Shown here piece after piece: positions 1-64,000 of a stretch of 64,000 nucleotides of DNA; within the stretch, counting starts at the first letter, position 1; each line of letters opens with the position of its first letter. This DNA is from Streptomyces chrestomyceticus JCM 4735 (lineage in GTDB: Bacteria > Actinomycetota > Actinomycetes > Streptomycetales > Streptomycetaceae): positions 9,114,001 through 9,178,000 of the forward strand of contig NZ_BHZC01000001.1 in NCBI RefSeq assembly GCF_003865135.1, read 5' to 3'. The notes beneath the pieces are model-generated. The model had not been told where the DNA came from. It saw only the letters and a list, made by a program, of their open reading frames with translations, and ran no database searches. Both the position numbers and the translations under genes were made by a program.

Positions 1-143
1 CGGACCCGTGACGGACGGCATGTGCTGTACCGGAGGAGCGCGCTCGGCGACCGGCTCATGGGCACCGCCGACGGAGCACCGGCCGACGACCGCTGAGCGG
101 CAGCGGAGCCGGGTACGGGCCCCCGACGCCGGGAGCCGTCACC

Positions 144-641
144 TCACCGCCTGTCGCCGCCCGCGGCGCACACCGCGACCGCGGGCTGCGCCACCAGCCG
201 GAAACCGGTGACCAGATCCGGCTGGATGCGCAGCACACCGTTCATGGTCTGCGCCACCCAGGGCCGCAGCAGCTCCTCGTAGCGGGCCACCTGCGAGGGA
301 TCGGCCACCAGCCGGGCGTACCCGGTGACGATGACGCTCCAGCCCAGGCGGGTGTGCGGATCGATGGCATCGGCCTCGTACGCGACCACGAGGCCCGCCT
401 CGCCCGCGGGCGGCGCGATCGAGGTGAGGGTCGCCCCGTCGTTGAGCCGGACGACGATGTCCTCCCCGTCGAGGACGTGGTTGACCGGGCGGATGGCCGG
501 CAGGGCGTTCTGGGTGAACACGAGCCGGCCGAGCGGGACACTGCCCAGCAGCCGCAGCGATTCCTCCCGGGGCAGTTGCTGCATTCCCCGGGCCGCCGGC
601 TCACGGCGTACCTCGACATGCTGTGCGTCTTCGTCGTTCAT
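144..641 (-). CDS. Pyridoxamine 5'-phosphate oxidase-fold protein
   Basis: A protein of about 165 residues starting [11 protein letters not shown]. It has the split-barrel flavin/F420-binding pattern of the PNPOx-like family: a '[20 protein letters not shown]' opening, then '[19 protein letters not shown]' and 'AYEADAID...[13 protein letters not shown]'. Such proteins in actinobacteria often bind flavin, F420 or haem and recur beside universal stress proteins in hypoxia-linked loci, which fits the next gene. I chose the ATG at 641 rather than the upstream ATG at 680 because the family begins shortly before the LPREES segment. The substrate cannot be read from the sequence. Confidence 0.8.
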
Positions 642-798
642 GCTGCACACTCTCTGCTCCGGCGGCGCTCGTCCGGGCACTCGTTGCCTGCCGACCAGCC
701 TCGCCGGAGGGGACTCCCGGCGACAGGGCCGAACGGACCCCGGTGCGGGTCATTTCGGCAGCGCCGGTGCGGGTTCCCCGGGTGTCCGGCCGGGGCTC

Positions 799-1668
799 TT
801 ACGGGTGCGGCACCACCGCCACCGGACACGGCGCGTGGTGCAGCGCCGCGTGCGCGGCCGCGCCGATCTTCCGCAGGTCATGACGGCCCGGGCTGCGCCG
901 CCCCACCACCAGGAGCCGGGCCCGTGCGCAGCCGGCCAGCAGGACCTGCCCCGCGCCGCCCATCTCGACGTGTTCGACGACCTCCACCTGGGGGAAGCGC
1001 TCCCGCCACGGCCGTACGGCGTCGGCCAGCCGCTTGCGCTCCAGCGGTTCCAGGCCACCGGCGTCGTCGGCCGCCCGCATGGCTTCGCCGCCCCACACCA
1101 GGACCGGCGGGATGTTCCAGGCCCGTACCGCCCGCAGGGTCGCCCCCTGGGCCGCGGCGGCCGCGAAGGCGAACTCCAGCACCGGCCCGCTCTCCCGCTC
1201 GTCCTGCACCCCCACCACCACTTCGTCCCGCGACTCCTCCGCCTCCTCAGGCCGCGGGCTGCGTACGAGGACCACGGGCGAGGACGTCTGCCGCAGTACG
1301 TGCAGACCCACCGAGCCGAGCAGATAGCCGACCAGCGTGCCGTGGCCGCGCGAGCCCAGCACCAGCAGGTCCGCCGCGGCAGCCTCGGCGACCAGGGCCG
1401 GCACCGTCTCGGCCGCCAGGATCTCCCGGGTGACGGGCAGGTCGGGAAAGTCCTTCGCCACCCGGGCCGCGGCCTCCTGCAGCACCTCGGCGGCCCAGCG
1501 GCGCTGCACCTCCTCGTCCGCCGCGACCGGCACGTCCAGGGGGCGCCAGATCCACGCGTGCACCAGCCGCAGCCGTGCTCCGCGGCGTGCGGCTTCGGCG
1601 GCGGCCCAATCGGCGGCGGCGAGGCTGTGGTCGGTTCCGTCCAGGCCGACGGTGACGGTGCCGGGCAT
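799..1668 (-). CDS. Tandem universal stress protein
   Basis: A protein of 289 residues with two UspA domains in tandem. The first opens '[19 protein letters not shown]' and contains '[20 protein letters not shown]'. The second opens '[19 protein letters not shown]' and ends '[14 protein letters not shown]...[13 protein letters not shown]'. The G-x2-G-x9-G(S/T) ATP-binding pattern is clear in the first domain and weaker in the second, so the halves may differ in nucleotide binding. It diverges from pflB with about 250 bases between. Together with the formate-lyase and nitrite reductase genes it suggests a low-oxygen or dormancy response (inference). Confidence 0.9.
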
Positions 1669-1914
1669 ACGGGCCTCCTGAGGAAGGAACGGAAGTACGT
1701 CCGCCCCCACTCTCGGGGCTCGACGGGCATCGCGGGGACGGCCCCAAGGTCCCGCGCCCGGGGACCAACGGCCTTCCCGCCCGCGGCCCCTGGCCCGCCG
1801 AGGGCCCTTCGGCCTCCGGATCGGGACCAACGCCGACCTCGGTGGACATGCCGCGGCAGTGCAATGGGGGTGAGCGCGGGCACAGCGCTCACAGCACTTC
1901 GGAAGGCACGCACC
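1669..1914. promoter_or_regulatory. Divergent USP/pflB control region with repeated GGGACC elements
   Basis: About 246 bases between the universal stress gene and pflB. An identical ten-base element starting GGGACC occurs at 1761-1770 and 1823-1832. A GGGAC...GTCCC pair lies at 1735-1739 and 1749-1753. The GGGAC half-site recalls actinobacterial DosR/DevR-type hypoxia boxes, but the spacing does not match the canonical palindrome, so assignment is tentative. I cannot place the -10 and -35 boxes with confidence. Confidence 0.3.
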
Positions 1915-4173
1915 ATGACCGCGACACCCGTGGAGAAGACGACCGGCGGTACGGCTTGGGAGGGATTCGGCGGCGGCCTGTGGCGGGACACCGTCGACGT
2001 CCGCGACTTCGTCCAGCGCAACCACGTACCGTACGAGGGCGACGGCTCCTTCCTCGCGGGCCCGACCGAGCGCACCACCGCGGTGTGGCGCAAGCTGCTC
2101 GGCATGTTCCCGCAGGAGCGGGCCCGGGGTGTGCACGACGTGGACACCCGTACCCCGTCCCGGATCGACGCGTTCGCGCCCGGCTACATCGACGAGGAAC
2201 GCGACCTCATCGTCGGCCTCCAGACCGACGCCCCGCTCAAGCGCGCCATCATGCCCAACGGCGGCTGGCGGATGGTCGAGGGCGCCCTCGCGGCGTACGG
2301 GTACGAGGCCGACCCGGCGGTCAAGGAGATCTACACCCGGCTGCGCAAGACCCACAACGACGGTGTCTTCGACGCGTACACCCCCGAGATCCGCGCCTGC
2401 CGCTCCGCAGGCATCATCACCGGCCTGCCCGACGCCTACGGCCGGGGCCGCATCATCGGCGACTACCGCCGCGTCGCGCTCTACGGCGTCGACCGGCTCA
2501 TCGAGGACAAGCAGGCCGCCAAGGCCGAGGCGGACGCGCAGTGGCCGACCGAGGACGTGATCCGCGAGCGTGAGGAGATCGCCGAGCAGATCAAGGCGCT
2601 GCACGAGCTGAAGGCCATGGCCGCCTCGTACGGGTACGACATCTCCCGGCCCGCCGCCACCGGCCGGGAGGCCGTGCAGTGGCTCTACTTCGGCTACCTG
2701 GCCGCCGTGAAGGAGCAGAACGGCGCGGCCATGTCGATCGGCCGCATCGACACCTTCCTCGACATCTACCTCCGCCGCGACATCGAACGCGGCCTCCTCG
2801 ACGAGGAGGGGGCACAGGAGCTGATCGACGACTTCGTCATCAAGCTGCGCATCGTACGGTTCCTGCGCACCCCGGAGTACAACGAGCTGTACTCCGGCGA
2901 CCCCACCTGGGTCACCTGGTCGCTGGCCGGCATCGGCGAGGACGGCCGCCCGCTCGTCTCCCGTACGACCTTCCGCGCCCTCCAGACGCTCTACAACCTG
3001 GGCCCGGCGCCCGAACCCAACCTGACCGTCTTCTGGTCACCGCGCCTGCCGCGCGGCTTCAAGGAGTTCGCCGCGAAGACCGCCGTCGACACCTCCGCCC
3101 TCCAGTTCGAGTCCGACGACCTGATGCGGCCGAAGTACGGGGACGACACGGCCATCGCCTGCTGCGTGTCGGCCATGGCGGTCGGCAAGCAGATGCAGTT
3201 CTTCGGCGCCCGCGTCAACGTCGCCAAGGCCCTGCTGTACGCCATCAACGGCGGCCGGGACGAGATCAGCGGCAAGACCGTCGTGGCGGGTTTCGAGCCG
3301 GTCGAGGGCGAATACCTGGACTACGCCACCGTCGCCGAGCGCTACGACGCGATGCTGGAGTGGCTGGCCGAGACCTACGTCCACGCCCTGAACGTCATCC
3401 ACTACATGCACGACAAGTACGCGTACGAACGCATCGAAATGGCCCTGCACGACCGCACCGTGCTGCGCACCATGGCCTGCGGCATCGCCGGGCTGTCGGT
3501 CGCCGCGGACTCGCTGTCGGCGCTCAAGTACGCCCGGGTGCGGGCCGTCCGGGACGAGACCGGGCTGGTCACGGGCTACGAGACCGAGGGCACGTACCCG
3601 GCGTACGGCAACAACGACGACCGGGCCGACACCATCGCCCGGGATATCGTCCGCACCTTCATGCAGAAGGTGCGCAAGCACCCCACCTACCGGGGCGCCG
3701 TGCACACCCAGTCGGTGCTGACCATCACCTCCAACGTCGTCTACGGGAGGAAGACCGGCGCCACACCGGACGGCCGCCCGGCGGGCGCGCCCTTCGCGCC
3801 CGGCGCCAACCCGATGAACGGCCGCGACGAGCACGGCTACCTCGCCTCCGCCCTGTCGGTCGCCAAGCTGCCGTACGACGACGCCGAGGACGGCATCTCG
3901 CTGACCAACACCATCACCCCGGACGCGCTGGGCCGCACCGAACAGGAGCGGATCGCGAACCTGACGGGCGTGCTGGACGGCTACACGGCCGGCGGCGGAT
4001 TCCACATGAACGTCAACGTGCTGGACCGGGCGACCCTGGAGGACGCCATGGAGCACCCCGAGAAGCACCCGCAGTTGACGATCCGGGTGTCCGGCTACGC
4101 GGTGAACTTCGTACGGCTGACGCGCGAGCAGCAGCTCGACGTCATCAACCGCACCTTCCACGGAGCCCTGTGA
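1915..4173 (+). CDS. pflB: Pyruvate formate-lyase (formate C-acetyltransferase)
   Basis: A protein of 752 residues, close to E. coli PflB (760). It is a glycyl-radical enzyme that cleaves pyruvate with CoA to acetyl-CoA and formate. The catalytic cysteine pair is present as 'ACCVSAM' (Cys416-Cys417), the PFL hallmark '[17 protein letters not shown]' is intact, and the glycyl-radical loop '[12 protein letters not shown]' places the radical glycine at residue 727. The start ATG at 1915 gives '[12 protein letters not shown]' followed directly by the family's N-terminal '[22 protein letters not shown]'. It overlaps pflA by one base (TGATG), so the two are co-translated. PFL is oxygen-sensitive and unusual in an aerobic Streptomyces, but no key residue is lost. 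Confidence 0.97.
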
Positions 4174-4988
4174 TGTCCCCAGAGACCGCGGTGCCCCTCG
4201 CCGGAGCGAGGCCGGTCCTGGAAGCCGCGACGCCGGCCGGTGCGGTGGGGCACCGGCCGGTCGCCGGGTCGGTGTACTCCTGGGACCTGTCCACCGGCGT
4301 CGACGGGCCCGGCATCCGCTTCGTGCCGTTCCTGGCGGGCTGCCCCCTGGCCTGCCTGTACTGCCACAACCCGGACACCTGGAAGATGCGCGACGGCAAG
4401 CGGGTCCTGGCCGGTGACCTGGTGGCGGAGGCGGCCAAGTACCAGGCGTTCATCCGGGCCGCGGGCGGCGGCGCCACGCTCAGCGGCGGCGAACCGCTCC
4501 TCCAGCCCGTCTTCACCGGCGAACTCCTGCACCGCTTCAAGCACGAACTCGGCCTGCACACCGCCCTGGACACCTCCGGCTACCTCGGCGTCCGCGCCAC
4601 CGACGCGCTGTTGCGCGACACGGACCTCGTGCTGCTGGACATCAAGTCCTGGGACCCCGCGCTCTACAAGAGGCTCACGGGCCGGCCCCTGCGCCCGACC
4701 CTGGACTTCGCCCGGCGGCTGGCCCAGCTGGACAAGGAGGTATGGGTACGCTTCGTGCTCGTCCCGGGGCTGACCGACGACCCGGCGAACATCGGGGGCG
4801 TGGCCTCCTTCGCCGCCTCGCTCGGCAATGTGACCCGGGTCGACGTGCTGCCCTTCCACAGACTCGGCGCCGCCAAATGGGAACGGCTCGGCCTGGACTT
4901 CACGCTGCGGGACACTCCGATTCCCACCGCGCCGGAAGTGGCGGCGGCGCGCGGAATCTTCGCGGAATACGGCCTGTCGGCAGTGTGA
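4173..4988 (+). CDS. pflA: Pyruvate formate-lyase activating enzyme (radical SAM)
   Basis: A protein of 271 residues. It installs the glycyl radical on PflB using S-adenosylmethionine and a [4Fe-4S] cluster. The CX3CX2C motif 'CPLACLYC' supplies Cys57, Cys61 and Cys64. 'GVDGPGIRFVPFLAGC', the 'SGGEPLLQ' SAM-binding segment and 'VLLDIKSWDP' are typical of PflA. The N-terminus is about 25 residues longer than E. coli PflA and contains no recognisable domain. The ATG overlaps the pflB stop. The two-gene unit has no formate transporter (FocA) in view. Confidence 0.96.
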   Translation: MSPETAVPLAGARPVLEAATPAGAVGHRPVAGSVYSWDLSTGVDGPGIRFVPFLAGCPLACLYCHNPDTWKMRDGKRVLAGDLVAEAAKYQAFIRAAGGGATLSGGEPLLQPVFTGELLHRFKHELGLHTALDTSGYLGVRATDALLRDTDLVLLDIKSWDPALYKRLTGRPLRPTLDFARRLAQLDKEVWVRFVLVPGLTDDPANIGGVASFAASLGNVTRVDVLPFHRLGAAKWERLGLDFTLRDTPIPTAPEVAAARGIFAEYGLSAV

Positions 4989-5009
4989 AAGGTGCGGGGC
5001 CCTCCTTCG

Positions 5010-5324
5010 TCAGCCGAACCGTACGCTGGCAAAGGCCGCGTCGCGCGGCGCCTGCTGACCGGGAGCGAGCGGCACGGCCCGCCCCTTGCACTTCTTGCCC
5101 GGGAAAAGGACGGCCGGTGTCTTCGTGGAGTTGCGGGCACCGTGCGCCCGCTGCTGCATCGTCAGGCACCGGCCGTTCGGCGGATTCTCCACCACGTACG
5201 ACCTGCCGTCCGGCCCCAGCCAGATGAACGACCCTTTCGCGGCGGACGCCTCGCCCGTGGAGAGGGTCGCGGCGAAAGTGAGCGCCGCGAGAGCAACGGC
5301 GACCGGACGCAGGACACGCATCAT
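5010..5324 (-). CDS. Small secreted protein of unknown function
   Basis: A protein of 104 residues (or 103 from the second ATG). It has a clear Sec signal peptide, 'MRVLRPVAVALAALTFAATLSTGEASA', with a likely signal-peptidase I site after ASA. The mature part of about 75 residues is basic, has two cysteines ('GRCLTM' and 'GKKCKG') that could form one disulfide, and includes an 'IWLGPDGRSYVVENPPNGRC' segment common in small Streptomyces exoproteins. It converges with pflA, leaving only 21 bases between the stops. No function is recognised. Confidence 0.75.
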   Translation of the reverse strand: MMRVLRPVAVALAALTFAATLSTGEASAAKGSFIWLGPDGRSYVVENPPNGRCLTMQQRAHGARNSTKTPAVLFPGKKCKGRAVPLAPGQQAPRDAAFASVRFG

Positions 5325-5385
5325 TCATCCTCTTTCTGGAACGGTTTCCGGAAACGACTGTCCGGCCGGAGCGGCCGGTGTCCGG

Positions 5386-6189
5386 TCAACGACGCCCAGC
5401 GGTGTCCGACACGCCTGGTACGCCCCATCGGGCCACCCGGGCCCGCACGCCGCCCTCCGTCGCCGCACGGCGGGCGCAGGCGTCGAAGCGGGCGAGGACG
5501 AGACGGGCCATGGCGTCCTGGGCGCCGAGCGGGCGGGCGATGATCACGCACTCCGCGCGCCCGGCCTCCGCGGTAAGGCGGTCGGAGAACCGTCCGGAGG
5601 CCATCAGATACGGCAGCACCGCGATACGGGTACGGCCTTCGGCGCGCAGGTCAGCCACCGTACGGGCCAACGACAGACCGTCCGCGGCACCGTCGCACAG
5701 GACGGCCGGCCGCACCGGAACGGGGGCGCCCCGCCGGGCGCTCAGCTCCGCGCCCAGATCCCGGGCAGTGGCGCGGGCACTGTCGTTGCCACCCGGCCGG
5801 CGCGAACCCGCGGCGGCCAGGACCACGGCGTCCGCCGGGAGACCGGCGTGCCACTCGGCCTCCTGGAGGCGGTGCAGGAGCGCCTCGACGAGCAGCGGGT
5901 GCGGCGCCAGCGGTCGCGCGGCGTGTGCGTGCCCGAGCAGCGCGGGCAGATCCACGGAGAAATGAAATCCCGTCCCCAGCAGCAAAGGCACCACTATCGC
6001 GGGCGCGCCGTGCAGGGCGGCCACGGCTTCGTCGACCGTGGGGCGGTGAATGTCGAAGAACGCCATTTCCACCCGCAGCGCCGGACGCAGTGCGCGCACG
6101 TACGCCAGCAACCGGTGTGTTTCCGTTTGCGCCCGGACCTCGCGACTACCGTGAGCGGCGGCAATCAGTACAGGGGAAAAGGAGGCCAT
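5386..6189 (-). CDS. Sirohydrochlorin chelatase-like protein (CbiX family)
   Basis: A protein of 267 residues with two CbiX-like halves. The N-terminal 'VLIAAAHGSREVRA' carries the metal-binding histidine of class II chelatases. 'APAIVVPLLLGTGFHFSVDLPALL' carries the second conserved histidine region. The second half includes 'RTRIAVLPYLMASGRFSDRL'. It should insert Fe2+ (or Co2+) into sirohydrochlorin, supplying sirohaem for the nitrite reductase encoded divergently 220 bases away. That pairing is the main functional clue. The ATG at 6189 sits at the natural family start. Confidence 0.88.
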   Translation of the reverse strand: MASFSPVLIAAAHGSREVRAQTETHRLLAYVRALRPALRVEMAFFDIHRPTVDEAVAALHGAPAIVVPLLLGTGFHFSVDLPALLGHAHAARPLAPHPLLVEALLHRLQEAEWHAGLPADAVVLAAAGSRRPGGNDSARATARDLGAELSARRGAPVPVRPAVLCDGAADGLSLARTVADLRAEGRTRIAVLPYLMASGRFSDRLTAEAGRAECVIIARPLGAQDAMARLVLARFDACARRAATEGGVRARVARWGVPGVSDTAGRR

Positions 6190-6409
6190 GCGGTCACGCT
6201 AAAGGCGTACGCGCGCGGCGATAAGGCACTGCTGGTCCCGGCTGCGCAGGGACGACCGGCCTTGGTCAAAAGGCCGTTCGGCGCGGGGTACGGGTGCGGG
6301 GCGGGCATAGCCTGAATGCGCGGCGGCCCGGGAGGCGGCGGGCTCGGGCGGCAGTCGTGGAAAACGGAAGAACGCGTCCCGTCGCCAAGCAGCTGGCAGG
6401 AGTGCTCTC

Positions 6410-9277
6410 ATGGTGTCATCCACCGACCGGCCCACCCTTGTTCTCGTCGGTCACGGAATGGTCGGCCAACGGCTGCTGGAAGAACTCGCCGCGCGGGACG
6501 CGCTCGCCGGATCGGGCGGGCCGGACGGACCTGGCAGCCCGGGCGGCAGCGCGCGATGGCGCGTCGTGGTCCTCGCCGAGGAAGAGCGCCGCGCCTACGA
6601 CCGCGTCCACCTCTCCTCCCTGTTCACCGGGACCACCCCGGAGGAACTGAACCTCGCCGACCCCGACTTCTTCGAACGGCACGACATCACGCTGCGCCTC
6701 GGCGACCCCGCCACCGCCGTCGACACCGCCACCCGCACGGTGACCACGCGCAGGGGCGCCCAGTGGCACTACGACGCGCTGGTGCTGGCCACCGGCTCGT
6801 ACGCCTTCGTCCCACCGGTCCCCAACCGGGACGCGCCCGGCTGCTTCGTCTACCGCACCGTGGAGGACGTCCGCGACATCCAGGAGGCGGCGCGCGGCGC
6901 CCGCACCGCGGCCGTCGTCGGCGGCGGGCTGCTCGGCCTGGAGGCGGTCGGTGCCCTGCGCTCGCTCGGCCTGGAGACCAGCGTGGTCGAGGCCGCGCCC
7001 CGGCTGATGCCCGGTCAGGTGGACACCGGCGGTGCCGACGTCCTGGCCCACACCGTCGAGGCGATGGGAGTCCACGTGCACACGGACGCGGCGATCACCG
7101 AGGTGTGGACCGGTGCGGACGGGCGGGTGCGCGGCCTGTCCCTGTCGGACGGCACCGGCGTCCAGGCCGACATCATCGTCTTCTCCGTCGGCGTACGGCC
7201 CCGCGACGAACTCGCCAGGACGGCCGGCCTCGACGTCGCGGACCGCGGCGGCATCGTGATCGACACCCGGTGCCGCACCTCCGCGCCGGAGGTCTACGCG
7301 CTCGGCGAGTGCGCCCGCGCCGCCGACGGCAACGTCTACGGGCTGGTCGCACCCGGCTACCGGATGGCGGAAGCCCTGGCGGACACCCTGACCGGCAAGG
7401 AGGGCAGCTTCACCGGCGCCGACACCTCCACCAAGCTCAAGCTGCTGGGCGCGGACGTCGCCTCCTTCGGCGACCCCTTCGCCCCGGACGCCGGCGGCTC
7501 GGTGCTCTGGGCCGACTCCGGTTCGGGTGTCTACAAGAAGCTGGTGCTCGGCCCGGACGGGCAGCTCATGGGCGGCATCCTGGTCGGCGACGCGGACGCG
7601 TACGGCACCCTGCGGCCGCTCGTGGGCGCCCAACTGCCCGGCCCGGCCGCCTCATTCCTGCTGCCCGCCGACGAGTCCGGCCCGGTGGACACCACCGCGG
7701 TGCTCCCCGACGACGCGGTGATTTGCTCGTGCAACGGCGTCACCAAGAAGACGCTGCGCGAGGCCGTGAAGGACGGCGCGCACGACCTGGCCGCGGTGAA
7801 GAAGTGCACCGGCGCCGGCACCCAGTGCGGCGGCTGCGTCGGCGCGGTGACCTCGATCATGGAAGCGCAACTGGCGGCCGAAGGCGTCGAGACGGGCCCC
7901 GGCGGCCTGTGCCCGGACTTCACCCAGACCCGCCGGGAACTCTACGAGATCATCCGGGTGACCGGCACCGACAGCTTCTCCCGGCTGGCGCGGGAGTACG
8001 GCGTACCCGGCCCGGACGGCAAGCCGCCGCACGGCTGCGCGGTCTGCCGCCCGACCGTCGCCTCGCTGCTCGCCACCCTCGGCCCGGAACTGGGCCTGCA
8101 CCACATCCTGGACGGCGAGCAGGCCGCGCTCCAGGACACCAACGACCTCTTCCTCGCCAACCTCCAGAAGGACGGCACCTACTCGGTGGTGCCCCGCCTG
8201 CCGGCCGGGGAGATCAGCCCGGACCACCTCGTCGTGCTCGGCGAGGTCGCCCGCGAGTTCGGCCTCTACACCAAGCTCACCGGCGGCCAGCGCATCGACC
8301 TGTTCGGCGCCACCGTCGACCAGCTCCCGCACATCTGGCGCCGGCTGGTCGACGCCGGGCTCGAATCGGGCCACGCGTACGGCAAATCCCTGCGCACCGC
8401 GAAGTCCTGCGCCGGTTCCCGCTGGTGCCGCTTCGGGCAGCGCGACTCCGTCGGCATGGCCGTGGAGCTGGAACTGCGGTACCGCGGACTGCGGTCCCCG
8501 CACAAGCTGAAGCTGGCGGCCTCCGGCTGTGTCCGCGAGTGCGCCGAGGCACAGAGCAAGGACGTCGGCGTCATCGCCACGGCCAAGGGCTGGAACCTCT
8601 ACGTGGGCGGCAACGGCGGCGTCAAGCCCCGCCACGCGGACCTCCTCGCACAGGACTTGGGCGACGAGGAACTGATCCGGGTCGTCGACCGCTTCCTGAT
8701 GTTCTACATCCGCACCGCGGACCGCCTGGAACGCACCGCGGCCTGGCTGGAGCGGATCGACGGCGGCATCGCCCACGTACGCGACGTCGTCCTGCACGAC
8801 TCCCTCGGGCTGGCCGAGGAACTGGAAGCGCAGATGCAGCGGCACGTCGACGCCTACCGCGACGAATGGCGGGCCGTCCTCGAAGACCCGGCGAAACTGC
8901 GCCGCTTCACCAGCTCCTTCCCCGCCCCGGCCGGCCCGGCCGCGCCCGGACACGTCCAGGTCCGTACGCCCGAGGGCGAGTGGCAGTCCGTCTGCCTGCT
9001 GGACGACCTGGAGCCGGGGCGCGGAATACCGGTCAGCGTCGGCGAAGAAGCGGCCCCGGTCGCGCTCTTCCGCTCACCGGACGGCGAGGTCTTCGCCGTC
9101 TCCGACATCGACCCCGTCTCCCGGGCCGGAGTCATCTCCCGCGGCATCTACGGGGCGGTCGACGGCGCCCCGGTCGTGACCTCGCCCATGTACAAACAGC
9201 GCTTCGACCTGCGCACCGGCACCTGCCTGGACGACGAGAGCAAGCATCTCCCCGTCCACGCGGTCCGGGTGCTGTGA
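6410..9277 (+). CDS. nirB: Assimilatory nitrite reductase, NirB-NirD fusion
   Basis: A protein of 955 residues that reduces nitrite to ammonium with NAD(P)H. In order: an FAD/NAD(P) oxidoreductase ('LVLVGHGMVGQRLLEEL', 'VVGGGLLGLEAVGAL'), a BFD-type [2Fe-2S] region ('ICSCNGVTKKTL...CTGAGTQCGGCVG'), and the sirohaem/[4Fe-4S] region ('CAGSRWCRFGQRDS' and 'ASGCVRECAEAQSKD'). The C-terminal ~100 residues ('EWQSVCLLDDLEPGRGIPV...YKQRFDLRTGTCL') are a NirD-type Rieske fold that lacks Cys/His ligands, as is normal for NirD. NirD is usually a separate gene; here it is fused in frame. The ATG at 6410 has AGGAG seven bases upstream. Confidence 0.95.
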   Translation: MVSSTDRPTLVLVGHGMVGQRLLEELAARDALAGSGGPDGPGSPGGSARWRVVVLAEEERRAYDRVHLSSLFTGTTPEELNLADPDFFERHDITLRLGDPATAVDTATRTVTTRRGAQWHYDALVLATGSYAFVPPVPNRDAPGCFVYRTVEDVRDIQEAARGARTAAVVGGGLLGLEAVGALRSLGLETSVVEAAPRLMPGQVDTGGADVLAHTVEAMGVHVHTDAAITEVWTGADGRVRGLSLSDGTGVQADIIVFSVGVRPRDELARTAGLDVADRGGIVIDTRCRTSAPEVYALGECARAADGNVYGLVAPGYRMAEALADTLTGKEGSFTGADTSTKLKLLGADVASFGDPFAPDAGGSVLWADSGSGVYKKLVLGPDGQLMGGILVGDADAYGTLRPLVGAQLPGPAASFLLPADESGPVDTTAVLPDDAVICSCNGVTKKTLREAVKDGAHDLAAVKKCTGAGTQCGGCVGAVTSIMEAQLAAEGVETGPGGLCPDFTQTRRELYEIIRVTGTDSFSRLAREYGVPGPDGKPPHGCAVCRPTVASLLATLGPELGLHHILDGEQAALQDTNDLFLANLQKDGTYSVVPRLPAGEISPDHLVVLGEVAREFGLYTKLTGGQRIDLFGATVDQLPHIWRRLVDAGLESGHAYGKSLRTAKSCAGSRWCRFGQRDSVGMAVELELRYRGLRSPHKLKLAASGCVRECAEAQSKDVGVIATAKGWNLYVGGNGGVKPRHADLLAQDLGDEELIRVVDRFLMFYIRTADRLERTAAWLERIDGGIAHVRDVVLHDSLGLAEELEAQMQRHVDAYRDEWRAVLEDPAKLRRFTSSFPAPAGPAAPGHVQVRTPEGEWQSVCLLDDLEPGRGIPVSVGEEAAPVALFRSPDGEVFAVSDIDPVSRAGVISRGIYGAVDGAPVVTSPMYKQRFDLRTGTCLDDESKHLPVHAVRVL

Positions 9278-9484
9278 CCCACCGGGCGCCCCCGTACACA
9301 GCGGAAGGGCGAACGCGCGCCGGGGCGCGCCCAGCCCTCCGGTTTCGCTCCCCGCGCGCCTGTGGTTCACCTTTCGCGCCCCGCGCTCCATGGCGTCACC
9401 GGTCCCCGCTTTGGGCACTGTCCGCAGTGGATCACTCGCACCGAGTAACCGTCTCGGTGCATCGCCCGAAAGGACCTGTCCACC

Positions 9485-9766
9485 GTGCGTCTTGTCCCGC
9501 GCCTCACCGCCGCCCTCGGCGGTCTCGCCCTCGTCCTCGGCGGAGTCGTCGTCGCCGCCCCGGCCGTCCACGCGACCCCGCAGAACTGCTTCTACTACGT
9601 GATGGAACAGCACCCCGACGCCGACCCCGAAGTGGTCGAACGAGGCTGTCTCCTCGGCGCCAAGGGAACCAAGGAGAGCCATCGTGCCTGCTACACCGAG
9701 CTGCGGCGGTCCTACATCCCCGCGAAGATCGCCTTCGACGGATGCCGCCGGGCCGGCCTGAAGTAG
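9485..9766 (+). CDS. Small secreted cysteine-containing protein
   Basis: A protein of 93 residues starting at GTG with AAAGGA upstream. The signal peptide 'MRLVPRLTAALGGLALVLGGVVVAAPAVHA' is followed by a mature peptide of about 63 residues. Its four cysteines (in QNCFYY, ERGCLLG, HRACYTE, DGCRRAG) could form two disulfides. A strong hairpin terminator follows. I do not recognise the family; it resembles the many small actinobacterial exoproteins of unknown role. Confidence 0.75.
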   Translation: MRLVPRLTAALGGLALVLGGVVVAAPAVHATPQNCFYYVMEQHPDADPEVVERGCLLGAKGTKESHRACYTELRRSYIPAKIAFDGCRRAGLK

Positions 9767-9808
9767 CGGACGGGACGGCCTGATCCGTCAAGGAGCGGAC
9801 GGATCACG

Positions 9809-9841
9809 GGGCCCAGGGGCTACCGGAGCACCCCTGGGCCC
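9809..9841 (+). terminator. Strong rho-independent-type hairpin
   Basis: A perfect 11-bp inverted repeat (9809-9819 with 9831-9841) around an 11-base loop, followed by GTTT. It sits between the convergent small secreted gene and the sulfotransferase gene and could serve both directions. Confidence 0.75.
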
Positions 9842-9893
9842 GTTTCCGTGCGGCCGGAAGGCGGCCGATGGAGCCGCCGGGCGGCCCCGGGGA

Positions 9894-10832
9894 TCAGCAG
9901 GCGCCGTGGAGGCGGGACAGCAGCCGCTCGTGCGCCGCGGTGAAGTGCTGCCGTCCGGCGCCCGTCGCGAGGTCGTCGGTGTCCCAGGCAGGCGGGGGCA
10001 GCGCCGAGGCGAGGGCCTGTACGGGGCCGGGGTGGCCGATGGCGTGGATGAGCCGGGCGAGGGCCTGTTCACGAGCGTACGTGGTGCCGCCGTGCGCGGG
10101 GCCGGCGAGTTCTTCGTGGCTGATCACGCAGACGGCGGGGTGGTGCAGCAGCCACCGGCTGCGGCGCGCTTCGCGCATACCGGGGAAGCCGGGGTCGCTG
10201 AGGGCCAGAGTGATCTTGGCGTCCAGGGTGGGCTGCGCGGCGAGGATGTCGTGGTAGACGAGGTGTCCCGGCAGTGAGCCGGCCCGGTCCAAGGGCTGGG
10301 AGAGGGCGTGGATCTGGCTGACGATGCGGTCGCGGAGGTCGCGGTGGTGGAAGACGATGGGCGGCCGGCCGTCGGCGTGCCAGGCGCGCAGGAACCCCGC
10401 GTCGGCCGTGTGCAGGTCCAGGCCGGTGAGATACCAGCAGCCCCGGCCCGGCAGCAGCCCGAGCAGTTCGGCTTCCGGCAGGCGCGCCAGGCGGGCCTCG
10501 GTGTCCGGGGCGGCCGGGGAGGCGAGCGTCGTCGGCTGGCCCAGACGCGTCCACCACACCCGCCACAGGGCGCTGACCGCGACCTGGAAGGCGTCCTGCA
10601 GCGCGGAACTCCGGATCCGGTCGGCTGGGTTGAGCAGGAGCCCGGCGCGGTCGGCACCGTAGGCGGCGCGCAACAGCGGGTAGACCTCACCGGGGCCCGG
10701 CTGCCCGGCCGGGATGCGCGGGTCGCCGCTCATCGTGCCGTAGGGGGTGAAGCCGAGGGCGGTGGTGATGTCGGCCAGCAGCGGGGTGCCGCTGCCGGGC
10801 AGCGACACGACGATCATCTGGGGCACGGCCAT
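9894..10832 (-). CDS. Sulfotransferase-like P-loop protein
   Basis: A protein of about 312 residues with the start placed at 'MAVPQMIVVSLPGSGT'. 'VVSLPGSGTPLLADI' occupies the place of the PAPS 5'-phosphosulfate loop, and 'IVFHHRDLRDRIVSQIHAL' matches the 3'-phosphate-binding Arg/Ser segment of sulfotransferases. The rest is divergent, so the acceptor is unknown. It lies 99 bases downstream of the TPR gene on the same strand and is probably co-transcribed with it. It is far from the sulfamate-type cluster at the other end of the window and need not be related. Confidence 0.7.
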   Translation of the reverse strand: MAVPQMIVVSLPGSGTPLLADITTALGFTPYGTMSGDPRIPAGQPGPGEVYPLLRAAYGADRAGLLLNPADRIRSSALQDAFQVAVSALWRVWWTRLGQPTTLASPAAPDTEARLARLPEAELLGLLPGRGCWYLTGLDLHTADAGFLRAWHADGRPPIVFHHRDLRDRIVSQIHALSQPLDRAGSLPGHLVYHDILAAQPTLDAKITLALSDPGFPGMREARRSRWLLHHPAVCVISHEELAGPAHGGTTYAREQALARLIHAIGHPGPVQALASALPPPAWDTDDLATGAGRQHFTAAHERLLSRLHGAC

Positions 10833-10931
10833 GGCACAACTCCGTCCGAAGGAAGGCGGGGCGGCCGGTCGGGCGACCGGCTGCCCCGGGTGGGCGGGCG
10901 GACCGGGCGGACGGTCCACCGCACCGGGTGA

Positions 10932-12188
10932 TCACAGCGGGCCGGGCGCCGCGACGGGGGCGCGGGCGGTGAGCAGCAGGTCCTCGTAGACGTGGTGCCG
11001 ACGGCCGGCCGTACGGTGGCGCAGCAGCCGGGCAGCGTGCTCGTACGCTCCGGCTCCGGCCAGGGCACGGGCGAGGGTGTCCTGGATGATCTCGCGTTCC
11101 ACCCGCACCCCGCCGATCCGCCGCGTCCGCTCGCCCAGCGCGCTGAGCAGGGCGGCCGCCGCCGCGGGGCGGCCCTCGGTGATCTGCGCCAGGGCCTGGA
11201 CCACCGGCGTCAGGACGTCGCGGAAGTCGGGCCGCTGGTCGGTGGCCGTACGGTAGGCCAGGGCGTGCAGGTCGTCGGTGGCCGCTTCGACGGCCAGCGC
11301 CAGGGCGAGGTTGAAGGTGTGGAAGACCTCCGCCGTCCCGCCCGGCCCGGCGAGCAGGTCCCGCACCTGCGCCACGTCGCTACGGCCTGCCGGTGTCTGT
11401 CCTGCCAGCAGGAGCCGCCAGTTCACCGCGGCCCGCATCCCCACGTCCCCGCGCTCCAGCGCCGTGTCGGCCCGCCGGCGTGCGTCGGGGAAGTCGCCGC
11501 AGGCGATCGAGTGCAGCGCGGCGTGCCAGTTCAGGTGCCGGGCCTGTACGGCGTGCGGGTCCGCCGCGAGCCACCCGTCCAGGTACTCGACGCCGGCCCG
11601 GCCGGCGCCCAGTTCGTGCTCCGCGTGCGCGAGGGCGTGCACGGCCACGCCCGAGCGGGGGTGGATCTCCAGCGCCTGCCGGGCCAGCCGGTGCGCCTCC
11701 CGTACGCGCCCCTGCTCCGCCCGCGTCACGGCCAGCCAGCCCGTCCAGGCCCAACTGTCCGGGCCGGCCAGCGCCGACTGCTCCTCGACCAGCGCGTCAC
11801 CGTGAACGCGGTAGGCGGTCTCCCCGCAGGCGGAGAACGCGCCGATCATCAGCCCGGCCACCTCGTCGGCGGGCCACCGGGCGAAGTGCGCGACCAGGTG
11901 GTCGGCGGTCAGCCGGAACTGCCGGTGCGTGTGCAGGTACACCCCGTACACCAGGCTCGCCGCACGCTCGCCCGCCGCCTGCGCGTCCCGGTGCGCCACC
12001 ACCAACTGGTCCTTGAGCGCCGCGTCGCTCAGGCTGTCGGAGGTCGCCAGCGTCAGCAGCGCCCGCGCCGTCCCGCTGCCCGGGTCCTCGGCCGCCCACC
12101 GCCGCAGCAGGGGCAGCGCCTGCCCGCTCAGGGCCAGCAGCTCGGTCACCGCCTGGTCTTGCAGCCACGTGCCCGCCGCCACTTTCAC
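10932..12188 (-). CDS. Tetratricopeptide-repeat protein
   Basis: A protein of about 418 residues with the start placed at GTG 12188 behind GGAAAGGA. GTG 12197 is an in-frame alternative that sits too close to that site. Repeats such as 'AWTGWLAVTRAEQGRVREAHRLARQALEIHPRSGVAVHALAHAEHELG' and 'HLNWHAALHSIACGDFPDARRRADTALERGD' are TPR helices spanning most of the chain. There is no catalytic motif, signal peptide or DNA-binding domain. Its neighbour is the sulfotransferase-like gene, so it may be a scaffold or regulator for that protein (inference). Confidence 0.7.
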   Translation of the reverse strand: MKVAAGTWLQDQAVTELLALSGQALPLLRRWAAEDPGSGTARALLTLATSDSLSDAALKDQLVVAHRDAQAAGERAASLVYGVYLHTHRQFRLTADHLVAHFARWPADEVAGLMIGAFSACGETAYRVHGDALVEEQSALAGPDSWAWTGWLAVTRAEQGRVREAHRLARQALEIHPRSGVAVHALAHAEHELGAGRAGVEYLDGWLAADPHAVQARHLNWHAALHSIACGDFPDARRRADTALERGDVGMRAAVNWRLLLAGQTPAGRSDVAQVRDLLAGPGGTAEVFHTFNLALALAVEAATDDLHALAYRTATDQRPDFRDVLTPVVQALAQITEGRPAAAAALLSALGERTRRIGGVRVEREIIQDTLARALAGAGAYEHAARLLRHRTAGRRHHVYEDLLLTARAPVAAPGPL

Positions 12189-12552
12189 CGCCGCCACTTC
12201 CTTTCCCGGCCCGCACGCGGAACAACGACCCAACCCCGCCCGCGACACGTGCCTGTGCGTTGTGAGCCGGGTGAACGGAAATACACGGCACGCTTTCCCG
12301 TCGGGGCCTTCGGAACTTTCGCTGTCCCATGGTGCGGCCTCACGCAAGCCCTTTATATGAAGGTTTGCATTTCCAGGGCCTGGCTGCACAGGCCGCAGAC
12401 AGGAGCCCTTCGTCCCGAAGGGGGGAACTCCGGCGGGGGAAGGGCGCACACCCCGATTCCCTGGAACGGCGGAGCGGAAAGGACGGTGCATTCCCGACGC
12501 CGGGACGCAAGGCACCGGTGATGCGCCGAGGGCTTGTCTTCCGGGGGCAGGC
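12189..12552. other. Gene-free stretch upstream of the TPR gene
   Basis: About 360 bases separating the TPR start from the SGNH-hydrolase remnant. It should hold the promoter of the TPR/sulfotransferase pair, but I see no convincing -10/-35 pair. Open frames here have no recognisable protein similarity. Confidence 0.4.
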
Positions 12553-13055
12553 GACCAATCGCAGCCACGCCGCCGCGAGTGCGGCGTGGCCGGCCGGGGT
12601 CGGGTGGACGCCGTCCTCGGCCCAGTATTCGGGGCCGGTCGCCGTGGAGAGTTCCGTGAACATGCTGTCGGCCGGGAGAAGTTGCGCGCCATAAGGACGG
12701 GCGAGTTCACGTACGGCCTGGATCTTCGGGTTCAGGTCGGCGCGCCATTGCGTGCGTTCTTCCGGGCCGACACGCGCGGCCCCGGCCTCGACGACGCCGT
12801 GGACCGGCAGGAGGAACGGTTCGATGAGAATCAGCTCCGTACCGGCCTCGGCGAGGGGCGCGAGCAGCCGGCCCGTAACCCGCCGCGAATTCCTCCACGG
12901 GAAGCACGTGTCCCTCCGGGGCCAGCGTGTGCCGGCCCATGTCGTTGACCCCGACGAGGATCGACACCCCGTCAGGGCGCGCACCGAGCATGTCCGTCTG
13001 CCAGCGGGGTTCGAGGTCCCGCACCTTGTGGCCCGCGACGGGTCGAAGTCGCGGT
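12553..13055 (-). pseudogene. SGNH/GDSL hydrolase remnant, 5'-truncated and frameshifted
   Basis: The upstream part reads 'VRDLEPRWQTDMLGARPDGV', then 'SILVGVNDMGRHTL', and stays in one frame until about 12870. It then continues in another frame as 'RLLAPLAEAGTELILIEPFLLPV' through 'EYWAEDGVHPTPAGHAALA', the block V Asp-x-x-His of SGNH hydrolases. One extra C in the run at 12869-12874 explains the shift. The catalytic-serine block (GDSL) and the first ~40 residues are missing because the homology starts abruptly at about 13055, where an FAD monooxygenase fragment ends. The frameshift could be a sequencing error; the truncation is not explained that way. Confidence 0.75.
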
Positions 13056-13590
13056 CGCCCGCCCAGGCGACGAAGCCGTCCGGGCGGACGAGGACGGCAC
13101 CCGGGCCGAGGTCGTTCTTCGCCGTCCCGGCCGTGTGACGCAGGCGGCCCGGCCGGGCCGTCGCCGCATCGGGCAGGCGGCGGTCGGCGGTGAGGTCGAG
13201 TGCGAGGCCGCGCCCGCCCCGCAACAGTTCACCGAGACGGGTGCCGTCTTCGAGCTGGAGGTCCGGGGCGCTGCGGCCGGTCAGCGGGTGGCCGCCGCCG
13301 AGGTCGTAGCGGATCGACGAGCCGGACACCTTCGCAGACACGTGGGTCGTTCCGTCCCGCGTCCCGAGCAGGTCGCGCATCACCGACTGGATCGCCTGGC
13401 CGTGGGGGCCCGGCCGCATCACCGCTGCCTGGGCGCGCGTCCAGTCGAGCACCCCCGCGCCGATCGGGTGCCGTTCGCGGGTATAGGTGTCGAGCAGGCC
13501 GTCCGGCGCGTGCCCGTGCACGGTCGCCGCGAGTTTCCACCCCAGGTTCATGGCGTCACCGAGGCCGAGGTTGAGTCCCTGCCCGCCGTT
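13042..13590 (-). pseudogene. FAD-dependent aromatic monooxygenase remnant (C-terminal half)
   Basis: About 183 residues beginning abruptly at 'NGGQGLNLGLGDAMNLGWKL', the conserved FAD ribityl-binding GD motif region of FAD_binding_3 hydroxylases. It continues through the C-terminal thioredoxin-like domain ('LLRGGRGLALDL...VLVRPDGFVAWAG'). The N-terminal GxGxxG dinucleotide fold and the substrate domain are absent. On one side it abuts a regulator fragment on the opposite strand, and on the other it runs into the SGNH remnant. This looks like deletion and rearrangement debris. Confidence 0.8.
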
Positions 13591-13593
13591 CGG

Positions 13594-14266
13594 CTCGCTC
13601 AGCGTCGGCGACGAGGTCTTCGGCGATCTGCGCTGGATCGACCTGTACCTGCGGCGCGGCGACACCGACCGGGTGATCGCGACGATCGGCTCGGCACGGG
13701 AACGGGCGCGGCGCATGAGCGCGCCCGAGATGCTGTTCCTGGTCGACGCGTGGGAGGCCGCCTCCCGGGTGGGGCGCGGCGACCTGGACCGGGCGCGCGA
13801 CCTGCTGGACGACGCCGAACGGGGGCTGCGCGGCGGCACCCTGTTCCCCGGCGACCACGCGCGGACGCTGGCCGGCGGCGTACGGGCCGCGTACTGCCTG
13901 GAGACGGGGGACCTGGCCGGCGCGGAGCGGGCGCTCGGGACGGCGTACGCGGCGGCGCCGGCGGCCCGTGATCTGCCGATCCTGTCGGTGGTGGCGGTGC
14001 AGGCGGCCGCGTTCGCCGAGGCACACGGGCGGCACCACCGGGCCGCCGTCCTGCTCGGCGCCGCCTCCCGGCTGCGCGGCGCTCACGACCGTACCGACCG
14101 GCAGGTGCGCGACCTCACCCGCCGGGGGCGGGCCGCGCTGGGCGAGGACGCCTTCGCCGCGGCGTACGGTACGGGCTGGGAGCTGGACGGGAAGACGGCC
14201 GCGACCGAGGTCGACCCGGGCCGGCTGCGCCGGGAGTTGGGGACGGCTCGTCCGGGGCACGGGTGA
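13594..14266 (+). pseudogene. C-terminal remnant of a large TPR-type transcriptional regulator
   Basis: About 220 residues in one frame without a proper start. They resemble the C-terminal tail of AfsR/LAL-type regulators: 'LRWIDLYLRRGDTDRVIATI', 'LVDAWEAASRVGRGDLDRARDLLDDAERGLRGG', 'AVLLGAASRLRGAHDRTD' and 'LGEDAFAAAYGTGWELD'. The DNA-binding and ATPase domains are missing. It begins exactly where the opposing FAD-enzyme fragment ends (about 13590), which marks a rearrangement junction. Confidence 0.7.
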
Positions 14267-14573
14267 ACTGTCCGGCGCGCCGTGCTCCGGTAGATGGCGG
14301 TAGGTCAGGTTTGTTCGTCACGGGTGGGGCCGGGCCCGGTGCTCTCCGTCATCCCGGAGAACGTCCCTGGTCGTCGCCGGTGTTGGTCAAATGACGCCAC
14401 CGATCAAGAACCTGTCGGCCGTGACTGTCGTCTCCCAGCGTGAGATCAGTCAGGAGGGCACCGGTCGCGGGAACGCACCGGTGCGCCGTGCCGTGGGGAG
14501 CGGTCCGGCCGCTGCCTGGCTGAAGGAAAACGTGCAGGAACCTCTAGCATTGTCGACTCGGAGGAAGATCCCG
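14267..14573. other. Leader region of the LAL regulator
   Basis: About 307 bases without a supported gene. It carries the GGAGGA ribosome binding site (14560-14565) for the GTG at 14574. An open frame upstream of that GTG has no similarity to the family, and the strong ribosome site argues against a longer protein. Confidence 0.45.
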
Positions 14574-17264
14574 GTGCAGCTCGTGGCCAGACACGCGGAG
14601 CGGCGTGAGTTCGATGGATTGGTGACTTCGGCCGCCGTCGGGCGGGGTGGGGCCGTCGTGGTGGCCGGGGAGGCGGGCATCGGGAAGTCGGCGCTGGTCG
14701 ACGCCGTGGTGGAGGCGCTGGACGGGTTCCAGGTGCTGCGGGCCGCCGGTACGGAGTTCGAGCACGACCTGCTCTACGCGACGCTGCACCAGTTGTGCGC
14801 CCCGGTCCTGGACTACCGGCGCAGGCTGCCCGTGGTGCAACGCAGGTCCCTGGAGGCGGTGTTCGGCCTCGGCGCGCAGACCTCGCCCGACCCGCTGACG
14901 GTCGGCCTCGCCGTCCTGGGGCTGCTGCACGAGGTGGCGAAGGACACGCCGGTCTGCTGTGTGGTGGACGACGCCCAGTGGATCGACGACGCCTCGCGGC
15001 GCGTGCTGGTGTTCGTGGCCCGGCGGGTGTCCGCCGAACGGATCGCGATGGTCTTCGCCACCCGCGACGCCGGCGCGTCGTCCGGCTTCGCCGAACTGCC
15101 GCGGCTGCCCCTCACCGGCCTGGACGACGAGGACGCCCGGGCCCTCTTGGGCGCCGCGACGCACATCGGACCGGACGCCGAGGTCATCGACCGCATCCTG
15201 GCCGAGGCGCACGGAAACCCGCTGGCGCTGCTGGTGTTCGCCCACCACGCGGAACCGTTCGGTGTCCCCGGCCCCCGGCGCTTCCGGGCCAGTGTGGTGG
15301 ACACGCTGGAGGAGCAGTTCGTCCACCGCTTCGAGCGGCTGCCGGACGCCACCCGGTCGCTGGTCGTGCTCGCAGCGGCCGAGCCGGTCGGCGACCTCGA
15401 CCTGCTGCGCAGCGCGGCACGGCGCCTCGGGCTGGACGCCGCGGGGTTCACCCACGCGGAGAACGCCGGACTGCTGGTCCTGGGACCGCTGTTGCGCTTC
15501 CGGCACCCACTGGTGCGCTCCGCGGTCTACGCCTCGGCCACCCCGGAGAAACGCCGGGGTATGCACGGCGCCCTCGCGGCGGTGACCGATCCGGAGACCG
15601 ACCTCGACCGTCAGGCGTGGCACCGGGCCCACGCGGTCATCGACGCCGACGAGGACATCGCGGCGGAGCTGGAACGGTCCGCCGACCGGGCCCGCCTGCG
15701 CGGCGGCTTCGCCGCGGCCGCCGCGTTCATGGAGCGGGCGGGCCAACTGACCCCCGCCCCCGACCGCCAGGCCACGCGGCTGCTCGTCGCGGCGACCCTG
15801 CGGCTGCGGGCGGGGGCGCCCGACGCCGCCCGCGCCCTGGTCACCCGCGCGGAGCGGCGCCGGATGGACGACGAGGGCCGCGCCAAGGCGCGCCTGCTGC
15901 GGGCCCGGATCGAGTACCAGCGTTCCCACGCGCCGCGGGCGACGGCCCGACTTGTCGACGCCGTAACCGAGTTGGCGCCTCCCGAGCAGGCGCGGGACAC
16001 CTACCTGGAAGCGTTCGCGTCGTTCATGTACAACGACATACACCCGGGTCTGCTCAGGGACCTCGGTGCCCGGATCCGGGAGCGGGCGCCGCAGCGGGAG
16101 ACCGCCGGGCCGGCCGATCTGCTGCTCGACGCGCTGCTGGACCAGGCCATGCTGCCCGTGGAGCGGGCGGTGCCGGCCATGCGCGACGCGGTGGCGGCGT
16201 ACCGTGCGGCCGACTCCTCGCCGGGCCCGTGGCGGATGAACCTGCTCTGCCAGGTCGCCATCGACCTGCGGGACGACGAGGCGGCGGAGGAGATCGCTGA
16301 CCGGCAGGTGGACGAGGCGCGGCGGCAGGGCTCCCTCGCCTCGCTGCCGCAGGCCCTGCGGTACCAGGCGGTCGCCAGAGTGTCGGTCGGCCGGTTCGAC
16401 GAGGCGGCCGCCAGCCTCGGCGAGGCCCGGGCCGTCGACGAGGCGGCCGGCACGGTGCCCCTGCTGGGGCCCGAACTCGTCCTCACCGGCTTCCGCGGCG
16501 ACGAGGAACGCTTCGCCGAGCTGCGGGAACTGGTGGGACGCGAGGGCCGGCCGTTCGAAGCCGCCGGAGAGCACTACGCCAGGGCGGTCCTGCACAACGG
16601 GCTCGGCAACTACGAAGCGGCACTGGACGCCGCGCTGACGGCCCAGCGCCGGAACCAGGCAGGCTCGTACTCGATCTGGGCCGTCTACTCCGAACTGGTC
16701 GAAGCCGCGGCGCGCGCCGGACGCGGCGAGGACGCAGCCGATGCCATGGACCACCTGGAGGCGCTGGCCCGCGCCAACCCCGTCCCGTGGGCCTTCGCCG
16801 AAAGCCTCCGGGCCCAGGCCCTCCTCGAACGGGGCGACTGCGATGCGTTGTACCGGCAGGCCATCGACCAGTTCGCCCGGACGCGGGTACGGGTGCTCCA
16901 CGCGCGCGCCCGCCTGACGTACGGGGAATGGCTGCGCCGGGAGAACCGGCGGGCCGAGGCCCGTGACGAACTGCGGGCAGCACACGACACGCTGTCGTGC
17001 ATCGGCGCCCGCGGCTTCGCCGAGCGCGCGGCCCGCGAACTGCGCGCCACCGGCGAACAGCCGCGCCGGCACGGCGAGGACCCACTGGGCCTGCTCACCG
17101 CGCAGGAACGGCTGATCGCCGGAAAGGTCGCCGCCGGGGCCACGTCCAAGGAAGTGGGCGTGATGCTGTTCCTCAGCCCGCGCACCATCGACACCCACCT
17201 GCGCAACGTGTACCGCAAACTGGGCATCTCCTCGCGCCGCCAGCTCCGCGAGCTGTCGCTGTGA
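14574..17264 (+). CDS. LAL-type LuxR-family transcriptional regulator
   Basis: A protein of 896 residues. It starts at GTG 14574 with GGAGGA eight bases upstream and the family-typical 'LVARHAERREFDGLV'. The N-terminal AAA/STAND ATPase has Walker A 'GEAGIGKSALVD' (around residues 31-42) and Walker B 'VCCVVDDAQWID'. A long TPR-like helical middle follows. The C-terminus is a LuxR helix-turn-helix ('LTAQERLIAGKVAAGATSKEVGVML...SPRTIDTHLRNVYRKLGISSR'). LAL proteins are ATP-dependent activators, often pathway-specific. No target is obvious, as the nearest genes are regulators and remnants. Confidence 0.92.
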   Translation: MQLVARHAERREFDGLVTSAAVGRGGAVVVAGEAGIGKSALVDAVVEALDGFQVLRAAGTEFEHDLLYATLHQLCAPVLDYRRRLPVVQRRSLEAVFGLGAQTSPDPLTVGLAVLGLLHEVAKDTPVCCVVDDAQWIDDASRRVLVFVARRVSAERIAMVFATRDAGASSGFAELPRLPLTGLDDEDARALLGAATHIGPDAEVIDRILAEAHGNPLALLVFAHHAEPFGVPGPRRFRASVVDTLEEQFVHRFERLPDATRSLVVLAAAEPVGDLDLLRSAARRLGLDAAGFTHAENAGLLVLGPLLRFRHPLVRSAVYASATPEKRRGMHGALAAVTDPETDLDRQAWHRAHAVIDADEDIAAELERSADRARLRGGFAAAAAFMERAGQLTPAPDRQATRLLVAATLRLRAGAPDAARALVTRAERRRMDDEGRAKARLLRARIEYQRSHAPRATARLVDAVTELAPPEQARDTYLEAFASFMYNDIHPGLLRDLGARIRERAPQRETAGPADLLLDALLDQAMLPVERAVPAMRDAVAAYRAADSSPGPWRMNLLCQVAIDLRDDEAAEEIADRQVDEARRQGSLASLPQALRYQAVARVSVGRFDEAAASLGEARAVDEAAGTVPLLGPELVLTGFRGDEERFAELRELVGREGRPFEAAGEHYARAVLHNGLGNYEAALDAALTAQRRNQAGSYSIWAVYSELVEAAARAGRGEDAADAMDHLEALARANPVPWAFAESLRAQALLERGDCDALYRQAIDQFARTRVRVLHARARLTYGEWLRRENRRAEARDELRAAHDTLSCIGARGFAERAARELRATGEQPRRHGEDPLGLLTAQERLIAGKVAAGATSKEVGVMLFLSPRTIDTHLRNVYRKLGISSRRQLRELSL

Positions 17265-17341
17265 CGACCCGGCGTCGCGGCACGTCACCGCGTACGTCAG
17301 CCGCCAAGGCGGCTCCGACGGGGTGACGTACCACGGCCGGT

Positions 17342-17500
17342 TCAGGACTGGTCCCCACCGGACCGGGTGGCGAGCAGTTCGTGCGGCAGCAGCGTGGCCA
17401 GCACTGCGGACAGCAGCCGGTGTTCGTCCTGCGGCGTCTTCGTCCAGGCCGTCACCAGGTAGGAGAGCTGGAACCAGCGCGGCGGACGGCGGCGGGGCAG
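17342..17500 (-). pseudogene. Possible DUF4255 (Pvc16-like) C-terminal remnant
   Basis: A frame of about 50 residues ending at the TGA 17342-17344 reads 'PPRWFQLSYLVTAWTKTPQD' and then 'EHRLLSAVLATLLPHELLA'. This matches the DUF4255 signature of contractile-injection-system sheath-cap/adaptor proteins (Y-L-V-T-A-W...E-D-E-H-R-L-L). No start or N-terminal part is present. The adjacent LuxR-type regulator gene resembles regulators that I associate with Streptomyces contractile injection clusters. The fragment suggests such a cluster was once here, or is a neutral relic. It is short, so caution is due. Confidence 0.45.
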
Positions 17501-17539
17501 CGCTGGTGCCCCAAGGGGCCGCCCCCGCCGTACGGCCGG

Positions 17540-18196
17540 TCAGATGTAGCCCTCGCGGAGGGCGTACGCCACCGCGTGCGAGCGGTTGCGCAGATGCAGG
17601 CGGGTGGTGAGCCCGTGCATGACGTTCTTGACGGTGCGTTCGGAGTACGACAGCTTGGTGGCGATCTCCGAGGTGTCGAACCCCTCGGCGACCAGCCGCA
17701 CGACGTCCACCTCGCGGGAGGTGAGGCCCAGGAAGGACCCCGGCTGGTCGGCGCCGCCCCGGTGCAGGCGCCCCACCTGGCTGATGAGCCGGCCCAGCAG
17801 GTCGGCGGGCAGATCGCCGCCGCCCTCGGCCGCGGTCAGTACGGCCTGCAGCAGTCGGTGCGCGGTGGCCTCGCGGCGCCAGACGATGGCTCCCGCGCCG
17901 CACTCGATGACGTCCAGCAGTTCGTTCTCCCGGATGGTGCCCACGACGAGCACCACCCGCGCTCCCTCGCTGCGGACGAGCCGCCGCAGCCGGGCGAGCG
18001 CCGCCTCGTCGAGCACGTCCTCGACGAGCACGGCCACGGCGGCGGAAGCGGCGTCCTCCCCGAGGTCGACCTCCGGGTGGCGGCGTAACTGGCTGAGGAC
18101 CCCCTCACGGCTGATCGGGTCGGGCGCGGTGACGGCCACCCGCACCCGGCGCGCGGTGGGTACGGAAGCCGTGGCGGCCGGGTGCGAGCTGAGCAC
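17540..18196 (-). CDS. LuxR-family response-regulator-like protein
   Basis: A protein of 218 residues starting at GTG 18196 behind AGGGGA. The N-terminal ~130 residues are receiver-like ('RVRVAVTAPDPISREGVLSQL'). The position of the usual phospho-acceptor Asp strand reads 'AAVAVLVEDVLDE', so phosphorylation is doubtful. The C-terminal LuxR HTH is clear: 'LTSREVDVVRLVAEGFDTSE' followed by 'IATKLSYSERTVKNVMHGLT'. It closely resembles the product of 37331-38155 in layout and HTH. It borders a DUF4255-like remnant. Confidence 0.88.
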   Translation of the reverse strand: MLSSHPAATASVPTARRVRVAVTAPDPISREGVLSQLRRHPEVDLGEDAASAAVAVLVEDVLDEAALARLRRLVRSEGARVVLVVGTIRENELLDVIECGAGAIVWRREATAHRLLQAVLTAAEGGGDLPADLLGRLISQVGRLHRGGADQPGSFLGLTSREVDVVRLVAEGFDTSEIATKLSYSERTVKNVMHGLTTRLHLRNRSHAVAYALREGYI

Positions 18197-18479
18197 GTGA
18201 ATCCCCTGTCCTGTTCACCGGCGGTCCCCATCCGTCCGGAGCCGGTACGTGACTGCTGTACCGAGCATGCCGCCGGAAGGGGAATCGCCGCGTCGGCGAG
18301 AACTACGTAGCCCGGCCCTTACGTAATCCTGCGCCGGGCGGAGGCGGGGGAGCCCCGCGGGGCCGCACGCGGCGTGCCGCCATCCGGGCCAGGCTTCCGG
18401 ACCGGCCCGGCATGGCGGCGGCGTGCCGGTGCGGTGCGCCGGGATGCTGGTCCGGTGCCCGGAGCAGGCAGGAGGAGCC

Positions 18480-19070
18480 GTGGACGATCCCAGCGGCCGG
18501 GGAGCCCGGAGCCCGGCGCCCGCCGGTGCGGTCCACACCGTCCCCGGCGGGTCGGGAGTCATCGGTATCGGGCTCGCCGCCGTACTGACGGCCGCACTCG
18601 CGCAGGGCTCGTGGCAGTGGTTCGCCACGTACGTCGGCGTGACGCTGCTCGCGGTGATCCTCTCCTTCTACCGGCTGCCGCCGTGGGCCCCCGGCCTCCG
18701 ACCCGCGTATCTCGCGAACCTGACGGCGTTCTCGCTGGTCGTCGGCCTGTGCACGGCGATCACCCTGGCCCCCATGATGCAGCGCTGGGCCTGGCTGTTC
18801 CCGATGCCGGGCACCCGCGACCGGTGCCCCGAACTGGGCACCTACGAGAGCATCCGCACCGAGGCGGCACTGGCCGGCCTGACCGGCCGCGACGGCGCCG
18901 CCCTCGCCCACGCGCAGGACGTCCACCGCCAGACCGCCGTGGCCGACTGCCTGTCCGCCACCACGACCCGGTGGCTGCCGGTGTACGCGGCCGGAGTGGC
19001 CGTGCTGGTGGGGCTGGGGGCCTGGGCTTACGACCGGGCGCGCGCCAGGAGCCGGGCCGGAGCCGGATGA
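18480..19070 (+). CDS. Multi-pass membrane protein of unknown function
   Basis: A protein of 196 residues starting at GTG 18480 with AGGAGGAG at 18470-18477, a very strong ribosome site. Hydrophobic segments cover roughly residues 22-60 (two helices), 72-100 and 170-190. Between the last two lies a loop with two cysteines (DRCPEL and VADCLS) that may face outside. Actinobacterial proteins of this pattern are uncharacterised. The DDAH-like gene follows at 71 bases on the same strand. Confidence 0.75.
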   Translation: MDDPSGRGARSPAPAGAVHTVPGGSGVIGIGLAAVLTAALAQGSWQWFATYVGVTLLAVILSFYRLPPWAPGLRPAYLANLTAFSLVVGLCTAITLAPMMQRWAWLFPMPGTRDRCPELGTYESIRTEAALAGLTGRDGAALAHAQDVHRQTAVADCLSATTTRWLPVYAAGVAVLVGLGAWAYDRARARSRAGAG

Positions 19071-19140
19071 AAAACGCGGCAGATGGGGGATGCTCGCTAC
19101 GGGGGCGAAAGATGCCGGACCAGTTCTCCGAGGAGCCGCC

Positions 19141-19968
19141 GTGTCACGTCACGCCACCCCGCGCCGCTACCTGATGTGCAGGCCCACGTATTTCGAGGTC
19201 ACCGAAGCCCGCACCCCGTGGATGGATCCCGACGACCCGGTGGACACCGAGGCGGCCTGCCGGCAATGGGAACACCTGCGGGACCGGCTTCGCGCTTTCG
19301 GGCACACCGTAGAGGAATTGACGCCCCTCCCCGGGGCTCCGGAAATGGTCTTCGCGGCCAATGGTGCCACCGTCATCGACGGGCGTGCGATGGGCGCACG
19401 TTTCGCCCATCCCGAACGCGTCCCGGAAGCGGCCGCCCACCGCGCATGGCTGATCGCCCACGGCGTCACCGCGTACCGGGAGCCGGAACACGCCAACGAA
19501 GGCGAGGGCGATTACGCGCTCACCGCCTCCTGCCTGCTCGCCGGCCACGGTTTCCGCACCACCCCGTCCTCGCACGCCGAAGCCCGGCATTTCTTCGGCC
19601 GCCCCGTCCTCGCCCTCGAACTCGTCGACCCGCGCTATTACCACCTCGACACGGCGCTGGCCGTCCTGGACCCCGCGACGGACGCCGTCATGTACCACCC
19701 GGAAGCCTTTTCCGCGGCCAGTCGCGCCGTATTGCGGCAGCGCTTTCCCGACGCCGTGCTCGCGGACTCCGCGCACGCCGCGGCCCTGGGCCTGAACGCG
19801 GTCTCCGACGGACGACACGTCCTGCTGCCCGAAGCCGCCAGGGACCTGTTCCCCGCCCTGCGCACCCGCGGATTCGAACCGGTCGGCATCGACCTGAGCG
19901 AACTCGCCAAAAGCGGCGGCGGCGCGAAATGCTGCGTACAGGAACTCCGCGGCCTCGGCGCTCCCTGA
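19141..19968 (+). CDS. Dimethylarginine dimethylaminohydrolase-like enzyme
   Basis: A protein of 275 residues starting at GTG 19141 behind GAGGAG. The amidinotransferase/DDAH fold is marked by 'PEMVFAANGATVIDG', 'NEGEGDYALT' (acidic site), 'YYHLDTALAVLD' (catalytic His) and 'GGGAKCCVQEL' (catalytic Cys). Enzymes of this group hydrolyse methylated arginines to citrulline, or ornithine/arginine analogues. A cyclase-family hydrolase follows on the same strand. It is only distantly similar to the second amidinotransferase-fold protein at 50216-51241. Confidence 0.88.
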   Translation: MSRHATPRRYLMCRPTYFEVTEARTPWMDPDDPVDTEAACRQWEHLRDRLRAFGHTVEELTPLPGAPEMVFAANGATVIDGRAMGARFAHPERVPEAAAHRAWLIAHGVTAYREPEHANEGEGDYALTASCLLAGHGFRTTPSSHAEARHFFGRPVLALELVDPRYYHLDTALAVLDPATDAVMYHPEAFSAASRAVLRQRFPDAVLADSAHAAALGLNAVSDGRHVLLPEAARDLFPALRTRGFEPVGIDLSELAKSGGGAKCCVQELRGLGAP

Positions 19969-20059
19969 AACACCGGTGCCGCCCCATGGCATCCGCCGAA
20001 GGAAGCAATGTGTTCCGCCGCCGGCCGTCGCTCACCACCGAGGGGACACCGGCCCCGGC

Positions 20060-20815
20060 ATGATGGGCCCCATGACCTTCCTCCGAGTGCTGGACCTGAC
20101 GCACGCATTCGGCCCCGGACAGCCGCGCGATCCGGAATTCGACGACGAACAGCGACACCAGGAAATGACGATCGCGCACGACGGATTCGACGCGTTCTAC
20201 CACCGCATCGCGGGCTCGTGGGGCACGCACGTCGACGCCCCCGCCGAAATGGTGGCCGGCGGCCGCACCATCGACGCCCTGCCCGCCGAGGAACTGGTCC
20301 TTCCGCTGGTCGTCTTGGACATCTCCCAGGCCGTCGCCGCCGACTCCGACCGCTGCCTCGGCCGGGACGACGTACGCGAGTGGGAGCAGCGCCACGGCCC
20401 GGTGCCCGCGGGCTGTTTCGCCGCCCTGCGCACCGACTGGTCCCGCAGATGGCCCGACATCGACGCCATGCGCAACCTCGACGCGGACGGCATCTCCCAC
20501 ACCCCTGGCTGGACCCTGGACGCGCTCCGCCATCTCCTGGTCGAACGCTCCGTCACAGCCATCGGCCACGAGACCATCGACGCCGACCCCGGCATGTGGA
20601 CCACCGCGGCCGGCCCCGACAACGCGTCATCGCCCGAGAGCGCCCGCCGCCGCTACGCCTGCGAGGCGTACGTACTCGACCACGCCCGCTACCAGGTCGA
20701 ACTCCTCACCAACCTGCACACCCTGCCACCCACCGGCGCCCACATCGTCGTCGGCGTCGGCAAGGCCCGCCACGGCACCGCATTCCCGGCCCGCGTCCTG
20801 GCGCTGCTCCCGTAG
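20060..20815 (+). CDS. Cyclase-family metal-dependent hydrolase
   Basis: A protein of about 250 residues in the kynurenine-formamidase-like cyclase family (PF04199). The hallmark metal-binding motif HxGTHxDxP appears as 'GSWGTHVDAPAE', so the first His is replaced by Ser. A downstream 'AIGHETIDADP' gives the second conserved His/Glu region. Substrates in this family are amides or lactones. Starts at 20060, 20063 or 20072 are all possible, and the last gives 'MTFLRVLDLTHAF', the core family start. Confidence 0.82.
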   Translation: MMGPMTFLRVLDLTHAFGPGQPRDPEFDDEQRHQEMTIAHDGFDAFYHRIAGSWGTHVDAPAEMVAGGRTIDALPAEELVLPLVVLDISQAVAADSDRCLGRDDVREWEQRHGPVPAGCFAALRTDWSRRWPDIDAMRNLDADGISHTPGWTLDALRHLLVERSVTAIGHETIDADPGMWTTAAGPDNASSPESARRRYACEAYVLDHARYQVELLTNLHTLPPTGAHIVVGVGKARHGTAFPARVLALLP

Positions 20816-20847
20816 GCGCGCCTGCGCTTCCGACTGCTCCCGCTCCC

Positions 20848-21657
20848 TCAGGCGCGCCCGCTCGCCTTGCGCCCGTCAGCGTCGCAGGGCAGGTCTGCGC
20901 CGGGGGCGTCGGCGCGGAAGTCACGGGCGGCCTGCTGCTCGACATCGCTGATCGCGGTGGGGCCGACCGAGATGGCTCCGCCGAAGGGCCGTTCGGCGTC
21001 GTGGACGAGCAGCAGGGTGGCGGTGAGCAGGGCGGTGGCCATGGCCAGGGTGGCGAGCTGGGGCCGATTGTGGCGGCGGGGAATGCACAGGCACAGGGAG
21101 ATGACGGTGATGGAGAGCAGGACGAGCATGAACCAGTAGACCGCCGCGGGGACCGCCGCGGTCGACTCCGTCAGCCGCGCCTGGCGGGCCTTGGCCCGGG
21201 TGTCGTCCGCCGACACGAGCATGCCGAAGGCGCTCTGGTCCGGACCGATGTCCTTGAAGGCGCTGCGCAGGTCGGCGGTCCAGACGCTGGGCTCCGGGGA
21301 GCCCTGGCCGTGGGCCATGGTCGGCCATTCGTAGTGGCGTACCGCGCGGGTGTAGCAGACGACGTCGGCCTGTACCCGGTGGCGCTGCGCGGCGTTGGGG
21401 AGGTAGTCCGCTGTCTCCGCCAGGTGGTCGGCCGCGTTGGCCTCGTTGTGGGCGGCTTCCTCGGCCCGGTTGTAGGAGCCGGCGGCGGTGGCCAGGACGA
21501 AGGCGAGAATCAGTACGGTGAGGGTCTGCACCGGGCTGAGCAGGTCTTTCACCGACAGACCTGCGTCGTCGGCGTCGGTGTCGTGACGGCGCAGGAAGTG
21601 GTGGGCGATCAGGCCGAGGATCAGGGCGACCACGGCCACAACGATGGTGACGGTCAT
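20848..21657 (-). CDS. DUF4239-type membrane protein
   Basis: A protein of 269 residues with an N-terminal helix ('TIVVAVVALILGLIAHHFL'), a second helix ('TLTVLILAFVLATAAGSYN'), a soluble middle and two C-terminal helices around 'VYWFMLVLLSITVISLCLCI' and 'LATLAMATALLTATLLL'. This is the bestrophin-like DUF4239 layout common in actinobacteria; function is unknown. It is separated by about 250 bases from the last gene of the phosphonate operon and probably marks the cluster edge. Confidence 0.8.
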   Translation of the reverse strand: MTVTIVVAVVALILGLIAHHFLRRHDTDADDAGLSVKDLLSPVQTLTVLILAFVLATAAGSYNRAEEAAHNEANAADHLAETADYLPNAAQRHRVQADVVCYTRAVRHYEWPTMAHGQGSPEPSVWTADLRSAFKDIGPDQSAFGMLVSADDTRAKARQARLTESTAAVPAAVYWFMLVLLSITVISLCLCIPRRHNRPQLATLAMATALLTATLLLVHDAERPFGGAISVGPTAISDVEQQAARDFRADAPGADLPCDADGRKASGRA

Positions 21658-21904
21658 GTCAGCGGGTCTCCAGGAGCGGGGTCAGGGCTCGACGACGCGG
21701 CGGTCTCGTACCCCACTGCCTTTGCCTGACGGCGGAGACCGGCATACGGGCTCGCCCACCCGTTCACCCGTACGAGGCATGCTGCTGGGCCCCTTGGGGG
21801 TACCAGCCCCGGTGTACCCGTGGTCGCCACTACCGACCGAGTGATGCCGGCGGGCCCCCGGGCCGCATGGGGCCGGCCCGGGAACCCGCCCGATCACCCT
21901 CCGG

Positions 21905-22975
21905 TCACCGCCCTCCCACCGGCAGCAGATGCCCCCGCAAGGGCACGACCAGGCAGCCGCGCAGGCGCTTGGTCGTCTCGTGGCCCACGCCGTAGTCGAT
22001 GCGGTCGAACTCCTTGCCGGTGACGTACATCAGCGGCGCGTAATACGTGGCCGCCAGGTGGGCGTACGGTGTGGCGCGGCCCTCCTCGGTGGTGCCCGCG
22101 TAGATGTTCTGCAGGACGCGGTCCTGGGCGACGAACAGCGCGTGGGCCAGGAGGCGGCCCTCGCGGACGACCGAGTACAGCACGAGGTCGTCGCCGAACG
22201 CCTCGATCAGGGCGTGCAGTCTGCGCCGTTCGCTGTCCTCGTCGGCGGGCTGGCCGTAGTGGCGCAGCAGGCAGCAGCGTGCGGCCACCACCTCGTCGAA
22301 CCGGGGCCGCGGGTCCTCGCGGACCACCTCGCCGCCGGCTTCGGCCAGCCGGCGCAACTGGCGCAGGATCTCGGCCCGCCGCCGGTTGCGCGGTCCCGAG
22401 TGGTAGTCGTCCCAGTCCGTCCAGCCGATCTCCAGCACCGACCGGGAGGTCAGGTCGAAGCTCGCGCCGCCGAGCTCCGTGGTCACCGGGTCGAGGACGG
22501 CGGCGCCTTCGGGGGTGGAGTAGAGGACGCACACCGTCGCCAGCCCGGCGTCCCGCGCGTGGTCCAGCACCGCGGACAGGCAGTCGCGTACCGCCCCAGG
22601 GCGGTGGGCGGCCGGTCCGACCGGGTCACCGAGGTAGCCGGGGGCGGACAGGACCACGCTGGGCAGCATGTCCTCCGCCGCGCCGCCGAGCTGCGGGGCC
22701 ACCGGCCCGTCGGCGTGCGCGGCGGGGAAGACCTCGGGGTCGGCGCGCAGGATCGTCCACGGGTTGTACGCCTCGTAGGCGCCCGGCTCCGTGACCACCG
22801 CGCCCACGAAGCCGAGCGCGGCACCGTCGTCGTCCTCGTGCAGCACCGTCAGGGGCTTTCCGGGCAGCCGACTGAGCATGATGTCGATCCAGCAGGCGCT
22901 CTGCACCGCGGAGCCGGGGTACAGCCGGCCCCAGCGTGCGGCGTCGAAGTGCGCGGAGATCTCGGTGCGGGGCAT
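21905..22975 (-). CDS. FemAB/GNAT-like ligase or acyltransferase of the phosphonate operon
   Basis: A protein of 356 residues with the double-GNAT layout of FemAB-type aminoacyltransferases and related peptidogalycan proteins: 'LPSVVLSAPGYLGDPVGPAA', 'RRRAEILRQLRRLAEAGGEV' and 'HALFVAQDRVLQNIYAGTTE'. The ending 'YGVGHETTKRLRGCLVVPLRGHLLPV' matches the 'YG.G..E.K..RG...P' terminus seen in this group. In natural-product clusters such proteins make amide bonds from aminoacyl-tRNA, so it may add an amino acid to a phosphonate (inference). It is the last gene of the operon, 42 bases after the exporter. Confidence 0.75.
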   Translation of the reverse strand: MPRTEISAHFDAARWGRLYPGSAVQSACWIDIMLSRLPGKPLTVLHEDDDGAALGFVGAVVTEPGAYEAYNPWTILRADPEVFPAAHADGPVAPQLGGAAEDMLPSVVLSAPGYLGDPVGPAAHRPGAVRDCLSAVLDHARDAGLATVCVLYSTPEGAAVLDPVTTELGGASFDLTSRSVLEIGWTDWDDYHSGPRNRRRAEILRQLRRLAEAGGEVVREDPRPRFDEVVAARCCLLRHYGQPADEDSERRRLHALIEAFGDDLVLYSVVREGRLLAHALFVAQDRVLQNIYAGTTEEGRATPYAHLAATYYAPLMYVTGKEFDRIDYGVGHETTKRLRGCLVVPLRGHLLPVGGR

Positions 22976-23017
22976 TCCTCTCCTTCGTTCTGTCGTGGGC
23001 CGGTTCTCGTGGACGGG

Positions 23018-24334
23018 TCAGCGGGGGGCCAGGTCGGGCTCGGCTGCGGGCACGTCGGCCGGCGGCTCGGCCTTCAGGCCCCGGATGCTGGGGGCGAGCA
23101 GCGCCGCGAGGCTGAGCAGGACGGCCGCCGCGCCGGCCACGACGGCCGCGCCCCGGGCGTCCATGGTGGTCACCAGCGGGCCCATCAGCAGCGTGCCCAA
23201 CGGGATCAGACCGTCGAACCCCAGGAACGACAGGCTGCCCACCCGGCTGGTCAGGTTCTCCGGCACCCGGTCCTGGAGCAGGCTCGGGTAGAGGGAGTTG
23301 AAGACGTGCAGCCCGATGCCGTACAGCAGGGCGAGGGCCAGCGCCGGTATGCCTCCGCCGAAGAATCCGACGGCGGTCAGTGCCGCCGCCATCATCAGCA
23401 GCATGGCGAACATGCTGGTGCCCAGCCGTTTGACGGTGAGCCGCATGAGGATCACGGCACCGATCAGCGCGCCGACACCCTCCAGCGCGTAGAAGACGCC
23501 GAGCGACTGGGCCTGGCTGGTGCCCTCCGGGGACATGATCAGCGGAATCGGTACGTCGAGCACCCCGGCGAAGACGGCGTTCACCAGCGCGCCGACGCCC
23601 AGGAAGATCAGCAGCCAGGGCACGCCCCGCACGTAGTGCAGCGCCTCCACGATGTCCCTGCCGAAGCGGCGCAGTTGCTCGCCCATCGGCTGGCGCGGCT
23701 CGTCGGCCGATTCGCCGGTGGTCACCGGCCGGGCGCCGGTCACGCCCTTCGGCCGTACCATCAGCAGGATTCCGGAGAGCAGGAAGGTCAGCGCGTCGAA
23801 GGCGAACGTGGCGGGCGCCCCGATGAACCCCACCAGCAGACCGCCGATCAGCGGGCCGCCGATCAGTCCGAACTGCATGCTGACCGACAGCGCGGAGTTC
23901 GCGGAGACCAGCTTGTCCCGCGACGTGATCTCCAGCATGTACGAGAACGAGACCGGCATGAAGAAGCCGTCGGCGATCCCGATGAGCAGCGAGAGCGCCA
24001 CCAGGAGCAGCGCGCTGGTCGTCCAGTAGGTGGCGGCGGCGATCAGCAGCAGGACGACCACCCGCGCCACGTCGCACACCACCAGGACCCGCCGCCGCGC
24101 CTTGGTCCGGTCTCCCACCGCCCCACCGACCAGGTAGAACAGCAGCGAGGGCACCAGCAGCGCGGCGGTGGCGGCGGCGAGCACCGACGCCGATCCGGTC
24201 ACGGTGATGAGGTGGGTGGCGAAGGCGATGCGGAAGGCGTAGTCGCCGACCAGGGACAGCGTGCGGGCCGCCCAGAAGCGGCGGAACGCCGGCTGGGCCA
24301 TGATTCCCCGGTGTGACTGGGGAGCGGAGCTCAC
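23018..24334 (-). CDS. MFS exporter of the phosphonate operon
   Basis: A protein of 438 residues with about 12 transmembrane helices, belonging to the MFS branch near EntS and macrolide-efflux proteins. It shows 'FRRFWAARTLSLVGDYAFRIA', the motif-A-like 'GGAVGDRTKARRRVLVV' after helix 2, and its repeat-like 'VPENLTSRVGSLSFLGFDGL' in the second half. The ATG is at 24334, 48 bases after the nucleotidyltransferase gene. It probably exports the finished phosphonate and gives self-protection (inference from position). Confidence 0.85.
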   Translation of the reverse strand: MSSAPQSHRGIMAQPAFRRFWAARTLSLVGDYAFRIAFATHLITVTGSASVLAAATAALLVPSLLFYLVGGAVGDRTKARRRVLVVCDVARVVVLLLIAAATYWTTSALLLVALSLLIGIADGFFMPVSFSYMLEITSRDKLVSANSALSVSMQFGLIGGPLIGGLLVGFIGAPATFAFDALTFLLSGILLMVRPKGVTGARPVTTGESADEPRQPMGEQLRRFGRDIVEALHYVRGVPWLLIFLGVGALVNAVFAGVLDVPIPLIMSPEGTSQAQSLGVFYALEGVGALIGAVILMRLTVKRLGTSMFAMLLMMAAALTAVGFFGGGIPALALALLYGIGLHVFNSLYPSLLQDRVPENLTSRVGSLSFLGFDGLIPLGTLLMGPLVTTMDARGAAVVAGAAAVLLSLAALLAPSIRGLKAEPPADVPAAEPDLAPR

Positions 24335-24382
24335 GGGGGACTCCCTAGGTAGAAACGGAACGGGACAGAGGGCCGACCGGCA

Positions 24383-25257
24383 CTAGAAGGCCCGGCCCGA
24401 CCAGGCCCACTGGGGCCGGAACGGTTCGAGGAGCGCCTGGATGCCGGGCGCGCACCGCTCGTCGGCGAACGCGCGGAACAGCTCCTCGGTGAGGTCGAGC
24501 AGCCAGGGCAGTGCCTCTTCCTGCGGCAGCCGGTCGGCGAAGAGCACCTTGTCGCACTGGGCGAACAGGGCGGGTGCGCCCGGGAGTCGGGCTGCGGCGG
24601 CCGACCTGGACAGCAGGTGCTTGGTGCCGTAGGTGATCCGGCCGAAGGCGTTGAGGCCGGAGGTGAGGAGCGCTTCGGCGGCGCCGCGGCACATCAGTTC
24701 CCGGGCGGGAGAGCCGAGCACCGTGGTGTCGGCCAGGAGGCTCATCGTGTCGACGAAGGACAGCGCCGCCGCCGACGCGCGGACGAGGTCCGCGTCGATG
24801 CCCTTCTTGATCTCGTCCAGGCGGTCGGCGTTGGACAGCGGCCAGCCCGTGCTGACCCGCTGGATGAGCCGCAGTTCCAGGCCCTGGAGGTTGGCCAGGT
24901 CGGGCGGTCCGTCACCGGTGGCCGGCCGTACGGCCTGCTGCACCAGGGCGATCGCCTCCTCGCTGACGTACTCGATGTTGACCATCAAGTCGCCCGCCAT
25001 GCCGTCGAAGCTGTCCCCGAAGATCGAGGGGTGGTTGGTGGTGCCGGGTACCCCGCGCGTGCCCGGTCCGGGCATCAGGACGAGGATGTCCAGGTCCGAG
25101 GTCGGGTTGGCCTCGCCGGTCGCGTAGGAACCGGCCAGCATGACCACGTCGCCGGGCCGGTCGTCCACCAGAGCGGCGATGCGCTCGGGGTGGCGCCTTG
25201 CCCGGCGAGCGCGGCCTGTACCGCGTGCGGGAGGGCATCCAGAAGGGCAGGGTCCAT
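24383..25257 (-). CDS. Nucleotidyltransferase (apparent frameshift near N-terminus)
   Basis: The main frame carries the NT-fold motif 'MLAGSYATGEANPTSDLDIL' (Gly-Ser...Asp-x-Asp), as in MNT/aminoglycoside-nucleotidyltransferase-like proteins, followed by a helical domain to '...WAWSGRAF'. The natural start seems to be ATG 25257 ('MDPALLDALPHAVQAALAGQG', with a purine-rich site upstream), which lies in another frame. One missing base near 25193-25198 would join it to 'RRHPERIAALVDDRPGDVV'. If the frameshift is real, translation could start at GTG 25168 and still keep the motif. It may nucleotidylate a pathway intermediate or act in self-resistance (inference). Confidence 0.7.
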
Positions 25258-25286
25258 GGTGGTCGCTCTCTTCTTCTGCTCGGAGG

Positions 25287-26411
25287 TCAGGGGCGGGTGA
25301 GGGCCGTACGCAGCCGGTGCAGGCCGTCCTTGAGCTGGTCGGCGGGCAGCGCGAAGGAGAGCCGCAGATGGCCGGGTGCGCCGAAGGCCGCGCCGTCGAC
25401 CACCGCCACCTCGTGCCGGGTGCGCAGCCAGCCGACGAGGTCCTCCCGCGCCTGCGGCGGAGCGCTGTCGGCCAGCCAGCCGCGCAGGTCGGGGAAGAGG
25501 AAGATGCCGCCCGCCGGACGGGCGCAGTGCACTCCGGGGATGCCGGCGAAGGCGTCGAGGGCCAGGTCGAGGTGGGTCGCGAGCCGGGCGCCGAGCTCCC
25601 GGCGCCCGGGCTCCCCGGTGGTCAGCACCTGCTGCGCGATGTCCTGGACCACTCCGCTGGCGCCGCCGATGAGGTGGGAGGCGGTGGCGGTGATCCGGGT
25701 GGCGGTCTCGGGCCCGGCCACGGCCCAGCCGAGCCGCAGGCCCGCCAGCGCGTGGCTCTTGGTGAGCCCGTCGGTGAGCACCACGTGGCCGGGCAGCTCC
25801 GGGTAGAGCTGGGTCACGGACGGCGCCGGCTCCTCGTACAGCGCGACACCCCGGTACACCTGGTCGAACAGCAGCGTCAGCCCGCGCTCCGCCGTCCACT
25901 CGGTGATGCCGCGCAGCTCCTCGGCGGAGACCACCGCGCCGTCGGGGTTGCGGGGGGAGTTGAGGATCAGCATGGCGGTGCGCTCGGTCGTCAGCCCCGC
26001 CAGCGCCTCCAGGGACGGCGCGCCCTGGCCGGGCTCCGTGGGGACGGGCACCGGCGTCCCGCCGGCCATCTCGACGAGCCGGGGGAAGCTGGCCCAGTAC
26101 GGCGTCGGGAGCAGCACCTCCCGCCGGTCGCCGCGCAGGACGGACAGCAGGGCGGTGAAGATCGCCTGCCGGGCGCCGGGGGTGACCACCACCTGGTCCG
26201 GGGCGAACGTCGGGGTGCCGCCGTCCGCCGCGTAGGCGGTGATGGCCTCGCGGAGCGCCCGGTCACCGGCGGGGGAGCGGTAGGGCTGGTCCGCGCGGCG
26301 GGCGGCGGGGACGGCGCCCGGGTCGTGCTGGGCGACGCGGATGTCGCCGGTGGAGAGGACCACCACGTCGCCGTTCTGCTCGGTGACGGCGGTGGGAGCG
26401 AGCTTGGTCAT
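25287..26411 (-). CDS. PLP-dependent class I/II aminotransferase
   Basis: A protein of 374 residues. Fold-type I aminotransferase features include 'VVVTPGARQAIFTALLSVL', 'LNSPRNPDGAVVS' (Asn-Pro pocket), 'LLFDQVYRGVAL' (Asp/Tyr pair) and the Schiff-base lysine in 'LTDGLTKSHALAGLRLGW'. Its ATG overlaps the stop of the PhpE-like gene (ATGA). The best hypothesis is amination of phosphonoformaldehyde to aminomethylphosphonate. The alternative is provision of an amino acid for the peptide part. Confidence 0.88.
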   Translation of the reverse strand: MTKLAPTAVTEQNGDVVVLSTGDIRVAQHDPGAVPAARRADQPYRSPAGDRALREAITAYAADGGTPTFAPDQVVVTPGARQAIFTALLSVLRGDRREVLLPTPYWASFPRLVEMAGGTPVPVPTEPGQGAPSLEALAGLTTERTAMLILNSPRNPDGAVVSAEELRGITEWTAERGLTLLFDQVYRGVALYEEPAPSVTQLYPELPGHVVLTDGLTKSHALAGLRLGWAVAGPETATRITATASHLIGGASGVVQDIAQQVLTTGEPGRRELGARLATHLDLALDAFAGIPGVHCARPAGGIFLFPDLRGWLADSAPPQAREDLVGWLRTRHEVAVVDGAAFGAPGHLRLSFALPADQLKDGLHRLRTALTRP

Positions 26412-27454
26412 CGGGCGGCTCCGTCGGGCAGTACGCGGCCCACCCGGCCGGCGAGCAGGGCCGGGTCGCCGGCGAGGGCGTCCCGGACGAGTTCGGCGAC
26501 CCGCCGGCGGCTGCTGGCCTCCGCCTCCTCCGACAGGAAGGCCCGGTGGCTGGTGAACACGGAGTGCGGGTGGTCGAGCACCGGCTTCCAGCGCGGGTCC
26601 TGGTGCGGGTTCTCGGGAGCGAAGACGTCCAGTCCGGCTCCCGCGATCGTGCCCTCGTCCAGCGCCTTGCCGAGCGCCTCCGGGTCGATGAGCTTGCCGC
26701 GGGCCGCGTTGACCAGGAAGGCGTCGGACTTCATGGCCCGCAGCTCGGCCTCCCCGATCAGTCCTTCGGTACCGGGGGTGAGCGGGCAGTGCAGCGTCAC
26801 CAGGTCGGACTCGGCGAGGAGTTCCTCCAGCGTGTCGACGGTACGGGCGCCGTAGCCCTCGGCGAGGTCCCGGCCGATGTAGGGGTCGTACACGAGCACC
26901 TGGCCGTAGAAGGTGCCGAGCTTGCGGGCGACGGCCCGGCCGATCCGGCCGAAGCCGACGATGCCCAGGGTGCGGCGGCTGACGCGGCGCGGCGCGCCAC
27001 CGGCGTAGATGTCGAAGGTGCCGCCGGTCAGGGTCACGTGCTGCGGCACCACGTGCCGTTCCAGGGCGAGGGCGAGCGCCGAGGTGTGTACGGCGACCTC
27101 GTCCACGCAGTAGTCCGGCACGTTGAAGCCGGGGAGGCCGCGCTCCGCGAGCAGGTCGGCGTTGAGGTTGTCCACGCCCACGCCCTGCCGGACCACGACC
27201 CGCAGCCCGTCGCCCGCCGCGTCGAGCAGGGCGTCGGTGACCTGGCAGCGGTACACCACCAGGGCGTCGGCTCCGGCGGCACGTTCCAGCAGCCGGTCGT
27301 CGGTCAGGACGTAGCGGCCGTCCTCGTGCGGAGCGGTGAGCAGCTCTACGTCGTCGCCCAGGACGTCGCGCTCGACGGTGGCCAGGGAGAGGTCCTGCCG
27401 GCCGTCGGCGACCAGCCAGGCGGGGTCGGTGTACAGGACACGCTGTGCGTTCAT
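26408..27454 (-). CDS. D-2-hydroxyacid dehydrogenase family, PhpE-like hydroxymethylphosphonate dehydrogenase
   Basis: A protein of 348 residues. The NAD-binding motif 'LGIVGFGRIGRAVARKL' and the catalytic triad positions (Arg in 'VNAARGKLID', Glu in 'APENPHQDP', His in 'FTSHRAFLS') are intact. In phosphinothricin biosynthesis the family member PhpE oxidises hydroxymethylphosphonate. Here the gene lies in the same operon as a hydroxyethylphosphonate dioxygenase, so the same substrate is likely, giving phosphonoformaldehyde for the adjacent aminotransferase (inference). Both ends overlap neighbours by four bases. Confidence 0.85.
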   Translation of the reverse strand: MNAQRVLYTDPAWLVADGRQDLSLATVERDVLGDDVELLTAPHEDGRYVLTDDRLLERAAGADALVVYRCQVTDALLDAAGDGLRVVVRQGVGVDNLNADLLAERGLPGFNVPDYCVDEVAVHTSALALALERHVVPQHVTLTGGTFDIYAGGAPRRVSRRTLGIVGFGRIGRAVARKLGTFYGQVLVYDPYIGRDLAEGYGARTVDTLEELLAESDLVTLHCPLTPGTEGLIGEAELRAMKSDAFLVNAARGKLIDPEALGKALDEGTIAGAGLDVFAPENPHQDPRWKPVLDHPHSVFTSHRAFLSEEAEASSRRRVAELVRDALAGDPALLAGRVGRVLPDGAAR

Positions 27455-28658
27455 CGCGCGGCGCCTTCCGTCAGTGAGGGCCGGACGAACCGGCCGAGGA
27501 CGTCTTCGGGGGTGAGCGTGCAGGGGTTGTTCATGGCCCGGCCGGAGTGCAGCGCCTCGGCCACCACGCCGGCCCACTCGTCGGCCGGCAGGGCGAGGTC
27601 GGCGAGGTCGGCGGGGTAGCCGCCGGCCTGGAGGAGGTCCGCGAGCAGCTCCTCCGGCTCCCGGCCGGTGTGCGCCCGTACCGTCCGGCGGATCTCGGCG
27701 ACCCGCCCGTGCAGGACGCGGACACCGGGCGGCGGGCACTCCCGGGAGGTCGCCGCGGCGTGCCGGCCGATGAGCCAGCGCAGGTGCAGGGCCACGGCCA
27801 CGCCGTGCGGCAGGCCGAGCCGGCTGGTCAGCGCGTACGACAGGGCGTGGGCCGCGGTCGTACGGGTGACGTCGATGGCCGCCCCGGCGAGGGCCGCGCC
27901 CAGGGACAGGTCGTGCCGTACCTCGGCCGGCCGTCCCGTGTCGGCGAGCTGCCCCAGCGCGGGGAGGAGGGCGTGCAGCGCCTCCTCGGCCCACTCCAGG
28001 GACTGCGGGGTGGCGGTGCGGGCCCAGGAGGACTCCACGGCCTGGCTGAAGGCGTCGAGCGCGCCGGCCACCGTCGTCGGCACCGGCACGGTCGCGGTCA
28101 GTTCGGGATCGACCAGGACCACGTCGGCCCGGGCCGCGTCCGTGTCCAGGGACACCTTGCGGCCGTCCCGGTACAGGGTGGCGAACCGGGTGAGTTCGCT
28201 GCCCGAACCGGCGGTGGTGGGCACCAGGACCAGCCGCCCCGGGCGCTTCCGGCCGACCAGGTCCGGCGAGCCGAGACAGTCCGCCGGGTCCGCGTCCTGG
28301 GCGGCGAGCACGGAGGCGGCCTTGGCCACGTCCATGCTGCTGCCGCCGCCGATGCCGACGACGGCGTCGGGACGGAGCCGGCGGATGACCCGTACCGCCT
28401 CCTCGATGTGGCCCAGCTCCGGGTTGGGCCGTACGTCGCCGAAGTGGTGCACCTCGAACCCGGCCCGGCCGGCTCGGGTGAGGCGGGCCGCCGCGCCGGT
28501 GGCGTACGACGGCCCGTGCACCAGCAGCACACGCCGGGCGCCGGCGCCCGCCAGCACGGCGTTGAGCCGTGCGGCGGCGCCGGTCCCGAAGAACGCGGCG
28601 GGGTGTCCTGGCAGTCGTCGCAGTCCGGCGACGGCCGCGGGGGAACCGTACCGGTCAC
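27451..28658 (-). CDS. Iron-type alcohol dehydrogenase, phosphonoacetaldehyde reductase (apparent frameshift at start)
   Basis: An Fe-ADH (family III) protein with 'VVGIGGGSSMDVAKAAS', 'LVLVPTTAGSGSELTRFATL' and the metal-site region 'THALSYALT...LPHGVAVALHL' (the window reads AAHALSYALT). In phosphonate pathways such an enzyme (PhpC) reduces phosphonoacetaldehyde to 2-hydroxyethylphosphonate. The conserved N-terminus 'RYGSPAAVAGLRRLPGHPAA' is encoded, but no start codon lies in its frame. GTG 28658, which overlaps the decarboxylase stop, is one base out of frame. Adding a single C after 'GTGAC' would give MTRYGSP. GTG 28557 is in frame but would remove about 33 conserved residues. Confidence 0.8.
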
Positions 28659-29794
28659 GACAGCGGCACCTGCCCCGCGGTCAGTTCGGCGCTGAACCGG
28701 CGCGCGATCTCGGGGACGGTGACGGCCCCGGAGGCCCGTTCGCCCGCCGCGCCGCCCGCCCGGCCGCGGACCACGAGGAGCGTGGGCCCTTCGGCGCGGA
28801 AGGCGTCCTGGATCGCGGGCCGCACCGCCGCGGTGGAGGCCACGTACTGCACCCGCCGGTAGCCGCTGCCCCGGGCGATGGTGTCGAACTCCGTGGTGCT
28901 CGCGGTGGTGGCCTGCCCGCCGGTGGAGTCGTAGACCTGGTTGTCGAACAGCACGTGCACCAGGTTCGGCGGCGCGAAGTGCCCCACCGTGGTGAGCGCT
29001 CCCATGTGCATCAGCACCGAGCCGTCACCGTCGAGCACCACGAACCGTTCCGACGGGCGGGCCAGGGCGGACCCCAGGGCCAGGGAGGCCACATGGCCCA
29101 TCGAGCCCTGCATGTAGAAGTTGCGCGGCCGGTCGCCCCGGTTGAACAGCGAGCGGGACAGATAGCCGGTGGTGGAGAAGACGAACTCCGGTCCGACCTC
29201 GGCGAGCACGGCCTTCACCAGGTCGTCGCGGTCGGGCAGATCGCCGTCGGCCGGCCGCGTCTCCGCGTCCGGCGCGCCGACCGCCTTCTCGTCCTCCACC
29301 GCGCCCTTGGCGACCAGGACGAACGCCGGCCGTCCCGAGGCGAGCACCGGCCGGGTCTCCTCCAGGACCTCGTCGAGGCCCGGCCCGTCCGGCAGGAGCA
29401 TCCGGTGCGGTACGTCGAGCGAGTCGAGCCAGTCCGGCACGACGCGGCCCATCCAGTGGTGCTGGGGCTCGCCGCTGGACGCCTTGGGCCAGCCGCGCAT
29501 GCTGACGAACACCAGCACCGGGATCTGATAGGGCAGGACCAGCGAGGTCAGCGGGTTGATGAGGTTGCCGAAGCCGGAGTTCTGGGCGATGACCGCGGCC
29601 GGCCGTCCGGCCAGCCGGCTGCCGGCCGCGGTGGCCAGCGCGGTGCCCTCGTTGGCGGCCGGCACGTAGGGGATGTCCGGCCAGTGGGCCAGTTCGCCGA
29701 TGGGGCCGCCGAAGTACGAGCAGGGCACTCCGGAGACCAGGCCGATGCCGTGGTTGTCGAGCGCGGTGACGAACGCCTTGGAGGTCGTGCTCAC
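28655..29794 (-). CDS. ppd: Phosphonopyruvate decarboxylase
   Basis: A protein of 379 residues starting at GTG 29794, which overlaps the PEP mutase stop. It is TPP-dependent and drives the unfavourable PEP mutase equilibrium by decarboxylating phosphonopyruvate to phosphonoacetaldehyde. The N-terminal 'GIGLVSGVPCSYFGGPIGEL' and 'PAANEGTALATAAGSRLAGR' (catalytic Glu) and the C-terminal TPP motif 'VLDGDGSVLMHMGALTTV' followed by 'FDNQVYDSTGGQ' are diagnostic for the Ppd/Fom2 family. Confidence 0.96.
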   Translation of the reverse strand: MSTTSKAFVTALDNHGIGLVSGVPCSYFGGPIGELAHWPDIPYVPAANEGTALATAAGSRLAGRPAAVIAQNSGFGNLINPLTSLVLPYQIPVLVFVSMRGWPKASSGEPQHHWMGRVVPDWLDSLDVPHRMLLPDGPGLDEVLEETRPVLASGRPAFVLVAKGAVEDEKAVGAPDAETRPADGDLPDRDDLVKAVLAEVGPEFVFSTTGYLSRSLFNRGDRPRNFYMQGSMGHVASLALGSALARPSERFVVLDGDGSVLMHMGALTTVGHFAPPNLVHVLFDNQVYDSTGGQATTASTTEFDTIARGSGYRRVQYVASTAAVRPAIQDAFRAEGPTLLVVRGRAGGAAGERASGAVTVPEIARRFSAELTAGQVPLS

Positions 29795-30666
29795 GGGGCG
29801 GTCCGGAAGGCCGCGGTCATGCCCTGCAGCGCGAAGATCTCCGGCATGGTGGCGATGTCGGCGTCCACGGACTCGGCGCGGCCCTCGACGCGCAGCTTGC
29901 CGAGCACCTCGCGCATGTTCTTCACGGCCGCCCGCATGCCCTGGTTCGCGTAGATGACCAGGCGGTAACCGGCGTCGAACAGCGCCTTCTCCTCCACCGA
30001 GGCGTAGGTGGTGGGCACCGCCACCAGCGGTACGTCGCGGTCCCAGGCGTCGCCGAGCTCCAGGATGTCGTCCGGGCGGCGGCTCTTGCTGTGGACCAGT
30101 ACGGCGTCCGCCCCGGCGTCCGCGTACGCGTGGGCGCGCTCCAGCGCCTCGGGTACGCCCTGGCCGGAGATGAGCGCCTCGGTACGGGCGATCAGCAGGA
30201 AGCGCTCGTCCTTCTGCGTCTGCTTGCCGGCCTCGATCTTGAGGGCGAACTCCTTGGTGGGCAGCAGGTCCTGGCCGGCGTCCGCGAAGCTGTTGATCTT
30301 CGGGAACAGCTTGTCCTCGATGCACATCGCGGCGATGCCGGCCCGCTCGTACCGCTCCACGGCGAACGCCACGTTGAGCGGCCCGCCGAACCCGGTGTCG
30401 CAGTCGGCGATCACCGGGATGTCGATGATCGCGTCCATCGCCTCGGCGGCCGCCAGGAACTGCGTCATCGTCACCAGGCTGGCGTCCGGCAGACCGTAAC
30501 TGGCGGACACCTCGAAGCTGGAGCACCAGACGGCGTCGAAGCCCGCCTGCTCCACCAGCTTGGCGCTGAGGCCGTCGTGCGCGCCGACCGCGGCCACCGG
30601 CCGGGGACCGGCGAGCAGCTCACGCAGCCGTGCGGACTTGTTCGTGGTGGTGGCGTTCTCGGACAT
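29791..30666 (-). CDS. pepM: Phosphoenolpyruvate mutase
   Basis: A protein of 291 residues that catalyses PEP to phosphonopyruvate, the C-P bond-forming step of nearly all natural phosphonates. The diagnostic EDKx5NS motif is present as 'EDKLFPKINS' (Glu117 to Ser126) and distinguishes true mutases from isocitrate-lyase relatives. Metal-site residues are seen in 'PVIADCDTGFGG'. The ATG at 30666 is one base from the HEPD stop, and the next gene overlaps by four bases, so this is the heart of a translationally coupled operon. Confidence 0.98.
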   Translation of the reverse strand: MSENATTTNKSARLRELLAGPRPVAAVGAHDGLSAKLVEQAGFDAVWCSSFEVSASYGLPDASLVTMTQFLAAAEAMDAIIDIPVIADCDTGFGGPLNVAFAVERYERAGIAAMCIEDKLFPKINSFADAGQDLLPTKEFALKIEAGKQTQKDERFLLIARTEALISGQGVPEALERAHAYADAGADAVLVHSKSRRPDDILELGDAWDRDVPLVAVPTTYASVEEKALFDAGYRLVIYANQGMRAAVKNMREVLGKLRVEGRAESVDADIATMPEIFALQGMTAAFRTAP

Positions 30667-30667
30667 G

Positions 30668-32035
30668 TCAGTTACCTTCCTTGCTGTACCAGAGCCGGTC
30701 TTCGTTGACATAGCGCTCGATCCCGCCCTCGGGCATGGCGCCGAGGGCGTGCCGCACCTCGGGCAGCACCGCACCCGCGATGCGCAGCAGCAGGACCTGG
30801 GCGGGGGGCGCCTCGGGGTCCGTGCGGACGAAGGAGAGCGGGACCTCGGGCATGAGGTAGGCGGAGTCGCCGGGCTGCAGCTCCTCCTCGTACCGCTCCC
30901 CGTCGGCCTCCCAGAGCAGCCGCACGGGCTGGTCACCGAGCACGTAGAGGTAGCTGTGCTGGTAGGTGGAGAGCCAGGCGGTGTCCTCGGCGGAGCGGGC
31001 CAGCACCTCGGTCTCCAGCGCGGTGGTGTGCGGGTGCGAGGCGTCGCCGGCGAGCTGGGTGAAGCGGTAGGCGGGAGAGTCCGCCGGGTAGTGCCAGCGG
31101 TGGGCGGTCGCGGACCGCTGGACGACCACACCGCCGTCCGTGCGGGTGCTCGGCGGCAGCAGGTCGCGCTCGGAGATGCCGAGCGCCTCGGCCAGTTGGG
31201 CCCGCTCGGCGCCGGTCGGCTGCCGGTCCCCGTCGACCAGTACCGCCAGGTGCCCGGCGGACAGCCCGGTGCGGCGGGCCAGCTCCTCGACGGTGACCGC
31301 CCTGGCCTGGAGGAACGAGCGCAGCAGGGCGGCCGGTCCGCCGTCGGGGGTCAGCTTGGCCTGGTGGGCGGCGGCGTTGCCGAGGATGGCCAGCTCACGC
31401 TGGGCGTCCCCGACCAGGTCACCGCCGTAGGTGAGGGCCAGGATGTACGCCGGTTCGTCGGTGGACCGCGCGGTGAAGGAGTGCGGGGCGAACGGCAGCC
31501 CCCACACCGAGTCGCCGGTCTCCATCGGGACGCAGACGCTGCGGTCCTGCCACCGGTAGTAGTAGTTGACCGGGCCGACGAAGTAGGTGAACTGGTAGAG
31601 CAGATGGCCGCGGTTCCAGCGGACGGCCGGGTTGTCGGCATCGTTGTCGTCCACCGGCTGGAGCATGCGGATCCACTCGGGGCGGTACGAGGCCACGCGG
31701 GACATCGCGGTGTCGCGGTACTCGTAGTAGTCGTCACCGCCGCGGGCCAGCACCCGGGAGGACGCCTCCGACTCCTTGGCCCGCATGATGCGGACCCGTC
31801 GGGAGGTGTCGTCGTGGCCGGGCAGCAGATCGCGCTCGTTGAGCGGCCACACTTCGGCGGCCCGGCCCAGCAGGGCCAGGTCCACGGGCTGTTCGCCGCT
31901 GGTGAGACCGGCGAAGGTGCCGGGGGCGAGGCCGAGGTCGGCCTCGGCGGTGGTGTCGTCGCGCTTGAGATCGTTGGCGGCGGCGCGCAGCAGCGCTGCC
32001 GCCCGCCGGTCGAAGGCAGGGTCCGGTAGGGACAT
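30668..32035 (-). CDS. hepD: 2-Hydroxyethylphosphonate dioxygenase (HEPD/MpnS family)
   Basis: A protein of 455 residues, the usual size of HEPD and methylphosphonate synthase. It has duplicated halves, each with an HTH-like segment ('LGLAPGTFAGLTSGEQPVDL' and 'RTGLSAGHLAVLVDGDRQPT') and a cupin. The first cupin holds 'NRGHLLYQFTYFVGPVNYYY', giving His144, Gln148 and later His185 ('PFAPHSF'). This is the 2-His-1-Gln iron triad known from MpnS and Streptomyces albus HepD, with Asn141 for phosphonate binding. It converts 2-hydroxyethylphosphonate with O2 to hydroxymethylphosphonate plus formate. The PhpE-like neighbour favours HEPD over MpnS activity. Confidence 0.92.
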   Translation of the reverse strand: MSLPDPAFDRRAAALLRAAANDLKRDDTTAEADLGLAPGTFAGLTSGEQPVDLALLGRAAEVWPLNERDLLPGHDDTSRRVRIMRAKESEASSRVLARGGDDYYEYRDTAMSRVASYRPEWIRMLQPVDDNDADNPAVRWNRGHLLYQFTYFVGPVNYYYRWQDRSVCVPMETGDSVWGLPFAPHSFTARSTDEPAYILALTYGGDLVGDAQRELAILGNAAAHQAKLTPDGGPAALLRSFLQARAVTVEELARRTGLSAGHLAVLVDGDRQPTGAERAQLAEALGISERDLLPPSTRTDGGVVVQRSATAHRWHYPADSPAYRFTQLAGDASHPHTTALETEVLARSAEDTAWLSTYQHSYLYVLGDQPVRLLWEADGERYEEELQPGDSAYLMPEVPLSFVRTDPEAPPAQVLLLRIAGAVLPEVRHALGAMPEGGIERYVNEDRLWYSKEGN

Positions 32036-32110
32036 GGTGGGGGCCTTTCCTCTGACGTTTGCGTGCGCGGGGGAGGGGAGCCCCGCGGCGGGGCCGTACG
32101 GTGCGGAGGC

Positions 32111-33139
32111 TCAGCGCCGCACGGCGGCACGGACCAGCGGCTGGGCGTGCAGGCCGTAACGGGTCTTGAACTCGTCGTTGCGGCGGCCGCATTCGAGGAC
32201 CTGCCGCCCGGAGGCCATGCCGGCCTCCAGTTCGGCCGCGAACAGCACGTACTGGGGACTCCAGTTGAGTTCCTGCGGGTAGAGACAGCCGCCCGCCCAG
32301 GCGTGCATCCGGGTGCGGTCGTACAGGCACAGGGAGACCGCGAGCAGCACGCCGTCCAGATCCACGCGCAGGATGCCGCAGTCGGGGCCGAGGGCGTTCA
32401 CCAGGGCGGCGAGCCGGTCCGGCGGGTAGTAGCCGGGGGCGTGCTTGTCCGCGGTGGCCTCGCACAGGTCCAGTACGTCCTGGTCGAGCGCTTCGGAGCC
32501 CTGGCGCAGGGTGATCTCGGCGCCGGCGTCGCGGGCCCGCCGCGCGAACTGGCGCAGGGTGCGCCGGGAGGGGCGGCTTACGGTGGTGAGGTGCTCGTCC
32601 AGGGTGGCGGGACCGCCTGCGAGGGGCAGGCGGTAACGCGGCACGGTGGACTCGGTCGCCACGCCGATCTCCGTGAGGAGGCGGGCGAGTTCGCCGTCGG
32701 CGGCCACGTTGGCCAGTCCCCAGAGATCCACGTCGGAGCTGTCGGCCAGCTCACCCAGCGCGTTCCAGAACGTCTCCACCAGGGGAGCGGTCAGCGGTAC
32801 GCGACTGGGCAGCACGGTGTCGTAACAGTGCCACACGTGTCCCATCAGCACCGTGAGCAGCGCGTCGGCCCCAGGGCCCGTGGCGAACGGGTCACGGGTG
32901 TGCTGGAGGTACACCGGCAGGACGGCGACCGGTTCACCGGCCGGCTCCTCCCGCGCCACCAGGTAGCGGGCGCGGGACGGCGAGGTGAGCGGCAGCTTCT
33001 CCACGCTGCACAGGAAGTCGTAGCTGTAGAAGACGGGCGCCCCGCACGCCTCCACCAGCGAGGTCCAGGCTCGGCGGCCCACCTCCTCCACCGAGTCGGC
33101 GACCGACACGGTGCAGGAGGCGGTACGGGTGCCGATCAC
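32111..33139 (-). CDS. FemAB/GNAT-like ligase or acyltransferase
   Basis: A protein of 342 residues starting at GTG 33139, overlapping the previous stop by four bases. The layout is that of FemAB-like BioF2/GNAT proteins: an N-terminal half with 'SWTSLVEACG'-type start (WTSLVEACGAPVFYSYDFL), then 'SRRTLRQFARRARDAGAEIT' and 'LDGVLLAVSLCLYDRTRMHAWAGGC', ending 'LECGRRNDEFKTRYGLHAQPLVRA'. The final 'G..K.R.G' segment is typical of the group. Possible roles are aminoacyl-tRNA-dependent peptide bond formation or N-acylation of a phosphonate intermediate. It is distinct from the second such protein at 21905. Confidence 0.78.
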   Translation of the reverse strand: MIGTRTASCTVSVADSVEEVGRRAWTSLVEACGAPVFYSYDFLCSVEKLPLTSPSRARYLVAREEPAGEPVAVLPVYLQHTRDPFATGPGADALLTVLMGHVWHCYDTVLPSRVPLTAPLVETFWNALGELADSSDVDLWGLANVAADGELARLLTEIGVATESTVPRYRLPLAGGPATLDEHLTTVSRPSRRTLRQFARRARDAGAEITLRQGSEALDQDVLDLCEATADKHAPGYYPPDRLAALVNALGPDCGILRVDLDGVLLAVSLCLYDRTRMHAWAGGCLYPQELNWSPQYVLFAAELEAGMASGRQVLECGRRNDEFKTRYGLHAQPLVRAAVRR

Positions 33140-34011
33140 CTGGCCGCTTCCACGCTCGCCCGCAGGGGCGGGAAGTGCAGCGACGAGCCGAGCACCACAC
33201 GCTCCCACTCGTCCAGGACCACGCCCGCCCGGCGCAGCCGCTCCTCCGCCCAGGCCATCCGCAGCTCGTCGCGCCACTTCGGGGTGAAGTCGCAGCGCAC
33301 CACGTCGGCCAAGCCGGCGGTGAGCCGGTCGCCGAGGAGGTCGGCCAGCCGGTCGCCGGCGCCGGGCAGGCCCAGTTGGCCGGTGTCGGCGAACTCGGTG
33401 GTGAACCGCTGCCGTACGGCGGCAGGCAGTTCCTCCCACAGCGCGCCCACCAGCCGGGTGCGCACCGAGGCCAGTACCTGCTCGAAGTCGCGGGTCTCCG
33501 GGTTGCCCGGCGTGTTCAGCCGGCACAACTGGTCGATCTCGGCGGCGACCTCCTCCGGGTCGCCCGCGTGCTCCGGAGTCAGACCGAAGACGGCGGCCTC
33601 CCGCTCGGAGTCCTCCGGGCCGTCGGAGCTGTGCATCACGCTCATGGCGCTGTTGATGGCGTCGAAGTCCCGCCGCAGCGTGCCCAGGTCGGCGTCGGTC
33701 GGGTGCTGGTAGCCCTTGAGCTTGGCGAGTTCGGCGTGCCGGCCGTCGCAGCGGCAGATCAGGGCGACGGTGGGACCGAGGCCGAGGACGGCGTCCACCA
33801 GGCGGTAGCGCCAGGTCTGCCACTGGCCCGCGATGAGGTCCGAGTACAGGTCGTCGATCAGCTCCGGATCGGCCTGCAGGGCCCGCGCGGCCACCGGCGG
33901 GAAGCCCTCGTCCCGCAGCCTCCGCACCAGATCGCCGTGCCGGCCCCGGTAGACGATGTCGGAGCTCAGCAGGACGAACACGTGTCGGGACCAGAAGTCT
34001 TCAGCAGTCAC
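33136..34011 (-). CDS. Nucleoside-diphosphate-kinase-like protein with extra domain
   Basis: A protein of 291 residues starting at GTG 34011 behind GAAAGG. The N-terminal ~135 residues look like an NDK fold: 'RHVFVLLSSDIVYRGRHGDL' matches the NDK opening (VLIKPDAVRRG), and 'MSVMHSSDGPEDSEREAAVFG' matches the catalytic-His motif (HGSDSVESAEREI). The lysine of the KPD motif reads as Ser, so phosphate handling may be altered. The C-terminal ~150 residues have no family I recognise. The gene is four-base overlapped on both sides, so it belongs to the phosphonate pathway, perhaps making a phosphoryl-activated intermediate (inference). Confidence 0.7.
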   Translation of the reverse strand: MTAEDFWSRHVFVLLSSDIVYRGRHGDLVRRLRDEGFPPVAARALQADPELIDDLYSDLIAGQWQTWRYRLVDAVLGLGPTVALICRCDGRHAELAKLKGYQHPTDADLGTLRRDFDAINSAMSVMHSSDGPEDSEREAAVFGLTPEHAGDPEEVAAEIDQLCRLNTPGNPETRDFEQVLASVRTRLVGALWEELPAAVRQRFTTEFADTGQLGLPGAGDRLADLLGDRLTAGLADVVRCDFTPKWRDELRMAWAEERLRRAGVVLDEWERVVLGSSLHFPPLRASVEAAR

Positions 34012-34802
34012 GGACGCTGCCTTTCGTGTGATTGCGGTAAGGCGGAGCCGTCGACGGCGTTCCGCTCCGGCAGGACGGGGACGGCGGCGTGGTGCCGCAC
34101 CGGACAGGCGTCGGGGGCGGCGACGCTCGCGTCGTCCGGGAGTGCGTACTGCCGCCACTTGAAGTCGGTGGAGGTGTCGCCGTCGCCGAGGGTGGGGTGC
34201 GGCCCGATCCGGTCGTAGCGCGCCAGCCCCTCCCGGACCCGGCGTTTGGCGGCCTTGCCGGCCACCGTGCTGCCGCCGATGCCCTCGAAGACCCGCCGGA
34301 CCTGGAAGACCAGGGTCAGGCACGGCCCGAGGTCACGGCTGCGGCGGTCCCGGTAGGCGGGGCTAGCGGCGAAGATGAACCACGGCTCGCCGTCGAAGCA
34401 CCACTGCCAGCGGGGGTCGGCGGGGTCGGTGGGCACCTCGGCCGGCCAGGGCTCGGTGTCGTACGCCCGCAGTTCGTCCAGCAGCGTCCAGAACCGCCGG
34501 TGGTCGTCCGCGAGTTCCGCGCCGGGCACGGCCGGACCGACGAAGACGATCAGGGTCTGCCGCTTGGGTCCCTGCCAGGCCCGCTGCCGGTAGGCCCGCA
34601 GGGACCGGGCGAGCGCGGCCGGACCGTGGGTGTCCGGGTAGCGGGTGTCGACGGCGCTGAAGGAGTTGTTGCCGCGCTGCTGGCCCTGCGTCCCGAAGTA
34701 ACAGGGATAGGACGGCTCTTCGGCGAGAATCCGCTCGGTGAAGACGCTGTGCGCTTCCGGGACCCAGCCGAAAGGCTCGTCGCCGGAACCGGAGCGCGAC
34801 AC
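34008..34802 (-). CDS. YqcI/YcgG family protein, likely haem-dependent arginine/guanidine N-hydroxylase
   Basis: A protein of 264 residues. GTG 34802 was chosen because GGAGGG lies eight bases upstream; an in-frame GTG at 34943 lacks a site. Family hallmarks are 'EEPSYPCYFGTQGQQRGNNS', 'LRAYDTEPWPAEVPTDPADP', 'QWCFDGEPWFIFAASPAYRD', 'RVFEGIGG' and 'RYDRIGPHPTLGDGDTSTDF' followed by 'KWRQY'. Characterised members that I know of are haem proteins that N-hydroxylate arginine or other guanidines. As first gene of the phosphonate operon it predicts an N-hydroxyarginine unit in the product. Confidence 0.85.
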   Translation of the reverse strand: MSRSGSGDEPFGWVPEAHSVFTERILAEEPSYPCYFGTQGQQRGNNSFSAVDTRYPDTHGPAALARSLRAYRQRAWQGPKRQTLIVFVGPAVPGAELADDHRRFWTLLDELRAYDTEPWPAEVPTDPADPRWQWCFDGEPWFIFAASPAYRDRRSRDLGPCLTLVFQVRRVFEGIGGSTVAGKAAKRRVREGLARYDRIGPHPTLGDGDTSTDFKWRQYALPDDASVAAPDACPVRHHAAVPVLPERNAVDGSALPQSHERQRP

Positions 34803-35389
34803 CTCGGAGTCCCTCCATAGATAGCTTTCCAAAGAACGCTCCGAAAGGGTCGTTGGAGAATACTGCGAGCCGCGCCGCCCGAAGGACGGAAGAGATGTGC
34901 TGGGGCGGGGCTCGCCGCGCAGAACAATCACAACAGCGCTCACTCGGCACTGTCAAGGCTTCACTGCCCCAAAGGATTTGCGGGAGGGAAGACCCGCGGG
35001 CCGTTAGGGAAAGCCGGCACCACCGCGAATATCCCGCCCCTCGCGCGCACGCGTACGGTACTGATCGTCGGCACGGCCATGACCAGCGGCGCCGGGCCGC
35101 TGCGGGGCGCTCGCGGCTCGGGTACACAAGGGCAACGCACGCTGCCCGTTGGTCCCGGATCGGCCGCCGGCCCTTTTCACCAGCGCCATCGTGACTAGGG
35201 TTTTGGCTCATCCGCACAGCAGCCGACGAACCCCGGCCGACGCCGGTACCGGACAACGACGAGAGCCCGCCGAGCCCCCGGGACATAACCCGCGCCGCGT
35301 CGTACCGACAGCGTTGTTCCCGCCGCGGGCAAACGGCTTCCGGGCAACCGGTCCACACGACAGGGCAGCGAGCCGAAAAAGGTTGTGCA
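34803..35389. promoter_or_regulatory. Divergent promoter region between the phosphonate operon and the ATP-grasp gene
   Basis: About 590 bases without a supported gene, noticeably more A/T-rich than the flanks in places. A minus-strand promoter candidate lies at 34927-34956. On the plus strand TTTTCA (35174-35179) and TAGGGT (35196-35201) are spaced by 16 and could drive the ATP-grasp gene, leaving a leader of about 180 bases. No long palindrome stands out. Confidence 0.5.
34927..34956 (-). promoter_or_regulatory. Candidate sigma-70-type promoter of the phosphonate operon
   Basis: On the minus strand a perfect TTGACA -35 box (34951-34956), an 18-base spacer and TGTGAT (34927-34932). This would start transcription about 118 bases upstream of the YqcI/YcgG GTG. 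It is a sequence match only. Confidence 0.4.
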
Positions 35390-36640
35390 ATGACATCGCA
35401 AATCATCGGGAATGCGCCGGTGCCGCAGCAGGAAAAGCAGCCGGTCATTCTGCTCGACCGCCTCGGCTATTCCTCGTACCGAGGCCCGGACGGCCGCCCC
35501 TTCCTGCCCACGGACCGCTGGGAGGTACGGCTGGTCACCGCACTGGAGCGGACCGGTGAGGCCGTGGGTGACGAGCTGGCGTCCGTCGTCGGGGTGCCCG
35601 GTGTCGAGACCGCGCCGTTCGCCGACGCGGTCCGCTTCCAGCACCGCTGGGGCGGCCGGCCGGCGGCCCGCCTGGTGGCGGTCACCGAACGCTTCCTGCT
35701 GCCCGCCGCCGAACTGCGGGAAGAGCTGGGCATCCCCGGTCAGCGCGTCGAGCAGGCGCTGCTCTTCCGCGACAAGGTGCTGATGAAGGAGCACCTGCGC
35801 GACCACGGCATCGCGGTACCGGACTTCGCCCCGTTCTCCCGGGAGGCCGCGCTGACGCTGCTGGACAAGTACCACCGCGTGGTCGTCAAGCCGCGGCTCG
35901 GCGCCGGTTCCAGCGAGATCCACGTACTGGACGACATCGCCGGACTCGACCGGTTCGTACGGGAACACGCCGGCCGGCTGGCGGAGTTCGAGGTCGAGGA
36001 GTTCGTCGACGGGCAGCTCTACCACGTCGACAGCGTGGTGCAGGACTCGCACGTCACGGCGGCGGTGGCCGGCCGGTACGTGGACAGCACCATGTCGTAC
36101 CGGCGGCTGGAGCCCTGCCGTGACATCGCCGTGCCGGACGGCCCGCTGCTCGACGCGCTGCTCGCGTTCGACCAGGCCGTACTCGCCGCGTACCCGGGCT
36201 TCACCGGAGTGGCGCATCACGAGGTCTTCATGTCCCCCTCGGGCCCCGTGTTCTGCGAGATCGCGGCGCGGGCCGGGGGAGGGGGCATCCTCGCCGGCTT
36301 CCGGTCGCGTACCGGGGCCAACCTCGACGAGGTCATGCTGCGGGCCCAGTTGGACGGCAGCGTGCCGCACGTACCGGCCCCCGCCCCCCATCTGACCGGC
36401 TTCACGGCCCTGTACGCCGAGCCCGGCCGGGTCCTGCGCACCCCGGCGGTGCCCGACGAACCGTGGATCACCGAAGCGCAGATCCTGGTGGGAGAGGGTG
36501 ATCTGATTGATCCGCCGACCCGGTACAGCGACGCGGCGGCCATCGTCTCGGTACGCGGCGACACCGAGGAACAGGTCATGTCCAGACTCGCGGCACTGGC
36601 CGAGCGCATCAGCATTCCCACGGTCCCGGAATCGGCGTAG
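35390..36640 (+). CDS. ATP-grasp amino acid/peptide ligase
   Basis: A protein of 416 residues in the ATP-grasp carboxylate-amine ligase family. Features are 'LLFRDKVLMKEHLRDHGIAV' (domain entry), 'HRVVVKPRLGAGSSEIHVL' (ATP lysine and glycine loop), 'FEVEEFVDGQLYHVD' and the Mg-binding 'FCEIAARAGGGGI' with the R-x-G-G signature. It diverges from the phosphonate operon and probably makes one peptide bond of the phosphonopeptide by acyl-phosphate chemistry, complementing the FemAB-like ligases. The ATG start gives 'MTSQIIGNAPVPQQEKQPVI'. Confidence 0.88.
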   Translation: MTSQIIGNAPVPQQEKQPVILLDRLGYSSYRGPDGRPFLPTDRWEVRLVTALERTGEAVGDELASVVGVPGVETAPFADAVRFQHRWGGRPAARLVAVTERFLLPAAELREELGIPGQRVEQALLFRDKVLMKEHLRDHGIAVPDFAPFSREAALTLLDKYHRVVVKPRLGAGSSEIHVLDDIAGLDRFVREHAGRLAEFEVEEFVDGQLYHVDSVVQDSHVTAAVAGRYVDSTMSYRRLEPCRDIAVPDGPLLDALLAFDQAVLAAYPGFTGVAHHEVFMSPSGPVFCEIAARAGGGGILAGFRSRTGANLDEVMLRAQLDGSVPHVPAPAPHLTGFTALYAEPGRVLRTPAVPDEPWITEAQILVGEGDLIDPPTRYSDAAAIVSVRGDTEEQVMSRLAALAERISIPTVPESA

Positions 36641-36768
36641 GGGACCGCACCGACGCCCTCGGAGACGAGCGCGGCGCGACCGTATACACCCGCCGGTCGC
36701 TCACGCCGGCGGGCCGCACGGCCCGGCGCGGTGCCGCAGTGGCACCGCGCCAGGCCGGCCGGTTCCCG

Positions 36769-37314
36769 TCAGCCGCGCGCCGCCGACTGCTCCTCCAGGT
36801 ATTGGGCGTACCGCTCCAGCCCGGCCCGGCCGTCCGGCACGAACGGCCACTCCGGGTCGGCCAGGCGCGCCGTCAACTCTTTCCAGGTCATCCACCAGCC
36901 CTCGGCGACCTCGCTCGCCTGGTGCACCACCGGGCCGTGCAGGTCCGGGTCGTACTCGGCCACGTAGACGCAGGCCAGGTAGTTGGCGTGGTCGTCGGCG
37001 AACCAGTAACGGAAGCAGGGGCGCACCGGGCAGCCGCGGACGCCGAGTTCCTCCGTCACCTCCCGCTCGGCGGTCTCGTCCGGGTCCTCCCCCGCAGCCA
37101 CCACACCACCGGCCCAGGCGTCGTGCATGCCCGGGTAGACGTCCTTGGTGTCGGTACGGCGGTGCACGTACACCCGGCCCTCCGGGTCGCGCAGCAGCAC
37201 CTGCGTCGCACAGTGCGGCAGGTTCTCGGCGCGCATCCTGCTCCGGGGAGCCGAGCCGACGACCCGTCCGCTCAGATCACCCTCGGCGTAAAGGGCCACG
37301 ATTTCTTCCACCAC
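36769..37314 (-). CDS. Nudix hydrolase (YfcD/IPP-isomerase-like)
   Basis: A protein of 181 residues starting at GTG 37314 with AGAGGAA upstream. The Nudix box Gx5Ex7REUxEExGU is intact ('GGVVAAGEDPDETAEREVTE' continuing into ELGV). 'RVVGSAPRSRMRAENLPHCA' and 'WWMTWKELTARLADPEWPFV' are characteristic of the Nudix subfamily close to isopentenyl diphosphate isomerase. Its substrate is unknown. It lies between the phosphonate cluster and a LuxR-type regulator, 16 bases downstream of the latter on the same strand. Confidence 0.85.
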   Translation of the reverse strand: MVEEIVALYAEGDLSGRVVGSAPRSRMRAENLPHCATQVLLRDPEGRVYVHRRTDTKDVYPGMHDAWAGGVVAAGEDPDETAEREVTEELGVRGCPVRPCFRYWFADDHANYLACVYVAEYDPDLHGPVVHQASEVAEGWWMTWKELTARLADPEWPFVPDGRAGLERYAQYLEEQSAARG

Positions 37315-37330
37315 TCGGTTCAGCTTCCTC

Positions 37331-38155
37331 TCAGACCGTGCCGGAACGGATGGCATGGGCAACGGCGTGTGTGCGGTTGCGCAGTCCCAGCCTGGCCAGC
37401 ATCGTATGGATCACGTTCTTGATGGTGCGCTCGGAGTACCCGAGTTCCTTGGCGACCTCGCCGGTGCTCCAGCCGTCGGCGAGCATCCGCAGGATGTTCA
37501 TCTCCCGCGTGTCGAAGCCGGCCGCGTTGAGCTGGTGCGGCTCCAGGATGTCGCGCTGTAGGTGGTGCAGCAGCGTGACCAGCGAATCCGCCACCCCGGT
37601 GCGCTGCCGGCGGTCGCAGACGGCGTCCGCGATCGCGCCCAGATCGCTCTGCGCGCGCGGCAGTACGTCCGTCAGACCGTGGGCCACGGCGCGCATCAAC
37701 TGGTACTCCGACATGGAGTCCGTGACCATGATCAGTCGCTGCGCAGGCCGTTGCCAGGCGTCCCGCCGCTCCAGCCGGGCGAGCGCCTCGTCGGTCCCCT
37801 CGGGCGACACCAGGATCAGGACGACGTCCGCCTCCGTCAGCCGGTCGTCGCCGAGGACCGAGATCAGCGGCTTGCTCCGCAGGAAGGCGACCGTGCCGTC
37901 GAGGGTGATCGGGTCGTCCGCCAGCACGGCCACGCTCACCGGGTCCGCGCTCCGCTCCGTGTCGGCGGACCGGCCGCCCCGGTCGGCGGGGGGCCGCAGC
38001 GCCGCGAGGTGGGTCGCACCGGCGACCCGGGGGGACCGGCCGTCGGGCGGCGGAACCGCCATCGGGCGGGCCGGCCGGCGGGTGGGCGATTCCGGGTCTG
38101 GCCGGGCACCGCTGCGTGACGGTGCCGGCGAGCCCGATGGGAGCGTTTGTTGCAT
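37331..38155 (-). CDS. LuxR-family transcriptional regulator
   Basis: A protein of 274 residues starting at ATG 38155 behind GGAAGG. A proline/arginine-rich N-terminal ~65 residues is followed by a receiver-like domain ('VAVLADDPITLDGTVAFL'), which ends in a 'VVLILVSPEGTDEALARLE' strand without a clear phospho-acceptor Asp. The C-terminal LuxR HTH ('ILRMLADGWSTGEVAKELGY' then 'SERTIKNVIHTMLARLGLRN') is complete. It is a paralogue-like counterpart of the protein at 17540-18196 and is probably co-transcribed with the Nudix gene. Confidence 0.88.
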   Translation of the reverse strand: MQQTLPSGSPAPSRSGARPDPESPTRRPARPMAVPPPDGRSPRVAGATHLAALRPPADRGGRSADTERSADPVSVAVLADDPITLDGTVAFLRSKPLISVLGDDRLTEADVVLILVSPEGTDEALARLERRDAWQRPAQRLIMVTDSMSEYQLMRAVAHGLTDVLPRAQSDLGAIADAVCDRRQRTGVADSLVTLLHHLQRDILEPHQLNAAGFDTREMNILRMLADGWSTGEVAKELGYSERTIKNVIHTMLARLGLRNRTHAVAHAIRSGTV

Positions 38156-38318
38156 CTTGTCTTGCCTTCCGTACCTTGCACGGCCGCGCCGTGGGCGGGC
38201 CCTGGCGAGGGCCGTCCGGACGGTGCGGTGACACCCCGGACGGACTCCGTTCCTTGTCGAGCTGCTCATGGGCGGGACGTCGTGTCCCGGGAGGAATGCG
38301 ACGCGGCGCACCGCGGCG

Positions 38319-38374
38319 TGGCGTACGCGGAGGCCGGTGGGCCCGCCGCATGGCGTACGCGGAGGCCGGTGGGC
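38319..38374. repeat. 24-bp direct duplication
   Basis: Positions 38319-38342 and 38351-38374 are identical over 24 bases and are followed by similar CCGCCGC-type sequence, so the repeat unit is about 32 bases. It is likely a short tandem duplication in the intergenic region. Confidence 0.8.
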
Positions 38375-38541
38375 CGCCGCGTGAGCTCTCACGTCGGGGC
38401 TGCCCCGGCTGTTGTCTGCTGCATGGCTCGCCTTCCCCTCGTGCCGACTGCGGTCCGTGGAAGTTCCGTCAGGAGCCGGCCGGAGGAAGGCACTCCTCCG
38501 CTTGCTCACCCACGGTTTCTGCGCCGGTCATCGTGCGGCAC

Positions 38542-38681
38542 GTTCCTTGCGACAGACTGGTCGGGATGTTGGCGGTTCCTTGGCGGCATCTTGAGGCGGG
38601 CACCGTGTCGCTGCCGGAATCCCTGCGCGTTCCTTGCTGTTCGCTTGTCATTCACTTGCCGGAGGCCCGTCGTCGATCTTG
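38542..38681 (+). promoter_or_regulatory. CTTG direct-repeat array with 11-bp spacing (possible SARP operator)
   Basis: CTTG occurs at 38546, 38579, 38590, 38633, 38644, 38655 and 38678. Offsets between neighbours are 33, 11, 43, 11, 11 and 23, all close to multiples of 11. Three sit in the longer element GTTCCTTG (starting 38542, 38575 and 38629), and the next two are TTCGCTTG and TTCACTTG. SARP proteins bind direct heptamers on one helix face at about 11-bp or 22-bp spacing, so autoregulation by the downstream gene, or control by the second SARP, is plausible. Confidence 0.45.
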
Positions 38682-38781
38682 GAGGATGTCTTTATCTGTG
38701 CCAAGATCCGATTTGAGGCCGGCCGCGAGGTGCCGGCCCTCTTTGCAAGCGCCGCCCGGTGCGCGAACGATTGAGAACGAG

Positions 38782-41700
38782 ATGCCCGAACCCCCCATAG
38801 CGAGTCCTTTACGGAGCGATGGTGCCGACGTTCCCCGGCTGAGCGTTCTGGGCACCATGTCCGTACGGCACGAGGGGCGCGACCGGCCGCTCGGCCCGCC
38901 GCGCCAGCGGGCACTTCTCGCGCTGCTGCTCGTCCGCCTGGGCCGGGTGGTGCCCACCGAACTCCTCGTCGAGGAGCTGTGGGGCCAGGAGCCGCCGCGC
39001 CACGCGGTCGCCACACTGCAGAGTTACGTCTCGCACCTGCGCCGCGCCCTCGATCCCGCGGCCGCCCCCGAGCGCGTACCGCTCCTGCGCCACCGCTCGC
39101 CGGGGTACGTACTGGAGCTGGACCCGCAGGAGATCGACGTCTTCCGCTTCGAGCACCTGGTCACCGACGGACGGCGCCTGCTCGAAGCCGGTGACCCGGG
39201 CGGCGCCCGCGACCGGCTCACCACCGCACTCGGCCTGTGGCACGGCTCGCCGTACGCGGAGTTCGACGCGCACCCCTCACTCAACGACGAGACGAACCGG
39301 CTGGAACAGCTCCGGCTCACCGCGGTGGAGTCCTGCGCGGAGGCCCAGTTGGCGCTGGGGGCGGCCGAGGAAGTGGCGGCGGGCCTCGAAGCCGAGGCCC
39401 GCCGCCACCCCGCGCGGGAGCGCCTGGTCGGCCATCTGATGACGGCGCTGTCGCGGCTGGGACGACAGGCGGAGGCGCTGGAGGTGTACGAACGGACCCG
39501 CCACCACCTCGCCGAGGACTTCGGGGTCGGCACCACGTCCGAACTCCGCCGGGTGCGGACGGCGATCCTCCGCCAGGACCCGGAGGCCCACGGCACCGGA
39601 CTGGAGGGCCACCCGGACTGGGTGGGAAAGGCACCGCCGCCGCACGAGGCGGCGGGTGCGCTCGGCAGCCCGGAGTCGGGGAGTTCGCTCCGCAGCCCCG
39701 AAACGGCCAGTACGCTCCGCGGTCCCGGGGCGGAGCCCGCGCAGGCGGAGCTGCCGGCGTACCCGGCCGGACACACGGAGACCGAAGGACGCGGGCACGG
39801 CGCGACGGCCGACGGCCACACCGGCACACCCCAGGCGCCGGAACGGCGCGAGGAGCCCGTCGGCGGCACCCCCGCCCCGTGCCCGTTCACCGGACGCAGC
39901 CAGGAACTGCACCGCCTCACGACCACCGCGTCGAGCGCACTGGTCGGCCACGGCCCGGTGGCCGCCGTCCTCGGTCCGGCCGGCGTCGGCAAGACCCGGC
40001 TGCTCCTCGAACTCGCCGCGCGCCTAGAAGCGGACGGCGGCCCCGAAGTGGTGTGGGGACACTGCTTCCCCGGCGAGGGGGTCCCGCCCTACTGGCTGTG
40101 GACCCAGGTCCTGCGGCGGCTCGCCCTCACCCGCGCCGACGCGTTCTTCCGGGTCGCCCAGCCGTTCGGCGCCCTGCTCACCCCGCTCCTGCCCGAACGC
40201 CCGACGGGCGCCGACCCGGACCGGTCCGGCGCGGAATCCGACTGGGGCCAGGCACGTTTCCTCACCCACGACGCGGTGTCCGAGGTCCTGCTCACGCTGG
40301 CCCGGCAGCGCCCGTTCGTCCTGTTCCTGGAAGACCTGCAGTGGGCCGACACCGCCTCGCTGGAACTCCTCAGACTGCTGAGCACCCGCCGGCAGGGCCA
40401 GCCGCTCGGCATCGTGCTGACCGCCCGGGAGTTCGAGGCCGAGTCGGACGACGCGCTCCGCCGCACTCTGTCCGAAGTCCTGCGCGGACCGCGGACGGAG
40501 ACCCTGCGCCTGGGCGGACTGTCCCGACGGGCCGTCGCCGCGCTCGTGGACGCCCAGGCCGGTCCCGGCGTGGACCCGGAGGTCGTGGAGGTGCTGCACC
40601 GGCGGAGCGAGGGCAACCCGTACTTCGTCATGCAACTGCTCTCGCTCCTCGGGGACGCGCGCAGCCTGCACCGGTCCGACGCGGTCGCCGTCCTCCTGGC
40701 CCGCGTACCGACCGGGGTGCGGGACGCGCTGCACCAGCGGTTCGACGCCCTGGCCGAGCCGGTGCTGCGCGTCCTGCGGGTGTGTGCCGTCATCGGCACC
40801 GAGGTCGACACCGACCTGCTCAGACGCTCCGTACCGGCCGACGAACCAGTGCCCGCCGCGCTGGAGACGGCGATCCGCGCCGGCCTGCTCGCCGAGGACC
40901 CGCACCACCCGGGCCGGCTGCACTTCGCCCACGCCCTGGTACGGGAGACCCTCATCGAGGAGCTTCCCTGCGAGGACCGGCAGCGGCTGCACGCCCGGGT
41001 CGCCGAGGCGCTGTGCGCGCGGGGACGGGCCGGGCGGGAGGAGATCGAACGGGTCGCCGACCACTCGTGGCAGGCCAAGGACGCCGTCCCCGTCGAACGC
41101 GCCCTCCCCAGACTGCTGCGCGCCGCCGAACAGGCCGAACAGCAATGGGCCTACGAGCAGGTGGAGATGTGGCTGCGCCGGGCACTGCACCTGGTGGGGA
41201 TGCTCTGCCCCGACGACCCGTCGGCAGTACGTCTGGAGCAGCAACTGCGCATCCAGTTGGGCCAGGTACTGGCGACCACACGCGGCTACGGCCACCCGGA
41301 GGCCGAGTCGGAACTGACCCACGGCCGGGCGCTGAGCGCGGTCACCCACGCCCCGGAGGACCCCTCGGTCCTGTGGGCGCTGTGCGCGGCGTACCTGGTC
41401 ACCGGCCGCTACGAGGAATCGCGGCAGTTCTCCGGCCTGCTACGGGAAATGCGCGAGACCACCGGTGCGCCGGTGGGCTGCCTGGGCGCGGCGTACGGCG
41501 AGGGAATCGTGCTGCACGTACGGGGCCGGCTGTCCGAGGCGCTGAGCGAGCTGGAGTACGCGGTCGCCATGGCGGACCGTTTCGCCAGAGAGGGCCACGC
41601 CCTGGCCCGCACCTTCCAGCACGACCCGCGCATCTCCTGCCGCTCCTACAACGCCTTCACCCACTGGCTGCTGGGCAACCGCCGCACCGCCGGAACACGC

Positions 41701-42189
41701 CGACGGGAGCTGCTGCGCCTGACCAAGTTCGAGAGCCGCCCCTCGGACCGCTGCTTCGCCCTGTACGTGGACGCGGTGGTGGCCGCCTGGGAAGGCGACG
41801 CGGCAACGGCCCGCTCCTCGGGCGCGGAGGGCGTACGGCTGGCAGACGAACACGGCCTGCTCTACTGGAAAGCACAACTGGGCGTACTGAAGGGCTGGGG
41901 CCTGACCCACTCGGGCCAGGAGAGCGACGGCCTCACCCTCATGCACACCTCCCTCACCGAACTACGCATCAGCAAAACGTACTTGCGCCACCCACTCCAC
42001 CTGGGCCTACTCGGCCAGGCCCAACAACACGCCGGCCGCACGGAGGAAGCGGAAGCCACCTTCCGAGCCCTCCTGACCGCCGTGGAACACCGCAACGAAC
42101 ACGTCTACCTCCACTCCTCCCTGCCGGCCACCAGGCTCCTCCACACTCTGCTGGGGCGTACGGCGGCGGAGGCGGTCACGGGTGGGTGA
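38782..42189 (+). CDS. Large SARP-family regulator with AAA ATPase and TPR domains
   Basis: A protein of 1135 residues if started at ATG 38782 ('MPEPPIASPLRS'). An OmpR-type winged-helix DNA-binding domain ('LSVLGTMSVRHEGRDRPLGP' to 'TLQSYVSHLRRAL') is followed by the BTAD domain ('LWHGSPYAEFDAHPSLNDET', 'VYERTRHHLAEDFGVGTTSE'). After a low-complexity linker comes an ATPase with Walker A 'LGPAGVGKTRLLLELA' and Walker B 'FVLFLEDLQWADTAS', then a long TPR-rich C-terminus. Its spectrum of targets may include the clusters on either side. The start is uncertain because no strong ribosome site precedes 38782. Confidence 0.88.
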   Translation: MPEPPIASPLRSDGADVPRLSVLGTMSVRHEGRDRPLGPPRQRALLALLLVRLGRVVPTELLVEELWGQEPPRHAVATLQSYVSHLRRALDPAAAPERVPLLRHRSPGYVLELDPQEIDVFRFEHLVTDGRRLLEAGDPGGARDRLTTALGLWHGSPYAEFDAHPSLNDETNRLEQLRLTAVESCAEAQLALGAAEEVAAGLEAEARRHPARERLVGHLMTALSRLGRQAEALEVYERTRHHLAEDFGVGTTSELRRVRTAILRQDPEAHGTGLEGHPDWVGKAPPPHEAAGALGSPESGSSLRSPETASTLRGPGAEPAQAELPAYPAGHTETEGRGHGATADGHTGTPQAPERREEPVGGTPAPCPFTGRSQELHRLTTTASSALVGHGPVAAVLGPAGVGKTRLLLELAARLEADGGPEVVWGHCFPGEGVPPYWLWTQVLRRLALTRADAFFRVAQPFGALLTPLLPERPTGADPDRSGAESDWGQARFLTHDAVSEVLLTLARQRPFVLFLEDLQWADTASLELLRLLSTRRQGQPLGIVLTAREFEAESDDALRRTLSEVLRGPRTETLRLGGLSRRAVAALVDAQAGPGVDPEVVEVLHRRSEGNPYFVMQLLSLLGDARSLHRSDAVAVLLARVPTGVRDALHQRFDALAEPVLRVLRVCAVIGTEVDTDLLRRSVPADEPVPAALETAIRAGLLAEDPHHPGRLHFAHALVRETLIEELPCEDRQRLHARVAEALCARGRAGREEIERVADHSWQAKDAVPVERALPRLLRAAEQAEQQWAYEQVEMWLRRALHLVGMLCPDDPSAVRLEQQLRIQLGQVLATTRGYGHPEAESELTHGRALSAVTHAPEDPSVLWALCAAYLVTGRYEESRQFSGLLREMRETTGAPVGCLGAAYGEGIVLHVRGRLSEALSELEYAVAMADRFAREGHALARTFQHDPRISCRSYNAFTHWLLGNRRTAGTRRRELLRLTKFESRPSDRCFALYVDAVVAAWEGDAATARSSGAEGVRLADEHGLLYWKAQLGVLKGWGLTHSGQESDGLTLMHTSLTELRISKTYLRHPLHLGLLGQAQQHAGRTEEAEATFRALLTAVEHRNEHVYLHSSLPATRLLHTLLGRTAAEAVTGG

Positions 42190-42395
42190 GGGGTGGGCGA
42201 GCCGGACGCGCTGTACGGGATCAAGGCCGTCACCGCCCCCATGATGGGGTGATCGTCACTCCATCGTAGGAATTGTGGACCACTGGCGAGGGGTGGGGAG
42301 CGGGAACGGCGGTCTTCGGCCGGGCGGATCGGTTCACTGGAAGCTCCTGGGTGATCGGAAGATCGCACCGGAACGGGAGCAAGGGAGTACCGGAG

Positions 42396-42791
42396 ATGCC
42401 GGAGCAGGAAAAGGGAACCGATTCCGCAGGTGCAGCGCCCCGAGGCACCGAGTCCGCGGGCACCGGGTCCGTCAGTACCGACGATCCCCCGGGGGCCGGT
42501 CCGTTCGGCCGGCATTCCACCGCCGGGCTGGAGAACGTGGCCCTGCTCGCCGTGGGCCTCGCGGATGTCGTGCTCGAACGGCTGCGTCACGCCGCGGAAC
42601 AGGGGCAGCAGTTGCTGCGCCGTTCCGATCTGCGGGAGCTCTTCGCCGACGGGGTGAACGACCTGTGTGCCCGCGGCGAACTGGCGTCCCGGCGTGCCGC
42701 GCCGGACACCGAGAACTATCTGGAGGTGATGGCGAGCCGCGCGGTGAAGCGGGCCGGGGAGGCCGAGACGTCCGGGCCGGCCCATGCATGA
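42396..42791 (+). CDS. Small protein preceding the polyprenyl synthase
   Basis: A protein of 131 residues starting 'MPEQEKGTDSAGAAPRGTES', behind GGGAG-rich sequence. The first ~45 residues are disordered. The rest is predicted helical ('AGLENVALLAVGLADVVLER' and 'RSDLRELFADGVNDLCARGE'). It overlaps the polyprenyl synthase gene by eight bases, so co-translation is expected. I do not recognise the family. A role as a subunit or partner of the synthase, or of the downstream oxygenase, is a reasonable guess. Confidence 0.65.
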   Translation: MPEQEKGTDSAGAAPRGTESAGTGSVSTDDPPGAGPFGRHSTAGLENVALLAVGLADVVLERLRHAAEQGQQLLRRSDLRELFADGVNDLCARGELASRRAAPDTENYLEVMASRAVKRAGEAETSGPAHA

Positions 42792-43860
42792 CGCGACGGG
42801 GTTCAAGCAGCGTATCGACGCGCACCTGTGCCGGCTGGCCGACGAGGAGGAAGCCGAGCTGCTGCGCCTGTCCGGCGAACTCGCCCCGCTCTGTGCCCAG
42901 TTGCGCAACGCGCTGACGAGCGGGAAGCGGCTGCGCGCCGCCTTCCTCTACTGGGGCTGGCGGGCTTCCGGGCAACCGGACTGCGACGGCGTGATCAGGG
43001 CCGCGGCCGCCATGGAGCTGGTGCACGCGGCCGCGTGCACCCACGACGACATCATCGACGACAGCCGGCTGCGCCACGGCCTGCCGACGGCGCATGTCGC
43101 CTTCGCCGCCGGCGGTGTCCGTACCTGGGGGGACGCGCACGAGCAGCCCGGCGGACACCGTCAGGGCCGTTCCGCCGCACTCGCCATGATGCTCGGCGAC
43201 CTGCTCATGGGCTATGCCGGCAAGGTCTTCGCGACCTGCGGCCTCCCCGGCGCCTATGTGGCACGGACAGTACCCCTGTGGTCCACGCTGCTGCGGGAGA
43301 CCGTCGCGGGGGAGTGCCTGGAAGTCCTGCGTACCGGCGACGGCCCGTCCGGTGTCGCCGAATCCTTGGAGATCGCCCGGTACAAGACGGCCAAGTACAC
43401 CGTGGAGCGGCCGCTGCACATGGGCGCCACGCTCGGCGGCGCCTCCCGGGACGTACTCGCCGCTTTCACCGGATACGGGCTGCCGCTGGGCGAAGCGTTC
43501 CAGCTCCGCGACGACCTGCTGGGCACCTTCGGTGACCCGGGCCGGACGGGGAAGTCCCGCCTGGACGACCTGCGGGACAGGAAGCCCACCGCGCTGCTCG
43601 CACTGACCAGCTCGCTGCTCTCCCCGGGCGACGGGAAGCTGCTGGCCGAGACCTTGGCGGCCGGTCCGGGCCTGGACGAGGCCGGGGCGACGCTCGTACG
43701 GGAGCTGATGGAGCACTGCGGTGCGCGGCAGCGCGTCGAGGACATGATCGATGAACGGATCGCGTGGGCCCGTGCCGCGCTGGACTCCGTGGCGCTGCCG
43801 GCGGACGCGCGCTCGGTGCTCAGCGCCCTGGCGGCTTCGGCGGCCGACCGGTCCCTGTGA
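42784..43860 (+). CDS. Polyprenyl diphosphate synthase
   Basis: A protein of 358 residues from ATG 42784. The first aspartate-rich motif 'HDDIIDDSRLRHG' supplies DDxxD. The second is 'LRDDLLGTFGDPGRTGKSRL', the DDxxG form common in actinobacterial all-trans polyprenyl synthases. 'ALTSGKRLRAAFLYWGW' and 'YKTAKYTVERPL' (KT motif) are also typical. It condenses isopentenyl diphosphate into a linear isoprenoid. Chain length cannot be read securely. A latex-clearing-like oxygenase gene follows at 25 bases. Confidence 0.92.
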   Translation: MHDATGFKQRIDAHLCRLADEEEAELLRLSGELAPLCAQLRNALTSGKRLRAAFLYWGWRASGQPDCDGVIRAAAAMELVHAAACTHDDIIDDSRLRHGLPTAHVAFAAGGVRTWGDAHEQPGGHRQGRSAALAMMLGDLLMGYAGKVFATCGLPGAYVARTVPLWSTLLRETVAGECLEVLRTGDGPSGVAESLEIARYKTAKYTVERPLHMGATLGGASRDVLAAFTGYGLPLGEAFQLRDDLLGTFGDPGRTGKSRLDDLRDRKPTALLALTSSLLSPGDGKLLAETLAAGPGLDEAGATLVRELMEHCGARQRVEDMIDERIAWARAALDSVALPADARSVLSALAASAADRSL

Positions 43861-43885
43861 GGGCAACGAGAGAGATGAGGAAATC

Positions 43886-45136
43886 GTGACCGCTGAGAGC
43901 AATGGCATCTCCGGGACCGCCGGGACAGCCGGTACTGCTAAGACCACCGGGACCACCGGGACCACCCCGCGCTACACCGAAGCGACGCTGGATCAACTGC
44001 GTACCCAAGGCGACCCGCTCGCCGACGAGGTCGTGGCGACCATGTTCGAACAGGGAGAGGTGTCGGACTTCAACACCCTCATGCGCTTCTTCACCACCGC
44101 CGGACACAAACTGCCGGACGGCCTGCCGACGTCGGCGGCGTCCTACCTGGAAGCGACCGGCATGCCCCCGGCGTGGATCGACTGGGACATCATGGAACGG
44201 GCACGGCTGTTCTTCATGGACAACGCCGCGCACATCAACACCGGCCTGTCCTTCGCCGCCATGCCGACCACGTACGCCGTCCCGCGCGTGGCCAAGCTGC
44301 TGGCCTCCACGCACTCCATGGACTACCCGTCGCGCCGGATGGCGAACACCGGGCAGTTCGTCACGTACCTGATGCAGACCAACGCGTTCGAGGAGGGCAG
44401 CAAGTTCATCCCGGCCGCCCAGAAGGTGCGCCTGCTGCACGCCGCGGTGCGCCACCACCTGACCAGGTCCGGGCGCTGGGACAGCGAGCGGGACGGGATG
44501 CCGCTCTGCCAGGAAGACATGATCGGCGGGCAGATCTGCTTCTCGATCCTCGTCCTGGACGCGATGCACCGCCTCGGCATCCACATGAGCCAGGAGGGCG
44601 CGGAGGCGTACTACTACGCCTGGCGCGTCGTCGGCTCCATGCTGGGCTGCGACATGGCGGCGGCGCCGGACAACCTCACCGAAGCACGGGCCTACGCCGA
44701 CCTCTACCTCCTGCGCAACCTTGGGCCTTCGGAGGAGGGTGTACGGCTGAACAACCAACTGGTGCGGATGTACGAGGACGTGGTCCCGGGCACCCTGTTC
44801 GACCCGATCGTCCCCGCCACGGTCCGCTTCCTCGTGGGCGACACCATCGCCGACTGGCTGCAGATCCCCCGCAGCCCGTGGGACACGGCGGCCAAGGCCG
44901 TGCCCGTGATCCTCGGCATGCTGGAGGCCGTAGAGGACAGCAGCCCGCTGGGGGAGTGGGCCCTGGACAAGGCGGGCAGCCTGGTCTCCGGCTTCGAACT
45001 CGCCTCGTTGACCCGCGGCCGGGTGATGCAGTACGCCATTCCCGAGGAGCTCAAGCCCGACTACGGTCTGCGGTCGCAGCAGGCACGTAACCAGCGCTGG
45101 GTGCCGCCCGCTCCGACCTCGGTGGGCGCGGAGTGA
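43886..45136 (+). CDS. Latex-clearing-protein/MpaB-like haem oxygenase (DUF2236)
   Basis: A protein of 416 residues from GTG 43886. It belongs to the Lcp/mpaB family of b-type haem oxygenases: 'MPTTYAVPRVAKLLASTHSM', 'AAQKVRLLHAAVRHHLTRSG' (conserved Arg and His near the haem) and 'MPLCQEDMIGGQICFSILVL'. Lcp proteins cleave polyisoprene double bonds oxidatively. Unlike secreted Lcp there is no signal peptide, so it is likely cytoplasmic. A short T/G-rich N-terminal tail precedes the domain. Coupling to the polyprenyl synthase suggests an intracellular isoprenoid is cleaved or oxidised (inference). Confidence 0.82.
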   Translation: MTAESNGISGTAGTAGTAKTTGTTGTTPRYTEATLDQLRTQGDPLADEVVATMFEQGEVSDFNTLMRFFTTAGHKLPDGLPTSAASYLEATGMPPAWIDWDIMERARLFFMDNAAHINTGLSFAAMPTTYAVPRVAKLLASTHSMDYPSRRMANTGQFVTYLMQTNAFEEGSKFIPAAQKVRLLHAAVRHHLTRSGRWDSERDGMPLCQEDMIGGQICFSILVLDAMHRLGIHMSQEGAEAYYYAWRVVGSMLGCDMAAAPDNLTEARAYADLYLLRNLGPSEEGVRLNNQLVRMYEDVVPGTLFDPIVPATVRFLVGDTIADWLQIPRSPWDTAAKAVPVILGMLEAVEDSSPLGEWALDKAGSLVSGFELASLTRGRVMQYAIPEELKPDYGLRSQQARNQRWVPPAPTSVGAE

Positions 45137-45523
45137 GAAGGGCGCGATGAGAATCCTTTGAAGCCCTGACCTGAAAGCGTTCCCGTCGCCCCGCCCGCCG
45201 ACACACCCGAGGATCACAACCGGACGTCGGGGGCGGGGAGGCCCCCGGCGTGTCGCGGTGACGGTGGCCGTCCGGGGTGGCCGAGGAGTGTCGGTGAACC
45301 GCCCGGCAGGACGCGGGAACGGGCGGGACGGGCGCGTCCCGGTGCTGGCCGTGCGCGTTCTGCGGCCAGGGAGGGGGCGGGGGCCGACGGGTGCGGATAC
45401 GGCTGGATCTGTGGGGTTTGAAGCTTTCGTTCTGGTGGGGCAAACACTTTCGCATTACCTTTAACTCTTCTTGTTGCGGTGACGATGTGCTCCCCCTCCG
45501 GTACCGACACCACAGGACGAACC
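45137..45523. promoter_or_regulatory. Leader region of the second SARP gene
   Basis: About 387 bases without a supported gene. The last ~110 are A/T-richer. CTTTCG is repeated at 45424-45429 and 45447-45452 (23-base spacing), which could be a half-site pair. AGGA lies eight bases before the ATG at 45524. No confident promoter boxes. Confidence 0.4.
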
Positions 45524-48109
45524 ATGGCGGATGAGTTACGGTTCAAAGTTCTCGGGCCTCTCTGTGCCTACCGGGACGGTGTCGAGGTGCCGGTAGGGCC
45601 ACCCCAGCAACAGGCGGTTCTTGTGGCCCTGTTGCTGAGTGGCGGTAAGGCCGTGCCGATGAGCGGGCTGATCGAAGCCGTGTGGGGTTTTGAGCCACCG
45701 AAGCGGGCCGTGACGACGATCCGTACCTACGTCTGGCGGCTCCGCAAGCTCCTCGATCCGCAGGAGGCCGCGGACTCGTCCGTGCTGCAATCGGTCGGTG
45801 ACGGCTACCGGCTGCCCACGGCGCCGTCCGCGGTGGACGCCGGAAGCTCCCAGTCCCTGACGAAGCGGGCCGTCGGGCAGCGCAGGGCGGGCCGTGCGCA
45901 GGAGGCCGGACGACTGCTGTCGGCGTCCCTGGACCTCTGGCGGGGCGAGCCGCTGAGCGGTGTGCCGGGACCGTTCGCCGCGCGGCAGCGGGCCCGGCTC
46001 GAAGAACTGCGGATCGCTACGTTGGAGGAGCACTACGACCTGGCGCTGGCGTCCGGACGGGACCGGCTCGTCGTACCGGAGCTGACCGAACTGGTGGGGG
46101 CCTACCCGCTGAACGAACGGTTCCGATGTTTGCTCATGCGAGCGTTGTACGGAGTGGGGCGGCAGACCGAGGCCTTGGACGTCTACCAGGACGTGCGCAA
46201 GCTCCTGCTGGAAGAGCAGGGGATCGATCCCGGTTCTGAACTCACGTCATTGCAGCAGCACATTCTCAGCGGCACTCCTCCTGCGGAGTTGCCGCACGGT
46301 GGCCCGGACGGGAAGCAGGACCGTCGGGCAGATCTCACGGTCCCGGTCGGGTCGAGGAGATTCCATGTCCCGCCGCCCGCTCAACTCCCCTCGTCCGATG
46401 CCGGGTTCGTCGGCAGGGAGGCAGAGGTGTCCCACCTGTGTGCGGCGCTGACGGACCCGGCGCGGACCGCACCCGCCGCCGTGGGCATCTCGGGGGTGGC
46501 GGGCGTCGGCAAGACCGCGCTGGCCCTGCACGCTGCCCACCAGGTGAAGTACGCTTTTCCGGACGGCCAGCTCTACGCCGATCTCCGCGGTGCCGCCAAG
46601 GTGCCCGCCGACCCGTCCGCCGTCCTGGCCGGATTCCTGCTGTCCATGGGAGTGCCTTCACAGGTCGTACCCGACGGCCGGGACGAGCGTCGCGACCTCT
46701 TCCGTTCGATGCTGGACGAGCGACGGGTCCTGCTGGTGCTGGACGACGCGCGGGACGCGGAGCAACTGCGGGACCTGATGCCGGGGAGCGCCCGGTGCGG
46801 CGTCATCGTCAGCGCGCGGTCGAGCCTGCCCGGCCTTCCCTTGTCGGCTCAGGTGTGTCTGGGGAGGCTCAGCCTTGACGAGGCGGTCGCGCTGTTGGAG
46901 AAGGCGCTGGGGCGTGGCCGGACAGCCACGGAGCCTGAGGATGTGCGGCGCCTGGCCGAGGCGTGCGATCGGCTGCCTCTCCCGCTGCGCGTCGCGGCCG
47001 GGCGGCTCGCCGCCCACCCCGAGTGGAGCGTCAAGGTACTGCTCACTTCGCTGACACAGGATCACGGCCGTATCGACGGCACCGGCACCGGCACCGCTGC
47101 GCTGGACGGGCCGGCCGGCCATGGCCACCGGCACCTGATGCCCGATCAGCTCGCACGGCTGGGCCGGCTGACGGCCACGGGCGTCCCGGACTTCACGGTG
47201 CGCAGCGCCGCGGCGGTGCTGATGGTGGACGAACCCACGGCGGAGCGCGTCCTGGAGGCCCTCAGGGCGGACTCGCTGCTGGGGTCGTCCGGGCCCGGAC
47301 GGTACCGGGTACGGTACGTGGCCCGCTCCGTGGCCACCGCGCGGCTCGGCCGGCCCGGCCAGGCCGAGTCGGACCGTGCCCTCCGGGGGCTGCTGGAACA
47401 CCTGCTGGCCACGGCGTGCAACGCGTTCGCCCTGGCCGCGCCCGGCGATCCGGTGCAGGACGCCTTTCGCCTGCGGGCCACCCTGGGGACGTCCTTTCCC
47501 GATTTCCGGCAGGCACGGGAGTGGGTCCGGAGCGAGGTTCCCACGATCTCCGGCGCGGCTCTGCAGGCGGCACGCCGCCCGGCGGGGGCGGAGGAGGATC
47601 TGCTGCCGCGCGCCGTGGATCTGCTGATCGCCGTGTCGCCGTTCGCCGGGGCCGTGGGGGACGAGCGGCTGCGGGCCGCGGTGCCTCCGCTGGTGCGCGC
47701 GGCCGCGAAGCGCAATGAGCCGCGAACGCTGGGGCGGGCCCAGTTCCTGTACGCGGTCACCGCGTACCAGACGGGGTGGCTGGCCGAGGCGCGGAAGTAC
47801 GCGGGCCTGGCGATCAGCTCCGCCCGTCAGGGACAGGACCCGTTCATCGTGCGGCAGGCATTGCACGGACTCGGCATGCTGGCGCGCGCCCAGCGGCGTT
47901 TCGACGAGGCCGTGACGCACTACGAGAAAGCCGCGGCCATGGCCAAGCGGTGGGGTCACCTTTCCGGGGAGGCGACGTCCGCCATCAATGCGGCGCTGTG
48001 CCGGGCCCTGGCCGGATGGGCGGACGAGGTGCCGTCCGACCAGGACGAGACACCGGAACGATGGCACGCCGTGGAGAATGTTCCCTGGCACGCCTGTGGT
48101 TTGTGCTGA
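45524..48109 (+). CDS. SARP-family (AfsR-like) regulator with a TTA codon
   Basis: A protein of 861 residues from ATG 45524. The winged-helix domain ('LRFKVLGPLCAYRDGVEVPV', 'AVTTIRTYVWRLRKLLDP') and BTAD domain ('ALDVYQDVRKLLLEEQGIDP') are followed by an NB-ARC ATPase (Walker A 'GISGVAGVGKTALALHAA', Walker B 'RRVLLVLDDARDAEQL') and TPR repeats, as in AfsR. Codon 5 (45536-45538) is TTA, the rare leucine codon read by bldA tRNA, so expression is likely tied to development. It lies next to the sulfamate-type cluster and probably activates it (inference). Confidence 0.9.
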   Translation: MADELRFKVLGPLCAYRDGVEVPVGPPQQQAVLVALLLSGGKAVPMSGLIEAVWGFEPPKRAVTTIRTYVWRLRKLLDPQEAADSSVLQSVGDGYRLPTAPSAVDAGSSQSLTKRAVGQRRAGRAQEAGRLLSASLDLWRGEPLSGVPGPFAARQRARLEELRIATLEEHYDLALASGRDRLVVPELTELVGAYPLNERFRCLLMRALYGVGRQTEALDVYQDVRKLLLEEQGIDPGSELTSLQQHILSGTPPAELPHGGPDGKQDRRADLTVPVGSRRFHVPPPAQLPSSDAGFVGREAEVSHLCAALTDPARTAPAAVGISGVAGVGKTALALHAAHQVKYAFPDGQLYADLRGAAKVPADPSAVLAGFLLSMGVPSQVVPDGRDERRDLFRSMLDERRVLLVLDDARDAEQLRDLMPGSARCGVIVSARSSLPGLPLSAQVCLGRLSLDEAVALLEKALGRGRTATEPEDVRRLAEACDRLPLPLRVAAGRLAAHPEWSVKVLLTSLTQDHGRIDGTGTGTAALDGPAGHGHRHLMPDQLARLGRLTATGVPDFTVRSAAAVLMVDEPTAERVLEALRADSLLGSSGPGRYRVRYVARSVATARLGRPGQAESDRALRGLLEHLLATACNAFALAAPGDPVQDAFRLRATLGTSFPDFRQAREWVRSEVPTISGAALQAARRPAGAEEDLLPRAVDLLIAVSPFAGAVGDERLRAAVPPLVRAAAKRNEPRTLGRAQFLYAVTAYQTGWLAEARKYAGLAISSARQGQDPFIVRQALHGLGMLARAQRRFDEAVTHYEKAAAMAKRWGHLSGEATSAINAALCRALAGWADEVPSDQDETPERWHAVENVPWHACGLC

Positions 48110-48166
48110 GCCGTAGCACGAGAACGGAAGGCGCCGACGCCGTACTGCTGAAGCAAGTATTCCGGC

Positions 48167-49471
48167 TCAGGTTTCCGGGCGGGAACTGGCCACCGCGGCC
48201 GACGCGAGAGCCAAACAGCCGATCATGATGAGTATTCCGGGAAGAGTGGCCCTTTCCGATCCGGCGACGGCGGTGGCCACGAGCGGGCTGAAGCTGGCAA
48301 TCGTCGCGCCGAGCTGATAGGTCACGGCCAGTGCCGAATAGCGCTGCTGGACGGGGAACATCTCGACCAGGAAGGAGGCGAAGGCACCGTACACCGCGGC
48401 ATGGCCGGCCCCCATCGCGAGGACGAAGGTCATGATGACCAGCCACGGTTCTCCCGAAGCCAGCCAGTAGGGCGCGGGAACCGCCACGAGTGCGCAGACG
48501 GTGTATCCGGACAGAATGACCGGGCGACGGCCCCACCGGTCGGACAGCGCCCCGAAAACCGGCAGCATCAGCGCTTCGGCCAACGCGCCGGCCGCGAGCC
48601 CCAGCAGCAATACCGAGCGGGCGGTGTGCTGTTGTCCGGCGGAGGCGGCGGTGAAGAGCTGGACCGTGAAGGTGCTGACGATCACGGCGAGACCGAGTGC
48701 GGCCAAGGCGCCGCGCACCACCTTTCCGGGGGTGTACCGCAGTACGTCCCGTACCGGCAGTGCCGACGCGGCCGTCGTCCTTTTCGCCCGTACGTACTCC
48801 GGGGACTCCGCCACCTTCCGCCGTACGACCACGCCCAGGATCACCAGGGCGATCGAGGCGAGGAACGGCAGGCGCCAGCCCCAGGCGTGGAGCTGTGGCT
48901 CCGGCATCCGGAGCACCAGCTCGATCACGGCGGTACTGCCCAGCAGCCCCAGCGGAAAACCGGCCGCGGGAAAGGCGGTCCACAGCCCTTTGCGTCCCGG
49001 CGGGGCGTACTCCGCGCTCATGAGTACGGCTCCGCCCCACTCCCCGCCGATGCCGATGCCTTGCAGAATCCGCAGCGTGACCAGTAACGCGGGCGCCAGG
49101 ATTCCGGCCTGCTCGTACGTCGGCAGAACGCCGACCAGAAACGTGGCGAGGCCCATCACGAGAAGGGTGAGGGCCAGCATGTTCTTGCGGCCGACGCGGT
49201 CTCCGAAGTGGCCGATGATCACGCCGCCCAGCGGCCGGGCCACGAACCCGGCCGCGTAGGTCGCGAACGTGGCCAGCACGGTCGCCGTCGTGGAACTCCC
49301 GGGGAAGAACAACGGCCCGATGATCAGCACGGAGGCCGTCGAGTAGAGGTAGAAGTCGTACCATTCGATGGCGCTTCCGACGGCGCTCGCCAGGAGGACC
49401 TGCCGGGTCGTGGAGCCGCTTCCGCGGGCGACTGCGTACTTCGGCCCGGTGGTGGCCGGCGAAGCATTCAA
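48167..49471 (-). CDS. MFS transporter, metabolite:H+ symporter (MHS) type
   Basis: A protein of 434 residues started at TTG 49471 behind AAGGAG. It has 12 predicted helices with the MHS signatures 'SAIEWYDFYLYSTASVLIIG', 'RPLGGVIIGHFGDRVGRKNM' and 'RILQGIGIGGEWGGAVLMSA'. MHS relatives usually import carboxylates or osmolytes, but several serve as antibiotic exporters in clusters. It is transcribed away from the amidinotransferase gene and may be the transporter of the second cluster. Confidence 0.87.
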   Translation of the reverse strand: MNASPATTGPKYAVARGSGSTTRQVLLASAVGSAIEWYDFYLYSTASVLIIGPLFFPGSSTTATVLATFATYAAGFVARPLGGVIIGHFGDRVGRKNMLALTLLVMGLATFLVGVLPTYEQAGILAPALLVTLRILQGIGIGGEWGGAVLMSAEYAPPGRKGLWTAFPAAGFPLGLLGSTAVIELVLRMPEPQLHAWGWRLPFLASIALVILGVVVRRKVAESPEYVRAKRTTAASALPVRDVLRYTPGKVVRGALAALGLAVIVSTFTVQLFTAASAGQQHTARSVLLLGLAAGALAEALMLPVFGALSDRWGRRPVILSGYTVCALVAVPAPYWLASGEPWLVIMTFVLAMGAGHAAVYGAFASFLVEMFPVQQRYSALAVTYQLGATIASFSPLVATAVAGSERATLPGILIMIGCLALASAAVASSRPET

Positions 49472-49717
49472 GGGAACTCCTTCCGGGAACAATACGGCGT
49501 GCGGGTGCGGTCGCCGGCCGGAAAGCCGGAGCCCGGGGAAAACCCGGGGACGGCTGTCGAGGGCGCCTGTTCATTCGGATGACGGAGCTGTCGCGGCGCG
49601 TGCTACCGGTTTTACTCCGGTTTCCGGACGACTGTCCAGAGAGCCCCGGGCGCCCTTGCCGACGGCCGTCCGGCCGTGGCTTAATCCAGGAAATGTCCAC
49701 GGGCCAGGGAGAGTTAC

Positions 49718-50140
49718 GTGAACGCTGATCCGGAAACGCCTGACGTCTGGACCGTGGACGACGGTTCGGAAGTAATATGTCTGCGTCGTTGGAAAGGCAC
49801 CTGGGACCCGGACGACCGGCATGCGAACTTCAAGTCGGACGTCGTCGCCTACGGACTGCTCGACCCGCTGGTGACGGTGCGCGGCATGTCCCGCAACCTG
49901 GACATCCCCGTCGGCGCCATCGTGCGCTACGTGCTCGCCAAATGGGCCACGGGAGGCAGCGGCGGCCTGCTGGAGATCGGACCGGTGATGGTGCCCCGGT
50001 TGTGGGAGCCGATCGCGGCGGCGGAGGAGAAGGACGACGACGAGGCACGCCTCCAGGCGTACCACCAACTGCGCCAGATGATCTCGTGGTTGAAGGTCCC
50101 GCTGGACGACCCCACGGTGTATCCGCCGCAACGCGACTGA
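49718..50140 (+). CDS. Conserved hypothetical protein (DUF6027-like)
   Basis: A protein of 140 residues from GTG 49718 behind GGGAGAG. A conserved core 'HANFKSDVVAYGLLDPLVTV' then 'LDIPVGAIVRYVLAKWATGG' and 'YHQLRQMISWLKVPLDDPTV' matches, as I recall it, the streptomycete DUF6027 family, whose role is unknown. It is soluble, with no cofactor motif. It is 75 bases upstream of the amidinotransferase-fold gene on the same strand. Confidence 0.75.
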   Translation: MNADPETPDVWTVDDGSEVICLRRWKGTWDPDDRHANFKSDVVAYGLLDPLVTVRGMSRNLDIPVGAIVRYVLAKWATGGSGGLLEIGPVMVPRLWEPIAAAEEKDDDEARLQAYHQLRQMISWLKVPLDDPTVYPPQRD

Positions 50141-50215
50141 CAGCGGCGGCCCCGGAGGGGTCCGAGCGCCGTATCACCCCCGCGTTTTCAGGGCCGACGA
50201 AGGTTGGAGGGCTGA

Positions 50216-51241
50216 GTGGAACGGACCGGTCGATACGGTGGCACGACCGCGCTGCGCCAGGCCACGCGCCAGGCCACGCCGAGCGACTTGGGCGGTGCCG
50301 GCTGGGTGCCGCGCACCGCGGCGCATCACGAGGAAGTGGCGGCGGGAACGCTGTGGCACCGGTGCGGTTACCGGTCGGAGGTGGCCCCGCTGCGGGAGGT
50401 GGTGCTCGCCCGTCCGCCGGACAGCCTGGAGCGGGCCGGTGACGCGCCCGGCGGCCACCTGATGTCCGCCAGGGTGGACCTGGGGCGGATACGGGAGCAG
50501 GCGGACGCGGTGGCCGAGGCGTACCTCCGGCACGGTGTGACCGTCCACCTCGTCCGGCCGCCCGCGCACGCGGGGCCCAACCTGATCTTCATGCGGGACC
50601 TCTTTCTCGCGACACCGCAGGGCGTGGTGCTGGGCCGTCCCGCCTCCGCGCAGCGGGCGGGCGAGGAGCGCTTCGCGGCCGTCGCCCTGGCCGCCCTCGG
50701 CGTCCCCCTGCTGAGAACCCCGGCCGGCACCGCCACCTTCGAGGGCGCGGACGCCCTGTGGCTGGGGGCGGACACGGTCGTGGTGGGCTGCGGCTTCCGC
50801 ACCAACCCGGAGGGCGCGGCGGTCGTCGGTGACGAACTGGCACGCCAGGGCGTGCGGACCGTCGTCGTACCGCTCGGCCCCGGGGTGCAGCACCTCCTCG
50901 GTTCGCTGGTCTTCGTCGACCACCGGCGCGTACTGCTGCACGCGGCGGCGGCCACCACCGAACTGCGCGCCCTTCTGCACCAGCACGGATACGAGGTGAT
51001 CGAACTGCCGGCGGAGGACGAGGTGGTGCGCAGGCGGGCGATGAACCTGGTCACGCTCGCGCCGGGGGTCGTGCTGATGCCCGCGGGCTGTCCGGACACC
51101 CGGCGGCGTCTGGAGGCGGCCGGCCTGCACGTGGACACCGTTGACGTGGGGGAGTACGTGAAGGCCGCGGGGGCGCTCGGCTGTCTCACCGGCATCCTGC
51201 TGCGGGACGACGCCGGCGCGCCGGCCGGGAGGAAGCCGTGA
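50216..51241 (+). CDS. Amidinotransferase/arginine-deiminase-fold enzyme
   Basis: A protein of 341 residues from GTG 50216 with GGAGG upstream. Guanidino-modifying fold signatures: 'NLIFMRDLFLATPQGVVLG' (NxxFxRD), 'ATFEGADALWLGADTVVVGC' (FEGxD), 'PGVQHLLGSLVFVD' (catalytic His region) and 'GALGCLTGILL' (catalytic Cys). It could transfer an amidino group, deiminate or dimethylamino-hydrolyse. An amidinotransferase gene is part of nucleocidin-type clusters, and here it heads a two-gene unit overlapping the FAD enzyme by GTGA. It may act in the nitrogen chemistry of the sulfamate (inference). Confidence 0.87.
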   Translation: MERTGRYGGTTALRQATRQATPSDLGGAGWVPRTAAHHEEVAAGTLWHRCGYRSEVAPLREVVLARPPDSLERAGDAPGGHLMSARVDLGRIREQADAVAEAYLRHGVTVHLVRPPAHAGPNLIFMRDLFLATPQGVVLGRPASAQRAGEERFAAVALAALGVPLLRTPAGTATFEGADALWLGADTVVVGCGFRTNPEGAAVVGDELARQGVRTVVVPLGPGVQHLLGSLVFVDHRRVLLHAAAATTELRALLHQHGYEVIELPAEDEVVRRRAMNLVTLAPGVVLMPAGCPDTRRRLEAAGLHVDTVDVGEYVKAAGALGCLTGILLRDDAGAPAGRKP

Positions 51242-52659
51242 ACCGGAACGCGGTGTCGGTGGCCGTCATCGGCGGCGGGGCCAGCGGAACCCTGGCCTGC
51301 GCCCACCTGCTGGAGGCGAGCGCGGCGTCGCGCCGCCCGGTACGGATCTCGCTGATCGAGCCGTCCGACGAGCTGGGCCGCGGCACGGCCTACGCGTCGC
51401 CCGACCCCCGGCACCTGATGAACACGCCGATGGAGCGCTCCGGCGCCTGGGCCCATGACCCCGGACACCTCGCCGCCTGGCTGCGGCGCCGGGACCCGGA
51501 CACGCCCTCCGGCCACTACCCGCCTCGCGGTACGTACGGCGCCTACCTGGCCGACACGCTGCGCGAGACCCGGGAGCGCACGGCGGAGACCGGGGAGCTG
51601 TGGCATGTGCGCCGCCGCGCGCGCCGGGTGCTTCCCGGCCTTCCGCGGCCGGTGGTGGCATTGTCCGACGGCCGGTGTGTGGCGGCGGACCGTGTCGTGT
51701 TCGCCATGGGGAACGCGGCCACCTGGCGCGACCCGTTCCCTTCGGCGCAGGCCGGAGCGCGGTACGTACGCTCTCCCTGGCACAGTGGCCTCCCGGCGGT
51801 GGCGGACCATTCCTCGGTGCTGCTGCTGGGGAACGGACTGACCGCTGTGGACATCGGGCTCAGCCTGCTCGGCGGCTCGGGCGTACGCGTCGACGCCGTG
51901 TCCCGGCACGGGCTGCTGCCCCGGCCGCACGGCGCCGGATGCTCGCACGGCGGGCATCCGAACGTCGCGGGCACCCTGCTGGCGGACGACCGGCTCACCT
52001 TGGGGCGGCTCGTGAGCACGGTCCGCTCCGAGATGCGGCGGAGCCCGGAATGCTGGCGGGAGATCATCGACGCGCTGCGGCCCTGCGCCGGCGAGTTGTG
52101 GGGCCGGCTCGACGCCGACGACCAGCGGGACTTCCTGGGACGCTTCGGTACGTACTGGGACGTGCACCGCCACCGGCTGCCGCCCGCCACCGCCCACCGG
52201 CTCGGCCGCGCGCTGGGCTCGGGACGCCTGAAGGCCCGTAAGGGGCGGGCGGCCTATCTGCGCGCATGCCCGCGCGGGGTCATCGCCGGGCTCGACGTCG
52301 GTGCCGGGCCGGTGCCCGTGCGCTACGACTGGGTGATCAACTGCACCGGCTTCGGGCGGGACATCACCGGTTCGGCCGACCCGCTGCTGTCCTGGCTGCT
52401 GCGGGACGGGCTGGCCGTACCCGACTCCCTGCGGCTGGGCATGGCCACGGACCGCCGCGGACGGCTGCTGGACCACGCGGGGCGGCCCGATCCGGCCCTG
52501 CTGGCCATCGGGCCGCTGCGGCGGGGCTCGCAGTGGGAGACCACCGCCATACCGGAGATCCGCGCGCAGGCCGCTCAGCTCGCGGACGACATCCTCGGCT
52601 CACCGGTCTCCGGGCCGGCGGAACTCCTTCACCAAGGGGGACCGGTCTCGTCGTTCTGA
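51238..52659 (+). CDS. FAD/NAD(P)-binding oxidoreductase
   Basis: A protein of 473 residues. The N-terminal dinucleotide fold 'VAVIGGGASGTLACAHLLEA' binds FAD. A second nucleotide site is 'SSVLLLGNGLTAVDIGLSLL', and 'WVINCTGFGRDITGSADPLL' is the usual late strand. This is the PF13454-type FAD-NAD(P) protein (YdhS-like). 'ASPDPRHLMNTPMERSGAWA' is a family hallmark. It may oxidise a nitrogen or carbon centre of the pathway. Its stop lies 31 bases inside the end of the opposing sulfatase-fold gene. Confidence 0.85.
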   Translation: MNRNAVSVAVIGGGASGTLACAHLLEASAASRRPVRISLIEPSDELGRGTAYASPDPRHLMNTPMERSGAWAHDPGHLAAWLRRRDPDTPSGHYPPRGTYGAYLADTLRETRERTAETGELWHVRRRARRVLPGLPRPVVALSDGRCVAADRVVFAMGNAATWRDPFPSAQAGARYVRSPWHSGLPAVADHSSVLLLGNGLTAVDIGLSLLGGSGVRVDAVSRHGLLPRPHGAGCSHGGHPNVAGTLLADDRLTLGRLVSTVRSEMRRSPECWREIIDALRPCAGELWGRLDADDQRDFLGRFGTYWDVHRHRLPPATAHRLGRALGSGRLKARKGRAAYLRACPRGVIAGLDVGAGPVPVRYDWVINCTGFGRDITGSADPLLSWLLRDGLAVPDSLRLGMATDRRGRLLDHAGRPDPALLAIGPLRRGSQWETTAIPEIRAQAAQLADDILGSPVSGPAELLHQGGPVSSF

Positions 52660-53801
52660 CGGGAGGACACGGTCCGGCCGCGCAGCTCGTCGGGGTCGGC
52701 GGCCAGGTCGTACTGTTCGACCCGGTCGCCGCCGATCTGCCAGATGACCTTCTGGCGGCTCTCGCCCTCGCACAGCCGGACCGACGCCAGGGGCAGCAGA
52801 CCGGGGAAGCGCCCGTCCGACCGCCGCTCCTCCGGGTGGTACGTCTCGGAGTAGGCCGGCCGGGCCGCAGGCGTCCGCTCACCGAAGAACTCGGTGAGCG
52901 AGCGGCCGTCGGGACCGTCCTTGTACGGGTCCAGCCCCAGCAGCTCCAGGACGGTGGGGGCGATGTCCACCAGCCGGACCTGTTCGGTGATCTCACGGCC
53001 CCGGGGTACGCCAGGTCCGCCGACGATGAGCGGAACGTGCTGCGTCGTGTCGAACAGCAGGCACCCGTGCCCCTCCTCGTAAGGGTGACCGAGATCGCCG
53101 GAGTGGTCGTTGGGATACCAGCCGGCCAGGTCCTCCCCGTGGTCGGAGAAACACACGACCAGCAGGTCGTCGAGCGGGTGCCCGGCCTCCTCCAGCCTGC
53201 GGAAAAGCAGTTGGAGGTAGTGGTCGCTGTACGCCACCTCGCCCTCGTAGGGGTTGGCGGCATCGGGGCAGAAGTCCTCCGGGGGCTCGTACGGCCAGTG
53301 GGCGTCGAAGAAGTGCGCGAACAGAAAGAAGGGGCCCTCCTGGCGTGCCGCCCAGGCCGCCGCGCGGTCCGCCACCAACGGCGCGCGCTTGAGCGCCAGG
53401 CCGCGCAGCTTGACGTCGTTGACGGTGAGGGGGTCGCTGCCGTCGGGCAGCCGGGGGATCTCGTCGTCGTAGTGGTCGAAGCCGCGGTCCATGCCGTACC
53501 ACCGGTTGAGCCCCGGGCAGGACACCACCGCGCCGGTGGCGTACCCCGCCGCTCGCAGACGTTCCGCCAACGTCGTGGTGTCCGGCCGCAGTTGCTCGCG
53601 CAGTAGATGACGGATGCCGTGCCGGGCCGGCTGCAGGCCGGTGAACACACTGGCATGGCTGATCGGGGTCAAGGGGGCGGACGAGATGGCCTGCCGGAAG
53701 GTCGTACCCCGTCGGCGCAGTGCTTCGATCCCGGGCATCTTCCCGGAGTAGGCCACGTCCGCCCGAACGGTGTCGAGGGAGATGAGCACGAGACTCGTCA
53801 C
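52629..53801 (-). CDS. Sulfatase/alkaline-phosphatase-superfamily protein without the formylglycine motif
   Basis: A protein of about 390 residues. Metal ligands are recognisable in 'VLISLDTVRADVAYSG' and 'VVCFSDHGEDLAGWYPNDHS'. Where active sulfatases have C/S-x-P-x-R, this protein reads 'APLTPISHASVFTG', with Thr in place of the formylglycine Cys/Ser and no Arg. ATG 53810 overlaps GGAAGG directly, so GTG 53801 (MTSLVLISL) with a spacing of nine is preferred. Sulfatase-like genes are required for sulfamate formation in nucleocidin producers, so a transferase or atypical role fits better than sulfate ester hydrolysis. Confidence 0.82.
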   Translation of the reverse strand: MTSLVLISLDTVRADVAYSGKMPGIEALRRRGTTFRQAISSAPLTPISHASVFTGLQPARHGIRHLLREQLRPDTTTLAERLRAAGYATGAVVSCPGLNRWYGMDRGFDHYDDEIPRLPDGSDPLTVNDVKLRGLALKRAPLVADRAAAWAARQEGPFFLFAHFFDAHWPYEPPEDFCPDAANPYEGEVAYSDHYLQLLFRRLEEAGHPLDDLLVVCFSDHGEDLAGWYPNDHSGDLGHPYEEGHGCLLFDTTQHVPLIVGGPGVPRGREITEQVRLVDIAPTVLELLGLDPYKDGPDGRSLTEFFGERTPAARPAYSETYHPEERRSDGRFPGLLPLASVRLCEGESRQKVIWQIGGDRVEQYDLAADPDELRGRTVSSRQNDETGPPW

Positions 53802-53908
53802 GGTCGGCATCCTTCCGCTTACACGTAGATCCGCTGTTGATCGGCTATTGACTGAACGTGCCTAGACTGGTGGACGACCTTGGAGGAGTACTTCTGAGGA
53901 GGTCGCTG

Positions 53909-54946
53909 TTGCAAGACCTCGGCAATGTGCGTGAACCCGGACCGGCCGAAGAATCCCTGCACCTGGTGTCCTTGAAGGAACTGCGCAGCTCGACCGATTC
54001 CCCCCGCTCCGGCGGACTCAACCGTGAGCACGTGGAACTGCTGCTCGCCTCCGGAGCGAGCCTTCCTCCCATTCTCGTACACCGTCCCACCATGCGGGTG
54101 CTGGACGGAATGCACCGGCTCCAAGTGGCGGTCCAGCGCGGCGACCGGACCATCCGCTGCATGTTCTTCGACGGCTCCGAGGCGGATGCCTTTGTCCTGG
54201 CGGTGGAGAGCAATGTGCGGCACGGACTGCCGCTTTCCCTGGAGGAACGCACTGCCGCGGCGACACGCATAGTACGGTCCCACCCCCATCTTTCCGACCG
54301 GTCCGTGGCCCGGGTGAGCGGTCTGTCCCCCAAGACCGTGGCGGCCGTCCGGCGGCGTTCGAGTGAGGAAATTCCCCACTCGAACACGCGCGTGGGCAAT
54401 GACGGCCGGACCCGGCCACTGGACATGGCGGAGTTACGGAAGTCGGCGGCCCGGGTGATGAGGGACCACCCTGGCATGCCGCTGCGAGAAGTGGCCACCA
54501 CCGTCGGGATTTCCCTGGGGACGGCACACGATGTGCGTGAACGGCTGCGTTCGGGCCGGGATCCGGTGCCGGTGCGCTATCGTGAAGTCTCCGCTCCGGC
54601 GAGCAAGCGCAAGAACGCGGCCGGGCGCCCCACGCCGCAGTCGGGAGACCGGAAGCCGGCGGGGAAGACCACCGGCGGGCAGCCCGTACCGGATATCTCG
54701 GAGCTGCACCGCACCCTCAAGAAAGACCCTTCGATCCGTTTCACCGAAATGGGTCGGACGCTCTTACGGCTGTTCGACGCGCAAGAGCTGCTCATGGAGG
54801 CAGGTGGCCACCTCGTGGACGGTGTTCCGCCGCACTGGGCGGAAATGGTGGCCGAACTCGCCGACGGCTGTGCGGATTCATGGCGTGAATTCGCCGACCA
54901 GGTGCGCCGGATCGTGGTGCCGGACGACCGGCAGGCCAGCGGATAA
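53909..54946 (+). CDS. StrR-like ParB/Srx-fold pathway regulator with two TTA codons
   Basis: A protein of 345 residues started at TTG 53909 because GAGGAGG lies seven bases upstream; GTG 53858 is in frame. The N-terminal ParB-like domain ('GASLPPILVHRPTMRVLDGM' then 'HRLQVAVQRG', 'AVESNVRHGLPLSLEERTAA') and HTH ('SDRSVARVSGLSPKTVAAVR') match StrR/NovG activators. A second HTH-like part ('LREVATTVGISLGTAHDVRE') follows. TTA codons at 54434-54436 and 54764-54766 predict bldA dependence. It precedes the radical SAM gene and is likely the cluster's direct activator. Confidence 0.88.
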   Translation: MQDLGNVREPGPAEESLHLVSLKELRSSTDSPRSGGLNREHVELLLASGASLPPILVHRPTMRVLDGMHRLQVAVQRGDRTIRCMFFDGSEADAFVLAVESNVRHGLPLSLEERTAAATRIVRSHPHLSDRSVARVSGLSPKTVAAVRRRSSEEIPHSNTRVGNDGRTRPLDMAELRKSAARVMRDHPGMPLREVATTVGISLGTAHDVRERLRSGRDPVPVRYREVSAPASKRKNAAGRPTPQSGDRKPAGKTTGGQPVPDISELHRTLKKDPSIRFTEMGRTLLRLFDAQELLMEAGGHLVDGVPPHWAEMVAELADGCADSWREFADQVRRIVVPDDRQASG

Positions 54947-54977
54947 GGACACATCACCTGGCAACTAGGGAGGACTC

Positions 54978-56654
54978 ATGGCACAGAAATCGCTGGCGCT
55001 GGAGTTGTACTCGAATGCCGACGAGGCTGTCGACCAGCGCTATATGCGGCAGATGCGCGAGCAGGACGACGAGCCCGTGCCCACGGATCCCTCCCTCCCC
55101 AGCTTCACCCTGGTCGTCGGCCCGTCACCGTTCAGCATGCCGCGCGGCTGGGAATTCTTCCTGACCTCTCCGTACGAGGGCGCCTCCTACATCTCGACCG
55201 TGCTTCACAACGCCGGCTTCCCGGTCCGGATCGTCGACGTGCGGTACGCGCTGAACCCGCTCAAGACCGCATTCGACCAGATCGTCGGCCAGACCGACGT
55301 CCTGGGCGTGTGCACCTTCGAGGACAATTTCCCGTTCTGCCGGGAACTGATGCAGATGGTGCGCGACGCGGAACCGGACGTCCCCATCATCTGCGGCGGA
55401 TCGCTGGTCACCTCGGTGCCCCATGTGTTCATGGAGAGCACGGCGTGCGACGTCGCCGTGATCAGCGAGGGCGAGATCACGATCCTCGAACTCATGGAGA
55501 GCTTCGCCGCCGGCAAGTGGGAGCAGGACCTGCCCAACGTCCGGGGCATCTGCTACCGCACCCCCGAGGGGGAGCCCAAGCGTACCCGGGCCCGCGGCCA
55601 GATGATGGACCTGGACTCGCTGCCCAGGATGCGGCTCGACCTGTGGCCCCAGTACCACAGCCCCATGGGGATGCAGCCGCAGATCATCTCCTCGTACAGC
55701 CGCGGCTGCAAGATGGACTGCTCCTTCTGCTACCGCACGACGCCCCAGGTCAGGGCCAAGTCCCAGGAGAAGATGGACCGGGACATGGCCTGGCTGAAGG
55801 AGCAGTACGGTGTCGACTTCTGCTTCTTCGTCGACCTCACCTTCAGCTCCCACCGCCGGCAGACGATAGAGATCTGCGACGCCATCAAGGACCACGACAT
55901 CCGCTGGACGTGCCTGACCCGGTGCGCCGACATGGACACCCCGCGCGTCACCGCCATGCGGGACTCCGGCTGCGACATCATCCTCTACGGAGTGGAGTCG
56001 CTGGGCACGGAAGTGCTCCGGGAGGCCCGCAAGGGCAGCAGCGAGAACCTGACCGTACGGGCGATGCGGACCACCTTCGAGAACGATGTGCGGTTCGGCT
56101 CCCTGCTCATCGTCGGCCTGCCGAACGAGAGCAACGAGTCCCTCAACCACATGGTCCAGTTCGCCGAGACGTACAACCATGTGACCCGTGTCAAGTACCT
56201 GTCGGCCATGCCGGGCACCACGGTCTACAAACAGGCCATCGCCTCCGGGCTGATCCGCTCCGAGATCGACCACCTCAACTGGCTGTCGATCGAACAGGCC
56301 CTGCACGAGGACGAGTTCCTCAACATCAGCGGCCTGTCCGAAGGTGCCTGCCGCGATGCCTACCAGCGCATCTACGACGCCTACCAGCCCGGCCCGGTCA
56401 TGGACTTCAAGCACTACCCGGAGAACTTCTGGTACTTCCACCCGCAGCCGCACGACGGCCTGGAACGCTCGACGTCCTACGCCGGAACCGGCTGGCGCGA
56501 GAAGTGGAGCTCGGCGGCCGGCGCGCTCGCCCCCGGCTCCGGCCGCTTCACCCTCGACCAGTGCGCCTCCCCGGAGGTCGCCGCGCTCGGCAGCCGCCTC
56601 GTGCCGAGCGGGGCCGAGATGATGCGCCGCGCCGCGGCCCTCGGTGGCGCATGA
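54978..56654 (+). CDS. B12-binding-type radical SAM enzyme
   Basis: A protein of 558 residues. An N-terminal cobalamin-binding-like Rossmann part ('LTSPYEGASYISTVLHNAGF' then 'PVRIVDVRYALNP', 'PIICGGSLVTSVPHVFMEST') precedes the radical SAM domain with CX3CX2C 'CKMDCSFC' (Cys244, Cys248, Cys251) and the downstream 'LYGVESLGTEVLREARKGSS'. A C-terminal extension follows from about residue 440. The cobalamin His (DxHxxG) is not evident, so B12 binding is uncertain. A radical SAM enzyme (NucJ) is required for 5'-O-sulfamoyl formation in nucleocidin producers, and this is a plausible counterpart. It overlaps the next gene by four bases. Confidence 0.88.
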   Translation: MAQKSLALELYSNADEAVDQRYMRQMREQDDEPVPTDPSLPSFTLVVGPSPFSMPRGWEFFLTSPYEGASYISTVLHNAGFPVRIVDVRYALNPLKTAFDQIVGQTDVLGVCTFEDNFPFCRELMQMVRDAEPDVPIICGGSLVTSVPHVFMESTACDVAVISEGEITILELMESFAAGKWEQDLPNVRGICYRTPEGEPKRTRARGQMMDLDSLPRMRLDLWPQYHSPMGMQPQIISSYSRGCKMDCSFCYRTTPQVRAKSQEKMDRDMAWLKEQYGVDFCFFVDLTFSSHRRQTIEICDAIKDHDIRWTCLTRCADMDTPRVTAMRDSGCDIILYGVESLGTEVLREARKGSSENLTVRAMRTTFENDVRFGSLLIVGLPNESNESLNHMVQFAETYNHVTRVKYLSAMPGTTVYKQAIASGLIRSEIDHLNWLSIEQALHEDEFLNISGLSEGACRDAYQRIYDAYQPGPVMDFKHYPENFWYFHPQPHDGLERSTSYAGTGWREKWSSAAGALAPGSGRFTLDQCASPEVAALGSRLVPSGAEMMRRAAALGGA

Positions 56655-57730
56655 ACGCGACACCGGGGCCGGAGAGCCCGATCTTCATCATCGGCACCGA
56701 ACGGTCCGGGTCGAACCTGCTGCGCCTGATCCTGGACGCGCATCCACGGATCTGCGTCCCGCATCCGCCGCATTTCATGCGCTACCTCGCGACGCCCGCC
56801 GGCTCCTACGGCGACCTGAGCGTCGAGGCCAACCGCCGGAAGGCCGCCGAGGACGCCGTAGGGCTGCTGCGACGGCACATCCACCCCTGGCAGCACACGA
56901 TCGACCCGCAGCGCGTGGTGGAGGAGGCGGCCCCCACCCTGTTCGGAGTGGTGGCCGCCGTGTACGACCAGTACCGGCAGGCCGAGGGCGCCGCGCGCTG
57001 GGGGTGCAAGAGCACCTTCATGGTCGACCACGTGGACGAGGCGCTGGCCCACTTCCCCGAGGCACGCTTCATATGGCTGGTCAGAGACCCCTGCGACGTC
57101 GGTTCCTCGGCCAAGCGGTCCATCTTCGGCTACAGCCATCCCTACCGCATGGCCCACCTGTGGCGGCGGCAGCAGGAGCAGGCCCGGGCCGCGCTGTCCA
57201 AGTGGGGGCCGGACTCGGTCCATCTGCTGCGCTACGAGGACCTGGTCTCGCGCCCGAGGGAGGAGATCGAGCGGCTCTGCTCCTTCCTCGCCGAGGAACC
57301 CCACCCGGCCATGCTGGAACACCACCGGTCGCCGGCCGCCCGTCACACGGCAGGGTGGGCCGAAGCCTGGCGGAACGCCGGGACACCGGTCACCACCGAC
57401 CGGATCGGCGCCCACCGGTCCGGCCTGACCCCGGGCGAGCGCCTGCTGGTGGACAAGGTGACGGGGCCGCTGAAGAGCGGCCTCGGCTACCCGGTCCATC
57501 CCGACGCGCACGCCTGCCCCACCCCCTCCCCGGTGGAGCTGGCCGTGCGGTCGGCGGCGCTGCGGCTGCGGGTGGAGTTCCGGTCGCTGAAGCAGGACCG
57601 GAACTACGCCCTGCGGCTCGGCAGGGACGTCTACGTGCGGTGGCTGCGGGTCAGGGCGCACGCCCGGGTCCACCTCCGGCGCGGGCACGCCATGACCGCA
57701 CCGGTCGCCGCCCGGCGCAGCGCCGCCTGA
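56651..57730 (+). CDS. PAPS-dependent sulfotransferase
   Basis: A protein of 359 residues. The 5'-phosphosulfate loop is 'IFIIGTERSGSNLLRLILDA' and the 3'-phosphate segment is 'ARFIWLVRDPCDVGSSAKRS'. 'VHLLRYEDLVSRPREEIERL' is the usual late motif of the Sulfotransfer family. It overlaps the radical SAM gene (ATGA). It likely transfers sulfuryl to a nucleoside-type intermediate, or an alternative sulfuryl acceptor in the sulfamate route. Two sulfotransferases (NucK, NucO) occur in nucleocidin clusters, and the second here is at 61019. Confidence 0.9.
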   Translation: MNATPGPESPIFIIGTERSGSNLLRLILDAHPRICVPHPPHFMRYLATPAGSYGDLSVEANRRKAAEDAVGLLRRHIHPWQHTIDPQRVVEEAAPTLFGVVAAVYDQYRQAEGAARWGCKSTFMVDHVDEALAHFPEARFIWLVRDPCDVGSSAKRSIFGYSHPYRMAHLWRRQQEQARAALSKWGPDSVHLLRYEDLVSRPREEIERLCSFLAEEPHPAMLEHHRSPAARHTAGWAEAWRNAGTPVTTDRIGAHRSGLTPGERLLVDKVTGPLKSGLGYPVHPDAHACPTPSPVELAVRSAALRLRVEFRSLKQDRNYALRLGRDVYVRWLRVRAHARVHLRRGHAMTAPVAARRSAA

Positions 57731-57800
57731 CACCCACCCGGCCGGCCCCGAGCGCGGGCGGCTGTGACGGAACCGGAGCACACGAGAGGGAGGTCCTTCC

Positions 57801-58595
57801 TTGCCGATCACGCGGGATGACGTGACCGAGCACTTCAGAATGCGTGCCGCCACTTACGACCGGTCCAGTTCCTGGTGCACCGACCAGGGACTCGGCGAGA
57901 TCGTCCTCGACCTGGGCGCCCCGGCACCCGACGCCCGGGTCCTGGACGTCGCCTGCGGTACCGGCCTGGTCTCCCGCCTCTTCGCCGGGCGGGTGGCCGA
58001 GGTGGTCGGCCTGGACCTTACGGCGGAGATGGCGGAGCAGGCCGCGCCGTTCCTGGACCGGCTGGTGGTGGCACCGGCCGAGAAACTGCCCTTCGACGAC
58101 GGCGAGTTCGACCTCGTGGTGTGCCGGCAGGGCATGCAGTTCATGGACCTGCCCGACGCCGTCGAGGAGATGGTGCGGGTCGTACGCCCCGGCGGCCGGG
58201 TGGTCCTGGTGAACCTGTGCGCGTACGGGCCGCACGACCGCGACACGTACTTCGAGATCCTCCGGCTGCGCAATCCCGTACGCCGCCACTTCTTCCTCCC
58301 GGAGGAGCCGGCGGAACTCCTCCGCGCGGCGGGCTGCGATCCGGTGCACACCCGCCGCCACATCTCCGCCGAGGACGTGGACGTCTGGTCCGACAACGGC
58401 GCCATCGGCCAGGAGCGGCGCGAGGCGATCCGGGCCGCCTACCGGGACGCCACCGAGGAATTCAGGTCCCTGCACGCCGTCCGGGAGGCGGCCGGCCGGA
58501 TCGTCGACCACATGCTGTTCGTCGTGGCGGCGGGGACCAAGCCGGCCGCATCGGGCGGCGGAGCCGGTGAGGAGCCCCATGCCACAGCCAAGTGA
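57801..58595 (+). CDS. Class I SAM-dependent methyltransferase
   Basis: A protein of 264 residues started at TTG 57801 behind GGGAGG. SAM motif I is 'VLDVACGTGLVSRLFAG', motif II 'AEVVGLDLTAEMAEQA', motif III 'LPFDDGEFDLVVCRQGMQFM' and motif IV 'MVRVVRPGGRVVLVN'. The C-terminal ~25 residues run into the ferritin-like gene (17-base overlap). The acceptor is unknown. It resembles the methyltransferase module fused to GyrB at 60.3-61.0 kb in overall order. Confidence 0.9.
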   Translation: MPITRDDVTEHFRMRAATYDRSSSWCTDQGLGEIVLDLGAPAPDARVLDVACGTGLVSRLFAGRVAEVVGLDLTAEMAEQAAPFLDRLVVAPAEKLPFDDGEFDLVVCRQGMQFMDLPDAVEEMVRVVRPGGRVVLVNLCAYGPHDRDTYFEILRLRNPVRRHFFLPEEPAELLRAAGCDPVHTRRHISAEDVDVWSDNGAIGQERREAIRAAYRDATEEFRSLHAVREAAGRIVDHMLFVVAAGTKPAASGGGAGEEPHATAK

Positions 58596-59052
58596 GAGCC
58601 TGGCGGCCGAACTGCGCGCGGTGTTCGCCGCGGAGGCCACCACCGCGCTGCGCTACGCGTACTTCGCGCAGATAGCCGAGACCGAAGGCCACACCCAGAT
58701 CGCGGAGCTGTTCACCGACCTGGCCGACAGCATCACCTGTGCCGCGCACGGCCACCTCGACGTACTGCGCGACGCCACCCCCGCCACGGGCTTCCGGGAC
58801 GTGGGGGACACACCGCTGAACCTGGCCTCGTCCGTGACGGCCGCCCTGGAGCAGTCCGGTGAGACCTACCCGAGGCTGACCGCCGCCGCACTCGACGAGG
58901 GCGGCGCGGACCTGGCGAGCTGGCTCACCACGCTCATGGCGCTGAAGAAGAAGCACACGGCCCGGCTCGACGCCGCACTGCAGGAGATGGCCCGTCACTC
59001 GGACGAACCCGCCGGTGACCCCGCACTCACGGGAGTCCGCAATGACGGATGA
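58579..59052 (+). CDS. Ferritin-like/rubrerythrin-like helical protein
   Basis: A protein of 157 residues started at ATG 58579 with GAGGAG just upstream. 'VFAAEATTALRYAYFAQIAE' followed by 'TEGHTQIAELFTDLADSI' strongly resembles the first half of rubrerythrin, including the first Glu and the TEG glutamate. The E-x2-H of the second metal half-site is replaced by 'SITCAAHGHLDVLRD', leaving His but no Glu. The helix pair 'DLASWLTTLMALKKKHTARL' is the third/fourth helix. A mononuclear or altered di-iron site is possible. Its stop overlaps the GyrB-like gene by 11 bases. Confidence 0.72.
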   Translation: MPQPSESLAAELRAVFAAEATTALRYAYFAQIAETEGHTQIAELFTDLADSITCAAHGHLDVLRDATPATGFRDVGDTPLNLASSVTAALEQSGETYPRLTAAALDEGGADLASWLTTLMALKKKHTARLDAALQEMARHSDEPAGDPALTGVRNDG

Positions 59053-61011
59053 TCTGCGGGCGGCCGCGGCCGCCACCTACGACGCATCGGCGATCATGGT
59101 CTTCTCCGGGCTCGAAGCGGTACGCCGCAACCCGTCGATGTACATCGGCTCCACCGGCCCCGACGGCCTGCACCACCTGGTCTTCGAACTGCTCGACAAC
59201 GCCGTCGACGAACACGAGGCGGGCCACGCCCACGAGCTGACGGTCACCCTGCACACGGACGGCTCCTGCACGGTGGAGGACGACGGACGCGGCATCCCGG
59301 TCGACGTCCACCAGGACACCGGCCGCCCGGCCTGCGAGGTCGTCCTCACCACCCTCCACGCGGGCGGCAAGTTCGGCGGCTCGGCCTACAGCCGTTCCGC
59401 CGGGCTGCACGGCGTCGGCGTCTCCTGCGTCAACGCCCTGGCCGAGTGGCTCCGGGTGGACATCCGGCGGGACGGGGTCCACCACTACCAGGAGTACTCC
59501 TGCGGCGAACCGCTGATGGAGCTGACGACGGCCGGGGCGGCGGACGGCAGCGGCACCCGCGTCACGTTCCGGCCGGACGCGCAGATCTTCGACACCCGCG
59601 CCTTCTCCGTACGGACCCTGACCGAACGGTTGCAGGAGATCGCCTTCCTGCACCCCGGACTCACGGTCGGGCTGACGGACCGGAACACCGGCACCCGGGC
59701 CCGTTTCTCGTTCGCGGAGGGGTACGCGGCTTCCTCGCCCACCTCAACCGGGGTGCCTCGGTGGTCCACCCCGAGCCGATCGTGGTCGACGCCACCGGGG
59801 ACCACAGCACCCTGGAACTGGCCTTCCAGTGGACGGAGGGGTACACGGAGGAGATCCGCAGCTTCGTCAACGGCGTCCGCACCGACCAGGGCGGCGCCCA
59901 CGTCGACGCGGTCCGCTCGGCGCTGGCCCAGGCCATCAACCGGTACGCCACCGCGCGCGGCATGCTGGACGCGCACCTCGGGGAGCGCATCACCACCGTC
60001 GACGTCCTCGAAGGGCTCACCGCCGTCGTCTCCCTGCGCATGGACGACCCGCGCTTCGACGGGCAGACCAAGAAGCGGCTGCAGAACCCCGAGGTGGGCC
60101 AGATCGTCCAGGAGGCCGTCGACAGCGAGTTCAGCCGTCGGATGGAGAAGGACGAGGAGCTGGGGCGGCGGATCGTGGCCCGGGTCCTGGACGCCACCCG
60201 CGCCCGGCTCGCCGCGCGGCTGGCCGGCCGTACCGCCCGTGTGCAGCGCCGCGACCTCGCCATCGACTACACCGTCTACCAGCGGCAGTTCGGTATCCGC
60301 TCCCGCAACTGGCACGACTCCTGCGCCTGGCTGACCGACGGCGACCTGCTCGCCCGGCACGCCGCACTGTGCGAGGTGCCCGCCGACGCCCGGATGCTCG
60401 ACGTGTGCTGCGGCAGCGGTGTGGTGGGCGCCTCCTTCAAGGACCGGGTCGGGGAGACGGTCGGACTGGACATCACCCCCGAGATGGTCGCCCTGGCCTC
60501 CACCCGGCTCGACCGCGTGGACCAGGGCACGGTCTACGACCTGCCCTATCCGGACGACTCCTTCGACCTGGTCGTCACCCGGGAGGTGCTGCACCTGCTC
60601 CCGCAGCCCGAGCGCCCGGTGTCGGAGATCTTCCGGGTGCTGCGGCCCGGCGGGCAGTTCATCGTGGGGCAGATCGTCCCGTACGCGGACGAGGACGCCT
60701 TCTGGATGTACCGCGTCTTCAAGAAGAAACAGCCGCTGCTGCACCAGATGTTCCGCGAGCAGGATTTCCGTTCCCTGCTCCTCGGCGCCGGATTCCAGGA
60801 CGTCCGGATGACCGAATACCTGCTGTGGGAGTCCATCGACCAGTGGATCGACACGCACGAGACCACCCCGGCGCACCGGCGGGAGATCCAGCGGCTGTTC
60901 TACGAAGCGCCGCGTGAAGTGCGGGAAGTCCACCCGTTCGAGGTGCTGGCCGACGGTTCCATCAACGACCAGTGGCGCTGGTGTGTCTATTCGCTGCGGA
61001 AACCGCGGTGA
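59042..61011 (+). CDS. GyrB ATPase-transducer module fused to a SAM methyltransferase (internal frameshift)
   Basis: From ATG 59042 about 226 residues match the GyrB GHKL ATPase ('MVFSGLEAVRRNPSMYIGST', N-box 'VFELLDNAVDEHEAGHAHEL', 'DDGRGIPVDVH', 'GGKFGGSAYSRSAGLHGVGV'). At the GGGG run 59719-59722 the frame changes, and the transducer domain continues as 'FLAHLNRGASVVHPEPIVVD' to the 'FDGQTKKRLQ' QTK loop and 'VLDATRARLAARLAG'. No TOPRIM follows. Instead, from about 60250 a methyltransferase begins ('RMLDVCCGSGVVGASFKDRV', 'ETVGLDITPEMVALA', 'FDLVVTREVLHLLP'). One missing G, or a -1 slip, would give a single protein of about 656 residues. Function unknown. Confidence 0.8.
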
Positions 61012-61018
61012 TGGCCGG

Positions 61019-62368
61019 ATGACCACGCATTCAGTCAGTGCACCGCAGGGGCTCGGTACGCTGCACCGGCGCCTGGACGTGCTGCGGCCCCTGCGCGGCC
61101 CTGCCGTGCCGGATTTCCTCGGCCGGGTCGGCGAGGTCGTGGTGCTCGCGTGTAGTTCCCGCGGCGGCTCCAGCATGGTGGCCGAGCTGCTGCGGTACTC
61201 CCGCGAACTGCTGCATTTCCAGGCGGAGACCAATCCTTTTCTCCGCCTGGCCGGGCTCGGCCACCCCGAAAGCCGTACCGGCTCCGACGCGCTGGGCTCC
61301 GAGCACGCGGCCGCGTTGGAGCCCTGGGCCCGCTCGATACTTGCCGAGGAAATGGCGCGGGACGCGGGAAGCGCGGCCCTGGAGTGCGACGAGAACCAGC
61401 TCTGTGCCGACATGGCCTGGCGGCTGATCGTGCAATGGCCGGAACTGCCGCTGGAGCCCCTGGAACTCGTCGAGACGGTCCGCCGCGCGTGGCGGGCACG
61501 TCCGTACCGCTGCTCCACGGGCGCGCCGGGGGAGTCCGACGAGGCATGGTGCCTGCTGGCCGTACTGGAGGAATTGTCCGGGCGGGGTCTGCCGGTCGAT
61601 CCGCGGTACTACGACCTGCCGAAAGAAGCCAGGCGCGGATACCCGTCGCCGGCCACCGGACTGCGGGCGCCGGGAGACTTTCTCGTGGAGGAGCCGCCGT
61701 TCGTCGTGGCACGTCCCTGGCGCCGCGCGGACCTCGCCGACCTGCGCGACAAGCCCCTGGTCGTCAAGACACCGAGCAACGCGTACCGCCTGCATTTCCT
61801 GCGGTCGCTCTTCCCGCAGGCGCGCTTCCGGGTGCTGCACCTGACCCGCAATCCGGCCGCGGCCGTCAACGGCCTCTACGACGGGTGGCGCCATCACGGT
61901 TTCCACGCGCACCGGATGGAGAAACCCCTGGGTATTCACGGGTACGTCGAGCAGCACGAGGACAACCAGTGGTGGTGGAAGTTCGACCTGCCACCCGGCT
62001 GGGAGGAGTACACCGGCGCGCCACTGGCCGAGGTCTGCGCGTTCCAATGGCGCAGTACCCACGAGGCGGTACTCGGCCATCTCGCCGACGCGTCGGTCGA
62101 CCGCATGACCGTCCGGTTCGAGGACCTGACCGCGAGCCCGGCCAGTCGGATCGCCTCCTTCGAGAAGCTGAGCGAATGGCTCGGCATTTCCCTGACCGGT
62201 GACTTCCGGCGGGCGGTGCACCACGGCATCCGGCCGGTCGTGGCGACCGCACGGCCGCGGGAGTGGCGCTGGAAGGAGCGTGCGGCGTTGATCGAGCCGG
62301 CCATCGACCGGAAAACCGCCGACACGGCCGAGCGCCTCGGCTACGGGGACCGGTCGGAATGGAGATGA
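61019..62368 (+). CDS. Sulfotransferase-like protein, long form
   Basis: A protein of 449 residues from ATG 61019, which follows the methyltransferase stop by seven bases. The nucleotide loop is 'VVVLACSSRGGSSMVAELLR' and the 3'-phosphate segment is 'RFRVLHLTRNPAAAVNGLYD'. A late 'RMTVRFEDLTASPASRIASF' matches the family. An insertion of about 130 residues between loop and core (with 'EDLVETVRR'-like helices) makes it longer than usual sulfotransferases. It probably pairs with the enzyme at 56651. Its end overlaps the APRT gene by ten bases. Confidence 0.85.
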   Translation: MTTHSVSAPQGLGTLHRRLDVLRPLRGPAVPDFLGRVGEVVVLACSSRGGSSMVAELLRYSRELLHFQAETNPFLRLAGLGHPESRTGSDALGSEHAAALEPWARSILAEEMARDAGSAALECDENQLCADMAWRLIVQWPELPLEPLELVETVRRAWRARPYRCSTGAPGESDEAWCLLAVLEELSGRGLPVDPRYYDLPKEARRGYPSPATGLRAPGDFLVEEPPFVVARPWRRADLADLRDKPLVVKTPSNAYRLHFLRSLFPQARFRVLHLTRNPAAAVNGLYDGWRHHGFHAHRMEKPLGIHGYVEQHEDNQWWWKFDLPPGWEEYTGAPLAEVCAFQWRSTHEAVLGHLADASVDRMTVRFEDLTASPASRIASFEKLSEWLGISLTGDFRRAVHHGIRPVVATARPREWRWKERAALIEPAIDRKTADTAERLGYGDRSEWR

Positions 62369-62904
62369 CGCCGCTGGCCACGTGGCTGGCAGGCTATATC
62401 CGCGATGTGCCGGACCACCCGTATCCCGGTGTGCTGTTCAAGGACTACGCCTCTCTACTGGCCGATCCGAGAGCGTTCACCGCACTCGTGGACGCCCTGG
62501 CCGACGTGTGCTGCCGCCGCGAAGCCACCATGGTCGTCGGTCTTGAGGCCCGCGGATTCCTGCTGGGCGCGCCGGTGGCCGTACGGTCCGGACTGGGACT
62601 CGCGGTCATCCGCAAGAGCGGCAAACTGCCGGGCAAGACATTCCGCCGGGTCTACGAACTGGAATACGGGACGGACGAGTTCGAGCTCCAGTGTGACGCC
62701 CTGGGGCCGAAGGACCGGGTGGTCGTGGTCGACGACGTACTGGCGACGGGGGGCACCGCCCTGGCGGCCGCGTCCTTGGTGGCGGAGGCGGGGGCGGACG
62801 TCGTCGGCGTGGCTTTCATGCTGGAACTGGTGGCACTGTCGGGACGCCGCCGGCTGGCACGCGACCTCGACGGGGTGCCCGTGGACGCCGTGATCGACGC
62901 GTGA
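62359..62904 (+). CDS. apt: Adenine phosphoribosyltransferase
   Basis: A protein of 181 residues from ATG 62359. The type I PRTase PRPP motif 'VVVVDDVLATGGTALAAASL' is intact, and 'HPYPGVLFKDYASLLADPRA' with 'GLEARGFLLGAPVAVRSGLG' and 'IRKSGKLPGKT' are diagnostic of APRT. It condenses adenine with PRPP to AMP. Inside a sulfamoyl-nucleoside-like cluster it could set up or salvage the adenosine scaffold, in addition to or instead of a housekeeping copy. It overlaps the sulfotransferase gene, so it belongs to this operon. Confidence 0.95.
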   Translation: MEMTPLATWLAGYIRDVPDHPYPGVLFKDYASLLADPRAFTALVDALADVCCRREATMVVGLEARGFLLGAPVAVRSGLGLAVIRKSGKLPGKTFRRVYELEYGTDEFELQCDALGPKDRVVVVDDVLATGGTALAAASLVAEAGADVVGVAFMLELVALSGRRRLARDLDGVPVDAVIDA

Positions 62905-62916
62905 GGGGCGGAGCCG

Positions 62917-63888
62917 ATGCGGGCAGTGGGCGAAGAAGGGGCCTCCACGGCCACCGGGGCAGCCGGTCCGGACGGCACCGGCGGCCCTTCGGTCCGTTCT
63001 CTGGCCTACCTCGACGTGCTGGAATCCGAGTCGGTGCACATTCTTCGCGAGGTGGCCGGAGAATTCGAGCGGCCGGTCATCCTCTTTTCCGGCGGCAAAG
63101 ACTCGATTGTTGTGCTCCATCTGGCGCTGAAGGCTTTTGCGCCGGCTCCCTTGCCTTTCGAGCTGCTGCACGTGGACACCGGCCACAATTTCCCGGAAGT
63201 CATGGACCACCGGGACCGTACCGTGGCCGTGCACAGACTCCGGCTGCGGGTCGCCTCCGTACAGCGGTACATCGACGAGGGGAAGCTGCGCGAGCGCCCG
63301 GACGGTACCCGCAACCCGCTGCAGACGGTGCCGCTGCTGGACGCCATCGCGGCCGGCCGGCACGACGCGGTGCTCGGCGGCGCCCGGCGGGACGAGGAGA
63401 AGGCGCGCGCCAAGGAGCGGGTGTTCTCGCTGCGGGACGACTTCGGCGCGTGGGACCCCCGCCGGCAACGGCCGGAACTCTGGGAGCTGTACAACGGGCG
63501 GCACGCCCCCGGCGAACATGTGCGCGTCTTCCCGCTGTCCAACTGGACCGAACTGGACGTGTGGCACTACATCGCCCGGGAGAAGGTCGAGCTTCCGGAC
63601 ATCTATTTCGCCCACGAACGCACGGTGTTCCGCCGCGACGGCATGTGGCTGTCACCGGGGGAGTGGGGCGGGCCGAGGAAAGGCGAGACCGTGGAACGGC
63701 GGACGGTACGGTTCCGGACGGTCGGCGACATGTCGTGCACCGGGGCGGTGGACTCCGACGCCCGGACGGTGGAGCAGGTCATCGCCGAGATCGCGGCGTC
63801 ACGGCTGACCGAGCGGGGTGCCACCCGGGCCGACGACCGGATGTCCGAGGCCGCGATGGAGGACCGCAAGCGCGAGGGCTACTTCTGA
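62917..63888 (+). CDS. cysD: Sulfate adenylyltransferase subunit 2 (CysD)
   Basis: A protein of 323 residues. The PP-loop 'PVILFSGGKDSIVVLHLALK' and family blocks 'LLHVDTGHNFPEVMDHRD', 'AVLGGARRDEEKARAKERVF' and 'PLSNWTELDVWHYIAREKVE' identify ATP-sulfurylase catalytic subunit CysD. An N-terminal tail of about 35 residues precedes the usual start. It makes adenosine 5'-phosphosulfate, normally with the GTPase CysN, which is expected beyond the window end. A cluster-borne copy indicates a dedicated supply of activated sulfate for the two sulfotransferases. Confidence 0.95.
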   Translation: MRAVGEEGASTATGAAGPDGTGGPSVRSLAYLDVLESESVHILREVAGEFERPVILFSGGKDSIVVLHLALKAFAPAPLPFELLHVDTGHNFPEVMDHRDRTVAVHRLRLRVASVQRYIDEGKLRERPDGTRNPLQTVPLLDAIAAGRHDAVLGGARRDEEKARAKERVFSLRDDFGAWDPRRQRPELWELYNGRHAPGEHVRVFPLSNWTELDVWHYIAREKVELPDIYFAHERTVFRRDGMWLSPGEWGGPRKGETVERRTVRFRTVGDMSCTGAVDSDARTVEQVIAEIAASRLTERGATRADDRMSEAAMEDRKREGYF

Positions 63889-63936
63889 TGTGACACCACG
63901 CTGGCCGCCCTTCGCCGGTGGAATCGGAGGTACTGA

Positions 63937-64000
63937 GTGGTATCGCCGGAGTGTCCGATAAAAGGAGCTTCGGTGACGCATCGGCGATTGCCGGACAGCG
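63937..64000 (+). CDS. 5' end of a gene cut by the window edge
   Basis: GTG 63937 has GGAGG six bases upstream and opens a frame reading 'MVSPECPIKGASVTHRRLPDS' to the edge. A second in-frame GTG at 63973 has AAAGGAG and may be the true start. The first residues do not resemble the usual CysN start, so I do not name it, although CysN or an APS kinase is expected here from context. Confidence 0.5.
   Translation, partial: MVSPECPIKGASVTHRRLPDS

What the first reader, a model, noticed from the sequence alone, without database searches (positions are those of the whole stretch)
48167..64000. Probable sulfamoyl-nucleoside (nucleocidin/ascamycin-like) cluster
Seen: amidinotransferase fold (50216), sulfatase fold (52629), radical SAM (54978), two sulfotransferases (56651, 61019), APRT (62359) and CysD (62917), with an MFS transporter and a StrR-like activator. 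Known, from memory: in nucleocidin producers a radical SAM gene (nucJ), sulfatase genes (nucG, nucI), an amidinotransferase gene (nucN) and two sulfotransferase genes (nucK, nucO) are needed for the sulfamoyl group or for fluoronucleoside formation. Inference: this window encodes a relative, possibly a fluorinated or otherwise altered sulfamoyl adenosine. The extra methyltransferases and GyrB-like module are not features that I associate with those clusters, so the product may be new.
Basis: partly seen in the sequence, partly recalled or inferred. Interest (0 to 1): 0.9.

Follow-up and report, generated by a model that had tools for sequence, protein, structure and literature searches.

The report
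Sulfamoyl-adenosine antibiotic cluster without fluorination genes
This stretch of a soil bacterium's genome holds the known gene set for attaching the rare sulfamate group to an adenosine-type antibiotic, as in nucleocidin and ascamycin, but not the two fluorination genes searched for; it is a new member of a known family and helps show how the sulfur-nitrogen bond might be made.

Summary
The window plus 6 kb beyond its right end carries relatives of all nine genes whose deletion abolishes sulfamylation in Streptomyces calvus (nucG, I, J, K, L, N, O, P, Q), with APRT, a CysD, MFS and antiporter genes and two regulators. Gene order follows the nucleocidin cluster; a 23-kb block matches S. monomycini at 92.5% DNA identity. 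Fluorination genes orf(-3) and orf2 were not found in the genome, although the orf(-3) search finds it in S. sulfonofaciens, which looks like an unreported carrier of fluorination genes. Extra genes (B12-radical SAM H, HAD T, kinase Y, flavoenzyme X) point to a differently decorated, non-fluorinated sulfamoyl adenosine. The nucP-like gene is split between two frames here. New for mechanism: NucN is closer in sequence to DDAH/arginine-deiminase hydrolases than to amidinotransferase, and the 'sulfatases' NucI and NucG carry Thr at the expected formylglycine position. The S-N chemistry proposed from this is inference. New member of a known kind.

The parts
45623..48109 (+). SARP/AfsR-type regulator, likely left edge of the cluster
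   Evidence: BTAD, AAA/NB-ARC and TPR domains, NCBIfam AfsR below cut-off; homologue next to R in S. calvus, S. carminius, S. sulfonofaciens and NBRC 110035
48167..49471 (-). MFS transporter (R, acmR/nucR-like)
   Evidence: Pfam MFS_1; 63% to the S. calvus gene at the same place; one TTA codon; nucR not essential (PMC10946740)
49718..50140 (+). DUF6027 protein (M, acmM/nucM-like)
   Evidence: PF19492 1.2e-70; 80% to S. calvus; nucM not essential (PMC10946740)
50216..51241 (+). Guanidine-modifying enzyme (N, acmN/nucN-like), called amidinotransferase in print
   Evidence: 67% to S. calvus; PDB profile ranks DDAH 2.7e-22, ADI 5.6e-15, AGAT 0.006
51238..52659 (+). FAD/NAD(P)-binding enzyme (X), an addition to the nine-gene core
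   Evidence: PF13454 7.5e-33; 40% homologue just downstream of the PNP gene in S. calvus; no PDB relative at 0.01
52629..53801 (-). Sulfatase-fold enzyme with Thr at the nucleophile position (I, nucI-like)
   Evidence: PF00884; 80% to S. calvus; Thr in 16 of 16 rows that hold the motif
53909..54946 (+). Helix-turn-helix regulator (S)
   Evidence: HTH_24 and HTH_23 over cut-off; 55% to S. calvus at the same place; two TTA codons
54978..56654 (+). B12-binding radical SAM enzyme (J, nucJ-like)
   Evidence: PF04055 and PF02310; 84% to S. calvus, 99% to S. monomycini; CxxxCxxC in 23 of 23 rows
56651..57730 (+). PAPS-type sulfotransferase (K, nucK-like)
   Evidence: Sulfotransfer_3 5.2e-40; P-loop TERSGSN in 21 of 21 rows that hold the region, one of 22 lacking it
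57801..58595 (+). SAM methyltransferase (L, nucL-like)
   Evidence: Methyltransf_11; 72% to S. calvus
58579..59052 (+). Pseudo-rubrerythrin (Q, nucQ-like)
   Evidence: PF02915; 62% to S. calvus
59042..59722 (+). First piece of the nucP-like gene: GyrB-type GHKL ATPase
   Evidence: Frame of 59015; aligns to residues 1-227 of the S. monomycini protein, 94%; the S. calvus protein has HATPase_c there
59761..61011 (+). Second piece of the nucP-like gene: GyrB transducer domain then methyltransferase, in another frame
   Evidence: DNA_gyraseB 2.5e-44 and Methyltransf_11; aligns to residues 241-656 of the S. monomycini protein, 98%
61079..62368 (+). Second, divergent sulfotransferase-fold enzyme (O, nucO-like)
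   Evidence: Sulfotransfer_3 1.6e-7; 58% to S. calvus
62359..62904 (+). Adenine phosphoribosyltransferase (V, nucV-like)
   Evidence: NCBIfam NF002636 2e-59, over cut-off; 61% to S. calvus; nucV not essential (PMC10946740)
62917..63888 (+). Cluster copy of sulfate adenylyltransferase subunit CysD (A, acmA-like)
   Evidence: TIGR02039 2.6e-135, over cut-off; an 83% DNA match at genome 2,057,818 is a second copy

Best explanation
A cluster of about 25 kb (window 45623 to about 70287) that makes a non-fluorinated 5'-O-sulfamoyl adenosine-type nucleoside. Shown by sequence: all nine genes that S. calvus needs for sulfamylation, an APRT, a CysD, export and regulator genes. Inferred: CysD with sulfate-activation genes elsewhere in the genome makes PAPS; APRT feeds adenine nucleotide; K (and perhaps O) transfers sulfonate from PAPS to a nitrogen acceptor; N, with the DDAH/ADI fold and intact catalytic Glu, His and Cys, releases or transfers the S-N unit, for example sulfamate from an N-sulfonated guanidine; J, L, P and Q prepare or unmask the acceptor; I and G, alkaline-phosphatase-superfamily enzymes with a Thr at the nucleophile position, act as transferases or phosphodiesterases that place the sulfamoyl group on the 5'-oxygen. 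H, T and X decorate the nucleoside, kinase Y may protect the producer by phosphorylation, R and U export.
For: All nine sulfamylation genes are present at 54-84% identity to S. calvus, in nearly the same order, AfsR R M N I S J K L Q P O V. Knock-out data for the nine come from PMC10946740. The group recurs around NucJ in relatives. N: PDB profile ranks DDAH and ADI far above AGAT; the catalytic Glu, His and Cys are invariant in 18 of 18 rows. I and G: Thr in 16 of 16 and 12 of 13 rows. No orf(-3) or orf2 found in the genome. At E 1e-20, G is found in 10 of 21 relatives' genomes and in none of the eight griseus-type ones, which fits a role in an acceptor-specific step.
Against: No metabolite evidence. 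The nucP-like gene is split over two frames in this assembly, so the path may be dead here, or this may be a sequencing error; S. monomycini has it in one frame. V, R, M, U were not essential in S. calvus (PMC10946740), so they say little about the product. The order of steps, the nitrogen acceptor and the roles of I and G are not tested; G was essential for sulfamylation in S. calvus, so G as a late step is a guess. NucN could still be an amidinotransferase, since the fold is shared and AGAT matches weakly (E 0.006). No structure model could be made: the server was full at all 13 tries.
Confidence: 0.85

Rival explanations
1. The product is a known sulfamoyl nucleoside (adenosine 5'-sulfamate or dealanylascamycin) and X, Y, H, T are resistance or accessory genes that add no new decoration.
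For: The ascamycin gene table also lists an H-like radical SAM (acmH, 453 aa), a phosphatase (acmT), an antiporter (acmU) and CysD (acmA) (PMC4257720). Three flavin-halogenase-like ORFs with a WxWxIP motif lie elsewhere in the genome.
Against: No acmD, E or F-like gene among the Pfam-scanned cluster genes; X and Y have no counterpart by name in the acm table; no halogenase near the cluster.
Confidence: 0.4
2. The pathway is dead in this strain because the nucP-like gene is frame-broken.
For: The GyrB ATPase half and the rest lie in different frames; nucP is essential for sulfamylation in S. calvus (PMC10946740).
Against: Both pieces are undecayed (94% and 98% to S. monomycini), as expected of a sequencing error or a very recent change; 21 of 22 relatives have the gene in one frame.
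Confidence: 0.2
3. The product is a fluorinated nucleocidin-like nucleoside.
For: Core and order resemble the nucleocidin cluster.
Against: No orf(-3) or orf2 homologue (best E 0.79 and 0.58), while the orf(-3) search finds 75-76% homologues in S. sulfonofaciens. orf3 was not searched for.
Confidence: 0.03
4. NucN is a true amidinotransferase that moves an amidino group to build the sulfamoyl nitrogen, as the literature suggests.
For: Annotated so in PMC4257720 and PMC10946740; shared fold and catalytic residues.
Against: PDB profile: DDAH 82 bits, ADI 58 bits, AGAT 19 bits; no AGAT hit at 0.001 with the single sequence; the seven NCBIfam hits are DDAH, arginine deiminase and arginine dihydrolase models, all below their cut-offs.
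Confidence: 0.35

Closest known systems
Nucleocidin (nuc) cluster, Streptomyces calvus T3018 (L032-L034, L051)
   Same: All nine sulfamylation genes, M, R, S, V, the SARP regulator, most of the gene order; a 40% homologue of X lies downstream of the PNP gene
   Different: Here no orf(-3) or orf2; no PNP-type gene among the scanned cluster genes; G moved downstream; CysD, Y, H and T added; the nine proteins 54-84% identical
Ascamycin (acm) cluster, Streptomyces sp. JCM9888/80H647 (published table only, PMC4257720)
   Same: By annotation and size: acmA, G, H, I, J, K, L, M, N, O, P, Q, R, T, U, V counterparts
   Different: No acmB, C, D, E, F or W counterparts among the scanned cluster genes; gene order differs; X and Y added. 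Sequence identity was not measured: I had no acm sequence in the collections used
S. monomycini NRRL B-24309 cluster (L012, L042)
   Same: Same genes, same order, 23 kb contiguous at 92.5% DNA identity
   Different: Its nucP-like gene is in one frame
Mangrovihabitans endophyticus cluster (L025, L035-L037)
   Same: Besides S. monomycini the only fetched cluster with H (74%) and T (49%); also Y (58%) and G (59%)
   Different: Carries NRPS genes; N only 39%

Membership tests
Sulfamoyl-nucleoside cluster (nuc/acm kind) | All nine genes needed for sulfamylation in S. calvus (G, I, J, K, L, N, O, P, Q) | tested here: met
   Each present at 54-84% identity; P is split over two frames here. Letters were assigned by domain, size and order; the paper's figure was not seen
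Sulfamoyl-nucleoside cluster (nuc/acm kind) | Sulfate activation to PAPS | tested here: inconclusive
   CysD in the cluster; APS kinase at 2,057,194 next to another CysD match at 2,057,818; CysN was not searched for
Sulfamoyl-nucleoside cluster (nuc/acm kind) | Product bears a 5'-O-sulfamate | not testable with these tools
   Needs metabolite analysis
Nucleocidin cluster | Fluorination genes orf(-3), orf2, orf3 | tested here: not met
   orf(-3) and orf2 not found in the genome; orf3, a common phosphatase type, was not searched for
Ascamycin cluster | Alanylation genes acmD, acmE, acmF in the cluster | tested here: not met
   None among the Pfam-scanned cluster genes; the rest of the genome was not searched for them
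Ascamycin cluster | Orthology of H and T to acmH and acmT | not tested
   No acm sequence at hand; only sizes and names compared
Formylglycine sulfatase (for I and G) | Cys or Ser that becomes formylglycine (motif recalled) | tested here: not met
   Thr at that position in 16 of 16 I rows and 12 of 13 G rows
Arginine:glycine amidinotransferase (for N) | Closest sequence kinship to AGAT | tested here: not met
   DDAH 2.7e-22, ADI 5.6e-15, AGAT 0.006
Arginine:glycine amidinotransferase (for N) | Amidino transfer activity | not testable with these tools
   Needs an enzyme assay

The most novel reading that the evidence does not exclude
The sulfamate nitrogen-sulfur bond arises by PAPS-dependent sulfonation of a guanidine nitrogen (K/O), and NucN, a DDAH/ADI-like hydrolase rather than an amidinotransferase, then frees sulfamate; the Thr-nucleophile enzymes I and G, which are not sulfatases, load it on the nucleoside 5'-oxygen. 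In this strain's lineage H, T, X and Y turn the result into a sulfamoyl nucleoside of a kind not yet isolated.
Probability: 0.15. Interest if true: 0.85.

Novelty: new member of a known kind. Interest (0 to 1): 0.5.

Why it matters
A 2021 review (PMC9113183, first of four parts read) says that beyond the report of the acm cluster no detailed biochemistry of sulfamate formation existed; no later mechanistic paper appeared in my searches of the open library, which lacks most subscription journals. Nucleoside sulfamates hijack aminoacyl-tRNA synthetases (abstract of PMC7613620 as shown in the listing). A cluster with the whole sulfamylation set and without orf(-3) and orf2 separates sulfamylation from fluorination. 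That NucN sits nearer to hydrolases, and that the two 'sulfatases' lack the sulfatase nucleophile, gives specific single-enzyme tests. The comparison also points to S. sulfonofaciens as a diverged lineage with nucleocidin fluorination genes.

Tried and rejected
Fluorinated product: set aside because orf(-3) and orf2 were not found. GyrB module as a self-resistance gene or a sign of novelty: rejected, it is NucP/AcmP (PMC10946740, PMC4257720). StrR-type operator (consensus recalled): 0 matches in the window. Palindromes in the spacers: among those printed none recurs between spacers. A charged pocket in NucN as a sulfonate site (DDAH Glu65 replaced by invariant Arg127): dropped as evidence, because arginine deiminase has the same Arg-Asp pair. 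H as a relative of a solved nucleoside enzyme: its only PDB hit is AprD4, E 1.1e-4. X and Y: no PDB relatives at 0.01. H in other genomes: only this genome among 396 of its phylum at 1e-40 and 395 relatives at 1e-20; neither draw showed S. monomycini, so these draws do not cover every carrier. Paper search with DDAH and sulfamate together: 0 papers; other paper searches. Structure prediction of N and G could not be run.
Full report
What is there. The window lies at 9,114,001-9,178,000 of a single-contig 9.38-Mb genome, so the sequence beyond 64 kb could be read. My gene calls with Pfam and NCBIfam scans give a cluster from the SARP regulator at 45623 to the antiporter ending at 70287 in window numbering: SARP, R (MFS, -), M (DUF6027), N, X (FAD enzyme), I (-), S (HTH regulator), J, K, L, Q, P, O, V (APRT), A (CysD), then beyond the window Y (APH-type kinase, L010:2071-2943), H (B12-radical SAM, L010:3262-4611), T (HAD, L010:4608-5297), G (sulfatase fold, L010:5469-6893) and U (Na/H antiporter, L010:7046-8287, -). 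Letters follow the acm/nuc naming, assigned by domain, size and order; X and Y are mine. To the left lies a polyprenyl/terpene synthase pair (42784-45136; the second named from recall, no NCBIfam hit).

Comparison with known clusters. The published acm gene table (PMC4257720, first two of four text parts read) and the S. calvus knock-out study (PMC10946740, parts 1-3 of 5 read; passages) supply the yardstick: nucG, I, J, K, L, N, O, Q and P are each needed for sulfamylation, and orf(-3), orf2, orf3 for fluorination. That paper also reports that a second group's gene disruptions of nucK, N and O abolished fluorometabolites altogether. One scan of public genomes with J gave 21 loci, among them S. 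calvus T3018 and S. monomycini. Against S. calvus the nine proteins are G 54, I 80, J 84, K 65, L 72, N 67, O 58, P 77, Q 62% identical. Order in S. calvus is AfsR R M G N I S J K L Q P O V, against AfsR R M N X I S J K L Q P O V A Y H T G U here. S. monomycini has the same genes in the same order, with 23 kb contiguous at 92.5% DNA identity. The J, O and N trees pair window and S. monomycini with strong support; the O tree places them in a starred eight-row group with S. calvus, S. sulfonofaciens, S. carminius, NBRC 110035, TP-A0356 and G172, apart from the griseus-type clusters (J tree 23 rows, O tree 20 of 22 with SM11 and the short myxobacterial row dropped, N tree 21).

Not fluorinated. 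The S. calvus gene at L033:5510-6166 is orf(-3): with an offset of 50 its His65, His67, His150, Tyr23 and Trp50 equal the published His115, His117, His200, Tyr73 and Trp100, and its S. sulfonofaciens homologues extend 50 or so residues further upstream. Neither it nor orf2 (L033:10339-11166, assigned by its place next to a histidine-phosphatase-like gene) has a homologue in this genome (best E 0.79 and 0.58). Among 23 cluster-bearing genomes each was found in 2, S. calvus and S. sulfonofaciens, orf2 in the latter only as pieces at contig ends; S. calvus also has a 33% orf(-3) paralogue elsewhere. Chlorination cannot be judged: no halogenase lies near the cluster, three flavin-halogenase-like ORFs with the recalled WxWxIP motif lie far away, and a 2026 review calls the published acm halogenase assignment questionable (PMC12945691, passages).

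The broken gene. NucP is a GyrB-type ATPase with a methyltransferase at its C-terminus (S. calvus protein: HATPase_c, DNA_gyraseB, methyltransferase). In the window the ATPase piece and the remainder lie in two frames. In relatives it is one frame in 21 of 22; the exception is Streptomyces sp. SM11. The two pieces are 94% and 98% identical to S. monomycini, so the break is an assembly error or very recent. The three GHKL ATPase motifs are recognisable in the 21 one-frame rows, with QNA for DNA in the first motif of the proteobacterial and the 'Bifidobacterium' MAG.

What the enzymes say about mechanism. NucN is called an amidinotransferase in print. By profile (18 of the 21 N sequences) the nearest solved structures are DDAH (82 bits), arginine deiminase (58) and 2-nitroimidazole nitrohydrolase (56); amidinotransferase comes last of 31 (19 bits, E 0.006). 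The positions aligned with DDAH Glu114, His162, Cys249, Asp66, Arg85 and Arg132 (roles recalled) are invariant in 18 of 18 rows as Glu176, His226, Cys323, Asp128, Arg147 and Arg195. I and G have Thr where sulfatases have the Cys or Ser that becomes formylglycine (recalled): 16 of 16 I rows that hold the region (18 aligned of 24; two truncated) and 12 of 13 G rows (13 of 14 aligned; the exception is a short second copy in S. lomondensis). By overall sequence both still match solved sulfatases best. So neither looks like a canonical sulfatase, and a transferase or phosphodiesterase role is likelier. At E 1e-20 G is found in 10 of 21 relatives' genomes and in none of the eight griseus-type ones, so it may be tied to the acceptor rather than to S-N bond making. 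From this I infer sulfonation of a guanidine nitrogen by K/O and release of sulfamate by N; no step of that is shown.

What is particular here. H was found only in this genome among 396 of its phylum and among 395 relatives; in the fetched clusters it is otherwise seen in S. monomycini and Mangrovihabitans (only neighbourhoods were checked there). A Y match of 48% identity or more occurs in 5 of 22 genomes; in the Myxococcota genome it lies on another contig number whose link to the cluster is unknown. CysD has an 83% DNA match beside an APS kinase at 2.06 Mb. TTA codons in R, S and U suggest bldA control, as PMC10946740 reports for the nucleocidin cluster. J matches at E 1e-180 occur in 12 of 392 genomes of the genus, this one included.

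Verdict. The interest lies in the mechanistic re-reading of NucN, NucI and NucG and in S. sulfonofaciens.

Noticed in passing
L049:3136-3942 (-), L086:11089-11889, contig ends of G003 C40, C29, C42 and C5: Streptomyces sulfonofaciens JCM 5069 carries two orf(-3) homologues (75-76%) with all five published active-site residues, orf1 and U homologues, orf2 pieces at contig ends, a glycosyltransferase homologue (66%) and all nine sulfamylation genes: a candidate fluoronucleoside producer. No paper in the library holds its name with nucleocidin or with a fluorin- word.
   Followed up: partly
L052:8857-16714 and L065-L067 (genome G172): In S. sulfonofaciens a second nucG and S copy, and in G172 the sulfamoyl core, lie beside GTP cyclohydrolase I and IMPDH/GMP-reductase-type genes; G172 also has a PTPS gene and a weak radical SAM hit. 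This resembles the tubercidin (7-deazapurine) set of PMC6112128 (passages), where 5'-sulfamoyl tubercidin of S. mirabilis is mentioned.
   Followed up: partly
L066:9171-13538, L036:4411-13974, L025:4928-9295: NRPS genes sit inside the sulfamoyl clusters of G172 and Mangrovihabitans; TP-A0356 has a gene of similar size that was not scanned. Peptidyl sulfamates are possible.
   Followed up: no
L017:13663-16419, L066:15423-16661, L052:7060-8391: HisRS-like genes lie in or beside sulfamoyl clusters (two in M. maritima, one each in G172 and the second S. sulfonofaciens locus): possible self-resistance or aminoacyl donors.
   Followed up: no
L028, L029, L031: NucJ and NucP relatives lie together in a proteobacterial MAG, a MAG labelled Bifidobacterium and a Myxococcota MAG, with Q in the first two and K and O in the first and last. 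The 'Bifidobacterium' NucJ pairs with the proteobacterial one (100/100, short branches), so that contig may be misassigned.
   Followed up: no
window 42784-45136: Polyprenyl synthase (NCBIfam family 2 encapsulin cargo model, below cut-off) and a terpene-synthase-like gene directly left of the cluster, probably a separate locus.
   Followed up: no
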